From contig VIIQ02000051.1 of the NCBI GenBank assembly GCA_007449985.2, forward strand, positions 372,001-436,000: a stretch of DNA of 64,000 nucleotides. The letters run 5' to 3'. Under the pieces are notes generated by a model. The model worked only from the letters and a program-made list of their open reading frames with translations, was not told the DNA's origin and made no database searches. This stretch comes from Desmodesmus armatus (lineage: Eukaryota > Chlorophyta > Chlorophyceae > Sphaeropleales > Scenedesmaceae). Positions 1 to 64,000 of the stretch are shown piece by piece (position 1 is the stretch's first letter; each line of letters begins with the position of its first letter). A program made the translations under genes and the position numbers.

Positions 1-318
1 GTACAACGTTTGAAGATGTCTGATAGGACATTATCATACTTTGTTGGCAGCCAGGCCCTCGTCTTTGCATGCTGCGACTCAGTTCCCTCCAGCTGACATG
101 ATCATGTACAGAAATGGCACAGGCGACTTGCAACCTGACTTGCACAGACCCCCCAGGGATACCAATGGTTCTTGATTGCCAGAAGAAGGGGTGAAGGTAG
201 CAGCATCATGCATGCCAAAGCCTGCCGCACATACAAGCAAGCCCCAACACTTACACCCAATGCACCTCAAGTTGCCTTGCCAATCACACAACCAACCAAA
301 AACTCCTCCATCTCAGCC
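1..318. other. 3' flank of the PGM2 gene
   Basis: This stretch lies downstream of the PGM2 stop codon, which is on the minus strand at 319-321. It is probably 3' UTR and intergenic DNA. A 70-codon minus frame (79-291) has no recognisable domain. I see no gene here. Confidence 0.5.
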
Positions 319-1081
319 TTAGCTGCCACGCATCTTCAAGCCTGCTGCTTGCGGCTGCACCAAATCATCCGTTATCGCTGCCTCTACCTGGCTAGCCAAC
401 GCCTCAGCCGCCGCCCTATCGCTGCCCTTGATCTCGAGATAATATTTGAGCTTCGGCTCAGTGGCTGAGGCACGCAGCGTGAGGGCGCCACCACCCTCGA
501 AAAGAATGTCACCATCATGTCTCCCTGTGTCCAGGGCAGAACTGCCTTGCTGTCTGGCTGTGTGGTGTCCAGCCCTGTGCCCAGATCCCTCACACCTGTG
601 ACCTTGACTCCGCCAATGGACTGCAATGCAGTAGAGATGGCGGTTGTAGCAGATGAGCAGGGCAGCAGAAGCAGCAAGGTCAAGTAGCTGGCATGCGCTG
701 GTGTGCTTCATAGCTACAGGTGTGACATGCATTGATTGATTGGTTGTTTGATATGCCGATGTGGGTTGCAGCTCAAAGGTGCACAAAAGCAAAGCCAGCA
801 GACACCACTGGGCAACTACACTTCCTGCATGGTTACATATCAGCACCTTGTGATGTCATGGTGCATGCACAATGCAACTTGAGGCACTCAACAAGTAGCC
901 TCATCAGCCGCGTTGATGGTGTTGATGGTACCCTAAGGCTCCAATCAGGTTGCCTATGTGCTCCCACGCCTCTTACCTTTGGGTACTGCCCATCCTTCCG
1001 TAACCGTGCAAACACAGGCTGGCTCTTGGAGGGTGGGTCAGCAATGTAGTAGCTTGCACGAGATACATGCACCCCGTACCT

Positions 1082-1129
<48 letters not shown>

Positions 1130-4100
1130 CAGACCAAAACTATTTTTACTTGCAACCTGACGAGCTGAACATACATGTCTGCATGTCACTAGCAGAGGCC
1201 AGTACCCAAAGCACTGCTGCCACCAGTGGCCCCTGCCCCTGCATTGGCTTGCTCTTGGATGCCGTGCCCTGCCCTGCCCCACCCCTACCCTGTCCCTCCG
1301 TGTCCTGCCCTTTCCTGCCCCACCCCGACCTGCCCTGCCCTGCCCTGCCCTAAGCTGCCTCCTGACCCCCCCCTACCCACCTGCCCAGTACGGTCCCCAC
1401 CCCCGGTCCCGCCCTGTCCCGCTCACTTTGTGTACAGGTCCTCCAGCCGCTGCGCCACTGTAGGTGAGCCTGGTTTGCTGTACTGCTCTGCTGCCATCTC
1501 AGCAAAGGCTGCTGCTGCTGCCACACCATCCTTGTCCTGCAAACAGCACAGAAATTGCCACAGACACAGGTAAAATCGAGAGTACCGCTCAGCAGTGAAA
1601 GTATCCACTTGGAACACCCCCCCCCCCAGTTTGGTCCCTCGACAACAAGCCCCCCGCCCCTGGATCACCCAGCCTGCTGCTTGCACCCTCAATCACCACG
1701 CCAAGACTGAACCAAACAAACCCCATGACCAGCATTTACTGCGGCACCCCTCTTAGATCACTCCCATGTCAGCGTGCTGTAGTGTTTGCACCACTGTCAC
1801 AGCACGCTGCCTGTGAGCTTGTCCCTCTCTGGCTCAATCAGACCACCAAGCCCACTGCCCTGCTCCCTCACTCACCATGCCCACGTCAGGGAACATAAAG
1901 CCAATCGCCTCCTCAAATGCAAACAGCACCTTCAGGCCCTGTGCCTGCCGGGCCTTTGCAATGTTGCCCAGCCACTTGAACCCTGTTAGGGTCTGCTCAA
2001 ATGTAAAGCCCTCGACCGCTGCCATGGCCCCTAGCGCTGTTGAGCTTACAGCTGAGGCCAGCATGATGCACTGGCTGGCAGGCACCTGGGAGGGGGTGAC
2101 GGACACACATATGCATTCAAGTTGCTGCTTTGAACAGATATATCGCATGAACTAAGTTGCTCTCTGAACGGACTGAAAGGAACAGGGGTGAGCTTTGTTG
2201 TACATTACTGCATGCAGGTCCACTGCAGTGCATGTCCACAACGAGGCACTTTGGTTGCTACCTATGCAGTGATCACACTAGGAAGAATCGTTGGCTGTCG
2301 GTACCTCTGGGTGCTTCTCCTTGAAGTTCTGCCACACCCAGTCCGCCAACAGCAGCCCGATGTCATTGCCTGCATTGGCAGCCAACATCAGCACAGTGAA
2401 GCAGGACAGTCCGTTCAACGCAACACATCGCACACGACAGCACAGCACAGCACAGACACGCATCTGCGCTGCCATACCTTCGGTGCCTCAGCTGCTGCAT
2501 GCATTGGCTCTAGACAGACTGCCCAAACACCTCCGGTCTGACTCTGCACTGTGCCTGCAGACTGTAACGTTGCCGTCAGATGCTGCCACAACTGTCGACA
2601 TCTGCAGCGGTACAGCCATGAAGCACTGACGCCAACGCCTAGTGCAGCATCCCTACCGAACGTCTGTACCAACATCCGTACCTGAAAATGTTACAAAGTT
2701 TCCAGAGCCGCTGCCGTCCGCGTTCATGACCTGCTCTGCCGCTGCTAGCCTGTCAGCATCAGGGTCATTGGCCACCACCAGGCGCACGTTGTTGGCAGTG
2801 GCTGCAGCAACAGGGTCACGGGTCGGCAGTGAGCTCCAAGCCTTAGGCTGCAACGCATGTCAATACCACCAGCTGTCATCTTGCCGTCACACACGCCAAG
2901 CTCCATTCCCTGATGTCCAAGCTCTTCGTTACAATCAACACTGGCACATCAAACAGCCACGATCAGCCGCTGCACATCATACCATTCCCCAAAGCGCTGT
3001 TCATTCAGCCCTTCAAGGAGTTTTAGGGTTTAGGGTTCCCTAAACCCTAACCCCAAACCCTAAAGGAGTCCCTCTGCTGCCCCGCCCACCTGTGTCAAAG
3101 GCCATCTGCCAGGTGCCCTCACCCTCCTCCGGGTTTGGGAACACCACTGTAGGGAAGTCGGGGTCCGGCTGCGCCTGGGCCTCAACAACCAATGGCTGGG
3201 GAAGGTTGAACTCCTGCAATAATGGAGTTTAGGTCCAGGGTTTAGGCCTCCACATGGTTTGGGGGTCAGGTTTGTGTGAGGCTGAGCTTGAAGGCAACTG
3301 TCAGAGTGAGGGGAGCACTCACTGAAACCCTTCACACTACTCCCCAGGCCTTGCTCCATGTTACATTTGTTGCCATGAAGCTGGAGAGCTCAGGCCAGCC
3401 ATATACTGATGTCACGGAGATGTGGAGGCAAACCAGAAGAAACTACTACCATAAACACCCCTAAACCCTGTGCTGATCCTAGCCTCAACAACCAAGGGCT
3501 GGGGAAGGTTCAACTCCTGCATTGTCGGCCAAGGGTCAGGGCGTGGGCCAGCAAAGGGCCGTGGGTTCAGGTTGGTGTGAGGTCGAGCGTGAGGACAACT
3601 GTCAGAGTGATGGTGAGCGCGCACTAAAACCCTTCACACTACTCCCCGGGGCTTGCTCGAGAGCTCACGCCAGCGATGCACTTAAACCACGGAGATGGGA
3701 GGCAAACCAGACGTCACTACTACAACAAACACCCCTCAACCCTGTGCTGGCCATGGCCTCTACAACCAAGGGCTGGGGAAGGTTGAACGCCTGCGTTGCA
3801 GGGCCAGGTTGACGGCCAGGGTTTGGGCAGCACAGGGTTTAGGAGACAGAGTTGGATGGGGTTGGGCAGGGTTAGTATGCGGCTGAGGCAAGCCTTGCCT
3901 CCGAAAGTCGGAGTGAGGGTAACAGAGAACTTCAACCCGCCGCACTGTTTGACATACGCATTTTGGTTTGCAAAATGCCTGGACCTCAACAACCAAGGGC
4001 TGGGGAAGGTTGAACTCCTGCATTGTTGGGCCAGAATCAGGTCGAAGGTTTAGGCCGGCACAGGGTTTTGGGGTCAGGGTTTGGCTCAGGGTCGAGGTCA

Positions 4101-7036
4101 GGTTCGGTGAGGCTGAGCGCGAGGGCGTATGTAAGAGTGAGGGTCAGTGCGCGCTGATACCCGCAACACTGCTCACCAACCTATATCCATGGACTGTCAC
4201 TGTTGCACAACATGCACTCAGGCTGTTTGAGCGCTGGCCAACTACATTGACGCATGCATGACGACTCATGCGCGTGCTACATAGCGCGGCACCAATAAGC
4301 TGACAGTGCTGCAGGCCCGCACGTCGCACAGGACATCAACATGCCTGATAATCGCCTCTCTGGAAACACACTCATCCCATCAACTCCAACGTCATTTGCA
4401 ACACACCTTGAAGGCTCGCAGCACAAACTTGCCCCCCACGCCATGCAGCGGCGTATACACAGCTTGCGCAGCTGCCGCATTTGCCTCAGCACTGCGCATC
4501 AGCAGGTTGGCCGTGAGCTTGCTGTAGTAACTCTCAGCAATCTGCTGCGTGGGGTCATACACCAGATCAGCTGGAAGCTGTGCGGGGAGCTCCCACAGCT
4601 CCAGGTTGCGCTCGATGGAAGCTGCGATGCCGGCGTCATGCGGCGGGATGATCTGACAGCCGTTGCCCCAGTACACCTACAGGAAACACGCAAGAAAGGC
4701 AGGGCTTTTGAAAAGGGGAGCCAGGCAGCTTGCACTGTGTGTGAAGGAACAAAAGAAAGTGGTGACTGTAGCATCATTTGGCATGTCCCAGCTTGGCAAG
4801 GCCAGCCAGAGCATATTTGAACAAGCACAAGGACTCATCGCTACTGGCGCCAGATCGCCGGTGGTCCAAAACGCGCGCACTGTGACAAGCGTTCCAATGA
4901 CAGGCCAGCGCAGCAGCACCAGTGTTACAAGTGAAAGGCTGTTGCTTGTCAGCTTGCCATGCTGTTGCGTCAAATTGTCAGGCTGTTGCAGCAGAATGTC
5001 AGGCTGCTACAGCACGTTGTCATGCTGTTGTAGCACGTTGTCAGGCTGTTGCAGCAACCAGTGACGCGCTGTCAGGCCAGCACAGTCAACCAGCTCCACC
5101 TCCAGCCCCACACCTCCTGGTATAGGGGTGCTACGCTTATCTCACTGGTGAGGCTCTGCCTCGGACCCCCGGCAGTTGGGTCAGCCTGATTGCTGTGTGT
5201 GAGGCCAGCTGGTGGGAGTGCGACAGAATACTGACACTATTGGATTCCGGCAAACTCCACCTCTGCGTAGCCCTTGGGCAGCTGCACCTTTGGGTCAATG
5301 GCCAGGTTGCAGGACACGAGGGTGCCCTGGTAAAACCCAATAAAAACGTCAACCAGCCCCACCTTGTATCCGTTGTACTCCTTGGTGTTGTGTGATGCAG
5401 TGACCATGATGCCAGCAGCACAGCCCAGCAGCGCAACACCAGCAGCAACAAAGGGCGTGGGCACAAAGTCCTGAGGCAGGGCAACCTGCAGGCCACAGCA
5501 GTATACACAGCAGCAGGCAGTCAGCAGGCCTCAGAAGGACGGTATGATGATCACAAAGCCAAGTGTGAGGGCCTGGCCACTCCTCCCTTGCGCAACGTTA
5601 CACGTCACAGGGGGTTGGTACGGCTGGTCAGATGTCCAAGTGGGCGCGATGACAGCATCCGGGGAGGGGGCGGGATGGGGGGTGAGGGGCAGAACTGGGG
5701 GCAGAGGGCTGCATGGCATTGTGGTGCTGGGGCACAAGCACACACAGCTCGTGCAGCAAGAGGGTTGCAAGACAGCTTCACTCCCCCCCCCCCCCCCCGG
5801 GCCCGGGTGACAAAGACCAAACAACAGCAGGCAACAAGGCGATGGCCAGTGTGTCAGAGATTGGGCGTGGCTGCTTCTGCAAGACTCACCTTGATGCCTT
5901 GTGATGTGAAGACAGCTGCAGCCAGCTCCGCATAAGCCTTGGAGTTATAGCGGGCATCAAACCCTGTGCGGCAACAAAACATGCAGCCGTTTCCAAGCCA
6001 TTGGGGAGAACAGAGCTGTTGCCACGCTGTCTGCAGTCTGCAATGCACCTGCCTCAAGCCTGTACTTTCTGCAGATCATCATATACATCAGACACGGTTT
6101 TTGGACAGGCTGGTGCACTCGCACTGTCAAAGGAGTGAAGTGATGACCACCTCTCAAACCCTCAGCTGCACCATACATCACTGTGTGTTGCAATCATTGT
6201 CGCCATGTTGGTAGCAAATCTTGGCAGCCTGCTGCTGCAGTAACCACAGCACAGCACAGCACAGCACATCATAGCGTGCCACAGCAGGGCACTGTTGTCG
6301 TTGATTGCCAATGATGACACCATTTTGCAGCTGCTTACCAATGATGACACCATTTTGCAGCAGCTGCTGTGGTGCCTGCTGCTGCAGGTACTTCGCAAGG
6401 CCCTGTGTGGTCTGCTGTATGGTGACAGGGTTCATGCGGTTGAACCCAGGACCCATCTTGGCACGCAGGCCAGCAGTACCTATAGTGATGCAGGGGGGGG
6501 GGTCAAGAAGGGCAAATCAGTGTCCCGCAATATACAAGGGTGGGTGTGCGTGCAGATGGAGCAGACTAGCTGTCGTTACATGCGACGCAATTAAACAAGC
6601 TTGACGCTGGGCAGCTGCTGGTGTGCGTAAGGCATGCATTTATGGTGGTGTGTGGTCAAGTTGCTGGTTGTACCCACCCTTCAGACCAGGCGGGGGGGGG
6701 GGGTCCAGTCCAGTCCAGTCCAGTCCAGTCCAGTACAGTACACTCACCAAATTCCAGCCGCTGGCACATCAGCTCCTTGAGTTCGGCGTGTGAATTGCTG
6801 TCGAGCATGCCCTGCACCTTGGCCCTGGATGCAGCATCCTTGTCAAACCGCAGCCACTCTGTGACCTGCTGCTGCACCTGCTCCAGTTCAGGGGTGCTGG
6901 CAGCTGCTGCTGAAGCCGGGGTGGGCTGCATTCTGCGGTTGTTATGGACTGGTGCTGTAAGCGGTGGGCTGGAGGCTACGCTGGGGTTCTGGCGTGGCCG
7001 GAGTGAGTTGGGCTTTGCTCCAAGTTGGGAAGCCAT
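319..7036 (-). CDS. PGM2: PGM2-type phosphoglucomutase / phosphopentomutase, 12 exons
   Basis: Likely interconverts hexose- or pentose-1-phosphates and -5/6-phosphates in the cytosol. Exons on the minus strand: 7036-6748, 6479-6339, 5963-5890, 5485-5363, 4676-4407, 3213-3090, 2801-2682, 2369-2305, 2085-1876, 1536-1427, 1079-977 and 620-319. The predicted protein is ~643 aa, near the usual PGM2 length. Visible motifs: GLRAKMGPGFNRMN near the start, the phospho-serine loop TASHNT (Ser ~199), the metal loop NDPDADR (~352-358), ETLTGFKW-like EQTLTGFKW, FAFEEAIGF, and a C-terminal ATEPKLKYY. The loop has Thr where TASHNP is usual, and SATEPK replaces the common SGTEPK. The last exon changes frame near 505: VTFF in one frame continues as FEGGGALTLR in another, so one T seems to be missing from a short T run. 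Start chosen: the first ATG of the frame leading into conserved sequence. It is divergent from the OPR-like gene. Confidence 0.88.
1083..1127. repeat. (CAG)15 tract at the acceptor of PGM2 exon 11
   Basis: Fifteen CAG units on the plus strand read as (CTG)15 in the sense of the gene. They end at the TAG acceptor whose exon begins at 1079, so the tract fills the place of the polypyrimidine stretch of that intron. Confidence 0.95.
3021..3064. repeat. Interstitial telomere-like TTTAGGG/CCCTAAA repeat
   Basis: Two TTTAGGG-like units meet CCCTAAA-like units head to head, inside the PGM2 intron between exons 6 and 7 and ~25 bases from the exon 6 donor. TTTAGGG is the plant-type and common green-algal telomere unit. 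It could be a repair scar or a slippage product rather than an old telomere. Confidence 0.75.
3180..4200. repeat. Four tandem copies of the 5' edge of PGM2 exon 6 plus intron
   Basis: The real exon 6 starts at 3213 (minus) with EFNLPQPLVVEA. The same ~40-base exon edge, preceded by a GCAG acceptor, recurs at about 3482-3525, 3758-3800 and 3984-4025, each followed by related G-rich intron sequence. Spacing is 226-300 bases. The extra copies soon diverge from coding sequence, so they look like decayed partial exon duplicates. Confidence 0.85.
5140..5225. repeat. Dispersed ~85-base intronic repeat, copy 1
   Basis: This resembles 12345-12430 in an intron of the neighbouring gene. Both share GGTGAGGCTCTGCCT-like and CGGCAGT-like blocks in the same order and in the same plus orientation. 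It may be a short mobile or dispersed element. Only two copies are visible here. Confidence 0.45.
6308..6360. repeat. Tandem duplication of the 3' edge of PGM2 exon 2
   Basis: A 23-base block occurs at 6308-6330 and 6338-6360. In sense orientation the first copy met ends ATTG|GTAAG, which is the donor fixed by the next exon (GFDAR). The second copy has GGCAATC, so its donor is lost. Both copies would read LQNGVIIG. Confidence 0.85.
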
Positions 7037-7500
7037 CCAGGGGTAAACACAGAACTAGCCCAGTGAGGTATATCGCGTAACAGAACAACAATCAGAACAG
7101 AGAGCGAAACACGTGGAGTTGCTGGACAATGCGCAGCCTTCAAAGCGTGACTTGTGCTGGATCACACGTGCTACGATCTGATGTTCGTTGCCAAACGTTC
7201 AAGCTATGGACCACGTGCTTGCCGCAGACTACCAGGAGGCCCTTAAAATAACAGTGTATGGTCTTGCGAGACTGTGCGCCATGAGTGGGGCCGTTCATGA
7301 CTAACGATCCTCTCGCTGACCTTGGATCGATTTTGCGATCGCGAGACCTTGCATGTTAGCATCCATAAGCGCCACAAACGTTTTTGGCAGCTTTTGGGTG
7401 GTAAAACGCCGTGTTTCTTTGCGCTTGGCACAACGCCGACACAGCAGCAGACTGCCTTCTCCTCGAGGCATCGAGGCAACGCGCGTAAGACACCTTGACC
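7037..7500. promoter_or_regulatory. Divergent promoter with three CACGTG boxes
   Basis: Only 464 bases separate the start codons of PGM2 (minus) and the OPR-like gene (plus). Perfect CACGTG palindromes lie at 7110-7115, 7165-7170 and 7212-7217. CACGTG is the G-box/E-box core bound by bZIP and bHLH factors in plants. Three within 108 bases is far more than chance. Which gene they control is inference. Confidence 0.6.
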
Positions 7501-8938
7501 ATGAGGGCAACTCCTTTGTCCAGACTGCAGAGCGGCAACAGGGTAGCTGCAGTCAGACAGCCCCTGGTATCAGCTATTGTGAGTGCTGCTGCTGTTGTGG
7601 GCATGGCACCAGAGCCAGCACTTTTCACCACATCTGTCGGAGTACCGAGTACCGTCTTCATAATGTGCGTTGTTTACCATGTTCTGTTTCTGTTTCTGTT
7701 TCTGCAGGGCTTTCAATGTGGCAGCAGGACAGTTGTTGGCAGGCAGCAGCAGCAGCTGCAGCAGCAGCAGCAGCACTCTGCTGTCCCTCGCCTAGCAGCC
7801 GCGTCTGCTGCTGACAGCTCAGCTGCTCCCGCCTCTTCAGCCCCCCAACAGCCCCTCAGCAGCAGTACTGCACAGCCTGGTGCTACTGCTGCTGCTGCTG
7901 CTGATCCAGCTGCTCTCAATGGCGCTGGTGTGTTGGATGCAGCGTCAGGGCCCCTCTCACCAGAGGCCATGCTTCGCATGCAGCTCCAAATGCAGATGCA
8001 GATGCAAACTCAAATGCAGGCGCAGATGCAGGCACAGATGCAGCAGATGGCGGCTATGCAGCAGCAGTATGCAGACAACATGCAGCGCATGCAGGCACAG
8101 ATGCAGGCCATGCAAGCTATGCTGGCAGGGCAGGCTGCTGCTGGTGCTGCTGCCCCAGCTGCTGCTGCTGCTGCTGCGGAAGAGGCGGCTGCAGCGACAA
8201 GCCAGGCAGCTGAGGCTCCCGTACTCCCTCTAGCAGCTGCAGCAGGCCCAGCAGCACCATCGATTGTTGAAGAGCAGCAAGTAGCTGCAGCAGCAGCTCC
8301 AGCCGCAGTCCCAGCTGTAGCACCAGTGGCAGCTAGTGCGCATCAGCAACAGGCTACAGCGTCTGAAACTCAACAGGAGGCAGTCCCTGCAGCAGCTGAA
8401 CCATCTTCAACTCCTGCTGCCACCGCTGCTCGACCAGCAGTTGCAGCCGATGCCGATGCTGCCACTGCTGCTGTCGCAAACCAAGCAGGGTCCAGTACCA
8501 GCGGCAGCAGCAGTAAGCTACAGGCCAGGCCTGTACAGCCAAAGCAGAAGCAGCAGAAGCCAAATTTGGGTGCGCCCACAGCCCAGTCAGCAACAGAAAG
8601 CAGAGCATCAGCAGCCACAGCAGCCACAACAGCCCCTACCAGCAGCAGCAGCAGCATGCAGGAGCAGCTCACAAAAGTGCAGGCCATGAATGCAGCAGTG
8701 GCTCAACTGCTGGCATCAAAGCAAGCCACCCCTTCTGCAGCAGACACAGCAACCCCCAATGCTGCTGGTCACTCCCCGACAGCAGACACAGCTGCTGCCG
8801 CTGCTGCCGCCGCCGCCGCCGCCGCAGCAGCAGCCGCCGCCAGGGTTGCAGCCGCCAAAGCTGCTGCAGTGGTGAAGCCTGCCGCCGCTCCTGCTGCGCC
8901 CAAAGCAGCAGCAAAGCAGCCATCCCAGTCACGACCAC

Positions 8939-8973
<35 letters not shown>

Positions 8974-11900
8974 GCGGTTTCAGGAGAGCCAGGGTCAGGG
9001 TCGAAGCCCGACCCTTTGCTACAGCGCATTGAGAAATGCAGGAGCTTCCGGGAGCTGCAGGCCACATTTGAGCGTCAGCAGCAGCGGCTGCGGTCCCACC
9101 ACCTTGCTGCCATTGTCACTCGGCTGCCTGTCACTAGTGAGGGTCGCAGAGCAGTAGAGGAGTTGGCAGCAGTGGCGGCAGCAGCGGCGGCTGGTGACGC
9201 AGCAGCAGTGGCTGGTGTGGCAGCAGTAGCGGAGGGTGGCAGCGGGGGTGGGGTCAGCGCAGGGACGACGGCGCTGCTTGCCTTTGCTGATGATCTGGTG
9301 AAGATGCTGCAGCTGCAGCTGAATCAGCTCAACAGCAGTAGGCTGGCAGCACTTGCACAGGTATGAAAGGGTTCAAGTTTGTGTTTGTTTTGTGTGTGAG
9401 CTGGTGTCTGACTTTACAGGGGTGTTTGCACACAAGCGTGCAAGGTTGTGTTTGAAATTGTGGTCTTGTGTGTAAAAGTCTGGCTGTGCCGCATGGTGTG
9501 TGTTGTCGTCGTGGTGTCCCTGCGCCGGCATGTTCTACAGTGTGGTGCCATGTCATGCTGTCGTTGACTCAACATTGAGCAGCAAATCCGCCCACCGGCA
9601 TGGCTTAGCAGAACCAGTGAAACAACCCCTCCCTGTTCCTGCACTCCTGTCCTGCGTGCACTGGTGCAGGCTGCCGCCACCCTGCAGTTGAGCCTTCGGC
9701 CAGCCTGGCTGGGCAGTTTCCTTGCAGCCAGCCAGCCCAAGCTGCAGCATCTGGATGCACAACAGCTCGCCAGCATGGCATCAGCAGTAGCGACACTCAG
9801 TGCTACTGCTGCGGCCCCTGGAGCCAGCAAGGAACAGCAGCAGCGGGACCAGGGGGTGCGGGTGTCTGGTGCCTGGGTCAAGGTTTGGATGGACTGCAGC
9901 AAGCTGCGTCTGTCTGAGCTGCAGAGGAACATCAGGGATCAGGAGCAGCAACAGGCGAAGCAGGCAGCAGCAACAGCAGATGGTGCATCTGATGAAGCAG
10001 CGCAGGCAAGCGGCAAGCCGGCAGCGACAGCAGCAGCAGGTGTAGCTAGTAGCCCTGCACCTGGCGTGCTGATCGGACAGCTAGCCCTGTCAGCAGTAGA
10101 GCTGGGTGTCCTTTCGAAGCCAGTACCAGCTACAGCAGCCAAGGGGTCATCAGCAGCAGGCGGCGTCCTCTCCCAGAGCTTTGGACCTACAACAGCAGAG
10201 CGCGTCGCCTGGATTGCCGCGCTCGCCGCTGCAGCAGCCACAGCAGCAGCAGCGGTGCGCACGCAGGCCTTGAACGCGGCATCTGCTTCGCAGATTCTAT
10301 CTGCGCTGACAGCACAGCAGCAGGAGCAGCCGGGGCTCCTGCAGCAGTTGGATGCACAGTTCAAGCAGCAGGCCGGCAGCAGTAGTGGGGCCAGCTATGT
10401 GCTGAGTGTTGTGGCTGCTGTGGCGTCTGCAGCTAAGGGCAGCATGTGGAGTGGGGGCTGGGAAGTGCTGGTCAGGCTGTTGAGGGGTATGATGGTGTTT
10501 GGAGTGCAGCCAGGTGGGTATCTGCTGAGATGCTGCAAGCAGCAGTAGACATGGGCGCGCATGCTCGCGATGGCATGCCGCTTTTGTAAGTTCACAGCCA
10601 AAAGTGTAGTCTGGCTGAGCTAGCCACACCTTTCTGTGCACTTGAGCTGTTGCCAGGTTGTGCACCTGTGAAGGGTCATCACACCAACCGTGCTGTCTTT
10701 TGTGCTGACTGCTACTTGCTCCTCCGGCTGCTGCTGTCGCTGCAAGCGCAGATGATGCATGGTTGACAGAGATGGCAACTGCTCTGAGCAAGCAGCTGAG
10801 GAGGCTCCCTCCTGCAGACTGCCTTGCTGCTGTTCAGGCCTACAGCACCTGGTGCTCAGCACGCCAGCAGCACCCCCAGCAGGACAGCGATCCAGCTGTC
10901 ACGCCTGCAGTTTATGGCCTAGCAGCAGGTCTGCTGGTGCAGATGTCTGCTGCTGCGCAGAAGTACTCTGCTCTGCAGCTGTCCACAGCCATCAGCAGCA
11001 TCGCACTGCAGCTAGGGTTCAGGCCCGACCCAGCAACAGTGCAGGATGCAGCAGCAGTTCAGGGTTTGACCAGCCTCCTGCAGCAGCTGTCGCATGCACA
11101 GGCTCTGGCAGAGGTCCCTACCCGCCAGATAGTTGGTCTTGTGCAGGGACTGAGCCACATGCAGGTGATACTAGGGTTAGGGTCCTTCATGAGTGGCTGT
11201 GGTATGAACGCTTGTAGCTTGTGTTTCTTCAGGTGCCATCCGCTCATGCTTTGCACCACCCATCACCAGGATACTGTTACTGTTAGTCAGCACAAGTTGC
11301 TCTCAGCGCGTGATCATCATTGTGTGTAATTATGGGGCTCCTCACCAATCTAATTTGTGATTGTTGTGTGTGTTTTACTGTTGCAGGTTCATTTGGAGCA
11401 TGGGTTCACAGCAGCAGTGCAGAGGGATGCGTTGCTTCCGCGGTTGAAAGAGGTAAAGCCGCAGCAGTTTGCTGATGTGGCACAGGCCTTGGCAGGTGTC
11501 AGGGTGCAGATGGACAAGGAAGTGTTGGACGGCTTCTGGCAGGAGACCTCTGACAATCTGGACAAACTCACAGGTGGGTCCCTAGGGTTCTAGGGCCACA
11601 ACTCAAACCTTATACCCACAGCGCTTAACCCCATCTGTGTGGCCTGTGGGAAACGTTGAGAAGCAACTGTGATGCGGCACTCTACCGCGAATCCTGCAGC
11701 TGTAGTGCAAGTTATGCCGTTCTTTGCTATCTGCTCAAGCTGCCTGGCACATGCTTGGGCGTGGTCAAGGGTGGAATGGGCTGTGCTTTCATGCCAGAGA
11801 GTCCACCAAACTATCAGAACCCAATCATGTATACAGTGACAGCTGAAGACTGGTATTGGCGTGCTTTGACGCATGTGAATACGTGTGTGCTGTTGTGCTG

Positions 11901-14900
11901 CTGCCTTTGCAGAGAAGGACTGTGTGGCGCTGCTGTGTGCGATGGGAGCCCTGCAGCAGAAGCCCAGGGCTCAGCACTTTGGGCCCTTCCTGCAGCACTG
12001 CATGACGCAGCAGCTCTCACAGGAGCAGCTGGTGGCTGTCCTGCATGCCATGGCAGAGCTACAGCTGTCTACCACTGACACCCAGGTAACTGCACGGCCT
12101 TGTGGGCTTGTCTTGTTTTCGCTCCTCACACATGGCGCCAATTTCAAAAGGTTATAACCCCACACCCTCTGGGCAGCCAGAGGGGCTTATGGAGTGCCAA
12201 CATGGGAGGGCGGACACTCTTTGAGGCTGCCGTCATGCACGCGCTCCAGGTCACATCGCAGCCAACCTGCGTTGCCCCCCCCATGCTCTTTATGGTCTGG
12301 GCGCTGGGCACCTTTCACAACGTTTGAGGTTAGGGGTGTTAGGCGTCCCTCAGTGGTGTGAGGCTCTGCCTTGGGCTCTCGGCAGTCGGTTTACTCGGCT
12401 GTTGCGTGTGGCGCCAGCCAGTGGGGGTCCGCCCCCTTGTCACTCTGGGGAAACTTGCGTTGGTGGCAGGTTGCTAGCAGGTTCTCAGACCCCCTACTTG
12501 ATCAAAGAGCAAGTGTCATGTGTTGACAGGACTCATATGCATGCTTGGACTGTCTGCTGCTTCCGCCACGTGTGTTTGCAGGGCATCCGAGCCACGTCAG
12601 CGGCAGCTGCACCAGCACCTGGTCAGTTTATTGACCGCCTCCTGCAGCAGCTGACACCCCAGCTGGGCGGTGCAGGAGGCGCCTCAGCACAGCAGCTCAG
12701 CACAGTCCTGCATGCCTTAGTGAGACTGGACTGCAGGGGTGTTGACCAAGCATGGTTGGCCACTGTGCTGACCGGCGCAGCAGAGAAGGTGCAGGACGCA
12801 GTTGCTGCAGGAGATGTAGCTGTGCTGGTCAATGTGCTCTCTGCGCTGGGTCAGCTCTCAGTCAAGACAGGGGTCTCAGCACCACAGGAGCTGCTAGATC
12901 AGGCTTTGAGCCAGGTGAAGGCTGTGTTGGAACAGCTGGATGCTGGTCAGATAGCAGTAGCTATCTCAGCTCTGAAGCAGCTACAGCTGGACCCGGACGA
13001 CAGCTTGATGAACGGGTACCTCGACAGAGCAGCGGCCGCAGCAGCAGCTGGCACGGCCTCAGCACGAGATATGGCTACTGTGCTGGGCAGTGTTGCTGCT
13101 GCTGGGGTTGTGCCGCCTGTCGAGTGGTACAGGAGTTACCTGGCAGCCGTGCAGCAGCAGCTGGCAGCCGCTGACTCTGTCAGCCTTGCTTCAATCTGCC
13201 ACGCTGCTGCTGCTCTGGCAGTTGCAGGCCGCCAGCACAGCAGCAGCAGCTACGAGCCGGACCCTACCTTCCTGCAGGAGCTGGTAGCGGTTGCCAACAA
13301 CCGCATCGGCAGCAGCTACATGGACGCTGCAAGGATACTCTCCTCCCCTGACTTCAAGGCACCTCTTACCCTCAGTGGACTGGCTGACTGTGTCTGGGGC
13401 TTGCTGAAGCTGGGTGCTGACCCTCCTGCAGTGCAGGCACTAGTCAGCATGCTGATTAGTAAGAGCTATGACCGCTTGAGTCAGCTGTCAGGGCAGCAGC
13501 TGGCAGGTGTCACTTGGGCCATCGCATGCAGCAACAGCAGAAGCAGCGGCGGTGGCAGGAAGGGCGGCACCAGGAGGGGCGGCAGCAGTAGTGGCGGTAT
13601 CAAGCTGCCGGGGAAGTGGCTCAATCAGCTTGCAGTTGCGGCAGCACCTGAGGCTAGCACCCTCAACCCTGCCCAGCTGTCTGACTTTGTCTGGGGCTTG
13701 GGTAAGCTGTACCTGAGCGCAGAAGGCTACAGCAGCCCCTCAGAGGGTGACAGCAGCAGCATTCCAGTTGCTGCTGCTGGCAGCAGCAGCGCAGAGCCCG
13801 TGCAGCAGCTGCTGCGTGCAGTGGCAGCACATGTTGATGCCCATGCAGCATCAGCAGCTGATGTCAGCATGCTGGTCAACCTGTTGGCTCAGTTTGACTG
13901 TCCTGCAAGCAGCTCGTTGCTGCAGCGGTTCTGTGCTGATGTGTCGGCAAGCTGGCAGGAGCTGCCTGACGCAGCAGTTGCGGATGCAGCTGCTGCCATG
14001 GCTGTGCTGGCAAGGCCGCAGGCTGCAGGCAGCAGTGCAGTGGGGCCTGAGTGGCTGGAGGATCTGGCGGAGCAAGTGCTGAAACGGTGAGCGCAGCTCA
14101 GATACTCAATCCCTTTCATGTTGTTATGGTTGACCATAACTACAGCTGAGGTTGGGCATGCAATGTGAGGGCGTGCACAGCATTTATCAGTGTTGAGTAG
14201 CCTAATTGTCATGACCGGTCTTGGAAGGAGGCTCATGGCACACTGAACTCTGTGTGCATGTTCTGGTAGCTAAAATGCACGCTGTGCTGGACTTTCCTGC
14301 TGCCAGGGGCCTGCTGCTGCTCTTCCTGAGAGACACAGCAGGTGGCAGTCATCCTCACGTCATCAGTGTTGTCATTACCCTGTCATGTGTGTTGTTGCAG
14401 GTCACAAGCCATGGCCCCTCCCTTGCGCAGCAAGTGCATCTGGGCCCTCGCCACCCTGGCCTATGCCCCCAGCCATGCCTGGCTGTCCCAGCTTGCAGAC
14501 TCAGCTGTTCCGCCAACTGATGTGGACAAGCTGACCCCAGGGGACTTCACTGATGGCCTTTGGGGCCTATTCACCCTGCAGCTCCAGCAGCAGCAGCTCA
14601 CAGGTGCTGCCAGTGACAGCAGCGCCATCAGTGCTGGCAGCAGTGCCGGCAGCAGTGGCGGCAGCAGTGACGGGTTCTTGTCGCTGCAGCTGATGCAGGC
14701 CCTCGAACGCAAGCTGTACAAGCGGGTCCACGAGCTGCAGCCTCCTCAGGTCCTTCGCCTCATGGAGTTAGCCGAGGGTGCGACAGAATGCATCCCTGGC
14801 TACAAGCTCCCATCGGGCATCGGCGAGCAGATGAGCGCCACGCTGTCGGCCCGTGCGACGGCCATCTCGGATACTGCTGGCGTGCTGGGCCTTGCATGGG

Positions 14901-17827
14901 CTGCTGCCAACTTGGAGCTTCCGCTGCATGGCTCTGCAAAGGACCACATCTGCAGGAAACTGTACGGGCAGCTGGGTGTGCTGAGCGCGTCTGACATGGC
15001 ACGTGGCTTCTGGTCAAGTGCTAAGCTGCGCTACGGGTGGGTGCAGTGCTTCTACGTGTACCTGTGTCCTGTCAGTAGGCTCCTGCCTGTGTCCTATCAA
15101 TACCTGCAGTATCGGTGCATGTTCCGTGAGTGATCACCGTGTGACTTGCTGGGCAAGGGCTGCTGCAGTGAGCAGCCGCGGCAGATCAGCTTGGCGTTCC
15201 CAGACAGTCTCTTGCCTCACCTTTTCAGGCCCTGCTCTGTTACAGAGCTCTTCACCAACTTCAGCTGAAGTGGTTATTTGAGTGACAGCATCCTGCTGCT
15301 AGGACCTCAGATATGCCTGTCGTGGTTGCTGTTACTGACGGATGACTGTGGCTTGCTGTGTGGCTGGCTTCTGCTCTCCATGCTGGGTGTTGCAGGTGGC
15401 TGCCCCCTCAGCTCCAGGAGTTTGACAGGCAGTCTCAGGCCAAGCTGTCAAGCATGAGTGCAGCGGATGTGTCCCTGCTGCTTGAGGCTTTCAGGACTTA
15501 CGGCTATGCACCCTCTGAGAGCTGGCTGCAGCAGTTTGCAGGTGGGTAAGTGTCATGTGCTGCACTGCATACTATTCTCTGTGATGACTACACCTTACAT
15601 CAGCAGCGTGCCACCCCAGCATGTCCCATGTGCCCAGTGATTTGTTGCATAATGGCTGGAAGTGTTTTTGTGGTGGTGTTGGCATCGCGTGGATGCTGGT
15701 GGTGGTGGTGGTTCTGGTGTTGTGCTAGGGGCTGCTCTTGCGTGAGTTCTGTGCATGTGCACCCTGTCTCTTGGTGCTGTGTCAGCCAGCTTGCTGTGCC
15801 AGTGCCGCCTTGCTGTAGAAGCAGGGACGTCAGCACCAATCCAAGCAGCTGCCGCAGCCTACTCAGATCTGTAGCACTGGCATCAACTACCAACACCGCT
15901 GTTGCCATGACTCTGTCACAACCTAAGCACACTCAATCAGCTGTCCGGCATGCGCCTGGTGGCATCCTGCAGGAAGTCAGTTCTGATAGCTGCCTTTGTT
16001 TGTCTGCCGTTTCCTGCAGGGATGCCGGCAGCCAGGCTGAGCAACCTCAGTAGCAGTCAGGTGTTGCAGCTAGCAGGGCAGCTGACAGACCCTCAGGTGG
16101 GCCTGCGGCCAAGCAGCATAGTCTGGCTGCTGGACTGGGCTGACTCCCTGACTGCGGCTGACCTCCAGCTACTGAGTAGGGACCAGCTGTTTGGTCTAGT
16201 GCAGGCCTTGTCGGCTGCGACCCTGCAGGACAGCAGCAGCGGCAGCAGTGGCAGCAGGAGGGTGCCCAGTGGGCAGCTCCTTGGCATGCTGTGCTGGGCG
16301 CTTGCAGGACACGTCAGCACGGCAAGTGCGCAGCAAGTGTACTGCCTCATCACTGCCCTGGCAGGCTGGCAGTACATCCCACCCAACGGCAGCGTACTGC
16401 TGTCTGCTGCAGCGGCTCGTGTGGCTGACAAGCTGCCGATGCTGGATCAGGTCCAGGTGTCAGATGTGTTGTGTGGGTTTGCACGGCTAGGGTTTACTGT
16501 CGGCGAGCCGCTGCAGTCAAAGCTGTGTAGCAGGCTGCTGCAGGCTACTGCTGCTGCCAGTGCAGGCAGTAGCAGCATCACTAGCAGGGCAGCAGCAGAT
16601 CGTGCAGTGGCTGCACCGCAGGTTGACAGCACAGCAGCAGTGCTAGCAGCTGTGCTGTTATCGATCAGCAGCCCACCTCCCGAGTTGGTGCGCAGTCTCA
16701 TGGCGCAGCTCGACGGCAGGCTGCAGCAGCTGCCCTTTGCAGGACTCCAGCAGCTGGGGACTGCCTTGGCAGCTGCGGGCATGTCTGTGCAAGCAGCGGC
16801 ACAGTCTGATACGGCTAGCAGCAGCAGCAGCAGCCTCCGCTTACAGCCAGATTGGGGTCAGCAGTACCTGGCTGCTGCTTGCAAGCAGCTGCAGCGGGCG
16901 CCGCTGTCTGCGCAGCAGCTGGCTGCTGCCTGCAGCTGCCTGCATCAACTGGGACTCCTGGCAGATGAGTCAACAGCAGAAGCTGTTGTGACGGCACTGC
17001 AGAAGCAGCTAGACGCCAATAGCAGCAGCGGGGCGGTCAGCATGGTGTGGCTGGTACCTGTCGTGTCCTACATCACAGAGAGCCGCTTCAAGCCTGCTGC
17101 GCCAGCCATGGCAACGATTGAGCAGCAGCTGCTTGCAGTGCTGCGCAACAGGGATGCCAGCAGCTCTCCAGAGCTGCTGCTGAGGGCGGTTGCTGGCAGC
17201 GGTGCTGATAGCACTGGCAGCGAGGGTGCGTTGGCAACAGCAGCAGCAGTGTACTCCCTGCAGGAGCAGCAGGAGCAGCAGCAGCAAGGGCATGCGCAGC
17301 TTCGTGCTGGGGAGTTTGTGCAGCTGCTCAAAGCCATGCATGACTGGGGCAGGCGGCCAGGGTCAGACTTTTCTGCCGCTGCACAGGACTGGTCTCGATA
17401 CCAGTTAGTCAATTGTGACATCTCAACCCTGGGGCCCCTGCTGCTGTGGCTGAGCAGCGTGTGTGGCAAGCCACCGGCTGCATGGATGGTTGACTGGATA
17501 GCAGTGTCGCAGCCGCTGCTGCAGGATGCTTTGGCTGAGGACCTGCCTACCATTGCAGCTGCCTTGGCTGTGAGCGGGGCCTCAGCTTCTACGTGCAGCG
17601 CAGCGTGGTGGGATGCGTTCAGCACAGGTGTCCTGCAGCAGCTGCAGGACTTGAGCGATGAGGGCTTGGAGGTGTTGTGCAGCAACCTCTACAGGGTGGG
17701 CCGTAGGCCGAGCCAGGCATGGCTGAGTGCTGTGGTTGGGGAGCTGCAGGGGCGTGTGCCAGACAGCAGCTTGAATACAGCAGCAGCTCGTGCGCTGGCA
17801 TGGGCCCGGCAGCTGAAGACTGAGTAG
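7501..17827 (+). CDS. Giant OPR-like (Tbc2-type) organelle RNA factor, 10 exons
   Basis: Exons: 7501-7578, 7708-9360, 9670-10513, 10752-11164, 11387-11573, 11913-12085, 12582-14086, 14401-15036, 15396-15541 and 16020-17827. Phases agree throughout and give ~2,480 aa. The start has few acids, with Arg, Ser and Ala (MRATPLSRLQSGNRVAAVRQP), as in organelle transit peptides. Residues ~30-550 are low-complexity Ala/Gln/Ser with an QMQAQM-type Met/Gln stretch. The rest has degenerate ~35-40 residue helical units with marks such as VPPVEW, DFVWGLGKL, DCVWGLLKLG, FTDGLWGL and RRPSQAWL, which recall OPR repeats (PPPEW signature). Such factors stabilise or activate single chloroplast or mitochondrial mRNAs. 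I see no RAP or nuclease domain at the end. Intron 1 is a multiple of three (129 bases), so its removal is not forced by frame. The target RNA cannot be told. Confidence 0.75.
12345..12430. repeat. Dispersed ~85-base intronic repeat, copy 2
   Basis: This is the partner of 5140-5225, in the intron between exons 6 and 7 of the OPR-like gene. Similarity is imperfect but collinear. Confidence 0.4.
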
Positions 17828-18758
17828 GGGCTGCCTGGCTGTGATTGCAGTGGGTATGTGTACCAGAGGTGTACAGCATGTGCAGTTGGGTGCGGTCGGT
17901 GTTGGTGCTGACCATGGTGGGGTTGTGCCCTTTGGCACTCTTGACCCTATTAGTGTGTTGTGATTATGTTCTGTTGTCATGTGAAATCCTCAGGGGTCAG
18001 CTTGTTCACGTCAGTTGGGACCGGGAAAGCTGAGTCTGCATGTTGTTCTGTTGTCATGTTCTTGATGTCATGTTGTGTGCTGAATTACGTGGTAATCATG
18101 GTGCAGGCAAGCATGCATGGTGCATGATCGGTTTGGATTGATATCTCGGCAAAGATTCTGGTACAGCGTATACTAGAAGAAGATCCTGATACAGCCCATA
18201 ACAGTTACGAGCCCATACCAGCCCATACCAGCAGCATCTCTGGCCCTGGTGCCCAACGAGGATCACTCAGACATTTGCAAAGCCTTCCCACAGAACCAGA
18301 CTTCCTTTCGGCGCAATCAATGTCCTCCCACACTCAGAAGTCCAGCGGCTCGGAGCTCACAATCAGACCTCAGTGTCCAGTGGAGTCCAGCCGGAAAGGA
18401 AAGCTCATTCCATGCAACTCCCCACGTTGTTCTTGAATATCGGTACGTGTAGACCTACCACAGTGGGCGGACAGGGCCGAAGCTGGTGACACCAGCTGAC
18501 GTCAGTTTCAAACCTGTTTGAAAGCTGTTACAGAACATGGCCTGGGAAGTCCTCAGAAGGAATGTCGCAGGTGCAACGTTCAAATTTCTTGTCTGAGTGC
18601 AGCTGTGGTGTAGGAACCTCCCGCAAACGCATGTTAGAAGACAGTAGGCGCTGATCACTGTTCTGTTGTTGTGGATTTCCACTAGCTGGGCAGAACTCCT
18701 CTGTGTTTCTGCACACGCTTTCGCAAACGTCCTGAAGTCAAACAGTCACCTGGAACCC
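17828..18758. other. Intergenic / UTR between OPR-like and TZF genes
   Basis: Both genes run on the plus strand, so this holds the 3' UTR of the first and the promoter and 5' UTR of the second. A short direct repeat of an AGCCCATACC unit lies near 18212-18232. An upstream in-frame ATG at 18666 would add 31 residues to the TZF protein. I see no other gene. Confidence 0.5.
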
Positions 18759-20697
18759 ATGTTCGTGCAGCAGCAGCAGCAGGGCATGGCCCTTCCCCCA
18801 CCCATGGACAGCGCAGACCCTGCTGTTGCTGTGGACGAAAGAATGGGCGCTCAAAGTGGCAACTCCCTCTCAGCCATGTCAGATGTCTTTGTAATGTACA
18901 CATGGAAGACCGCAGAGTGCTCAAAAAGGTGAGGTGTGGCAAGCCTCTGCAAACCCCTGCGTCAACACCACTGGTCACACCGTACTGAGACCATCCTGTC
19001 ATCTGTGCAGTACTGCCATGACTGGGCGGTGTGCCCCTTTGCCCACCCCAACGAGAACTCAAGACGCCGCAGCCCCAGGATATTCACATACTCCGCAACG
19101 ATCTGCCAACAGATGAAGCAAGTACGTGGTGTGCAACAAGTCCTTGGTGCTATGTAACACGTCGGCTGCATGGCACTACCAATCTTACACAATCAGCGAC
19201 ACAGCAACAGTTCAACCTGCTGACATCAAGGAAACCTGCTGTTGCCTTGTGCAGAACCGCATCTGCCCTCGGGGAGACGCCTGCGACATGAGTCACTCGG
19301 TGAGTCCTTGCAAGAATGAAACCTGATCACCCCAAATACTGGTACCTGCAGTCACTTCTGGCATGCAGACACAGTGGTGTGCTGTTGCACCGTGTGCTCT
19401 TGGTTTCCGCTGTTCCTGCGCCAACCACAGCTGGTCCCACCATCGCCATGCTGCGCTGTGTGTTGTGCTGGCAGGTGCATGAGTTCTGGCTGCACCCTGA
19501 CAAGTTCCACACCGAGTTCTGCCGCATGGGCAGCCGCTGCAGCCGCAAGATGTGCTTCTTTGCACACACGCGCGAGGAGCTGCGCACCCCCAACACCAGC
19601 AAGAAGCTTGAGCCCTCACCCACCCAGAAGACCCTGCCAGCGCCTGCGCAGGCAGCCACAGCTGCTGCACCCTCTGCCGCAGGGGGTGATGGTGCCGGTG
19701 CTGAGCCTTGCCTGCAGGACAGCCGGCCCGTGGTGCTGCAGGCACCGCCCATGCTGGCCGCGCCCACAGCTGGCCCACCCCAGCACTACCGCAGAAGCTC
19801 TGCAAGCGGCGACACTTCCTCTGCTGGCACTGTGCCTGTCCTGCAGCCCCCTGTAGGGCTGCTCAGCGGGGCCAACAGCAGCATCAGCACGCCCACATCC
19901 ATGCAGCAGGGCGACACCATGCTGCTGCCTGCCTTCCGCCCTCAGCACAGCAACAACAGCGGGGGCGCACACCTAGCCGGCAACAGGCACCAGCGCAGGC
20001 AGCACCTGCAGCATCATGCTGCAGGCGGGAAGGGTGCAGCTGGCAGCCCCTCAGAGTTGATCATGGCCCACCATGCTGCTGCACACGGCTTCCAGCCCTA
20101 CCCAGCTGCGTACCCCAGCCACCCCGGCACAGCAGGAACGACTCCCGCTCTCGCCCAGCTGCAGGCACAGCTGGCTGGCCTGGGCATGCCCTCAGCATCT
20201 GCTGCACTGTACAGCCACCCCATGCTCAGCGCACCCGCTGTTCTGGGCAACTTTGGTGGTGCTGGCATGTTGCCCATGCAGCCTGCCATGCTGCCCCAGG
20301 GCGGCCTGCAGGGCGTGCAGTATGGTCTCAGTGGGTTCAACAGTCAGCCGGTTGCCTGGGCTGGTGGCATCGGCCAGGTCAGCACAGCAGGTGGCCAGTA
20401 TCTGGTGCAGCACCAGCACGCAGCCCCTGCCCAACTCAGCACTGCTGCGGGCGCTGGCATGGGTGTAGGGTACGGCATGGTGCCTGCAGGGCAGGTCCAC
20501 CCTGGTGCTGGTATGTATCAGCTGGCGCCTGCAAATGCCGGCATGCAGGGCTATGCCTTTGGGGGCGATGCCATGATGGACCACAGGCTTTGCAGCAGTT
20601 GATGGCTGTTCAGATGGGAGGGCAGGTGGCCCCACCCGTGTCTGCAGCAGCTGGTGGCGCGGCCTTTGCGCTGCCAACTGGCACCTTCATGATCTAG
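18759..20697 (+). CDS. Plant-type RR-TZF tandem CCCH zinc-finger protein, frame broken twice
   Basis: Exons: 18759-18928, 19011-19121, 19255-19299 and 19475-20697. It has the arginine-rich module of plant TZF proteins: C-X5-H-X4-C-X3-H (CSKRYCHDWAVCPFAH), then the RR stretch NSRRRSPRIF, then C-X8-C-X5-C-X3-H (ICPRGDACDMSH), a 16-residue spacer, and C-X5-C-X4-C-X3-H (FCRMGSRCSRKMCFFAH). Such proteins bind AU-rich mRNAs and promote their decay in cytoplasmic granules. The tail is a long Ala/Gly/Gln/Met-rich region. Two breaks are visible. GT-AG splicing of intron 1 gives the wrong phase by one base next to an A5 run. Near 20580 the frame stops after MMDHRLCSS, while the frame one base away continues as QALQQLMAVQMGGQ to 20697. 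Both are explained by single missing bases. The start could be the upstream ATG at 18666. Confidence 0.82.
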
Positions 20698-23283
20698 TGG
20701 CTGGGTTGCTGGTAGGTGGCTTTGTTGAGGGCTCGGGTGTCAAGAGCTTGAAGCCATACTCATCCCTTCATGTGTGTTCCTTGTGCTGATTTTGGCGTTT
20801 GGGGCGCAGCAGACCAACACAGTGGTCTACTGCCAATTCTGGTATTGAGTTTTTTGAGGTGGTGCATGAGCCCCTGGAATAAATGATCAGCTGATACGCT
20901 CCATTGTGTCTACCCAGCCCCATCAAAATGCACTGTCAATGCTGCCATGTTGGTACCGATGCTCCAGGAAAGCTGACACTGTCCTCGGTGTGTCAAGCTG
21001 GCATATGCTTGACTCACTGATATGGTATCGCTTGGCACATACGCGGCCGCTGGCCACCATGCGCGAATTTTTCATGCAGCATGCAGTGCTGGTCTGTTGG
21101 CACGTGTCAACCCACCTTTGTTTTTTACACACTCATTGCCCTGCATACCAATGCAGTGTTAGCTGGATCTGAAGCTCAGCTGATGAGGTGCTGTGGCCTG
21201 GCGGTACCAGCAGGGCTAGCGCTGATGCTGAAATCGCCAGCACTGCTTGCAATTGGCAATTGCCCTTGTGCTGAGCTTGCCGTTGCTTGGCACTCTGCAG
21301 GCATATAGTGGTCTGCACTCTGGGATTACTCCTTTGCTTCTGGTCTGATGCTATGCTATGTGTTTGACACATGGTCGGTATCTCTATGTCGGACAGGTGT
21401 GCCTTGACCTGGGGGTGATTCCAAGAGGCCGGCAGCCTCTGCCAAGCTGCCAGCTCCAGTGGAAGTTCGGTTTGCCAGTTCACTATGTTCATGTTCATCT
21501 TGTGCACTGCTGCAGGCCAATGCAGCATTTGCTTCATCGCGTCACAGGCACATAAAAACATGTGTGCCAGCCAGCCAACTGCCTATCAAGGCTAATGCTG
21601 TATTGGCTGCGCTGTGATTAGGGCATCACATGTGCCCGGGCTGTGTTATCATGACTGCTGGAGATGTGCAAGCTGTGGGATCCCATTTGTCATCAGCTCT
21701 CTTCCTTTGCTGCGTTGTGGCTGTTCAGCTGCTTGTAGTGTGCCTGCTGGATCTGTTGGGAGAGTGTTATCAGGAGTCTTAGGATATTGTTACAAGTACT
21801 AGCGCATGCAAGCGTTTCCAGGACAGCTATGCGGAGAGTAGCATGTGTGTTTGGTGAGAGGTTTGAGTGCTGTGCGGTGTGCCAAATGTTCTGTCTCTGT
21901 GTTTGCCGCACAACATCAACGCTTGATGTCGTGCAACTCCCATGCGCCACTGCGAATGTGGGCACTGCTGTGAAATCTGACAGACGGCTTGGCAGAACAT
22001 CTGGCTGAACAGTCACACCATTTTGCTCAAGTGGCCTGGCGTGGCAGTGCAGCACTGCACAGCAGGTCCAATGGGCTGCTGTGTGTGTATCAAAAGTGTT
22101 GACCAGGGGCTTGCAGCGTGGTGCAACGATGAACTTTGTAGGGGGTCAGTGGTGTTTGACACCAGCAGGCACATGGGTCACTTGTGTCAGTAGTGGGGTC
22201 AGCTTGCAAGGGTTTGTCTGGGACTATGGTGCGGGGGGTGTTTTGTGCTGCGGGGTGCAGGCAACCTCAGCAATGTGCTGGTGCCCACATGTTGCTTGCA
22301 TGCTGTTTGTGTGTGCGCATTAACACGCAGGGTAGGGAGCTTGTAGGTCAGCATTGTCAGTCTTACCACCTGTGTGCGCGCCTGGTGTAGACACAGGGAG
22401 AGGTGTGCCTGGAACCTTGCAGTCCAACTGCTGGTGATGGGAACTGCGATGAATCCAGCACGGTGGGCTGCAGAATCTGCCCAGGATTGCACTTGTTGAT
22501 GGAGTGGCCTGCATGGCCCGCTTGTGATTGTACACCATATGGTGAATTGACAGCGTCCCTGTTTGCTTTGTTTCGTAATTGTCCTGGCAGCCGCCAAACC
22601 CGGCTCTTGGGTTTGCACTGTCTGTTTCTTTTTAGCCTGGCTTGGCAACAGCTGATCAACTGGGCTGATCGCAAGGCAACCTGAGCACGGAGCCCACCAC
22701 CTGCCAGTGCTAACCGACACAGGGCTTGTTCCCTCCAGAGGTCCCAGCTGGGACTACCAATGTGATTGGCTCTGTAGGAGTAACAGAGGAGAGGTTGGGG
22801 TGGGGTGGTTTTGGGACTGGTTGGTGGTGGTTGCGGGATGGGAGGTGGTGTGTGCGGGACTGGGTCGTGGATTCGGGATTGGGGTCCGGGGGGAAGGGTT
22901 CAGAGAAAAACAACAACAGTACATCACAGATACTTGCGACCTGTTTCAGCAAACGCCTTTTTGCAGCTGCTGTGAGTGGTGTTGGCAACCGATGGGTGTT
23001 ACCCCCACGCCCCCTGCCTCCCTGCATGTGGTGAGCCAGCCTGGCAGCAGCTGTCAAAACCGCTTTTGTCGGGACAGGGTGACGGGCTCTTCTCCCTAAT
23101 CTTTTTTGATCACAACGCACTCAATAAGAATGTTCGGCAAGCGCTTGAATGTGCAGAAAGAATATCCGAGCTGATCTGTCGGAACCAGAGATCAGTAGTG
23201 GCAACAGTGGCTTTCTGGGAATACAGCTGCTCTCAATTACTTCCTATTGAGATAAAATCAAACGTAGCTGCAACAGAGACAAG
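20698..23283. other. Long intergenic region between TZF and aminotransferase genes
   Basis: About 2.6 kb follows the TZF stop, and both neighbours run on the plus strand. The sequence is T/G-rich early on, as in algal 3' UTRs, and a GGAATAAATGA stretch lies near 20876. Open frames of 60-170 codons exist on both strands, but none shows a domain or consistent splice phases. I see no gene I can support. Confidence 0.5.
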
Positions 23284-26200
23284 ATGGTGGCATCCAGCTT
23301 GGCCCTGCTCAGTTCAGCAGCAGGTGCCACACTGGAAGCTGCTCTCAAGCACGCCCCTGCAGCCTTGATGAAGTTCAACGTGAGTGCTGCAGCCAAAATA
23401 CCTGTACCAAGCGCAATGTAACTTCCAGTTTAGCAGATGAAGCGGAGCAGGCATGCTCTTTGCAGTTCAAGGAGGCTGTAGCAGTAGCACACCAGCAGGC
23501 ATTATGGTGATGGGGTTGGGATCCTGAGGAGCTGTGTTGGTTGCCAAGGTGATATCTTTATTTCCTGCAGCCCATCGTGGTCGAGAAGGGCTTGGGAGCT
23601 TGGGTTTGGGACACAAATGGAGACAAGTACCTGGACATGACCACAGGTGTGAAGCTAGCAGCAGCAGAGTGTCCCCTGCACAACAACGAACACCAGCAGC
23701 AGCATCAGCAGCAGTAACAGCGACCCAACCGCCTGCCAGTGCAAGCAACGACGGCAACTGTTGCTGTGGAGATTGGTTGCCGGATGATTGTGTTCTCTGC
23801 ATGCTCGCCCCGCTAGCCCTCCCTGTCACATGCGCAGCATCGCACTGTCGTGCACTAGCAACAGCCTACAGGCAGACAGGCAGGCAAGCAGGTGGGCACG
23901 CAGCAATCAAGCACCACCTCAGCCTGTCTGCCTGCCTGCCTGCCTGGTGTATATCTTTGCTGCTGTGGAGAGAAAGGTGGCCCTCTCATTATGTGATGGC
24001 TTGTCAGCAGAGGGCTGGTGCTCAGGCTGCAGCTGCCCACCAGCTGCAGCACAGCAACGTGTATGAGCCTTGACAGCAGACCATATTGCTTCACCCTTCC
24101 CCGCGCCCCCGCCTCCTGCCAACATATCATACACGAGGTGTGACACCATGCGCCACAAGCACGACTATCCCAAGTTCAGCAGTAATGCTGTGTCACCCGA
24201 ACATCATGTTGGCTTGCGCCTGCCTTGTTTGCTGTTGTGTGCAGGCATTGGTGCCACTTCCACAGGCCACTGCCACCCCCACGTGGTGCAAGCAGTACAG
24301 CAGCAGGCAGCCAAGATCGTGCATGCGCAGCAGAATGTGCTGGCTGGACATGTCAAGCGGGTGAGTGCGCACTTCGTCACGTGATCAATTATCTCTCGTC
24401 ACTCACCACTCAACGCGCCAACTTGACCCGATCACTCAGCAGCAACAGGCGCTCAATCACTCGTGTTGGCAGCAGGGAGCAGGGGTGGATGTGGGTGCTG
24501 ATTGTGAAGGAAGCACTGCATGGTGGCCAGTGTGCTTCCTGCGGGGAGATACATTGGACATTGAGTGACAGATGCTTGGGGCATCACCGCTCTTGCATGG
24601 AACTTTTGGGCCTGCACAACCCCCTCCCCTCCACCGCACCCTGTCCCCACCCCCCCAGGTGTGTCCCCACATCTCCGTGTCTCTCCGCCTGAACCCCTCC
24701 TCGCGGCTACCCTTTCACCCCACAAATCCCATTGCACACACCAATGGAGTATGTTGAGGCGCTGTCTCGCATCCCGAAGCGCCCCTGGCCAAAAGCTCCT
24801 CGCCTCCCAGTAGTGCCCCAGGTATTTCCCTCCCCCTCTGTGCACTTCATCCCACTCTGCTTGGCTCGCCACCTCCCCTCTCCCCCATCCCCACACACAT
24901 GGGAACGCCCTGGTCTTCTATACAGCGTCACTCGTCCCTTGACCCCTCACCCCCCCCTCACACCCCCCCCCGCACCCCTCCTCACAATACACCAGGTTGA
25001 ACTTTACGAGGCAATGACCCGCATCCTGCCCAGCAACCTGTCGCGCATCTTCTTGCAATGCCGTCTGCCCTTCCTGCTGTTCATGCCCCCAGTATTCCTC
25101 TTTGACAAATGTTAATTTCAGAGTCTGTGCCCTTCTTCCCTGCCTAGCCGCTAGGTGAGGCTCACATTACCTTGCCCGCCCCGTCACCCCCCCCCCCCAC
25201 ACACACACACCTCCTGACAATACACCAGATTGAGCTCGACGAGGCGCTGACCCGCATCCTGCCCAGCAACCTGACGCGCTTCTTTTACTGCAACAGCGGC
25301 AGTGAGGCTGTCGAGAATGCAGTCAAGATTGCACGCGCAGCAACGGGGCGGCAGGACATCATCGCATTCGACGTAGGTATTCTGAGGTACAGTACAGTGC
25401 AACGTGGTGCAGTACGGCACAGTGTCAACTGGTGTATGTCTTACGGCAATACAACAGTACACTTCAGTACATCCTGATACACTACGCAGTGTTGTGTACT
25501 AATAGATCCTGGGAGCTTTCTCTGAATATGATTGTAAGCCCTATACCCTAAAAGTGTCTGCTGTGCTGTGAACGCAGGGTGGGTTCCATGGTCGTACGTA
25601 TGCAGCCATGGCCCTTACCTCCAGCAAGGTCATATACAAGCAGCACTTTGGGCCGTTGGTGCCTGGCGTGCACATTGCGCCGTACCCCTACTGCCTGCAC
25701 TGCAAGGTGCAGCAGGAAAAGGTGAGCCGTGCTGTTTTCATTCAAGGCTGCCAGGTGTGCCCAAAGATGCGTTTTTTTTTGGGCGATTGCAAGATATGGC
25801 TTGGCGCAGGCCATGGTGCTGTTGTCACACCTGGCAGCCTTGGATAAAAACGGCTGCAAGTTCCGTAAGAAACATATTGCACTGAGCAGGCATGGCACTG
25901 AGGGAAGCCCAGATCAGGTGTTGGCCACTGGCGGCCCACCGTGGGGCAAGTGACTTACAATCCCAAACCTGATGGCGGGGGTGGCAGTTGGCGTCAAAAG
26001 AGGGCAACACAGTCATCTTATGATGCGCTGTGCTATGCTGTGTTGTGCTTTGCAGGGTCACAGCGGGTACCACCTTGCCCCATACGTCCCTCCCTTTGAC
26101 TCCATGGACAACCGCTGGTGCTGCAATGCACCACTGGAGGCACTGGAGTGGATGCTGGTGCAACAGGTCAGCAGGCGCACGGCAGCTTAAATTATCGTAC

Positions 26201-29200
26201 CTTACAGTCGAGTGCCGTACAGTACAGCACAGGACAGTAAAATTGTTTGCAAGGGACCCAGGTGACCTGTCAGACCGACCAAGTCATCAATGTCAGCGTT
26301 GCTGAGCAACCCACATACAACCCAGATGGCCACGGTTTTTGTAGCAGGGGCCAGACACCCAGATGCAGACCAGTTTTACCCCATGACATTGCAGGTACCA
26401 TCTTGTTGATGTCCACTGACTGCTCTGTCTGCTTCTTGTTGCATTCACTGTCTGCCAGGTCCACCCGTCAGATGTTGCAGCCATCATCCTTGAGCCAGTG
26501 CTGCCTGTGCCATGTGCTGCCAAACTGGTTTTCTCCCCTTTTTTCCTCAAACCACTGTTGGTGCTGTGCAGCATGCTGACTGTTACACTTGTTACACACT
26601 GTTACTCTTGTGACTTCACAGGTTCACCCGTCAGATGTTGCTGCCATCATCCTTGAGCCAGTGCTGGGTGAGGGAGGATTCCTCACACCCCCACCTGGCT
26701 TCATGAAGGCCCTACGGCAGCTGGCTGACAAACACGGCATCATGGTCATTGCAGACGAGGTGCGGCCAGGTTGTTTTTTGGGGGGGGGGGGGCAGCTTTG
26801 GCATTACTGGACACAGGGAGAGAGTATTGCAGAATACAGGGGTAAAGATCCTGATGTTTTGTGTCTTGGTGTAGCTCACAAAGACACAGCACCAGCAAAC
26901 AGTGGGTACAAAAGCAGCAGGGGACATGTGTGTGCTGGGTGAGGGAGGCTTACTCACACCCCCTCCCCCACACGGCTGCATGAAGACACTACGGCAGTGG
27001 CAGACAAACACGTCATCATGATCATTGCAGACGAGGTGGGCCCAGTTTGATTTTTGTGTGGAGGGGGGCTTTGAGTTGGGGCAGTGGAGGAGGGGGTATG
27101 GCAAGGGACCTACAGGACGGCAGGTGTGTTGTGGTGCGTTCTGCCACAAGGCAATGATGATCAGACTGCAGACAAACACGGCACCATGCTCATTGCAGAC
27201 GAGGTGCGGGCGAGGAGTTTGCAAAATGTCACATGCCACCATACACCTTCTGCCCGCCCCCCCTCTGAGGATACATTTTCGAGCAGGGAAATAGCTTGGT
27301 GGCCGGCGCATTGTCGCTTGCTGCAACCATAGCACATGCCCACGATGCTTAAGGGCCCTGACGTTCATGTCCCCATGCTACCATGTTGCCATGCTACCCC
27401 CCCCCCCAACAGGTCCAGTCAGGTGCCGGGCGTACAGGCAAATGGTGGGGCCACCAACACTTCGATGGCATGCAGCCAGACATGCTCATATTCGCCAAGG
27501 GCATCGCAAGCGGCTACCCCTTTGCCGGTGAGTGCACAGGGTGCTTGTGGATACCCCACGCTGGCAATGATGGGCCCACTTGGCTCTGGATGCACGTAGA
27601 CCGCAGCACATACGGGTGTGGCTGTGTCAAGTGTCATAACGTACAGCAGAACCATTTGCAGAATGGCTGAGCAGTCTTACACATTGGTCCCTTGTCGTCT
27701 CAGTTATGTTTCTAGTCGACGGAAACAGACCAGAAACATAAGTTGTCTGTGATGATGTGACAGACCACTAAGACCGTCTGTGACCGATGTGGTAAGCGGG
27801 GAACGAACCGCACAGTGTTGGCACACAAGGCTGTGCGCACTCCTGCACACTGAGGCACCACGTGTCACCTCCTTGTGTGTAATTTGCTGATGAATACAAC
27901 AGTCGGGTAACCAAACAGGCTGCGCAGTGCATCAACGGGCGCCTGCAAGGTGTCAGCACACAAAGCTGTCCGCAGTCCTGCACACTCAGGCAGCATGTGC
28001 CACCTCCTTTCGTGCATTATGTTGGTGAATAACCCTGAGTAACCCAAGAGGTTGCGCAGTGCATTATGCCAAGTCGGCAACGGGCGCCTGCATGTTGTCA
28101 GCACATAAGGTTGTGGACATAAGGTGGTGCACATAAGGTTGTGCCCTGCACACTCAGGCACTCAGGTTCATTTCCTTTCGTGTTTTTGCCGTTGTGGCTG
28201 CAGGCATTGCCACGCGTGAGCAGGACTTTGACAAGATGCAGGCAGGGACCATGGGCGGCACCTACGGGGGCAACGCAGTGGCGTGTGCAGCAGCAGTGGC
28301 TACGATACAGGTTGGTGCCTTAGAGGCCGTAGATCACAGGGCCATCGGTGGCGAGAAAGCCACTGATTGAGGAAGATTCAGTGGGTTGGTTGCCTTGGTT
28401 TGCAGCCTAGGTCTAGGTTTAGTGCTTAGTCCCCCGTGTGATAGGGGTTTGGTTTGGTTTGAGGGTTTGTAGGGTCTACGATGAACGGGGTCAGCAAGGG
28501 TCCAGCAGAACCTTGTCCATGTTTAGGGACTTGGCGCTATCATGTGGCTGTTACGGTACAGGTGCTGGGATGCCATCGCTGACAGGTTGTGCTGCTGTGT
28601 GTTATTCCCGCGTTGTTGCAGGCGATAGAGGCAGACGGGATGCTGGAGAATGCTACACAGAGAGGAGCGCAGCTGATGAAGGGACTGGTCAAGCTGGCAG
28701 CCAAGTAAGACAGTTGATGTGTGCTTGTCTTTAGGACTAAGTCTGCAGCAGTGGCTTGCTAGAAGTAGCTGGGATGGTGTCCCAGTGGCGAAGCGGCATC
28801 AATATCACCTCCTGTGTGGTGTGAGTGATTGCACTGCCGCAGCAGGAGCTCTGTACCTTGCAAATGGCCGCATTGTTTGCATATGTGGCATTGCTGCTGC
28901 AGGTATCCAATCATTGATGTGCGTGGGCGCGGCCTGATGGTTGGCGTCGAGTTTGGCGGCACTGACAGCAGCGAGCGGCTCAAACCAGAGAAGGGAGTAG
29001 CCATGGTAAGCCAGGGCGCTCGGGTGCGCATCATGGAGTGCTTGGCCCGTTTTCCATCGTGCAAGCAGCGGCATTGTTCATGTTGACTACCCCTATTGGT
29101 CTGTGCAGCGTCGTCACTGGGGATCTTTCCTCTGTGAATGCGACACGTAGTAAGGTGCACCTTCGTATGTGTGATTCTGCGTCAACTTCATCTGCGGAGC

Positions 29201-29577
29201 TGCTGCACGCGCGTCATCATGCTGCATCTATCATTCTGGCTTTGTTCACGCTGCCGTGCACCTGTAGTTTGTGTCTGTCTTCCTCTGGCACCCATTCACA
29301 GGCAGGGCCAGCTGCTAGGATTACAAGCTTCATCACAGCAGAGCGCTGGTGGATGCGTGAAGTAGCTTAGCTCTCAGGTCCTGCTACTGCTGTCTCTGCT
29401 GCTGTTGCTTGCACACTGCAGAAGCTTCAGAAGGCAGCCTTCAAGCACAAGATGCTGCTGATCCCGTCTGGCGCCCGTGAGTCCATTCGCTTCCTGCCGC
29501 CCCTCAACATCAGCGCACAGGAGATCGACATGGCTCTGGAGAAGTTTGAGGCGTGCTGCAAGGAGGTGTTTGGCTGA
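23284..29577 (+). CDS. Class III aminotransferase, 4-aminobutyrate type, 12 exons
   Basis: Exons: 23284-23379, 23571-23646, 24245-24360, 25229-25372, 25578-25721, 26056-26166, 26622-26759, 27413-27527, 28204-28310, 28622-28704, 28903-29005 and 29422-29577. All phases agree and give 462 aa, the normal length. The PLP enzyme moves an amino group from an omega-amine such as GABA to a keto acid. Motifs: GIGATSTGHCHPHVV, NSGSEAVENAVKIAR, GGFHGRT, IADEVQSGAGRTGKWW (PLP-ring Asp ~274), and FAKGIASGYPFAG with the PLP lysine at ~304, then TYGGNAVACAAA. The N-terminus (MVASSLALLSSAAGATLEAA) lacks acids and might target an organelle, but that is weak. Related enzymes (ornithine, beta-alanine or putrescine aminotransferases) cannot be excluded. 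Introns carry decayed copies of exons 4 and 7. Confidence 0.88.
24738..25260. repeat. Three copies of the 5' edge of aminotransferase exon 4
   Basis: Exon 4 at 25229 begins IELDEALTRILPSNLTRFF. A copy at ~24992-25055 reads VELYEAMTRILPSNLSRIF before losing frame, with its own ACACCAG acceptor and the same C-rich upstream stretch. A more decayed copy at ~24745-24780 reads YVEALSRI. Spacing is ~240 bases. Confidence 0.82.
26455..27204. repeat. Partial duplicates of both edges of aminotransferase exon 7
   Basis: The real exon is 26622-26759 (VHPSDVAAII...IADE). A copy of its first ~45 bases, with acceptor, lies upstream at ~26460-26505 and then diverges. Two copies of its 3' part lie downstream: ~26935-27035 (GEGG..TPPP..MK.LRQ, frame broken) and ~27150-27203. 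Both end in the GCAGACGAG|GTG donor. One exon is therefore flanked by spare copies of its acceptor side and of its donor side. Confidence 0.85.
27816..28190. repeat. ~140-base intronic tandem repeat (about 2.5 units)
   Basis: Units begin near 27816, 27958 and 28108. They share CTGCACACTCAGGCA, GTGCCACCTCC and CAACGGGCGCCTGCA blocks. They lie in the intron before exon 9 of the aminotransferase. No exon edge is visible in the unit. Confidence 0.75.
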
Positions 29578-30473
29578 CAGGCTGCAAAGATTGGCTGGCC
29601 GAAGGCATGCACACGCATCGTAATGAAGTGCAGGGATTGCTTGTTGAACCTTCAGCACCACTGTCGGATTGGACTACTTTGGCAACTGATGTTCCTCAAT
29701 TGGCCAGGGCCTGGGCCCGTAAATGATTATTCAAATATCCGCTTACCGGTAGTGATATGCAGGGCTATGTGCTCGAATTTTCGATATGCCGCGGTGGGTC
29801 CACTTTGACAGGTCGCGAAGTGCGCAGATTCGCCACGCCGCCAGGTAGCGCCATGCCGTTGCGCGCCAACTGCATGGCACCGCTTTTGGCAGCGCCTTTT
29901 CACTGTGCAACAATTTGCCAATTTCAGAGGCACAGCAAAAGCAGTAGCCGCTGGTTTCGCTAGGGCACAGCACCGATGCACATCTAGCGACCCGCACAAC
30001 TGCAGGCTGCACTCCCTGTCAAAAACCAGCGCTTACTGGGCGTTTCCTGGCTGTGGGGATTGGGGGGGGGGGGGGGTCTCATGTTTTATGCTTGCATGTT
30101 GACACAGGTTGCAGTCTTCCACAAACCCGACCAATGCCAGCACCTGCCTGCAAACATTGCTGTTCCCCTATCATGCAAGCCCTCCAAACAATGTCCCGCG
30201 GCGGTGTTCAACAACTGTGCTTCCATATGTTACAAACAGCACACCAACGGCACTGCATCCTAACCTGACCAATCCCAACGCAGCACAGCAGGGCCTGCCT
30301 GTGATGTTCAAGGTGCAAGGCACCCTTCTGTGCTGGCTTGCTGTAGCACACAGAAGAGAAAGGGGTTTACATGGGTTCAACTGCTCAAGCTCAAGGCTCA
30401 AGCAGCTACGTTGCAAAAGAACCCAGCCACGGAAGGGACGCAGCCAGCAGTTGTAGCACACGTGGAGTGGGCT
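29578..30473. other. Convergent intergenic region
   Basis: The aminotransferase (plus) and deubiquitinase (minus) stop codons face each other across ~0.9 kb. It should hold both 3' UTRs. A run of 14 or more G lies at ~30061-30075. I see no gene. Confidence 0.55.
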
Positions 30474-31404
30474 TCACTGCTGCAGTGGCTTGCTGTCTCC
30501 CACGCGCCTGTAGATGTACATGTAGCCCATGCTGAGGGGAGGGTGCTCACTGGCGGCCACCTTCTCATCATTGAAAATCACCCAGCGCCCACCCTGCAGC
30601 AGCAGCAGCCAGCAACAAAAACGCTGGTACTTCCCCATTATCTGTACGACGACTGCTGTGGAGAGTAGCAACACACACAGCAACACATGCCTATCATTGT
30701 GTCACTAATGGGCCATGCACCCAAAATTCACTGTGCCAGCAAAACCGCAGCTTGGCTGGCCACTGTAAAGACGTCAAGGAGGAGTCAATCAGTGTCACAA
30801 CCAGTATCACCAATCCAGCCCTACACACCTTCTTGACGTGCGCCACGTAGTGTCCACATGCAGTGTTGCTGCCCATGTGGCTGATGATGCCCTGCAGGCA
30901 CAAAGGCACAGTACAGAATCGAATCAGCGCTTTGCAGGAAGTGGTGGTGAATCTGTCCTGCAAACCTATACTGTACTGTGCTATGTTTCACAGTACAGTA
31001 GAGGAAAGTGCCACCAGGAATCGGGGAGCCAGAGAGTTTTGGAAGCCATACCCGGGCACCAGCAGCAGCTCTGACAGGGACATGGCAGCTGTGCCTGGCC
31101 AAATTTGTTGCTGGGGTTGATAAATTATTTAAATAAATAAATAAATGAATAAAATAAAATAAATAAATAAACAAATAAAAAAAAATTAAATTGCAGTAGC
31201 TGCCGCCAAAGTCTGCCCAGAGCAAACGCAGCACTGATGCACCCCCAGTCAGCACCCCCCCTCCCCCGAGCCCCACAAGCCGCAACAGTGAGTATCATCA
31301 TATATATCACACAACTGTGCCTGAGGCGATACAGGCAGACCACCAGTGTGCAGCACTCTCACCATGAGCTCGTACTTGCCAGCACCATCCAACACAGCAG
31401 GCCT

Positions 31405-31478
<74 letters not shown>

Positions 31479-33800
31479 GTCCCACAAACAGAGTGAGAGG
31501 CATGGGTGAGTGAGGCATAGGTGTGTAGGTCGTGCATGTTTGAGGGACGCTACAACAAAGCAATGCAAGGTACAGTCAAACATACTCAAGCCACCAGCAT
31601 ACCAAGACACAGCACAGTTAAGAGGTGGAAGCACCTGCTGGCTTTATCATGCATTGTCTGCTAGTGTTGCCGAACAGCAAACCTATCCACAAACCCACGA
31701 GTGTGCAGTTGCTGCACCCTGGCTTTTTTGATGCTGCACCCTTTTCATAATACATTGCACATGGATAGTTGTTATCCACACTAAACCCCCAACTAGGCAA
31801 ACATATGCAAAACCCTAAACCCGAACCAGGCAAACAGCAACTCCTCTCACCTGTTGCCTGCTGCAGCAGCAGCGTCGCCACCAGCTGCTGCCCCGCCTGC
31901 TGCTGCCCCAGCCCCTCCTCCCTTCACTGATGCAATGGCTGCTGGTAGGTCGTCCATGTGGCTGAACAGCCAGTCACCTGCACGCTCAACATTGCCGCCT
32001 GCAGCAGAAGGGAGGCAGGCAGGAAGGGGGGCCGGACAGGTGAAACAGCCATTTACATCAAAGTACAGTACGTTGATGCAGCTGGCAGTCAGCGTGCATC
32101 CAGCCCCCCCCCCCAAAAACACACACAGAGCCTGCAACCCCCTACTCGTCCAAGTGTCGTATACACAAAGCCAACGTTCCCCCCCCCCCCACCGAGACAC
32201 CCACCTGTTGCTGTGAGTGCTGCCTCTGCTGCATCCACCTGAAAGCCCATCGCCGTCAACATGGACACCTGCACACAACAGCAGAGCAGCAGGCAGCACC
32301 AGCAGCATACAAGCAACAGCAGCACTGCGGTCAGCAGAAAAAATGAGTAAAGGAAACCTGCAGCAGCTCGAGACTTTTGAAATTGCTTTGAAATGCGGAC
32401 CAATCTTGTTGACAGGTGGAGGCGTAGGCTATGCATTGCGCCGAAGGCGCCAATGCTGATGAATCCCAACTTAGAGTTACAGCAAAGCTGACAACTGCTG
32501 CGCCTTCTTCACACATAACAACAGCAGACACATCCACCACGCAGACATCCACCCCCAGTCACCCACCTTTTCAGGGTCCTGCTGCTGTGCTGCTGCTGCT
32601 GCTGGAGCCGCCGTCGCCGCTGCCGCTGCTGCTGCTGCTGGGTCAGGCAGGGGGTCGTTGAACTCTGGATCCTCCATGTGCCCAAACACCCACTCCATGG
32701 CAGCCTCAGCATTGTTGTTGCCGGTTGCCAGCGCTGCATCAACACACAGCACAGCACAGCACAGCACATGGGGGCCAACAGGGCTCTGCTTGGCACCACA
32801 CTACACAATGCAGCAATCAAATAGACATCTATATCGCAGCAATGATGGCCAAACACCCACTCTATGGCAGCCTCAGAATTGTTGTTGCCAGTTGCCAGCG
32901 CTGCATCAACACACAGCACAGCACAGCACAGCACATGGGGCTGACAGGGCATGATTCTGCACAGCGCAGCAGTTGGGATGGATTCTAGATAGCATGGCAG
33001 CCTCAGCATTGTTGTGCCGGGCATGCAGGTGCACGATCAAGAGCGTCCCTCAAGGACCCCACCCAAACACCCCCAACCCCCTCCCTCACCTGCCCGCTTG
33101 CTCCCGTTTTCAGAGAAGCCCATAGACACAAGCTGCGCCACAATGGTAGCATCCGGCACAGGCGCAGCCGCCGCCGCCGCTGCTGCCCCCGCCGCCGCTC
33201 CGCCGCCGGCTGCTGCTGCTGCTGCTGGTTCCTCTGGCTGTAGCTGTTCCCCCTCAGCTGGCCCACTGCTGCGCAGTGATTCTAGATCCAACTGCTCTGG
33301 CATGGGTACCTCCACCTCCAACTTCTTGGCCGTCCAGTCCTCTGAGAGACACAAGCACAGCACAGCAGAGCACAGCACATGGGCAGCCAGAGCTTGAGGG
33401 AAAACATCAAAAACTCTCTAGCTTCCTTAGGGGTCCCAGCAACAGGACCTGAGCATATCGCATGGAAAGCAGTGACAAGCAGTTACGGCTGAGACAGCGT
33501 GAAAGCAAACATCCATTCCACTGTGAACCGGCATATCGTTGGCGAGGCGGTCGGCCACCCGTTTAGCCGCTAGGGCATGTGGCCATCGTCTGAAATATTG
33601 CCCACCCAATGCCACTCATACCCAGGGTCTGAGATGTGGATTTCATAAACCACCAACCAAGCCAAAACCCTGATGCCCCACCTGCCACATAGTAGCGTTT
33701 GAGGGCGATGGCCAGTACAGGGGGGAAGCTGGCAAAGCGGCTGCGGCGTGTGGCTGTGCTCTTGCCACCAACTGCTGCTGAGTGGTAGTCATTCAACAGT

Positions 33801-33895
<95 letters not shown>

Positions 33896-36800
33896 GACTT
33901 CGGTCTGGTCAGTGTTGAATAGGACAGTCAGACAGTCTGTATTGATGGCTGATCGGCAAAACCTGACACCACAAGTTTTTTGCCACCAACTACTGATGAG
34001 TGATCGTCATTCAACACCTGTGCACGGCAGCAGCAGCAGCAGGGACATCGGTTTGGTCACTGTTAGTATTCGATATGACACTCAGACAGGCTGTATGTGT
34101 TGTGGCTGATCGGCAAAACCTGACACCACAAGTCTTTATTTGCCGCCAACTGCGGCCGAGTGGTAGTCATTCAACACCTGTGCATGAGTTATCCTTCCAA
34201 GACTTACCCAGCCATCCTTCCGAGACAGTCCTATAGCCAGCCCGCTCACCTCTGCAGCTGCAAACATGTTAATGCAGGCCTCAAAAGGCACCACAGGCAG
34301 CACTGGTGTGTCACTGCTGCCGCCCTGACTGCCCTTGTCGCTAGCAGCCGCCACGGCAGCAGCTGCTGCTGCTGCTGCATCACCGTCCCCTGGCAGGATG
34401 ATGTTTGCTGCAGGGTCGGTGGCGCTGTCTAAGCTGGTGTCAGCACCAATGTAGGCGGATGCCTGCGGGGCAGGGCAGTACATAACAGTATATGTTAGTA
34501 GAGTGAAAGGCCCCTTGGGTCGCGTCGGTGGCGCTGTCTAGGCTGGTGTCAGCACCAATGTAGGCGGATGCCTGCGGGGCAGGGCAGGGCAGCACAGCAC
34601 AGTACGGTACAGTAAAGTACAGTACAGTACAGCTCAGTACAGTACAGTGAGGGGCAACACAGTTGTTGAGTCGGGTCGGTGACGCTATCTGGGCTGATGT
34701 CAGCACCAATGTAGGCGGACGCCTGTGGGTGAGGGCAGGGCAGTACAATAAAGTAAAGTACAGTAAGGGGCAACACAGTTGATAGGTCGGGTCAGTGGCG
34801 CTGTCTAGGCTGATGTGAGCACCGATGTCGGTGGACGCCTGCAGATAGAGAAGTACAGTTCAGTACAGTACAGTGCAGTACAGTGCAGTACAGTTCAGTA
34901 CAGTACAAGCACATTACTGTAAGGGGCGACACAGTTATTGGGTCAGGTCGGTGGCGCTGTTTAGGCTGGTGTGCACCAATGTAGGCGGAAGCCTGGAGAG
35001 AAAGTTGGCAGCATGTGCAGTGCAGTGGACGGCTGTGTGGGCTTGTGCGTGCGCACACACTGTAGAGTGTGGGCCTATTTACGGTGCCGACTTCAAAGTC
35101 AGAACAATACTGAGCATGGTGTAATGGTCAACAGAGGTGCCAGGCGCTGATGGGCTGTGCAGCAAGCTGTAGGTGTACATGTAAGGTGGACGCTATGTCA
35201 GCCTTTCCCCTTTCACATACCCTGCCCCTTACCCCCCACCCTCACCTGCTCCTCTTTGAGCTTCTGCCTATTTGCCTCCCCTCCCCTACCCCTGCCCCTC
35301 CCCCCCCCCCCCACACACACACCTGTTCCTCTTGAGCTTCTGCCTCTTTGCCTCCCTTGCCCCTCCCCTGCCCTGCCCTTCCCTGCCGCCCCCCCCCCCT
35401 CCCCTCCACACTCACATGTGCATGCATGTGACTCGCATGTATCCCATATCTTCAACACACACGCACCTGCTCCTCCTTGAGCTTCTGCCTCTTTGCCTCC
35501 CTCTCCCTGTATGTGGCCACCGCCTCCTGGTTGATCGCAGCCTCAACAGGGATGTTGAGCGACAGAACAGTGTTCACACTGCGCCTGCACACACAAACAC
35601 AAACGCGACACATTGCTCGCTGTTCAGCCCCACAAACCTGCCCCTCTGACCCCCTGCACACCCTGGTGAGGACCCCCCCCCCCGCTCGGCTGATTCAGAG
35701 TGACTGGTTCCAATATTTGTGTGAGCATACGACCCAGGGCACACTGCTTGCTGTGCACCTCTCACAAGTCGACCCCCACACTCCTGTCAAACCACCGTGT
35801 TTCCGCTTGTCCTTCCTTACACCAGCCAACACGCCCACCCACCAGGCTACCCAAAGGCCTCAAACACTCGACTGTCACTAGCATTGTGATGGCCCCGACC
35901 TCGCTGTTCACAAAGAAGCCAACACAAGCACCCCCCCCCCCAGCCACCTGTAGCTGACACAGTTGCTGGTGTGGCACTCCCATGCACGAGCCAACCCCCC
36001 TCCACCTCACAACAGCCAACACAAGCACCCCCCCCAACCACCTGTAGCTGACACAGTTGCTGGTGTGGCACCTCCATACACGAGCGGACCCCCCACCCCC
36101 ACCCCCAAATGTCACAACAGAAACCACAACACCCCCCACCCCCCCACCTGTAGCTGACACAGTTGCTGGTGTGGCACTGTATCCTGTCCTCCAGCTGGAA
36201 GTTGAACATGGCAGGGCTCAGGGGGGCGTCGGCAGGGAGGGCCAGGCGCTGCGCGTTGCCATGCTCAGCACGACTCATAAGCTCTAGCACGTGGGTCATG
36301 TACTCCATGGCGTCCTGAGGTAGGAGTGTGGGCGGGAAAAGAGAGGTGATGGGGGTGTGAGTGTGTGTGTGTGTGTGTGGGGGGGGGTGATGATTGTGGG
36401 CGTTTGCAGTTTCGACATGACCCCGTGATTGCATAACCCCAACACGAAACAGCCTCCCTCGCTCGCCAGGTAGTGATGGAAACAAAGGTCTAGAGTTGTC
36501 TGACTGAGCAGTCTGACTCAGCGGTATGACTAATCAGTAGAAGCCCGTCAAAATCAGGCTGCACGTACCTGCTGTCGGCCAGAGGAGAACTCTGGGTGTC
36601 CTTTGCCCACAAGCGACTTGAATGATGTGGGTCGCACACTGTTGGCCTCCTGAGCAGCGGTCTCAGCACGACCACCTCCTGCACACCACACACCCACAAC
36701 ACATCACACAACCGTTATTCTCACTCTTGCTGTTTCTGTTTTTTGTTTCGTGTTTCTGTCTTGCTGTTTCTGCATCTGCCACTGCTGCAAGACATTGAGA

Positions 36801-39800
36801 ACCTGACCTGCAAACATAGCGGCAAGTGCCAACATGGCTAGTGAACTAGAAGCGCCACATGTAATGTTGAACAGAACGCCACTGGTGTAATGGTAGATAC
36901 AAACACAACGCCCCCTCTAGCTCCCATGTAGTAAATATCTGCCAGTAACTGCCGACAACTGCCATGCATCAACCAGCGCACCTGCATGTGCAGCGTCCAG
37001 TGGCTCCCCGGCTGCTGCCACACCAGCAGCAGCATCAGCAGCCGCAACTGCTGCCCCGTCACTGGTGTCCATAGGGTCGGAGCCACCAGGCCCTGCTGCT
37101 GCTGAGGGCTCTATTGCTGTTGCTGGCGACGGAGTTGGCTTGCCTGTCTTACCTTGAACCAACGCCACACCCACCTGCAAGGAGCAAACATCAGCATCGG
37201 CATCAACATAAGCACAACAGCAGCAATGAGCATCATCGAGCATCGAACCAATCCAAAATGCGACATACACGAGAGTGGTGGGCCGTGATGGCAGCTGGAC
37301 TGTTTCACACTGAAGGAGTGAACCTGGAGAATAAGGGGTACTGGTAATGATGCTAAACCAACAGCAGCTCTCAGAAAGACCCTCCCTCATCCCCACCGTT
37401 GGCTGGCGATCTACACAGAGCAGACGCAAATTTTGGCTAGCACAGCAGAGCACATGGCACATATGCAAGGCTTCTCTGAGTTTGAACTTCAGGGTTTGGG
37501 CCCCGTGGATGTGAAGTTCAGGGTTTTGGTCTGCTGGGTATGAAATTCAGGGTTTTGGTGTCGTTGAATTTGAATTAAGGGGGTGGGATATGCATGGTTC
37601 CGTGTAAAACCCTCGCACCTTGGAGAGCTGTGAGGGCAGGTCGTCTGCAGGGTTTGCTGGTGCGCTGCTGAAGATGGCTCCTGCATTGTTGACATAGCGC
37701 TCCGACAGCTCAGGCAGTGAGAACAACACCTGCACACAACGCAGCATGAACAAGGTGAATGCTTTGATCAGCATCCCAGCCAACGTGCTTGAACAGCCCT
37801 CCCTGTTAGATCACACCATACCGACATACGGTGTTGATCAGGCCACCATTATCCCTCTAGCAGGGAGCCCAAAGCCTGCAAGCAACAGCGCCTAGTGCGC
37901 AGCGCACTGGTGGGCGCAACATCAAACAGTCAGCTGCACTCGACCAACCTAGAGGATGCCCTACCCAAAACAAAAAACAGTGCAGGGATGTCAGCAATCA
38001 AGTTGCCAACTTGCCCCAGCACAATGCTACCATTCATTGAGCACCATCGACACCCACCACCAACACCACCCACCAAACAGCCAACAATACATTCAAGCTC
38101 TCAACCAACCCCTTGCACCCGCCAAAGCAACTAAGCCGCTCATCTTCCCAAGCTGCAACCAAGCTACTAATCCTACCAAGCTGCTGATCCTCTCAACTTC
38201 TCCCTCACCTGCCGCACACTGTCATGTAGCAGCACAATGCTACATATCATCAAACAACCGACAAGGCATTCAAGCTAACAACCAACCCCCCACAAGTCAA
38301 AAACCATCAAGCTGCTATTTGCCCCAAAGCCTCCCTCACCTGCAGCACGCTGTTCATGTAGCAGCTGTTACCCAGGTTGACCAGGCCCACGTGACCCGGC
38401 CCACTCAACTGAGTGAGCTTGGCCCCACCACCAAAACCACCCACCAAACAGCCAAGAAAGCAACCAAGCTCTCAACCAACCCCTACACCCGCCGAAGCAC
38501 TCATGCTGTTTATCCTGCTAAGCTGCAACATTTGCGGACTTGCTCACCTGCAGCACGCTGTTCATGTAGCAGCTGTTACCCAGGTTGACCAGGCCCACGT
38601 GACCCGGCCCACTCAACTGAGTGAGCTTGGCCCCAGCTTCAGTGAGGGCACTGAACTCATAGGCAACGTTCATGTCGATCTCCAGCTCAGCCATGGTCTT
38701 GGCAGTCTTCTCCATCTGCAGGCATAAACCACGCCATATCAATTGATTTTAGGGGTTTTGTGGTCATCACTAGCATCACACAACTTATAATCTTGCTCCT
38801 GTTCCACGTATCTGCCTGTATCTACGCACAATTTGCTTTGCTTCTTCTCAGAGCTCACCAATTTCAATCCCTACTCAGTTTTCAAAAGGGAGTACAACAA
38901 CTCACACATCTCACCCGCCCCCACATGCCCCAGTCCCTAACCGACCTGCAGCATGTTGATGCCCCAGTGCGCCAGGTGCGTGTTCAGCTCAGGGTCTGTC
39001 ACCATCTCGTCCTCATCAGCTGCAGCAACAGCAGCAACAGTACACTTCAGAAGAGTAGAGTAGGGTCGAGTAGAGTACAGCGGAGTACAATCAAGCAGAG
39101 TACAGCAGAGTACAAGTAACCTCAGCACTATCCAGCGAGCCAAAGGCTCATGTTGAAACAACAGAAACAGCAGCAAAGCAGTATCAGCAAGGCAATGCTA
39201 ACAGAGTGTGTGTATGACCTTGAGTGCTATACAATGCCATGCCTATTCCACTTCCCAACAGCCCCACAACAGGGGCTGTGCATCAGAAGCCCGGCCACAG
39301 CAACAGCCCAGCAACAGGCAGACGACCCTCAACAGCTCAAGCCTTGCTGGCTATCTAAATTTGATACTGAGACAGTGTCCCCAGTGACTGCACTACTCTG
39401 TACTGTACTGTGTTATCACTGCACTGTACTGTACTGTTACTGTACTGCACCATACAGTACCTTCCCAAAAGTCAGATTGGTGCGTACCTGCGTAGCTGTA
39501 CACGTCAGCACCTGCGGGAGTGATGGTGCCCAGCTTGACCACCAGTGGGTACTTGCGGCCTGTGGCCTCGTAGTGCCGCAGCGCTGAGCCGTTGCCACCC
39601 GTGCCGTCAGCGTACTGCAGCATGCAAGGGATGACACACCAGTTGTAATGCAATGATACTGATGCTATCTGTGCCGTCAACATACTGCAGGATGCATCAC
39701 AGCGGTTGTGACGCAATGACACCAACAGCCTGCTGCAAGGATACTGATGCAACCCATGCTGTCAGCATACTGCAGGATGCAAGGATGACACAGCGGTTGT

Positions 39801-42800
39801 GACGCAATGACACCAACAGCCTGCTGCAAGGATACTGATGCAACCCATGCTGTCAGCATACTGCAGGATGCAAGGATGACACAGCGGTTGTGACGCAATG
39901 ACACCAACAGCCTGCTGCAAGGATACTGATGCAACCCATGCTGTCAGCATACTGCAGGATGCAAGGATGACACAGCGGTTGTGACGCAATGACACCAACA
40001 GCCTGCTGCAAGGATACTGATGCAACCCATGCTGTCAGCATACTGCAGGATGCAAGGATGACACAGCGGTTGTGACGCAATGACACCAACAGTCTGATGC
40101 ATCATAACAGTTGTGATGCAATCGGATGCAAGGGCGCTTTATGAGCTCGTGATGAAACAGTCATGTATGGCGCATCGTGCAGCGGAAGCCCACACAATCA
40201 CCCCCTTGTGTCTGGAGTTGCTCGCACGCAATTATCTTACCCCTCTGACGACGGAACACAGTACCACATGTAAACCCTTTCCCTCTGATAACAAAAGACA
40301 GCACTAGGATAGTTCCCCAGCAAGCCGCACCTGTCGTCCAGACCCAATGTGGCCTGTGGACAGGTTGAGCCACAGGTTCTCCGTAACTCCTGTGTCATCA
40401 CAGCGCCAGTCTGCGGGGTTTGGGCTGATCTTGCGGCCGTTGGTGATCTGCTCTAAGTCCTTGGCATACCTGGGGGGGGGGGGCGTGCACACAGTAGGTT
40501 TATTGCAGGGGATGATGCACACAATAGGGGATTGGCAGGGGATGCTGCACACTACAGGGGATTGGCAGGGGATGATGCACACGATAGGCTTGTTGCAGGG
40601 GATGATGCACACATTAGGTGATTGGCAGGGGATGATGCACACTGTAGGGGATTGGCAGGGGATGATGCACACAATAGGTTTATTGCAGGGGATGATGAAC
40701 ACAATAGGGGATTGGCAGGGGATGATGCACAAAATAGGGTTTTGGCAGGAGATGCTGCGCACAATAGAAGCTGGCCTGTTGTTAGGGGTTTCGACGGGGT
40801 CCTGCGGTGGTGACCAGGGCCTTGGGGGCCTTGCGGACTGTTTAGCCGGACTCCAGCTCAACAGTGCGCAAGGCCCCCAAGGCCCTGGTGACCACCGTAA
40901 GACCCCGCCGCAACCCCTACGACAGGCCAGCTTCTGCCCCTCCCACACTGGACTACTACCAGTGGGGCCTATCATCCATAGGCCATTGCCCTAGCCTTCG
41001 AGCATGCATGTGATGCGTTGTCCTTGAAGGATGCAAGGCCAGTGGGAGGAATCCTATGGCGTTACAATACAAAGGGGGTGTATCGGATTCTTTCATTCTT
41101 CTTTCTTTCTTGAACCACCGCCCCCATGGCTCTGTCTGCCACCGCGGACCCCGCCACCGCCATGACATGTTTTGGCAGGAGGGGCATGCCAAGGCTGAGG
41201 TTTTAGAGTTGTTGTGTTGGGTATAAAGGGTGTTCAAATGTGACGGTCACGCTGCTGCTGTGTTCGGGCAATATAGTTAATTAATTAATTGCAATATAAT
41301 AACTAATTAAATTGATATATTCAGGTTGACGCAAAGGGTGCCGGATGGGAGGTCAACAGCAACCCCTAGGCCTCCTGTCGAAAGCATGTCAGGTGTGACA
41401 AACTGTACCTCCCACTACCCCTGCTATTAGGTTGGCGGCTGATAGGAACAGTTCAGCGTCTGCTGAAACCCAACCATGACCGTTATGTCTGCCACATCTG
41501 TCTGTACACCACCCCACCAACAGCACGGAGTGCTGCATGGTGTCACTCTAGTTAGTTAGTCAACTACAGAGTGCAAGCCGTCCACTTTGCACAGCTGTGG
41601 AATGTAAGCTGTCCACTGACTTTATGTGACTGTCATGGCTTCCCATTATGGAAAGTGATTATATCAGCCACATCCACTCACTGAGTTGACAGCTTACATC
41701 CCATAGCCGTGCAAATTGGACGGCCTGCACCCCACAGTACTAGTTGTGTGAGGGCCATCGTTCAGCACTCCTTCTGTTATGGCGCAGCTGTGGGGTGCAA
41801 GCTACCTATTTCACAAAGCTGTGAGGCTGTCTGCTGCACACACTGGTGTGGCATGCAAACTACAGCTGTCCACAAACCATCAGGTATGGGCCATAAGCCA
41901 TCACACTTTGAACACATATGCAGGCTGCAAACAGTCTGCTTCCCACAGCTATGGTGCAAAAGCTCAGCTGTTTGTAGACAGTAGCTACTTACTTGCTGAC
42001 CCTCCTTTCCTCCTCCCAAGCAGACACCTGTTCCATCTTGGTGGCCCCTTCATGAATCTGATGTCAAGGAGTGAAAGGCGGGGGGGGGGGGGGGGTGGTC
42101 GGGGAAAGGGGGGGTAAAAGCAATGGTGAGAAAGCGCATGCTTGCTTGAAGGAGGGGAGTCCCTGTGCTGCAGTAACCCAACCTGGCATGCGATGACACA
42201 CATCTCAACACTGGAACGCAGACCTTGAAACTTTGGACAGGTCACGAAGCCCTTCCCTCTCTTTCCATCAAATTGCACCCATAGTGCGCCCCCGTCCCCC
42301 CTCCCCAATCCCCCCCTCCTGAAACATAAATGCCACACCTGAACAGCATTGATGACATTCAGCACCAGCTCTGGCAGGTCAGGACATGGCAGTGGCACCT
42401 CCAGCCGCTGCTGCCCGGGCCCCTGCACCACCACCAGTGATGCTGACTGTTCCAGGGTATAGTCCTTCTGGTTCTCCAGCGCAAAACCGCCCTCGGTACC
42501 AAGGGCCAGCTTGCTGGGCTTGTTGGCTGCTGCTGCTGCACGCTCTGCTTTCTCGGCTTCTGTCAGTGGCACCTGGAGAGCAGCAGCGGGAGTATCAGCG
42601 GGACGGCGAGCAGAGGGTTGGTGGGAATGTGGTGTGTCAGGAGATGCAGGGACATGCATGCGGGTATGTGGCCTGAACCACACACCAAACCCCAGCACCA
42701 GCAGCTCTGGCATGCTGCGTGCTGACCATGGCTTGGACCTGCACGAATGCCTCACAAGCTGTCATGGCAATGCGAAACCTACGAGGCAGCACAGCTTGCA

Positions 42801-43255
42801 CACTGACGATGCTGCTGCAGATACCGCTGTGTCAGGTGCACAATGCTCGGTGTTTCTGCTTCTGCTGCCACTGCTGTGCTGCTGTGGCTCACCCGCTTTG
42901 ACTGCAAATGCAGGTACAAGCTGTTGCCGGACTTCTGGTGGTCCAGCTCAACAAAGTCAGCACCAAATCCCTGCAGCAAACAGTTCACACGATAATACTT
43001 ACACACACGATCAGACTGGATAACAGCACTCAAGCAGCGCATTCACGACCCCATGGACTTCTGCCCTGCTTGATCTGTGTGACACACGCCCAGCACCTGG
43101 AAGCTCTTCAGGTTGACGAACAGGCCTCCAGGGGACTCGGGTGTGTCGAAGCTGTACATGCATTCGTCCTTGTAGACCTTGTCGAAGTGCTTGGGGGGTT
43201 GCAGGCCTCGCATGCCCAACCTGACTTGATCCAGCACAGCCTCTGGCACCGCCAT
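30474..43255 (-). CDS. USP5/UBP14-type ubiquitin C-terminal hydrolase, 22 exons
   Basis: Family role: disassembly of free polyubiquitin chains. Exons (minus): 43255-43097, 42970-42893, 42572-42339, 42057-41993, 40469-40331, 39614-39488, 39019-38946, 38715-38548, 37729-37619, 37174-36982, 36678-36569, 36314-36148, 35584-35467, 34462-34250, ~33799-33682, 33341-33090, 32733-32567, 32268-32205, 31998-31851, 31402-31363, 30891-30829 and 30593-30474; about 975 aa. Domains in order: N-terminal [13 protein letters not shown] region; ZnF-UBP-like [17 protein letters not shown]...[16 protein letters not shown]; Cys box [13 protein letters not shown] (Cys ~341); [26 protein letters not shown]; two UBA domains (QLVSMGF...[17 protein letters not shown] and LTAMGF...[11 protein letters not shown]); His box [15 protein letters not shown]; end [10 protein letters not shown]. 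The zinc-finger cysteines are mostly replaced. Exon 15 lacks a clear AG acceptor. Many introns hold partial exon copies. Confidence 0.9.
31406..31477. repeat. (CAG)24 tract at the acceptor of deubiquitinase exon 20
   Basis: This reads (CTG)24 in the sense strand and runs directly into the CAG acceptor of the 40-base exon ending KYELM (start 31402). The trinucleotide tract takes the place of the polypyrimidine tract. Confidence 0.95.
32700..33022. repeat. Copies of the 5' edge of deubiquitinase exon 17
   Basis: Exon 17 starts at 32733 with [20 protein letters not shown] copy at ~32848-32905 reads [17 protein letters not shown], with the same GATGCAG acceptor and the same CAGCACAGCACAGCACATGGGG stretch beside it. 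A shorter remnant lies at ~32995-33022. Spacing of the first two is ~173 bases. Confidence 0.85.
33766..34180. repeat. Three tandem copies of deubiquitinase exon 15 5' edge with a growing CTG tract
   Basis: The segment encoding [12 protein letters not shown] occurs at ~33766-33799 (joined to the rest of exon 15), ~33983-34018 ([12 protein letters not shown]) and ~34140-34176 (followed by a stop). Between copies runs the same ~150-base intron. The outer two copies have a CACAG|GTGTTGAATGAC acceptor. The copy joined to the exon reads CACTGTTGAATGAC, three bases shorter and without the AG. Adjacent CTG units number 5 in one spacer and 31 in the other. Confidence 0.88.
33802..33894. repeat. (CAG)31 tract beside deubiquitinase exon 15
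   Basis: Thirty-one CAG units on the plus strand read as CTG in the sense strand. The matching spot in the next tandem unit (34028-34042) has five. The flanking GGAC.TCGGT..GGTCA sequence is shared by both units, so this is an expansion within a known duplicate. Confidence 0.95.
34440..35000. repeat. Five tandem copies of the 5' edge of deubiquitinase exon 14
   Basis: The real exon starts at 34462 with [17 protein letters not shown]. Copies start at 34571, 34722, 34838 and 34992, each with ~50 bases of exon-like sequence. Divergence grows with distance from the real exon. Acceptor-like CCTGC/CAGGC is kept in the nearer copies. The spacers are GTACAGTACAG-like pentanucleotide repeats. Confidence 0.88.
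35240..35500. repeat. Three copies of the 3' edge of deubiquitinase exon 13
   Basis: Exon 13 ends at 35467 with [15 protein letters not shown]. Copies of the last ~30 bases, with donor, lie downstream in the gene sense at ~35325-35360 and ~35244-35277. They are separated by C-rich (sense G-rich) stretches. Confidence 0.85.
35940..36180. repeat. Three copies of the 3' edge of deubiquitinase exon 12
   Basis: Exon 12 ends at 36148 with [15 protein letters not shown]. Copies of the last ~30 bases, with the CTACAG|GTGG donor, lie at ~36041-36072 and ~35945-35978. Spacing is ~100 bases, with sense-strand G runs between them. Confidence 0.88.
37985..38640. repeat. Tandem copies of the 3' edge of the catalytic-cysteine exon
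   Basis: The last ~93 bases around the exon 8 end (38544-38635, encoding [28 protein letters not shown] and the donor) recur at 38335-38427 with no mismatch I can see, 208 bases away. An older copy lies at ~38205-38235 and a faint one at ~37995-38035. The intron part of the unit (ACCACCCACCAAACAGCCAA-like) is repeated as well. Confidence 0.9.
39614..40105. repeat. 91-base minisatellite carrying the acceptor of deubiquitinase exon 6
   Basis: Exon 6 starts at 39614 with YADGTGG. The CTGCAG|TA acceptor with TATGCTGAC recurs at ~39685, 39771, 39862, 39953 and 40044. The last four are 91 bases apart and nearly identical. The repeat sits in the intron just before the exon. Confidence 0.9.
40495..40765. 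repeat. 30-base minisatellite, about 9 units
   Basis: The unit is GATTGGCAGGGGATGATGCA followed by CACAATAGGG, repeated with small changes, in deubiquitinase intron 4. Because 30 is a multiple of three, both strands stay open through it, which makes false reading frames. Confidence 0.92.
40766..40935. repeat. Long hairpin: ~77-base inverted repeat with a 17-base loop
   Basis: The left arm 40766-40842 and right arm 40860-40935 are complementary over almost their whole length, with about nine mismatches or gaps. The perfect core includes CAGGGCCTTGGGGGCCTTGCG. It lies in intron 4 of the deubiquitinase, next to the minisatellite. Possible readings are a small-RNA precursor, a foldback element, or a recent inverted duplication. 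Confidence 0.9.
41561..41742. repeat. Second foldback: ~58-base imperfect inverted repeat
   Basis: The left arm ~41561-41620 (TGCAAGCCGTCCACTTTGCA...GAATGTAAGCTGTC) pairs with the right arm ~41682-41742 at roughly 80% identity, with a ~60-base spacer. Related AGCTGTGGGGTGCAAGC motifs recur at ~41787-41880. An AT-rich TTAATTAATTAATTG stretch lies at ~41275-41315. Also in intron 4; a MITE-like element is possible. Confidence 0.7.
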
Positions 43256-43709
43256 GCTGGGCTGGTTCCTGTCTTGACGTAGAACAGATCGGACAAGTAT
43301 GAAAGAGTTGATTGATCAAGGCACTGATCAAGGCACTGCAAGTCTGACCTATCTGATCTGCAGCGCACAGACTGGCAAGTGCAGCTGGTAGCACCGCGGC
43401 CAGCTCAACAAGTCACCAATTTCCATCTGCGATGTAGAGACAGCAGGGCAACACGGAACACTGGTGACTAAACGCCATTGTCACTGCTGTTTGACTTGTT
43501 GGCTGGCATGAAATTAGGGGGGTGTCAGCTTGTCCATTAACAAGTTGCGTTGCCCCTGGATGTTATGATGATGGTTGCTGCACCCTTGGTCGTATTGGCA
43601 AGCACTTTGACCCTTTGCCTTTTTTGGGGGGGGGGGGGAGAAGGGGTTGGAACTGTACATCAGTAACGTCTCGACCCTTGGTAATTTTTGACGCATTCAC
43701 AACACCAGC
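43256..43709. promoter_or_regulatory. Intergenic region between transporter stop and deubiquitinase start
   Basis: Both genes run on the minus strand, so this 454-base stretch holds the transporter 3' UTR and the deubiquitinase promoter. A short direct repeat TGATCAAGGCACTGATCAAG is at ~43312-43331 and a G13 run at ~43626. No clear TATA box. Confidence 0.45.
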
Positions 43710-46700
43710 TCAGCTCCGCATGACAGCCTGCACAACAGCAGTCACCACCGACGCACACCCCTCCCCCAGCACAAGCCCAGAGGCAGTCACCATCATGAAT
43801 GCAGCATGGCTGTTGGGGCTCAGCAGCAGCCACGCCTGCTCAAACACAGACCCAAGCACCCGTGGCACGGTCCAATTCGGGGTCAAATAACACCCGACAG
43901 CAAACCCTACGCCGCTTGGCAGCAGCGCCAAAACCCAGTCCACAGCAGTTCTGTGCCGCCAAGACTCTAGCAGCCTGCTAGCTGCTCTCTGCAGTACACC
44001 GCCTGTGTGTGACCCTCGGTATACCGCTGCAAGCCGCCTGCTGCCCTGTGCTGTCTGCAGCTTTCTCAGCAGCAGCTGGAGCACCGGCAGTGCTGCTGCG
44101 ATGGCTGCTGCTGCAGCACAGAAGGGACCTATATGGTCAGGGAGGCGACCTCCGTTGACCTGCATGCAAACAGAAAGAAATGCATGGGTAAAGCTTGCCC
44201 GCTGGCTATGTGCTGCGTCGGGGGTCGGCATGGCCTTCCCCAGTAAAACAGCAGTATCAATTTCAGCAGGCAGCTGGCTTCCCGCTGCGGGTACTGCCTG
44301 CTGAGCGTTACTGTATCCTATTTGCGCTACTGGCATGAGCTACTGGCATGACAAGACTTCAGGATATCAAGGCAGGCTGCTGAATGGACAGGTGCCCGAC
44401 CAGCACACTCAACACAATGCTTATGAGGCTGCTGCGGACATAACGCGCGACAAATCCTCCCCTGCTGAGCACACGTAACGCCAGACATCGGCAACAGCAG
44501 ACCAAAACTCACCAGCTTCGCCATGTCGAGCCATATCTGTGCTGTGGGTGCAGGAAGCTCAGGCCCTGGCACCTGTGGCACAACACACGCCAGCATAGTG
44601 TAGTTACTGGTGCTGCATCGTAGGTTACCAGGGGGTTGAGGTGGCCAAGTTTTGCCAGCTGGCCACACATACACACACTCAGTCAAACCAACTGCCAGGA
44701 GCTGGAGGTGATAGCCTCGTCAGCACCACGCTACAGTGACTGGCCCCCAGTTTCAGGCACATGGCACCTGAGGCGGACTGTTCCACGTTAGGGTTCAGGC
44801 CAAGCGTCGGCACACCCGATGAGCCAGCCGGAGTCATGCTGTACCAGCATACACAGGCGCAGTCAATAAACTTTGTGTTGAGGCTCAACTGAGCCCACAA
44901 GCCATGGCAGAGCACAGACACCTGCAAGTGTACAGTCATGCATGCAGTGCTGGCTGTGGAGCGCAGATGTGCTGAATCTATCTCACGCGCATGCCATGCT
45001 CCCCGCCGTGCCAGCGGCTTACAACAGCCATATGGTTTGTTGAGTGGGACATCAAGTTGCCTGTCGCACCTGCCAAGCAGTTGTGTAGAGCTGGTAGGCC
45101 CCCACTGACAGCGGCACAGATGCCGCAGACCCAATCAGCATAGCCACCAGCTGTGAGGAAGGGGCCACACCCAGCAAGTGAGCAGTCTTGAAGTCCTGCA
45201 ACACCACAGCAAGCACCCGCAGTCATATGGCCCAGTTTTGTGCCAGACTATGACGATTTCATGACACCCGACAGCATGACCTTTCAAAACCAACTATAAC
45301 GGCACCGATTGCTTGGAACAACCCTCTCAGAGTCTGGGTCTGTCGATCTCCTTTGCATGTCAGGAAGCAGCTATCAGCTGTGACAGCAGAAAGGCACGAG
45401 CGGTGCAAGCCACGTGTGTTTTACACGGCTACTGTCACTGGTACATGGTTCAGCCTGAAACTGAACACCCCGTAGGGAGCCAACGGGGCTCATGTGGCAT
45501 TGTTGTCATAGAACACATCACAATATACATCACTAATTACACACCTGCATGAGGTCCCCAGCCTGCTGTGCTCCTGCCTCAGCAATGGCTCCCGCCACAA
45601 GGTTGGGCAGGACAGCTCCTGGTGACACCACAGCAAACACCAGCTGCAGCACACACAGCAACCAAGGCAGTCAACACCTTGCCATGTGATCTAATGCTAT
45701 GGGGATCTTAGTTGCCCCTGTTCCTTGACTGTGTGGCAGCCTTTCACAAGCTTTGGCTGGAACATGCAGGCAGCATGGCGCCGCCGTTGCCAGGCAGCGT
45801 AGCCAGACCGTAGCCAGCCTGACAAGGTGTGGAGGCCACATGGGAGCCTGACTGACAGCTACACACTTTGACAGACCTTCTGCTGCAGTCCTCATAGATA
45901 TTGCCACGATCCTGCAAAGAATATCTGGCATGCACCTGATTGTCCCTGCTCCGACCGGTATAAAAGTCTGAAACACTTCTGGAACGCGTACGCGTTCAAG
46001 CTTGATGACCACATGTGTGACGTGCGACAGCAGCTCACCTGTGAGATCTTGCCCACCCCACTGACAGGGTTTAGGTCGGTCTGACCCAAAGCCCTAACCG
46101 CCAGCAGCGCCACCAGCAGCGCCACAACAACTGCAACCAACGGCTCGTAAACAGGCATGCCTAGCATCGGTGACAGCACTGCCGTTGCCAGCACTGTCGA
46201 AAGCAGCAGGCCAGGAACCCAAAACCCTGCTGACAGCAACCACGCCTGCGCGTCCGCTGCAGTGTCGTCCACAGCAGAACCATCTGCTGTCGGCGCTGCT
46301 TTCGACTGCACTAATAGCTGGCTGTGTGAAGCGGCAGAGGTTTGAACCAGGCCGTTGCTGCTGGGCTGGTGGCTGTGCTGGTGTTGCGCCAGCAGCTGCT
46401 GCTGCTCGCTATCCACGCCACTGATAGGAATCAAGACAGGACTTGCGCCAGACATAGCCTGCTGCTGCGCTTCCGGGCTGCCTGTCAACACCCCTGCCGC
46501 CGGTACGTTGCCGGTGCTGCTGTTGGGGCTCAGCTCCAGGCTTGAGCCTGCAACAGCTGATTTGCTGCCTGAGCGGGATCTCAACCCACTCCCAGAACTC
46601 CCAGCTGCTGCATCCATCCTGAGCTGCTGATACCCACCCAACCCGCTGCTTGAGCTCGAGCTGTGCTGGCCTCCTGCAAGTATCCTTGCCAGCACGCCCC

Positions 46701-49700
46701 CAGTCCCGCTGCTGCCACTGACCCACCCGCGCTGCACAGCCTTGTCATGCGCGGTGTTGAGCATAAGCAGCGCAAGCTCGCTGAAGCAGTCGCCCAGCAG
46801 TAGTGCCAAGCCTAGCCACATAAGCCAGCCTGCTGCTCCGGTTTCTATGTCCTTGATTGGCCCAGGAGCCCAGCCTTTGGCCTTGGCAAGGGGGCCCAGA
46901 ACAGCCCAACCTGCGATGTAGTTTGTACCAGCCCGGTCAGCACAGCAGCAGCAACAACACGGGAGCAGCATGTAAGTGAAAGATGGTGTTACTGCATATG
47001 CAGGCAGCCCCGCAGCAGGCATGCATGACTGTGTCAGCAGAGGGAGTGCATGCGTGCTCCTGCACGCTGACTAGCATCCGTCCTGCAAGGACAGTTGAAC
47101 AATGAGTGTGTCTCACAGCGTGGCAGATTGATGTATGAAGGAAGCCCCACAGCAGGATGGATCCTGGTCCTGGCTTGCATCTGAGTGTTGAATTTGGCCC
47201 TTCCATTCCATGTTTGCTACCAAGTAAGTGGGTACACTCCCACAATTGTGCGAATGGTGCGGTAGCAGCAATGAGTGTGCCAGCACATGCATGTGCTGCA
47301 CAGCCAAGGGCTTGCTGGTGGTAGCATACCATGCAAAACCCAGAAGTGTCCCCACATGTTTGATCAACCGTTGTTGATTTCTGGAACTGTCACATGTTCT
47401 TCGCATCCAAAAAAGCATGAACATGACTTTGATGTCAACACACCTGTGATTGCCCCAGCCATCATAGACCACGCTGTCTTTGGTCCCATGATCATGCCTT
47501 GGCCCACGTACCCAGCAGACGGCTGCAGCACCCACCCCCACGCTGTGGCAGCTGGCAGACCCAACCAGTCAAACACCTTCAGCTTCCTGCACATGCAGCA
47601 GCAGCGCCAAGCCCATGCAGCTGGTTGAGGCTGGGACCATGGGTGAGAAGGGCTCGTATAGCCATTCAACAATGACATCTGCGCTGACAGGCGACACATC
47701 GCAAGGACTTGCGGCGTCCAAGGCACAGCATTCACCAGCCAAAGCACAGCCTTCCCAGTCCTTCCGGGCGTTATCAATGGGGGGCCAAGGGATGGCCACC
47801 GGTGCCAGATGACCACACAGGCCACATCCCAACCCGTCATCAACTGCAAGCACATGTACTCACTTCAGAGGCTTGATCCAGCCGGCAGCCAAGCTGTAGG
47901 CGCCAGAGACAGCAAAGCTCCACAACAGCAGCCGCAGCGCCCGGCCCCACTGCTGCTGCTGTTGTTGCTGCCGCAGCATATGGCTGCCTCCCGCCGCATG
48001 CTGCTCTTGGTTGGTGCCCAGCAGGGTGGCATACTCCTGCTCACATTGCTGCAAGGAATGACAAAGACAGCAGTGACAAGAGTAACAACTTTTGTGGGCT
48101 ACAAAACAGCAGAGGTCAGGACGTGGACATTGAAACAGCAGGACATGCACGAAGAGACATCTCACGCACATAGGCCGACCCAAGATGCAGCCAACCTCAT
48201 ACATGTTGTGCATACAAGACCACATGCACATGGACATATGTGTGACAATCCTATATATTAAAAGAATAAGGCGACCCCCTGGTGGGGACGCGCCAGGCAG
48301 GTGCAGGCCCCAGGCACCATGCAGTTGTGGATAAGTAAGTTAGGAAAGGTGTTTACAGAGGCCTGGGGCCAGTTGGGCGCCCCTGGTGGGAGAACAGGCA
48401 GCAGTAGACCCTTTCAGGGGCTTTTTCTCGCAAACGGCGCAATGAAACCCTATGTCCTCCCCCCCTACAACGAATTTTTGTGACATAATCTATAATCTCA
48501 GCGAGCGTCGGCGGCATCAGAGGGCGCCTGAGGATGTAATCAAAAGTGAGATGGTGCATGTGTGAGTCAGCAAAGGGCAAACGGAGCTCAAGGACGTACA
48601 CACTTTGGTGTGCGATGAATGATGGGTTCGAAGCTGACGGCACATGCCACCTTACGGCAAGGCAGCAGCATCCATCTGTTGCTGCATTTGAAGAGGCCTC
48701 GCGCAGGGAGGCTCCACTGCAGACGTTAAGCACGCATATTCGTTGAAGCTTAGTCAGTGTGAGGTGGCAGCACGGAAGGGGCACAGTGCTGCTGCTCTGT
48801 TAGGGAAGCTGGAGTACAGTAGTGAAGGAGTGTGGAGGGGGAGTCTGGGTTGCAACACAATTGGTAGCGGGGAGGAGCCTGGTTGTGTAGGGTATGGGCA
48901 AGGACGGTGCAAGGGAGTGATATGGCAGGTCGCAGCAGGGGACGTGGGTGGAAGGTGACAAGGGGCGTGCCGGAAGGTTGGGTGATAGGACGGGGAGGGG
49001 GGTGGGGCAGGGGGAATCTGGGGAGGGGGGACCCTTGCAGAGCACAACAGGTCGACAAAAGGGTTGGCCAGGCGGGCTCCGTACAGACATACCATGTAGC
49101 CTTGGGGCCGTGGCATGATGCCACGGGTGTCACGCTAGTTACTATAACTGTAACTGTAACTGTATATGAAGGAGTCAGCAGCAATCACTCACCGTCAACA
49201 CAGCCACTTCTAGGTCCACTTGACTCATTCCTGCACCGCCACCGCCACTGCCACCTCCGCCGCTTCCTGCACCCTGCTCCTGCTGCTGCTGCGCCGCGCC
49301 GCGCCCCAGCACACCCCCCTGCTCATCATCCGACGCCCGCTGCTTCACCCAGCCGTTGCTAACTCCTGCAGTGGTTCCGGCTCCTGCACTCCCCTCACCC
49401 CAACTGCCGCCAACACTGCTGCTGCCAGCGCTAGCATACACCGCCTGTCCTGCAGGTTCCTCGTGCTGAGGCGGCAAGCCATGCAGCGTCCTGATGACAC
49501 TGGCCGTTGCAGTGCCGCTTGGGAACCGCAGCTGCTCGCGGATAATGGTCTGGTAGCGCAGCGGTACTGCCACAAACACTCCGAAGAAGGCGAGGGCGCT
49601 ACACCAGGCCAGCAGCTGCACGGGAGTGAAGGTGACCGGGCCGCCAGGGCGTTCTGCTGGTGTCAGAAGGCCGAGGGCGGGAATGATGCCGACGAGGCCT

Positions 49701-50893
49701 GCTGCTAGAGGCATCGTGGCGGTTGCAACTGCGCGCGTGTGGGCAGTGTGACGGCACATGCATGTGGTGTGATCATGATGGGACATGATGAGAGGAGAAA
49801 ACTCAGCGGTGGGTGCAGCATTCAGGGGATGTGGTCGCTGTCACTTGATCGGCTGCCAGCTGCAGCACATGCACGCATTTCCATGTGCATGCAGTTGTGT
49901 ACCCAGTGTGCCACATCCCCAAGGCAGTATGAGCAGTGCAATAATTTCAAAGTTGTTGGGAGTCCACGATACATTACACATGCGGCCACTGCATGACCTC
50001 ACCCAGCTATATGTTTCAAGACTATTTCCCCTACTCTCACCAGCAGTGGTCTGCACAATGACATTTTCAGCTGCATTGAGATGCCTTGACAGCAGCCCTG
50101 CCGCACCCAGGCCTTGAAACAGGCCGTAGCCAAGGATAGCAGACTGCAACGCAAGCACGGGGCATGTGTATGTAAGAGCGGAGGCCCAGGGGGCCGGGGG
50201 GGGGGGGGGGGGGGGGGGAAGGGGGGGGGGGGGAGGGCGCAACGATGTCAGTGTGGCTGACGCTGGTCTGTGCATGCTGTATGTTGCATCAGCTTGCTTG
50301 GACTCTACACTGTCCATCTGTATCATCTGGTGCTTATCCACACCCATCTATGCAATCTACAAAAGGCAAAACATTGCTGCTGCTGGGAGAGGCAGCTGTT
50401 GCATGAATGCCATTGGCATGTACGGTTGCTACAGCAGCTGACGAACTGTCTTTTTGTCGTCATGCTGCTGAGTAATATACTCAACAACATCCCGACCCCC
50501 CCCCCCCACCCCACCCACCCCCACCCCCACCTACAACCACCTCCCCTGCTCCAAACGCCCCCCCCCCCCCCCACCAAAGTCCCTGCATTGTGTACATACC
50601 CCCCCCCCCCCACCACCACCACCAAAGTCGCTGCATTGTGTACATACCCCCCCCCCCACCACCACCACCACCACCAAAGTCCCTGCATTGTGTACATACC
50701 CCCCCCCCCCCCACCACCACCACCAAAGTCGCTGCATTGTCTACACACATACCTGCAAGCTGCCCATGGTGACCCATCCTGTCTGCAGGCCAAAGTACGT
50801 GTTGGAGAAGCACAGCACTGCACCCACCAGCAGCCCAGCTGCGATAGCACGAACTGTGAGCACAGGGCCTGCTGCCCCTGTTTCTGCACTCAT
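43710..50893 (-). CDS. OPT-superfamily transporter, YGL114W-like, 10 exons
   Basis: Exons (minus): 50893-50753, 50143-50041, 49728-49193, 48048-47864, 47586-47444, 46910-46039, 45643-45545, 45195-45070, 44572-44513 and 44159-43710. Phases agree and give ~904 aa. OPT proteins are proton-coupled carriers of peptides or metal chelates. The family is marked by AIAAGLLVGAVLCFSNTYFG in TM1, LQTGWVTMGSLQSAILGYG, AENVIVQTTAVATATMPLAAG, VGIIPALGL, and RFPSGTATASVI, the conserved FPSGTA(T) motif. Later hydrophobic spans include GYVGQGMIMGPKTAWSMMAG, LVAVVVALLVALLAVRALG and GVGFAVGCYL. Two long Ser/Gly/Gln-rich loops (within exons 3 and 6) explain the extra length. The substrate is not predictable. The start at MSAETG is chosen because upstream the frame runs into a CA/GT repeat; an earlier start with Ser/Arg-rich sequence is possible. 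Confidence 0.85.
50196..50236. repeat. Long poly-G tract (two runs)
   Basis: Twenty or so G, an AA break, and a further ~13 G lie in intron 1 of the transporter; the sense strand is C-rich here. This is likely hard to sequence, and its true length is uncertain. Confidence 0.9.
50520..50760. repeat. ~50-base tandem repeat beginning at the transporter exon 1 donor
   Basis: Four units of CCACCACCACCAAAGTC.CTG followed by CATTGTGTACATACCCCC lie from the exon 1 donor (50753) into the intron. In sense orientation each unit contains a GTATGT donor-like and an ACAATGCAG acceptor-like sequence. Confidence 0.85.
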
Positions 50894-51700
50894 GCTGCCG
50901 CTGAGGAACAGCGGGGTGCTGTGGGAAGGCAGCAGCTGCTTGGGGAGGCTGAGCAAAGGAATGCGACAGGCAGCTGGGATCAGCTGCAGTAGGGCGGATG
51001 TGAAACCCCCAGGGCGCCTGCGGCTGCGAGCTGCTGCAGCAGCATGCCTGACGGTGCTGTGATTGCTGCTGTCGTCGCTGAGGAGGCTGGATCTGGTGCT
51101 GACTTGTGGCCTCCTGTACTGGCTGTGGGACTGTGTGGCTGAGTATAGAGAGGGAGAGTAAAGACCGCATATGTGTGTGTGTGTGTGCATGTGTGTGTGT
51201 GTGTGTGGGGGGGGGGGGGGGATGAGGTGACGGTCATGTGGCTGCCTCGGGTGGTACAACATGGCCACAAAGTCAATGCTCACACGCACCTGGTGGGCTT
51301 TGAGTGCTCAGCAGCAAGAAGCCAAGTGGCTCCCCCTGTTGCTGATCAGAGTGCATCCATCCTCTTGCTCTTGGCTGATGTGTCAACACTGCTCAAGTCG
51401 GCCAACCGTCCCCACAAGCAATTGGCTGTGAATGTAAGCTGGTAGACGACTGCGAGCCACATCCGCACTTCACAAGTTTCCTTGGACTGTACAACCCTAA
51501 CAACTCCTAAACCGCCTAGGGGTGTGCGAGATTGGCAGCACTAAACATGAGGCTGTGTTCAGTTTGATGATCAGGTAGTACGATTGAGTAGTGATGCTGT
51601 GATAGCCCTGTAGCTTGGCGGTTGATTTCGTGTTCCGGCAATTCGCTGCTCAGCAGAGCTGAGCACGTCTTACTGCCTGCCACACAGCACACGTGTCTAC
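50894..51700. promoter_or_regulatory. Divergent promoter between transporter and invertase
   Basis: About 0.8 kb separates the two divergent start codons. A GT-rich microsatellite plus a poly-G run occupies ~51172-51221. A CACGTG box lies at 51690-51695, just before the invertase ATG. Part of 50894-51140 may be coding if the transporter starts further upstream. Confidence 0.5.
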
Positions 51701-54700
51701 ATGGCATCTCTCGCTCAGGCAGCCGCAATGCTGCCGACGTCAGCAGGGGTGTGCTGCAAGAAGTCTGTCTGCCAGTGTGCAGTGCGGAGTGTGCAAGCCT
51801 GCAGAACTAAGGCCACTGCACAGGAGGCATGCGTGCAGTATGACAAGGAAGTCTTCAGCCATCCAGTCCAGGCTGACGTCTGTGAGTGGCAACCAGCCTG
51901 GTGAACAGCAGCTGCCGCTTTTTTTCAAATTGCTGCCTGGCCTGGGCCACTTGGAGCTGACTTGGCCCCTGCGTATCTTGTGTGCTGCAGCTGAGCGGCG
52001 GCCAGTCTTCCATCTGGCACCAGCTGGTGGTTGGATCAACGGTGAGTGGGACGGCATGGCTGAAGCAGCATCAACACAGCTCGACAGACCACACAAGCAA
52101 CTGAACCTGCTGTCATTGTCCTGTGTGTGCCGACCCGCTCGTGCTGGATCCACCTGACTACAGACCCCAACGGTATGTGCGGCTTCACCCTGTTGCAGGC
52201 CATTGAGCAGCTGTTCGCCCGCTAATACTGCAGTGTGTGCTACTTCTTGGCATGCCAAATGCTTGCTGCCATGCATCGCCACTGCATGCTGGTGGACGGT
52301 AGCACAGTGTCTTTTGTAGCAGTCGTGGCTGGTGCAAGCTCTCTCTCACCTGAGTGTGTTTCATCACGTTCGCAGGACCCCTGCTGCACAATGGCACCTA
52401 CCACCTGTTCTACCAGCACGTGCCTGACAGCCACGAGTGGCAGGTAAGGGCCCCATACACTGTACCATGTGCTGGTCTGCCTTGAAACCTCTCTCTGCAA
52501 GTGCTGACACGAACCTTTTCTTATAGTGGGGCCTGGTGTGGGGCCATGCCAAGTCTAAGGACCTGATCAACTGGGAGCACCTGCCTGTGGCGCTGGAGCC
52601 CACACCCAACGGCCTGGACCAGCACGGCTGCTTCTCTGGCTGCGCAACTGTCGACGTGGATGGCCGGCCTGCCCTCCTGTACACAGGGGTAGGTGTGCAT
52701 GGCTGCAGCACACAGCAGTCTGCAGCTGCAGGCAGGGTGTGCAGGCGGTTGCACCATGCATGGAGCAGTGGTGCAGCTGTGCTGGTGTGGTGTCCTGCAG
52801 CCTTTCTGGGCAACAACCAGTGGTAGCTTTGACCTGTCTGCATTGTTTTGGGGGGATGAAGGGTTCTTGCAGTGTGTATGAGGAGGGCTGCATGGGGGCT
52901 GTGCATGTCTTGTGCTTGTGTGGGTCTGACCGCTTTCCAGGCATCTGACCTGCAGTGCTGACAAGGATGTTTCCTGCACATGCCTGCATGCAGGTGATCA
53001 GGAGGACGCCGCAGGAGATTGAGGCTCAGCCTGATCTCAGCCATCAGCACGAGGCTCAGCTCATTGCAGTGGCAACTGACCTCGGTAAGCACCCAACTGC
53101 CATGTGCTGGACACGGCAGCACTCCTGCAGGCCATGGCATTGTCATGTCAGGCAGGCAGGCCCTCAATGCTATTTAGGTAGCACAGCATACATGCGGACA
53201 GCACAGTACATCTTAAGTGGCAGGCTTGCGGACAGGCTGTTACAAGCACAGCATGTAGCTGCAGTGCCCTGGCACGCTGCGTCACCATGGTGCTCATGCT
53301 TCTCTTGGCGCAACAACTTATATGGGTTGTTGTAACCTGGCTGCATGTTTGCTCTTTTTGTGTGCAGATGACCCTGATTTGAGGCACTGGCAGAAGCTGC
53401 CGGGCACCTTCTTGCCCAACCCACCAGCAGACATGAACCTGACAGGTGTGTTGAGCACGTGTGCCTGGAACTTGTCCTGTCTTGTGCATGCCTGGAGGTG
53501 CACTGCAGCTCCAGACGCATGTGTGAGGCGCCTCTTCCTGCACATGTCATGCCAAACTTTGCAGCAGTGTATCACCAGTCTCACCGCATGTGCCCGCGTG
53601 GCTGTCGTGGCAGGATGTGTTTGATGTTTGCAACTGCTGTCTGTGTTTGTGTGCGTGTAGGCTGGCGTGATCCCTTTGTGCTGGAGAAGCCCAGTGCATC
53701 CAGCCCGTGGTGGTACGTCATGATCGGTGCTGGCGTGCGCAACAAGTGTGGCACGGCCCTGGTGTACCGCAGCAAGGACCTGACTGAAGGTGGGTATCAG
53801 GCAGGACACAGCTGCAGTACAGGACCAAACATTTGCTGTCACTGCTCTGCAGCCCACACGCGGAGAGTTGCGCTTGTAATGCAGATGGGCATGCTGAATG
53901 CTTGAGTCCTCTAGTGTTCAGGGCCTGTGTACTTGTGCACCACAGCGGTCAGCAAGCAACCTTCTTATTACGCACCTTACCCTTGTCACTTTCCTTGCTG
54001 TGTGTGCGCAATGATCCTGCCAGGCTGGCAGTACGTGGGCCCCTTGTGCGAGTCTTCCTCAAGCAACATGTGGGAGTGCCCCACCATGGCACACCTCACC
54101 AACTCAGCACCCACTGACACGACCAGGAACGGCAAGCAGCTGCAGCGCCACATGTTCTCTGTGTCACCTGACTACTGTGTCAACATGATCCTGTACTGGC
54201 TGGGGGACTACGCAGAGGGCAAATTCAACATGGACGGGGCTTGCGGACCACACAAGCTGGACCTCGGGGATGTCATGTATGCCCCCAACGTCCTGACAGA
54301 CGAGCACGTGAGTGTTTCCTTGGTCGTGAAGCTTGCAACTGCTGAGCTGCTGCCTGCATCGCAATCAGATGAGGCTGGTGCTGGTGTGAGGCCTCTCTTG
54401 TCCTGCAGCTTTGCAGTACGCCACATCAGGGGCTGTGCATGTGTGCCCGTGCAAGTTTGTAATGCAGTTCCCACAGCTCAACATCGCTGGCCCTGACTCT
54501 GCCTGGCTGTGTCCACCCATGCCTCTTCCCTTGCTCCTGCAGGGCCGCACTGTGCTGTGGGCCTGGCTGCAGGAGAAGCAGCACCAGCGCCCGGCAGGCG
54601 CCTACACCAGCTCGTGCTGCCTGTGTGTGCCACGGGCCCTGTACCTCAGCCCTGATGGCAGCACACTAATGCAGGAGCCACTGCCAGAGCTGAAGGAGCT

Positions 54701-56020
54701 GCGCCAGCAGCAGCAGGGCGCATGGCATGTCGGCGCAGCGGCGTCAGCACAGGGCCACAGCAGCAGCAACGGTGCAGGCATCAAGCTGTCGCCAGGGCAG
54801 CCCCTGCGGCTGGGTGCTGGCATTGCGGGCTTCAGCAGCAGCAGTGTGGACCTGGAGCTGCAGGTTGCCAAGGGTGATGGTGACTCCTTTGCGCTGGTGC
54901 TGCATGCGTTTGAAGGGGCTGAGGGTGCTGCGGGTGCGGCCATCACCTACTGCTGGAAGACAAGGCAGCTCCAGGTGAGACTTGAGAAGCATTGTAGGTT
55001 GCCACGCTGTCAAGGTTTCAGCAGAAGTTTCAACAGCGCATGTTGGCTGTTTTGCTCTAGGACGTTGCCTGTGTTGCCATGCCGCGCATGACAACTGGGC
55101 GTGCGCCTCCTGCCCGTGTTGTCTTAACAAGGTTATGATGCGCATGGTTGTGTTGCGCACCTGTCAACCTCACTGTGTGTCGTACCGTGCAGGTTGTCTA
55201 CTCCACGGACCTGGGTGTGCTGGAGCGCATGGCCAGCCTGCCCCACACCCCCCGCACTCACTACAAGATGCCTGGCCCAGACCCAGTGCAGCTTGCAGCT
55301 GCTGAGGCCGCAGCAGCAGAGCCTGGCACGCCCTTGCGCTGTGGCGGTCAGCTGCGTGCTGCACAGGACCCAGCAGCGGGTGTCCTGTCTCTGCGCATCC
55401 TGCTGGACGGCAGCTGCCTGGAGGTGTTCACTAGCACAGGAGAGGCCCTCACCACCCGTGTGTACCGCGGGGAGGAGCCCTCCCTGCATGCACATGCAGC
55501 GCACTCCAGCTTGTGGCAGAACGGGGGTGAGGCAGCAGTGCCGCGCTGCAGCAGCCCTGCTGACGCTGCCATGGCTTCCGCTGCTGCTGCTGGTGCTGTT
55601 GGCTGGGAGGAGCTGTTCAGGGGCGGCAGCAACGGTAGCGGCTTTGGCAGTGGGACAGCAGCCTTAGCTGGAGGCCAGCTGGAGCTGGTGAGCTTTGGGC
55701 CTGGGCCGGCTACCCTGCTGAGCGGTAGCGCCTGGCAGATGACCAGCATGTGGCAGAATCAGCAGCAGCAGCAGGCTGTCGCGGCAACAGCAGCTGCAGA
55801 AGTCTTGCAGGGTCTGGTGGCGGCAGAGGTGGCAGCTGTGGCTGCTGCAGCTGCAGTGGCACCTGTCGTCCTGCCTGTGGGCAAGCTGTCCATTGATGTA
55901 GGTTTGGCAGCTGCAGTGGCCAATGCCGAGCTGGCAGGCGGGGTTGCAGAGTTGCTTCCTGGAGGGCCCCTGTCGCCCTCAGGCGCATCTCCTGTCCAGG
56001 TGCCCATCCGGGCAGCTTGA
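51701..56020 (+). CDS. GH32 invertase (beta-fructofuranosidase), 11 exons
   Basis: Hydrolyses sucrose to glucose and fructose. Exons: 51701-51881, 51991-52041, 52164-52172, 52376-52443, 52527-52688, 52994-53084, 53368-53445, 53661-53789, 54024-54307, 54543-54974 and 55193-56020. All phases agree and give 770 aa. GH32 motifs: [14 protein letters not shown] with nucleophile Asp ~78, GWRDPF (Asp ~217), and NMWECPTM with acid/base Glu ~274. WECP with Pro is common in plant cell-wall-type enzymes. The C-terminal half forms the beta-sandwich ([19 protein letters not shown]), followed by an Ala/Gly-rich tail of ~180 residues not usual in the family. The N-terminal ~60 residues ([21 protein letters not shown]) could be a transit or signal sequence; it is not a clear signal peptide. 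Fructosyltransferase or fructan hydrolase activity cannot be excluded. Confidence 0.92.
52164..52172 (+). other. 9-base mini-exon encoding DPN of the invertase active site
   Basis: The exon ACCCCAACG is bounded by CTACAG and GTATGT. With phase 1 on both sides it turns ...ATCAACG + ACCCCAACG + GACCCC into I-N-D-P-N-G-P. Without it the catalytic Asp is lost but the frame is kept. Land-plant acid invertases have a 9-base exon at exactly this place. Confidence 0.93.
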
Positions 56021-58500
56021 GTCTGCAGCCTGCGAGGCCATGCCGCATCGCTACTGAGTTGTGCTGGCTGTGTGTTGCAGCAGGGGTTAGTGTCATGCTG
56101 GGCATGCAGCCCAGCAACCAGCTTGTGGTGTTGTCAGGTAGAGTGTTTCAGCATTGATCTAGCTGGTTCTGTGAGATGGTATTTGTCCTAAGTGTGAGTG
56201 CTGTGCAGCTTGTGGAGGGAGGGGCAGGGTTCAAGGGACAGGGGGCCTATGGTGTGCCGGGTTCGTATTGTATATGGCCCGGCGTTCTTTCCCTGCTTGT
56301 GAGTAGTCAGCTGTGGCCATCTCTTCCGCAGTGCTGTGTTCTGTGCTGTTCTGGCCTTCAATGCCATGGCATTGTCAGGCTGTGCGCTGTGCTGCGGTGT
56401 GACTTGGGTTCTGTGATGTGTCCAGGTCTGTTGACACCGACACAAGCAGCTTTCTGCTGCACTGTCTTCGACCCTGTCATGCCTTGTTGCACGGCCTTTA
56501 GGTCTGTTGCATGCATTTTCTGGCAATTCCCATGCAAGCAAAGGGCTGATTCAGTGTGGCGTGGGCTGGTGTGTGGACTTGTTGCACTGCAACGTGCAGC
56601 AGCCACCTATTGGCTGGTGTCTGCTTGTGCACATGCTGCGACTGGCTGTGCAATTATCGGCATGTTCGTGGCAGCCACACCAATTGCATGTGTGGACGCA
56701 GGCCGTGGATGGTGCATGGGCATGTCCTGGCAGCGCGCATGTCCTTGTGTGCTACCTCTATGTTGTTACGTCCTGACTCGCTTTTTGAGTGCTGCTGGCA
56801 TGTACTGCTTTGCCTCGTGCTGCTTGCCAGCCACATGCATGCCCAGGTGTGCAACCATGCCTGCGGTTTTTGTGCACGTGGATGGTGTAGTTGGTACATA
56901 TCACTTGCTTGTGAGGACGCACTGCAGTGGCCGGGGCCACGTCGGGTCTTCTCCAGATGGCGTGAAACTGTGAATTTAACGCAGTTCCACACCATCTTGC
57001 ATATGTCCTGGTCTGTCATTACTGGCTTGTTAGTTCTGCTAGTGGCTTTGTTGTCAGGTGGCCTGCTGTGGCTGCCCTTCCTGTTTCCACCTGTGAATGT
57101 AGCTTTTTTTGGCAAGGTCCTACCGCGCACACCTGTGCAGTCCTTGCTGCACCCCAAGCTCTGCAGCGGCAGCGGCCACAGCTGTTTGTGCATGCTCAGG
57201 GCTACTCTGCTTAATAACTCATCATGAGGGCTGTGACAATCAGCACGTGGTGTGCAGGGTTGCGCAGCGCTCAGGCCACACCTGCTGCGGCTGTGTGGTT
57301 GGTGATACTGAGTGTGGTGCTACCTGCACTTGCACAACAGCAGGAGGGTGGGCTGGCCAGGGTGCGGCGAGGGTGCCTTGTATTGAGTATATCGCGCAAT
57401 GGGCGGGCGTCGCACAATTGTGTGCTTGTAAGTTGTAGGACTTGATGGATATTAAGCATTGCTGGCGCATGGGCGAGAGGGGAGGGGGGCACCTGTTCAC
57501 CCATGCATCCACAGGCCCTGTGGATGCACACACCATCTTGGTGGTTTCCTGTGTGATTGTCACAGCCAGTCAGCCCTTCATGTGTGTTGCCAAGTATTCC
57601 AGGTGGCCGTGTGTTGGTGTTTATGACTAAAAGGCCTGTGCATGTGCATGTGTTTATCTCTTTGGTGCTGTGTGTACTTTAGCATGCTATACTGTGTTGC
57701 CAAGGTCATAGGCTGTTGTAGAAAAAGAGAATTATCGTGGGATTCTTGTGTTTGTCTGCCTTCAGGCTGATTCAGGCCGTGTGTCACCTGCTCCGCCATC
57801 TCCATCAACTAAAATTTGCAGGCATGCTTCACCATGCCGCTTTGCTAGCAGTGTTGCAGCCCCCCCCCCCCCCCCCGACAAGTGTGATGCTGCCCATCCT
57901 GTACCCTTTGTGTTGTTTACATCGCTGTGTTTGCAGCGTATTGTGCAGACAATATCGGATTCTGGAGAGTGGTGGCTGGGGACTAGTAGTTTGGTGGAAT
58001 GGAGAGAATCCATGGAAGAGCTCAGTAGAGGCCACCCACTCAACCTGAGTTATGCAATTGCGGCTTTGCACAGTGCTGGTTGCCGGTGATATGGAACAGC
58101 GTACGCCCAACTAAGCCGCTGGATGACCCGAGCATGTGGCAGCCTGCTGAGCAGGCCTAGGCCAGCTGGTGTTGTTGGCCCATGGGTGTGTCTGTTCAGT
58201 AAATCGCCGTCCACAGCAATAGCATTGCCTGGCTCAGGCCTAACTTGGAGGCATCCCATTGTTCAGCTGTGTGATCTGCAACCTCACGCTGTGATGTAGA
58301 ATAACAGGTTTTGTAGGGGCGTGTTGCAGCACATCAGGAGTGTGAGGCTGGCACCAGGGCTGAAAAGGCAAAGCCAACCCTTACATGGCGGCTACTGCTC
58401 CTGCATGTAGCCATGCTTGTCTCCAGCGACTGAGTGAACAATGACATGAGCCAGGACTCATCATCCCTAGCACTGCTGAGGACCTGCATCAGGTAACCAG
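56021..58500. other. Invertase 3' flank, T/G-rich, no supported gene
   Basis: About 2.5 kb of T/G-rich sequence. The longest open frame (56176-56973, plus) would give a Cys-rich protein with no recognisable domain and is probably a result of composition. A C run is at ~57861-57875. I see no gene. Confidence 0.5.
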
Positions 58501-58504
58501 GACC

Positions 58505-60080
58505 TGATCAGGTCCAGCACCACAAGCAGCTCAAGTGTGGTTTCAGCTTCTGCCACATGCTGACGGTTACCTGGCCTGGGCAGTGCAGCCAAGCAAGATT
58601 ACAAGGGACAGGTAGAATTTGAGGGTTGATTGGACAGTTGAACATGGCGTAATAGTTCCGCGCCCGTGCACGCAGTAGGCTTCGGCAATGTCTCCGAGAG
58701 GCTGCAGCCTTGAATACTTGCCTATTCACGCTTCAACAGTTATTCTGTTGGCTTGTCATCACGCTACATCCGACAGGGACTCTCCGAAAGTCAACCAACG
58801 TGTACCGAGCAGGTCGACTGTACGTCGACGTGTCGTCACCCGTCGAGGTAAAAGGCTGGAGCACCCTGGCACCATAGCAAAAACGACCTGTTTTTAATTC
58901 TTCACACGCCGGCTCACCCAAACGAACTTCAGCATACCGTACCGGGTTGATTGGTCGACAGTGCGAGCATGGTCTCCGTCACCGGACTCTTCCGCAGGCT
59001 CTTCAGCCTGCTGACCCTGTTTCTTGGCCTTTTCATGGGATCCCTTGTTGGAGCTGAACGCACAACATCGTAAGTGCCATGTAATGGAACCGTGCGTACA
59101 GGCACACGTCGGAAAGGCACTTCCGAGACTTGGCACTGCTGTCAGGTGAACGACCTCAACTTCTCCGTCCTGCCGTTGTTTCCATTGTTTCTGCTGGTGT
59201 CATGCAGCAGCCAGGCAGTGGCCGATGGTGAGTGTCTGAGAGGGCCGAGGCCAACAGACAGCAGCTTCCAACTGCAGACACTGCAGGACATGTTTGCATG
59301 CAACGGTGTCTGCTGGACGCTTTGGATAGACACAATGGCTTTGACGGGACGGCCCGTGCAGCAAAGTCAACACCATCTGAATTCTCACTCTACGTACTTC
59401 ATTACGCATTGATGCTGCTGACATGTCACACCATCGTGTTTGCAGATAAGCCCTTCATTGACACTGTCGCCCTGACAGTTGGGGGCCCCCACCGTCGCCT
59501 GCTTAGCGATGTATCTGATGGCGGTCGCTTTGGCGGTCGGTTTGGCGGCGATCGTGGCGGTGGTGGTTGTGGTCGTGGCCGTGGCCGTGCTCGTGCTCGC
59601 GGCCACGCCGGACGACTGCCTTGATGATCGCCAGCCATCCCTCTGACGCAAGGACAGGTGAGCGGCCGCCGCTGAAGTGGCACTTCAGGCTGGGCCGGCA
59701 GCAGTTCCCCGGCATGATGCAGTTGTTCTCAATCAGTGGCAGTGATACCAGGCAAGTCTCACTGGTAAGGATAGTGCAGCTCATCGTTGAGGTTGGTGTG
59801 GTCCACAACGACTGTACGCAAAAGTAAGATCATCAGTGTGGCGGCCTCGCTGCGATGCACCCGGCGGCCCAGCTGGGCAGGTCAGGCATGGGCCTACAGG
59901 TTAAACCACACGGTTATCTGCATAAATAATTGCTGACAGTGCACACATACCATTGGGAGGGGCTGGCCCAGTCCACGGTGGACTGGAGCAACCATGGATA
60001 CTATCTACAGTCTGTTTTGTTTCCCATGTGTGCATGGTTGATGCCCTTACAGGTACAGCCGTCATCGTGACAACAACAAT
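58505..60080. repeat. Segmental duplication, copy A
   Basis: Collinear with ~62020-63910. Shared blocks include AGCACCACAAGCA near the left end, GGGACAGGTAGAATTTGAGG, the whole first exon of the small gene, its last exon, and CAGGTACAGC.GTCAT near the right end. Identity is high in exons and patchy in introns. The units lie ~3.8 kb apart, same orientation. Confidence 0.85.
58969..59624 (+). CDS. Small secretory/membrane protein, copy A, Gly/Arg-rich tail
   Basis: Function unknown. Predicted exons: 58969-59069, 59208-59227 (20 bases) and 59446-59624, ~99 aa. Splice sites are shared with copy B, which supports the model. The first 33 residues (MVSVTGLFRRLFSLLTLFLG, then LFMGSLVGAERTT) look like a signal peptide or anchor. 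A linker SSQAVAD is followed by DKPFIDTVALTVG. The tail reads as Gly/Arg-rich, RFGGRFGGDRGGGGCGRGRG-like. In the frame one base away the tail is Val/Ala-rich and ends DDRQPSL at 59646, exactly as copy B does. So copy A may carry a frameshift, real or an assembly error, in the GGGGGCCCCC run at ~59481-59490. Confidence 0.55.
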
Positions 60081-61245
60081 TGTGCGCGACTACTTGAAAG
60101 AGGTTGAACGTTGACAGCCTGTACCTGAATAATGGTTTGTTGATGCTGCCAGCACCAAGCTTGAAATCAGTCGTGCCACAGCTGAGCTGTGAAATTGCTC
60201 AGTTAGCTGTGCCCAGCTTTGAGACATTGTTCAGTAAGTCAGTGACTTGACATCTTTGGCGCTGTATCACTGGCAATACTGCCAGTTTGTTGACGCACAG
60301 GCTCATGGCTGTGCCCAGCCTTGGGGCATTTTTTGTTGATTCAGTGCCTTGACGTCTCGATCACTGATTGGCGCTGTATGATCGTTATCACCGCCAGTGA
60401 CTGCCACCGCAGGATCATATAATGCCAGATTGTTGAAGCAGGCTCATGGCTTTGGCGTTGAATGCTTGTTGCAGTTGGTTATTGTGCAGTGCTAACACCT
60501 GTTTTGTTGCGTACGCACCCATCCAAGGGGAGCATCCCTTCCTAGTTGCTGTCCAGCTGTTGCTGGCTCAGAATAAAGGCAGCAGCCTGGTTCCTTATGT
60601 GAGGCGTGTATAGAACTGGGAAGTGATGCTGCACAGCTTGGCTGAGCTGAATGCCCAGCCGGCACAGAATAAGTTGGCAATCCTGCGTTGCATGGATGTG
60701 AGGCTGTACAGCCAGTACCGCACAGTGTGCGTGTTGCTGCTCAGCAATAGCAATGTAAGAGTTTCTGTTTTGCTGATATGGGCCACATCAATGATTGGAT
60801 GGGCTATGATAGCAGGGTGGAGCAGTACTGCTTGTTGAGCTTATGTCAGGTGGTTTGAACGTGCACTGACCAACAGAGGTGACCGCCCTCAGGTGTGTCG
60901 CTGACGGCAGCAGCTCTCTTGAGGGTTGACTGCATCAGTCACCAACTGCAGCTGTAGTACAGTACTACTCACTAGTGAGTGGCCGGACTCACTAGTTAGT
61001 AATGGGGGAGTATGTTACATGGACATTTTCGCCAAACAACAATGGCATTGCCCACCAGGATCGAGCCAGGTGAACCTCATAAGTTGTCTCCCCTGCGGTG
61101 GTTTGCACCACCTACACCGGGTTGACCAAAGAAGGCAGAACCACCAGAATTGCAGCAAGTGCCAGCCATGCTAGGAACCTATTGTGTGCAGAGATGAGGG
61201 CAGGCAACTATACCAGTGTGGACACAAGAAACAGAACAAAGTCAG
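59647..61245. other. Region between small gene A and the retroelement-like fragment
   Basis: The first ~430 bases belong to the duplicated block. The rest holds no supported gene. A perfect palindrome ACTCACTAGTGAGT with a partial second copy lies at ~60967-60996. Two similar segments with a GTGCCCAGC(C/T)TTG.G(A/G)CAT core lie at ~60208 and ~60313. Confidence 0.5.
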
Positions 61246-62076
61246 TCAAATACCCATAGTAAGGCCAAGCAAGCGTGCTCTGCGCACTTTCATTTTGTAC
61301 AAAGTGTGTGCCAGGGCCGACTGTTCGGCATGTTGAAACACAGTAGCAACACAATCTTGGTCACCCAACTGGACTGAAGCCGGGTCAGCAAAGGCTGGGC
61401 AGGCGGTGCGCAGATCATCATACACGGGACATTCAAGAATGAAGTGCTTTAGATCTTCAACATTGTTGCTGGTGCCAGTACGGGCCAGCACAGCAGCGCG
61501 GTTGGCCAGCGAAGCGTCCTGACCAGAGCACAAACGACAGATGCGATCCGCCCTTGGGACAGACTCCCTACGCTTGCGACCCTGCTCAATTTCAAGATGT
61601 GCAGAGCCAACACGCAACTGCGCCAGGTTTTGTGCCACGTTGAAAGACAAGCACAACTTCATATGCGGGGCTGCATGGTCAGTAATGCAGGAACACCAAG
61701 TCATTGCACCTGACACATAAGCTACTGCGCACCTTCCAACACATGTAGCCGCTGGCAAGCGCTGTTGCTTTGAATACAGTGCCAAGGAGCTTGCAAGCCA
61801 ATTGGGGGAGGGGAGTTGGGCTAGTTGGGCATAATGCTTTTGACGTGTATGCGCATTGGGCCAACCGTAGAAGCTGGATGGCTCACATGCCCGTCTGCAA
61901 ATGTGACATCTGGCAGCACGCATGTGCAAGGGCGAGGTTTCAGGCACCCAACTGGCAGAGGCCATGCTCATCTGTAGCGTCTGGGCGAACGATGGAATGA
62001 GCAAGTATGCATCCTCCGTTGCAGCTCCTGACCAGCACCACAAGCAAGTCAGGGTTTGACTTGTCCTCTGGTTCAC
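61246..62076 (-). mobile_element. Fragment resembling the C-terminal part of a non-LTR retroelement
   Basis: A 276-codon open frame on the minus strand. Its last third has CRLC, then VEDLKHFILECPVYDDLR, then a tail: the C-X2-C...H-X3-C arrangement and HFLLECP-like wording seen after the reverse transcriptase of many non-LTR elements. An earlier CHICRRAC may be another metal site. No RT catalytic block is visible, so it would be 5'-truncated. Its start overlaps the left end of duplicated block B, and block A keeps only the matching first piece (CLWCW near 58510-58540). It could instead be a domesticated or unrelated zinc-binding protein. Confidence 0.5.
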
Positions 62077-62437
62077 CCACTCAGGGCAGAGCAGCCTGTT
62101 AGGGACAGGCAGAACTTTGAGGTTGACTGGACAGTCGACATATTTTGGGGGGGGGGGGGAGGTTGTTACAAGTGGATACTTTCACCGCTGAGCGGTGGTG
62201 TGGAAACTTCTCGCACCCTTGGCCGCAGCGGGCCTTGGCAATTGGCATCTCGCGTGCAGCCTTTAAACTTACTTTTGACCTATATCTTTTACAGTATGAT
62301 CCGTCGTCTTGCTGGTCACCACGCTACATCTTGGTCAACATGGGCGTACGAATGCAGCAAACCCCCTTGTTTCAGCGCTAGAACGCTAGCGTTGCTGACA
62401 TGCACAACGCGTCGTTGAATGACATTGTTTTGAAATT

Positions 62438-62540
62438 GGTTTAGCGTTGGTTTGGCGTTGGATCGTCCGCAACGCTCCGTTGGTGTGCAGCAAAACCCAA
62501 AGCCGAACCAACGCCGAACCAACGCCAGACCAACGCGAAC
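62438..62540. repeat. Inverted repeat of GGTT.GCGTTGG units
   Basis: GGTTTAGCGTTGGTTTGGCG-like sequence at ~62438-62462 pairs with CGCCGAACCAACGCCAGACC-like sequence at ~62510-62535. Each arm is itself a short tandem repeat. It has no counterpart in copy A, so it was gained in B or lost from A. Confidence 0.75.
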
Positions 62541-62732
62541 GAACGACACTGGTGACTCATAGCTAGAGCTAGCAGCTAGAGCAAGTAGCTATTAGCTACT
62601 ATAGGGCGTCGACTTGTCGTCAACCGCCGAGTTAAAAGGCTGAAGCGCTGTGGCACCCTTGCACACCCGAATTACTCACGCCCGCTCACCCAAACATTGT
62701 AGCATACCCTACCGAATTGTTCGATCACCAGT

Positions 62733-63452
62733 ATGGTGTCCGTCAGCGGAGTCTTCCGCAGGCTTTTCAGCCTGCTGGCCCTGTTTCTTGGCCTTTGCAT
62801 GGGATCCCTTGTTGGAGCTGAACGCACAACAACGTAAGATCCAGGAACCGTGCCCTGTGGCACAGGCACACGTCTGAGCAGGCACTTCCAAGACGTGGCA
62901 CTGCTGTCAGGTGAACGGTCTCACCTTATCCGTCCTGCCGTTATTTCCATCGCCTTGTTCTGCATTTGTCATGCAGCAGCCAGGCAGTGACCAACGGTGA
63001 GCGTCTGACATGGCCGAGGCCTACAGACAGAAGCTTTGCCACTACAGACAATGCAGGACATCTTTGCCTGCACGCGTCACAGTGGTAGCGTTCACAATGG
63101 CTTAAGACAAAACAGCTCATGTCGCAAATGCACCACCATCAGGATCCCACCCTCCGCACTTGGCACAATGAGGCTCATGCTCATGCTCCTGACGCATCGC
63201 ACCTTCATGCTTGCAGAGAAGCCCTTCATCGACACTGTCGCCCTGACAGTTGGGGTCCCCACCGTCGCCTGCTTGGCGATGCATCTGATGATACCCTTGA
63301 TGGCGGCGGACTGCAAGGCGGTCGTGGTGCCACCGGTAGCCGTGGCGGTCGTGGTGATCGTGGCCGTGGTGGTGGCCATGGCCGTGGCGATCGTGGCCGT
63401 GGTCGTGGTGGCGCCCGCGGCGGCCGCTGATGATCGCCAGCCATCCCTTTGA
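62733..63452 (+). CDS. Small secretory/membrane protein, copy B, Val/Ala-rich hydrophobic tail
   Basis: Function unknown; paralogue of 58969-59624. Predicted exons: 62733-62833, 62977-62996 and 63217-63452, ~118 aa. The first exon is 101 bases in both copies and encodes MVSVSGVFRRLFSLLALFLG plus CMGSLVGAERTT, a likely signal or anchor. The third exon begins EKPFIDTVALTVGVPTVACL and continues into a long Val/Ala run, consistent with one or two membrane helices, ending DDRQPSL. The next frame is also open and would be RGG-like (GGRGATGSRGGRGDRGRGGG). Synonymous differences from copy A and the shared DDRQPSL end favour the hydrophobic frame. Confidence 0.55.
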
Positions 63453-64000
63453 CGCAAGGACAGGTGATCGGTGCAATCTGCACTGGGCCGGCAGCAGTTC
63501 CCCCGCCAGGGGAATCATGGCATGATGCAGTTGCAGTCAATCAGTGGCTGTGATACCAGGCAGTTCTGACTGGTGAAGACAGTTCAGCTCATCATTGCGG
63601 TCTGTCACACTGTACATGTGCCACATCGAGTGGACGCTGGAGTTAGATGGCCTCACTGTAACGCACCCAATGCAACCATGGCAATGCACCCAGGCAATGC
63701 ACCCAGGCTGGGCAGGTCAGACATGGGCCTGCAGGTCAAGTGCATGCTATGAACTGCATACAACGTCGCTGACATTGCACACATACCCTTTGGAGGGGCC
63801 CCCAACGGTTGGTAGACTTATCCACGCTTGCCTTCTGTGTTCTTTCCCATGTGTGCCACACAGCCATGGCATGGTTGATGCCCCGCCAGGTACAGCTGTC
63901 ATGCTGGTTAAGCACGAAGAGTAGCACGAAGAGTGTAGCACGAAGAGTGCAGCATGAAGAGTGTAGCGGCTAGCATTGTCACACTGAGTTTCTGAATGCA
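63453..64000. other. Right end of the window, flank of small gene B
   Basis: The duplicated sequence continues to about 63910. Next come four tandem copies of an ~18-base AGCACGAAGAGTGT-like unit at ~63910-63965. No gene is seen. Confidence 0.55.

Follow-up and report, generated by a model that had tools for sequence, protein, structure and literature searches.

Copied exon edges in Desmodesmus armatus introns probably reflect near-random local duplication filtered by selection

Several genes in a 64,000-nt stretch of Desmodesmus armatus DNA (the window) carry short copies of an exon edge inside the adjoining intron. The question raised by this locus is whether splice-site DNA attracts local duplication, whether the copied splice sites are used, or whether duplications fall anywhere and those that an intron can absorb are the ones that persist. 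The third is probably the correct explanation: random local duplication filtered by selection, with the copies absorbed into introns.

Sample and repeat detection

Junction overlap was analyzed in a 304-kb part of the genome, consisting of the window and 240 kb outside it, sampled on five contigs. Gene models were predicted from the DNA alone with an HMM built for this analysis. A local repeat was a same-strand HSP with a score of at least 24 within 2.5 kb, and pairs of unrelated blocks served as the control. Repeats with a period of 6 or less were masked before the HSP, copy-rate and junction tests, and the junction tests were limited to exons of at least 40 nt. Copied exon ends were detected by a uniform 30-base test, the same for every exon end. 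Three junctions belonging to two HMM exons that are known copies were excluded from the identity, codon-position, AG/GT, stop, flank-homology and divergence tests and kept in the copy-rate, position-profile, junction-crossing and class-simulation tests. HMM exons 35246-35267, 35323-35372, 38340-38417 and 42684-42738 were removed by hand from the USP protein.

Results

Same-strand local HSPs numbered 117 in the 304 kb versus 7 in the unrelated-block control. The repeat offset was below 500 bp in 50 of 64 non-redundant genic repeats, and 45 of these 50 lay at 100-304 bp. Two features of tandem (internal) gene duplication are therefore present, namely close same-strand copies and a repeat unit that spans the splice junction, which 30/64 repeats cross by at least 10 bp. 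Edge copies in the adjacent intron were confirmed at all eleven exons where an earlier note on this DNA had described them (its exon numbers were assigned to exons by position). They occupy 12 junctions, with one aminotransferase exon copied at both ends (Table 1). Seven of the exons lie in the USP5/13-like deubiquitinase gene (39488-39614, 38548-38715, 36148-36314, 35467-35584, 34250-34462, 33682-33904 and 32567-32733). The others lie in a class-III aminotransferase gene and a PGM2-like gene, and the protein piece covering PGM2-like exons 4407-4676 and 3090-3213 contains a PGM_PMM_II domain. The earlier count of at least four genes is reduced to these three, because the fourth candidate array contains a donor and intron start and no exon. 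Nearer copies had also been described as usually better preserved, which was not confirmed. Among 10 exon ends with several copies, whose aligned lengths differ, the nearest copy ranked first in similarity in 2, shared first place in 1 and was surpassed in 7, and identity at the PGM2 acceptor climbs with distance from the exon (0.89, 0.91, 0.95).

Table 1. Source exons, exon-edge copies and contrasting intron repeats in the window
Feature	Position	Strand	Detail
PGM2-like exon supplying the source copy from its acceptor edge, around 3168-3213	3090..3213	-	gene model
Diverged copies (three) of the PGM2-like exon's acceptor edge with adjoining intron, in its upstream intron	3472..4191	-	copy junctions near 3516, 3790, 4017
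Tandem duplicate (30 bp) at the donor edge of a PGM2-like exon that ends at about 6339	6308..6365	-	outer copy has GC for GT
Acceptor-edge copy of aminotransferase exon 25229-25376	24943..25058	+	81% over 118 columns vs 25180-25293
Copy of nt 1-45 of aminotransferase exon 26622-26759	26456..26503	+	96% over 48 bp
Aminotransferase exon, both ends copied outward	26622..26759	+	gene model; Aminotran_3
Two donor-edge copies of aminotransferase exon 26622-26759	26932..27220	+	positions 26661/26932/27168 alike
Pure intron local repeat, no exon touched	27810..28194	+	
Two partial acceptor-edge copies of USP exon 32567-32733	32846..33020	-	94% over 66 bp, 97% over 29 bp
Acceptor-edge copies of USP exon 33682-33904	33895..34184	-	both retain CACAG/GTGTTGAAT acceptor
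Four acceptor-edge copies of USP exon 34250-34462	34463..35004	-	AG retained in all four
Two donor-edge copies of USP exon 35467-35584	35237..35372	-	GT retained in both
Two donor-edge copies of USP exon 36148-36314	35908..36071	-	exon parts identical 31/31, 30/30
Nested copies around the donor edge of the USP exon with the catalytic-Cys box (38548-38715)	38053..38529	-	
91-bp array (4.5 copies, 98%) and more diverged copies with acceptor edge of USP exon 39488-39614	39593..40101	-	
30-bp intron satellite, adjoins exon without touching it	40486..40767	-	
About 50-bp array of donor GTATGT and intron start, no exon	50577..50748	-	

An assembly or gene-model artifact is extremely improbable. Within the window the HMM called no fewer than three exons that are plainly copies (38340-38417, 35323-35372 and 35246-35267), and some arrays are near-identical, but many copies differ from their source by 5-30%, which is beyond what misassembly creates. 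The USP model is also backed by homology, being collinear with human USP5 (3ihp) over 4 of the 7 copied junctions and with P0014 over two more.

Exon heads were copied upstream in 18/360 cases versus 4/360 downstream (p = 0.004), and exon tails were copied downstream in 16/367 versus 9/366 upstream (p = 0.22). Pooled, 34/727 exon ends have an outward copy and 13/726 an inward copy (p = 0.003), and the control rates were 1/1440 for heads and 0/1468 for tails. The 30-base test found an outward copy at 12/167 exon ends in the window and 22/560 outside it, where the contrast with inward copies (11/559) is weaker (p = 0.08). The outward rate at exon ends is indistinguishable from that of deep intron with both directions pooled (43/1005; p = 0.72) and exceeds that of exon middles (9/508; p = 0.007), a pattern that fits the earlier suggestion that decoy sites are tolerated. 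The copy rate over junctions ranges from 1.8 to 6.4% and has no clear step from the intron into the exon edge. The acceptor profile seems to rise mildly at -10 (6.4%) and to drop near -50 (1.8%), and the donor profile is flat.

These profiles bear on the earlier note's suggestion that splice-site DNA may be a hotspot, with local duplication hitting exon borders more than other gene positions; TGCAG/CAGGT microhomology would be one conceivable cause. The note argued that ordinary satellites should not keep landing on exon borders. This was not confirmed: the overlap expected by chance is already about half, and the window also has repeats confined to introns. Junctions were crossed by 30/64 repeats versus 26.6 ± 3.1 when the repeats were shifted, and by 25/43 in the local non-exonic set versus 20.6 expected (p = 0.08). 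The window, which was chosen for its striking look, gave 10/14 versus 6.9 expected (p = 0.06), and there was no significant excess outside it (15/29 versus 13.6 expected; p = 0.32). Repeats involving exon ends were somewhat more frequent than expected, at 30/43 versus a share of 0.52 with edge-edge and whole-exon pairs counted (p = 0.03) and 20/29 outside the window (p = 0.09). A narrower class comparison of 20 against 13 (20/33 versus 0.43 expected; p = 0.05) puts 10 edge-edge or whole-exon pairs and 7 exon-exon pairs outside the count. The higher exon-end share can be explained by slower decay of exon-derived DNA. The shift null, the position profile and the class simulation yield a mild excess at most. 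The earlier note would have taken a lack of excess of junctions within repeats as refuting its idea, and in this 304-kb sample the outcome mostly points that way. In favor of a hotspot are the window's lean, the local non-exonic set, the exon-end share and the mild acceptor peak. Against it are the junction count outside the window, the flat donor profile and the similar copy rates of deep intron and exon edges. A hotspot is an unlikely explanation, though there may be a mild excess at exon ends.

Whole exons are rarely copied, as the earlier note stated (1 of 50 repeats, together with 1 exon-intron-exon and 3 complex cases), and there is nothing special in this count because the share predicted by random placement is much the same (6.4 + 1.5 + 3.0%). 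Whole-exon cases are no rarer than under random placement and so provide no evidence of a selection filter; their rarity was rejected as a mark of selection.

One observation that speaks against near-random placement is that HSP ends cluster on the exon side of junctions, with 15 versus 4.5 expected in all 64 repeats and 9 versus 3.8 in the 43 local repeats. For the 29 repeats not in the window the figures are 8 versus 2.3 (p = 0.005). Such a surplus would be produced if a process bounded at the splice junction, either gene conversion or an RNA/cDNA step, copied or renewed some exon ends and left exon-only copies. Two copies, 26456-26503 and 38335-38427, end within 5 nt of the junction at 96-100% identity. 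Similarity in the first (pair 26456/26619) begins 3 bp upstream of exon 26622-26759. The second is 93 bp long and identical to 38543-38635, including 88/88 exon positions; its in-register intron flank is not recognizably alike, and a neighboring intron pair is 82% alike. However, the intron flank is recognizably homologous in 22/44 measured pairs, and the intron parts of copies contain many more gaps, which end the similarity early. The copy at 26456 also stops short of the upstream exon, unlike an mRNA copy. Junction-bounded copying is consequently quite unlikely.

The fate of the copies was followed at 31 exon ends with 45 copies in the 304 kb. Selection on the copies as alternative acceptors, donors or exons might be suspected from splice scores at least equal to the real site in 18/45, from exon parts that are 95-100% identical in some copies, and from a bias of differences toward codon third positions. 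AG/GT is retained in 37/45 copies versus 38.8 expected, which is no higher than expectation. Use of the copy would insert an in-frame stop in 37/45 cases, and the extra length would be divisible by three in just 14/45. Third positions account for 104/202 differences (0.51), a share above 1/3 and slightly over our own neutral estimate of 0.44 (p = 0.03), but far below the approximately 0.78 that we estimate for two coding copies. The codon-position, splice-dinucleotide and stop tests gave no support to conserved functional copies, and this explanation is very doubtful. From their sequence, most decoy sites would be harmful if used.

Divergence of the exon half relative to the intron half was 0.078/0.169 (ratio 0.46) in 18 pairs found via the exon half and 0.100/0.121 (ratio 0.83) in 9 pairs found via the intron half; our own expectation is a ratio of 0.5-0.65 when the exon is fixed and its copy free to change. 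The idea that the exon part is far too conserved was rejected on ratios of 0.41 (0.30-0.55) via the exon half and about 0.8 via the intron half. The dependence on the search half indicates that the low exon-half divergence is largely ascertainment. The copies decay roughly like free DNA.

Discussion

Duplication in these genes is local, the exon-end copies point outward, placement is near-random and decay is roughly neutral. In the mechanism considered most probable, same-strand local duplication would be frequent, copying stretches of about 100-300 bp with array units down to 30 bp, and its positions would have little or nothing to do with splice sites. Protein-altering duplications would mostly be removed, and intronic ones would survive. 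Those containing one exon end would survive as well, because an extra acceptor edge upstream or donor edge downstream lies outside a complete exon and could be removed as intron. After copying, the genuine exon edge would stay constant and the intron parts of source and copy would both drift, so the exon-derived part would remain recognizable longest and be seen as a copied exon edge.

Exon-edge duplication is a known kind of event that is dense in this genome. The duplicated splice-site constructs of Reed and Maniatis (1986) reportedly showed that the choice between competing sites is set by context and proximity. Equal splice sites stand in tandem in both systems; there they were engineered, and here they are natural and scattered through the genome. 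In the potato RdRp gene, a tandem genomic duplication over an intron-exon boundary gave rise to an intron whose donor was cryptic (PeerJ 2016, PMC4974935), whereas here the copies seem to have been swallowed by an existing intron, often repeatedly, and donor edges are involved too. In duplicated genes of humans, internal tandem repeats located at exon-intron boundaries alter the extent of introns and are often polymorphic (Genome Biol 2009, PMC2812944). The likeness lies in the position of the repeats; the human study concerns transcripts of paralogues, and the green-alga-like genes here are known from DNA alone. Work cited in PMC3443670 and PMC4974935 reportedly finds internal gene duplications to be common and to interact with splicing and focuses on new introns; no new intron is claimed here. 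Rogers-type intron gain by duplication of exonic AGGT creates an intron inside a once-continuous exon. The copies here sit in introns flanking a full exon, and those introns may or may not be old. Introner elements recur in alike form in the introns of numerous unrelated genes. The copies here do not match them, as non-local similarity is low and the one locus searched, in USP, gave a single short match away from its own neighborhood. The set as a whole is not tandem (mutually exclusive) exon duplication either, with whole exons in 1/50, complex or exon-intron-exon cases in 4/50 and stops in 37/45, and single cases of it may be included.

Across the 304 kb, about 30 exon ends with adjoining splice sites of similar context form a natural competition set. 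RNA reads alone could measure the choice that the spliceosome of a green alga makes when sites are equal, and in USP the homologues indicate which competing site must be used. The copies show one route of intron growth, and they are a warning that gene finders will predict exons at such places. The exon-proximal site is presumably the one spliced, as collinearity of the USP homologues calls for, and exon-definition-like recognition would explain how equally strong decoys are bypassed. A more active role has a low probability: the exon-edge copies would be a working decoy layer that competes at equal strength, sends poison isoforms to decay, occasionally takes over a lost site and is in part refreshed by exon-bounded conversion.

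USP exon 33682-33904 itself does not have the CACAG/GTGTTGAAT acceptor and lies beside a 31-unit GCA run, and protein P0014 reads E-VVDDYRS at this acceptor. The original acceptor of this exon seems to have been lost, a case in which, on the improbable decoy-layer reading, a copy could take over. A search of the own genome with the USP locus 38200-38760 returned three matches, which were itself, one adjoining and one of 61 bp at 85% elsewhere. Other haplotypes or dispersed copies were rejected for this one locus, where local copies and a single weak match were found. In P0045, a protein fragment of a relative visible as a single translated frame, there is a hint that the intron following the catalytic-Cys exon may be shorter.

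Sample and gene models

The source assembly comprises 115.8 Mb in 831 contigs. The window was analysed with an added 240 kb from contigs C1, C30, C60 and C100 and its own contig, C47, giving nine blocks and 304 kb in total; the blocks were a convenience choice and not a random sample. Exons and introns were called on both strands with an HMM; its seed set was 34 visually chosen exons from the three window genes (PGM2-like, class III aminotransferase and USP5/13-like deubiquitinase, USP), and it was then retrained on its own output. The model learned CAG/GTGNGT donors and TGCAG/G acceptors and returned 511 donors and 510 acceptors. The domains PGM_PMM_II, Aminotran_3 and UCH occur in partial sequences of these genes. 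With four HMM exons removed by hand, USP reads in a single frame through to the stop in 20 of 22 exons, starting at 42339-42572. Its product matches human USP5 (3ihp; E = 6e-168) and is collinear with proteins labelled Tetradesmus obliquus, Chrzof1, Monoraphidium minutum and Astrephomene gubernaculifera as far as those extend; the top match of a 359-residue piece is from T. obliquus (67% identity, 81% of the query).

Extent and direction of copying

The earlier note reported exon edges tandemly duplicated into adjoining introns, and self-comparison of the window found copies at every exon it named. The copies lie on the same strand, mostly 100-300 bp apart, and the local self-similarity matches (HSPs) have 60-100% identity. 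The nine blocks contain 117 local HSPs with a score of at least 24, compared with 7 between unrelated blocks. The window is the richest block (43 of 117), and the 20-kb block C47a has none at this score. A uniform 30-base test found outward (intron-side) copies for 12 of 167 exon ends in the window versus 22 of 560 elsewhere (p = 0.09); these 12 differ as a list from the 12 copied junctions found at the exons of the earlier note. Local copies of exon heads lay upstream for 18 of 360 and downstream for 4 of 360 (p = 0.004). For exon tails the counts were 16 of 367 downstream and 9 of 366 upstream (p = 0.22), and the contrast is significant by itself for heads only. Such an outward bias would be expected from tandem duplication of a unit containing one junction under the constraint of an intact gene: the full exon stays, and the surplus edge ends up in the intron.

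The mechanism looks like an ordinary one of a known kind. The copies are seemingly dense here, judged on this genome alone. No title among the papers listed reports such a habit in scenedesmids, a weak negative from a search thin on subscription journals, and the T. obliquus genome paper (PMC5552973) does not treat it.

Position of the splice junction

The junction is not a preferred position for copying, or is mildly so. 30-mers stepped across junctions (introns of at least 200 bp) were copied at 1.8-6.4% without a clear step; the rate peaked at acceptor -10 and was lowest at acceptor -50 and donor +30. Copying was seen in 43 of 1005 tests of deep-intron 30-mers (introns of at least 250 bp, both directions), compared with 34 of 727 for outward exon ends and 9 of 508 for exon middles. 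The suggestion that splice-site DNA is a duplication hotspot is not supported by the 304-kb sample: repeats displaced 30-400 bp inside genic sequence cross junctions nearly as often (30 of 64 observed versus 26.6 shifted). Local repeats other than exon-exon gave 25 of 43 versus 20.6 (p = 0.08), and those outside the window 15 of 29 versus 13.6 (p = 0.32).

The class count leans the opposite way, toward an exon-edge excess. Random units simulated with the observed offsets are ~30% edge-type and ~40% intron-only, an edge share of 0.43; exon-to-intron and intron-intron pairs numbered 20 to 13 (p = 0.05), and 12 to 9 outside the window (p = 0.20). In another ten pairs both copies contain exon, and some of these are copies miscalled as exons. 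If they are counted and the expectation includes whole-exon units, the result is 30 of 43 versus 0.52 (p = 0.03), and 20 of 29 outside (p = 0.09). Whole-exon-like units occur as often as random placement gives, neither above nor below. We read the mild exon-end excess as slower decay of the exon-derived half; a genuine excess of at most roughly 1.5-fold may be compatible with the 304-kb sample.

Decay of the copies

Selection holds the exon copy but leaves its intron counterpart free, so changes build up on one side in the exon-derived half and on both sides in the intron half. Searching by the exon half yielded 31 pairs; 18 of them were homologous in both halves, with divergences of 7.8% (exon) and 16.9% (intron). 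Searching by the intron half yielded 16, of which 9 were homologous in both, at 10.0% and 12.1%. The true ratio lies between these estimates, which bracket the neutral expectation. Intron halves also have far more gaps, and through the two effects combined exon ends stay recognisable after the rest has been lost.

HSP ends on the exon side of a junction and no more than 6 bp from it numbered 15 versus 4.5 after shifting (all 64 repeats, p = 0.0025), 8 versus 2.3 outside the window (p = 0.005) and 1 versus 1.2 in the window subset. This pile-up has the direction predicted by faster intron decay, and a few cases are uncomfortably sharp. For the copy at 38335-38427, the intron flank compared in register shows no recognisable likeness, and an adjacent pair of intron stretches shows 82% similarity. 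One aminotransferase exon has its first 45 nt copied with 96% identity, the similarity beginning 3 bp upstream of the exon. Possibly these two exon ends were recently re-copied, by conversion or repeated duplication.

Use and retention of the copies

Third codon positions hold 104 of 202 differences in exon-derived parts, above one-third because the exon itself is constrained and far below 0.78, our own estimate for two coding copies. AG or GT is retained in 37 of 45 copies versus 38.8 expected from flank identity. If the copied site were spliced, an in-frame stop would enter the message in 37 of 45 copies; the inserted length is divisible by three in 14. The human USP5 sequence aligns collinearly over four of the seven USP junctions with copies (those of exons 39488, 38548, 36148 and 32567), and the protein homologue P0014 spans the junction 35467-35584/34250-34462, which comprises two more. 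In 18 of 45 cases the copy scores no lower than the real site. Some factor besides site strength must make the choice, and exon definition would be the simplest candidate. The copies are handy for testing splice-site choice.

USP exon 33682-33904, which has the seventh copied junction, is a possible takeover case. Both copies in the preceding intron read CACAG/GTGTTGAATGAC and P0014 reads E-VVDDYRS at the matching place, so the old acceptor is apparently preserved in the copies. The exon itself is without the AG of this acceptor, and its model acceptor lies ahead of a GCA run. From these sequences, the ancestral acceptor seems to survive in the intron copies, with the GCA run at its former site.

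Coordinates of copies and other repeats (window positions unless a block is named; L007 and L009 are sampled stretches)
Position	Feature	Observation
38335-38427	93-bp copy	Identical to donor edge of USP catalytic-cysteine exon
33801-33894	31-unit GCA run in USP exon model	Translated as poly-alanine
1083-1129; 31405-31477	Long CAG/GCA runs	Intronic, directly beside exon ends
8942-8972	Long CAG/GCA run	Within exon model
7501-20697 (+)	Large gene model	Long alanine-/glutamine-rich exons; translation 2841 letters
50577-50748	Array of donor-like GTATGT plus intron start	Without exon
58823-59963/62607-63799	1.2-kb direct duplication	72%; ~3.8 kb apart; right window end
L007:247-2572 (C30a 20247-22572)	Tandem array, ~250-bp units	Partly called exons; donor edges copied at shifts 247, 500, 761
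L009:6107-6624 (C60a)	260-bp tandem duplicate	100% identity; very recent or assembly effect
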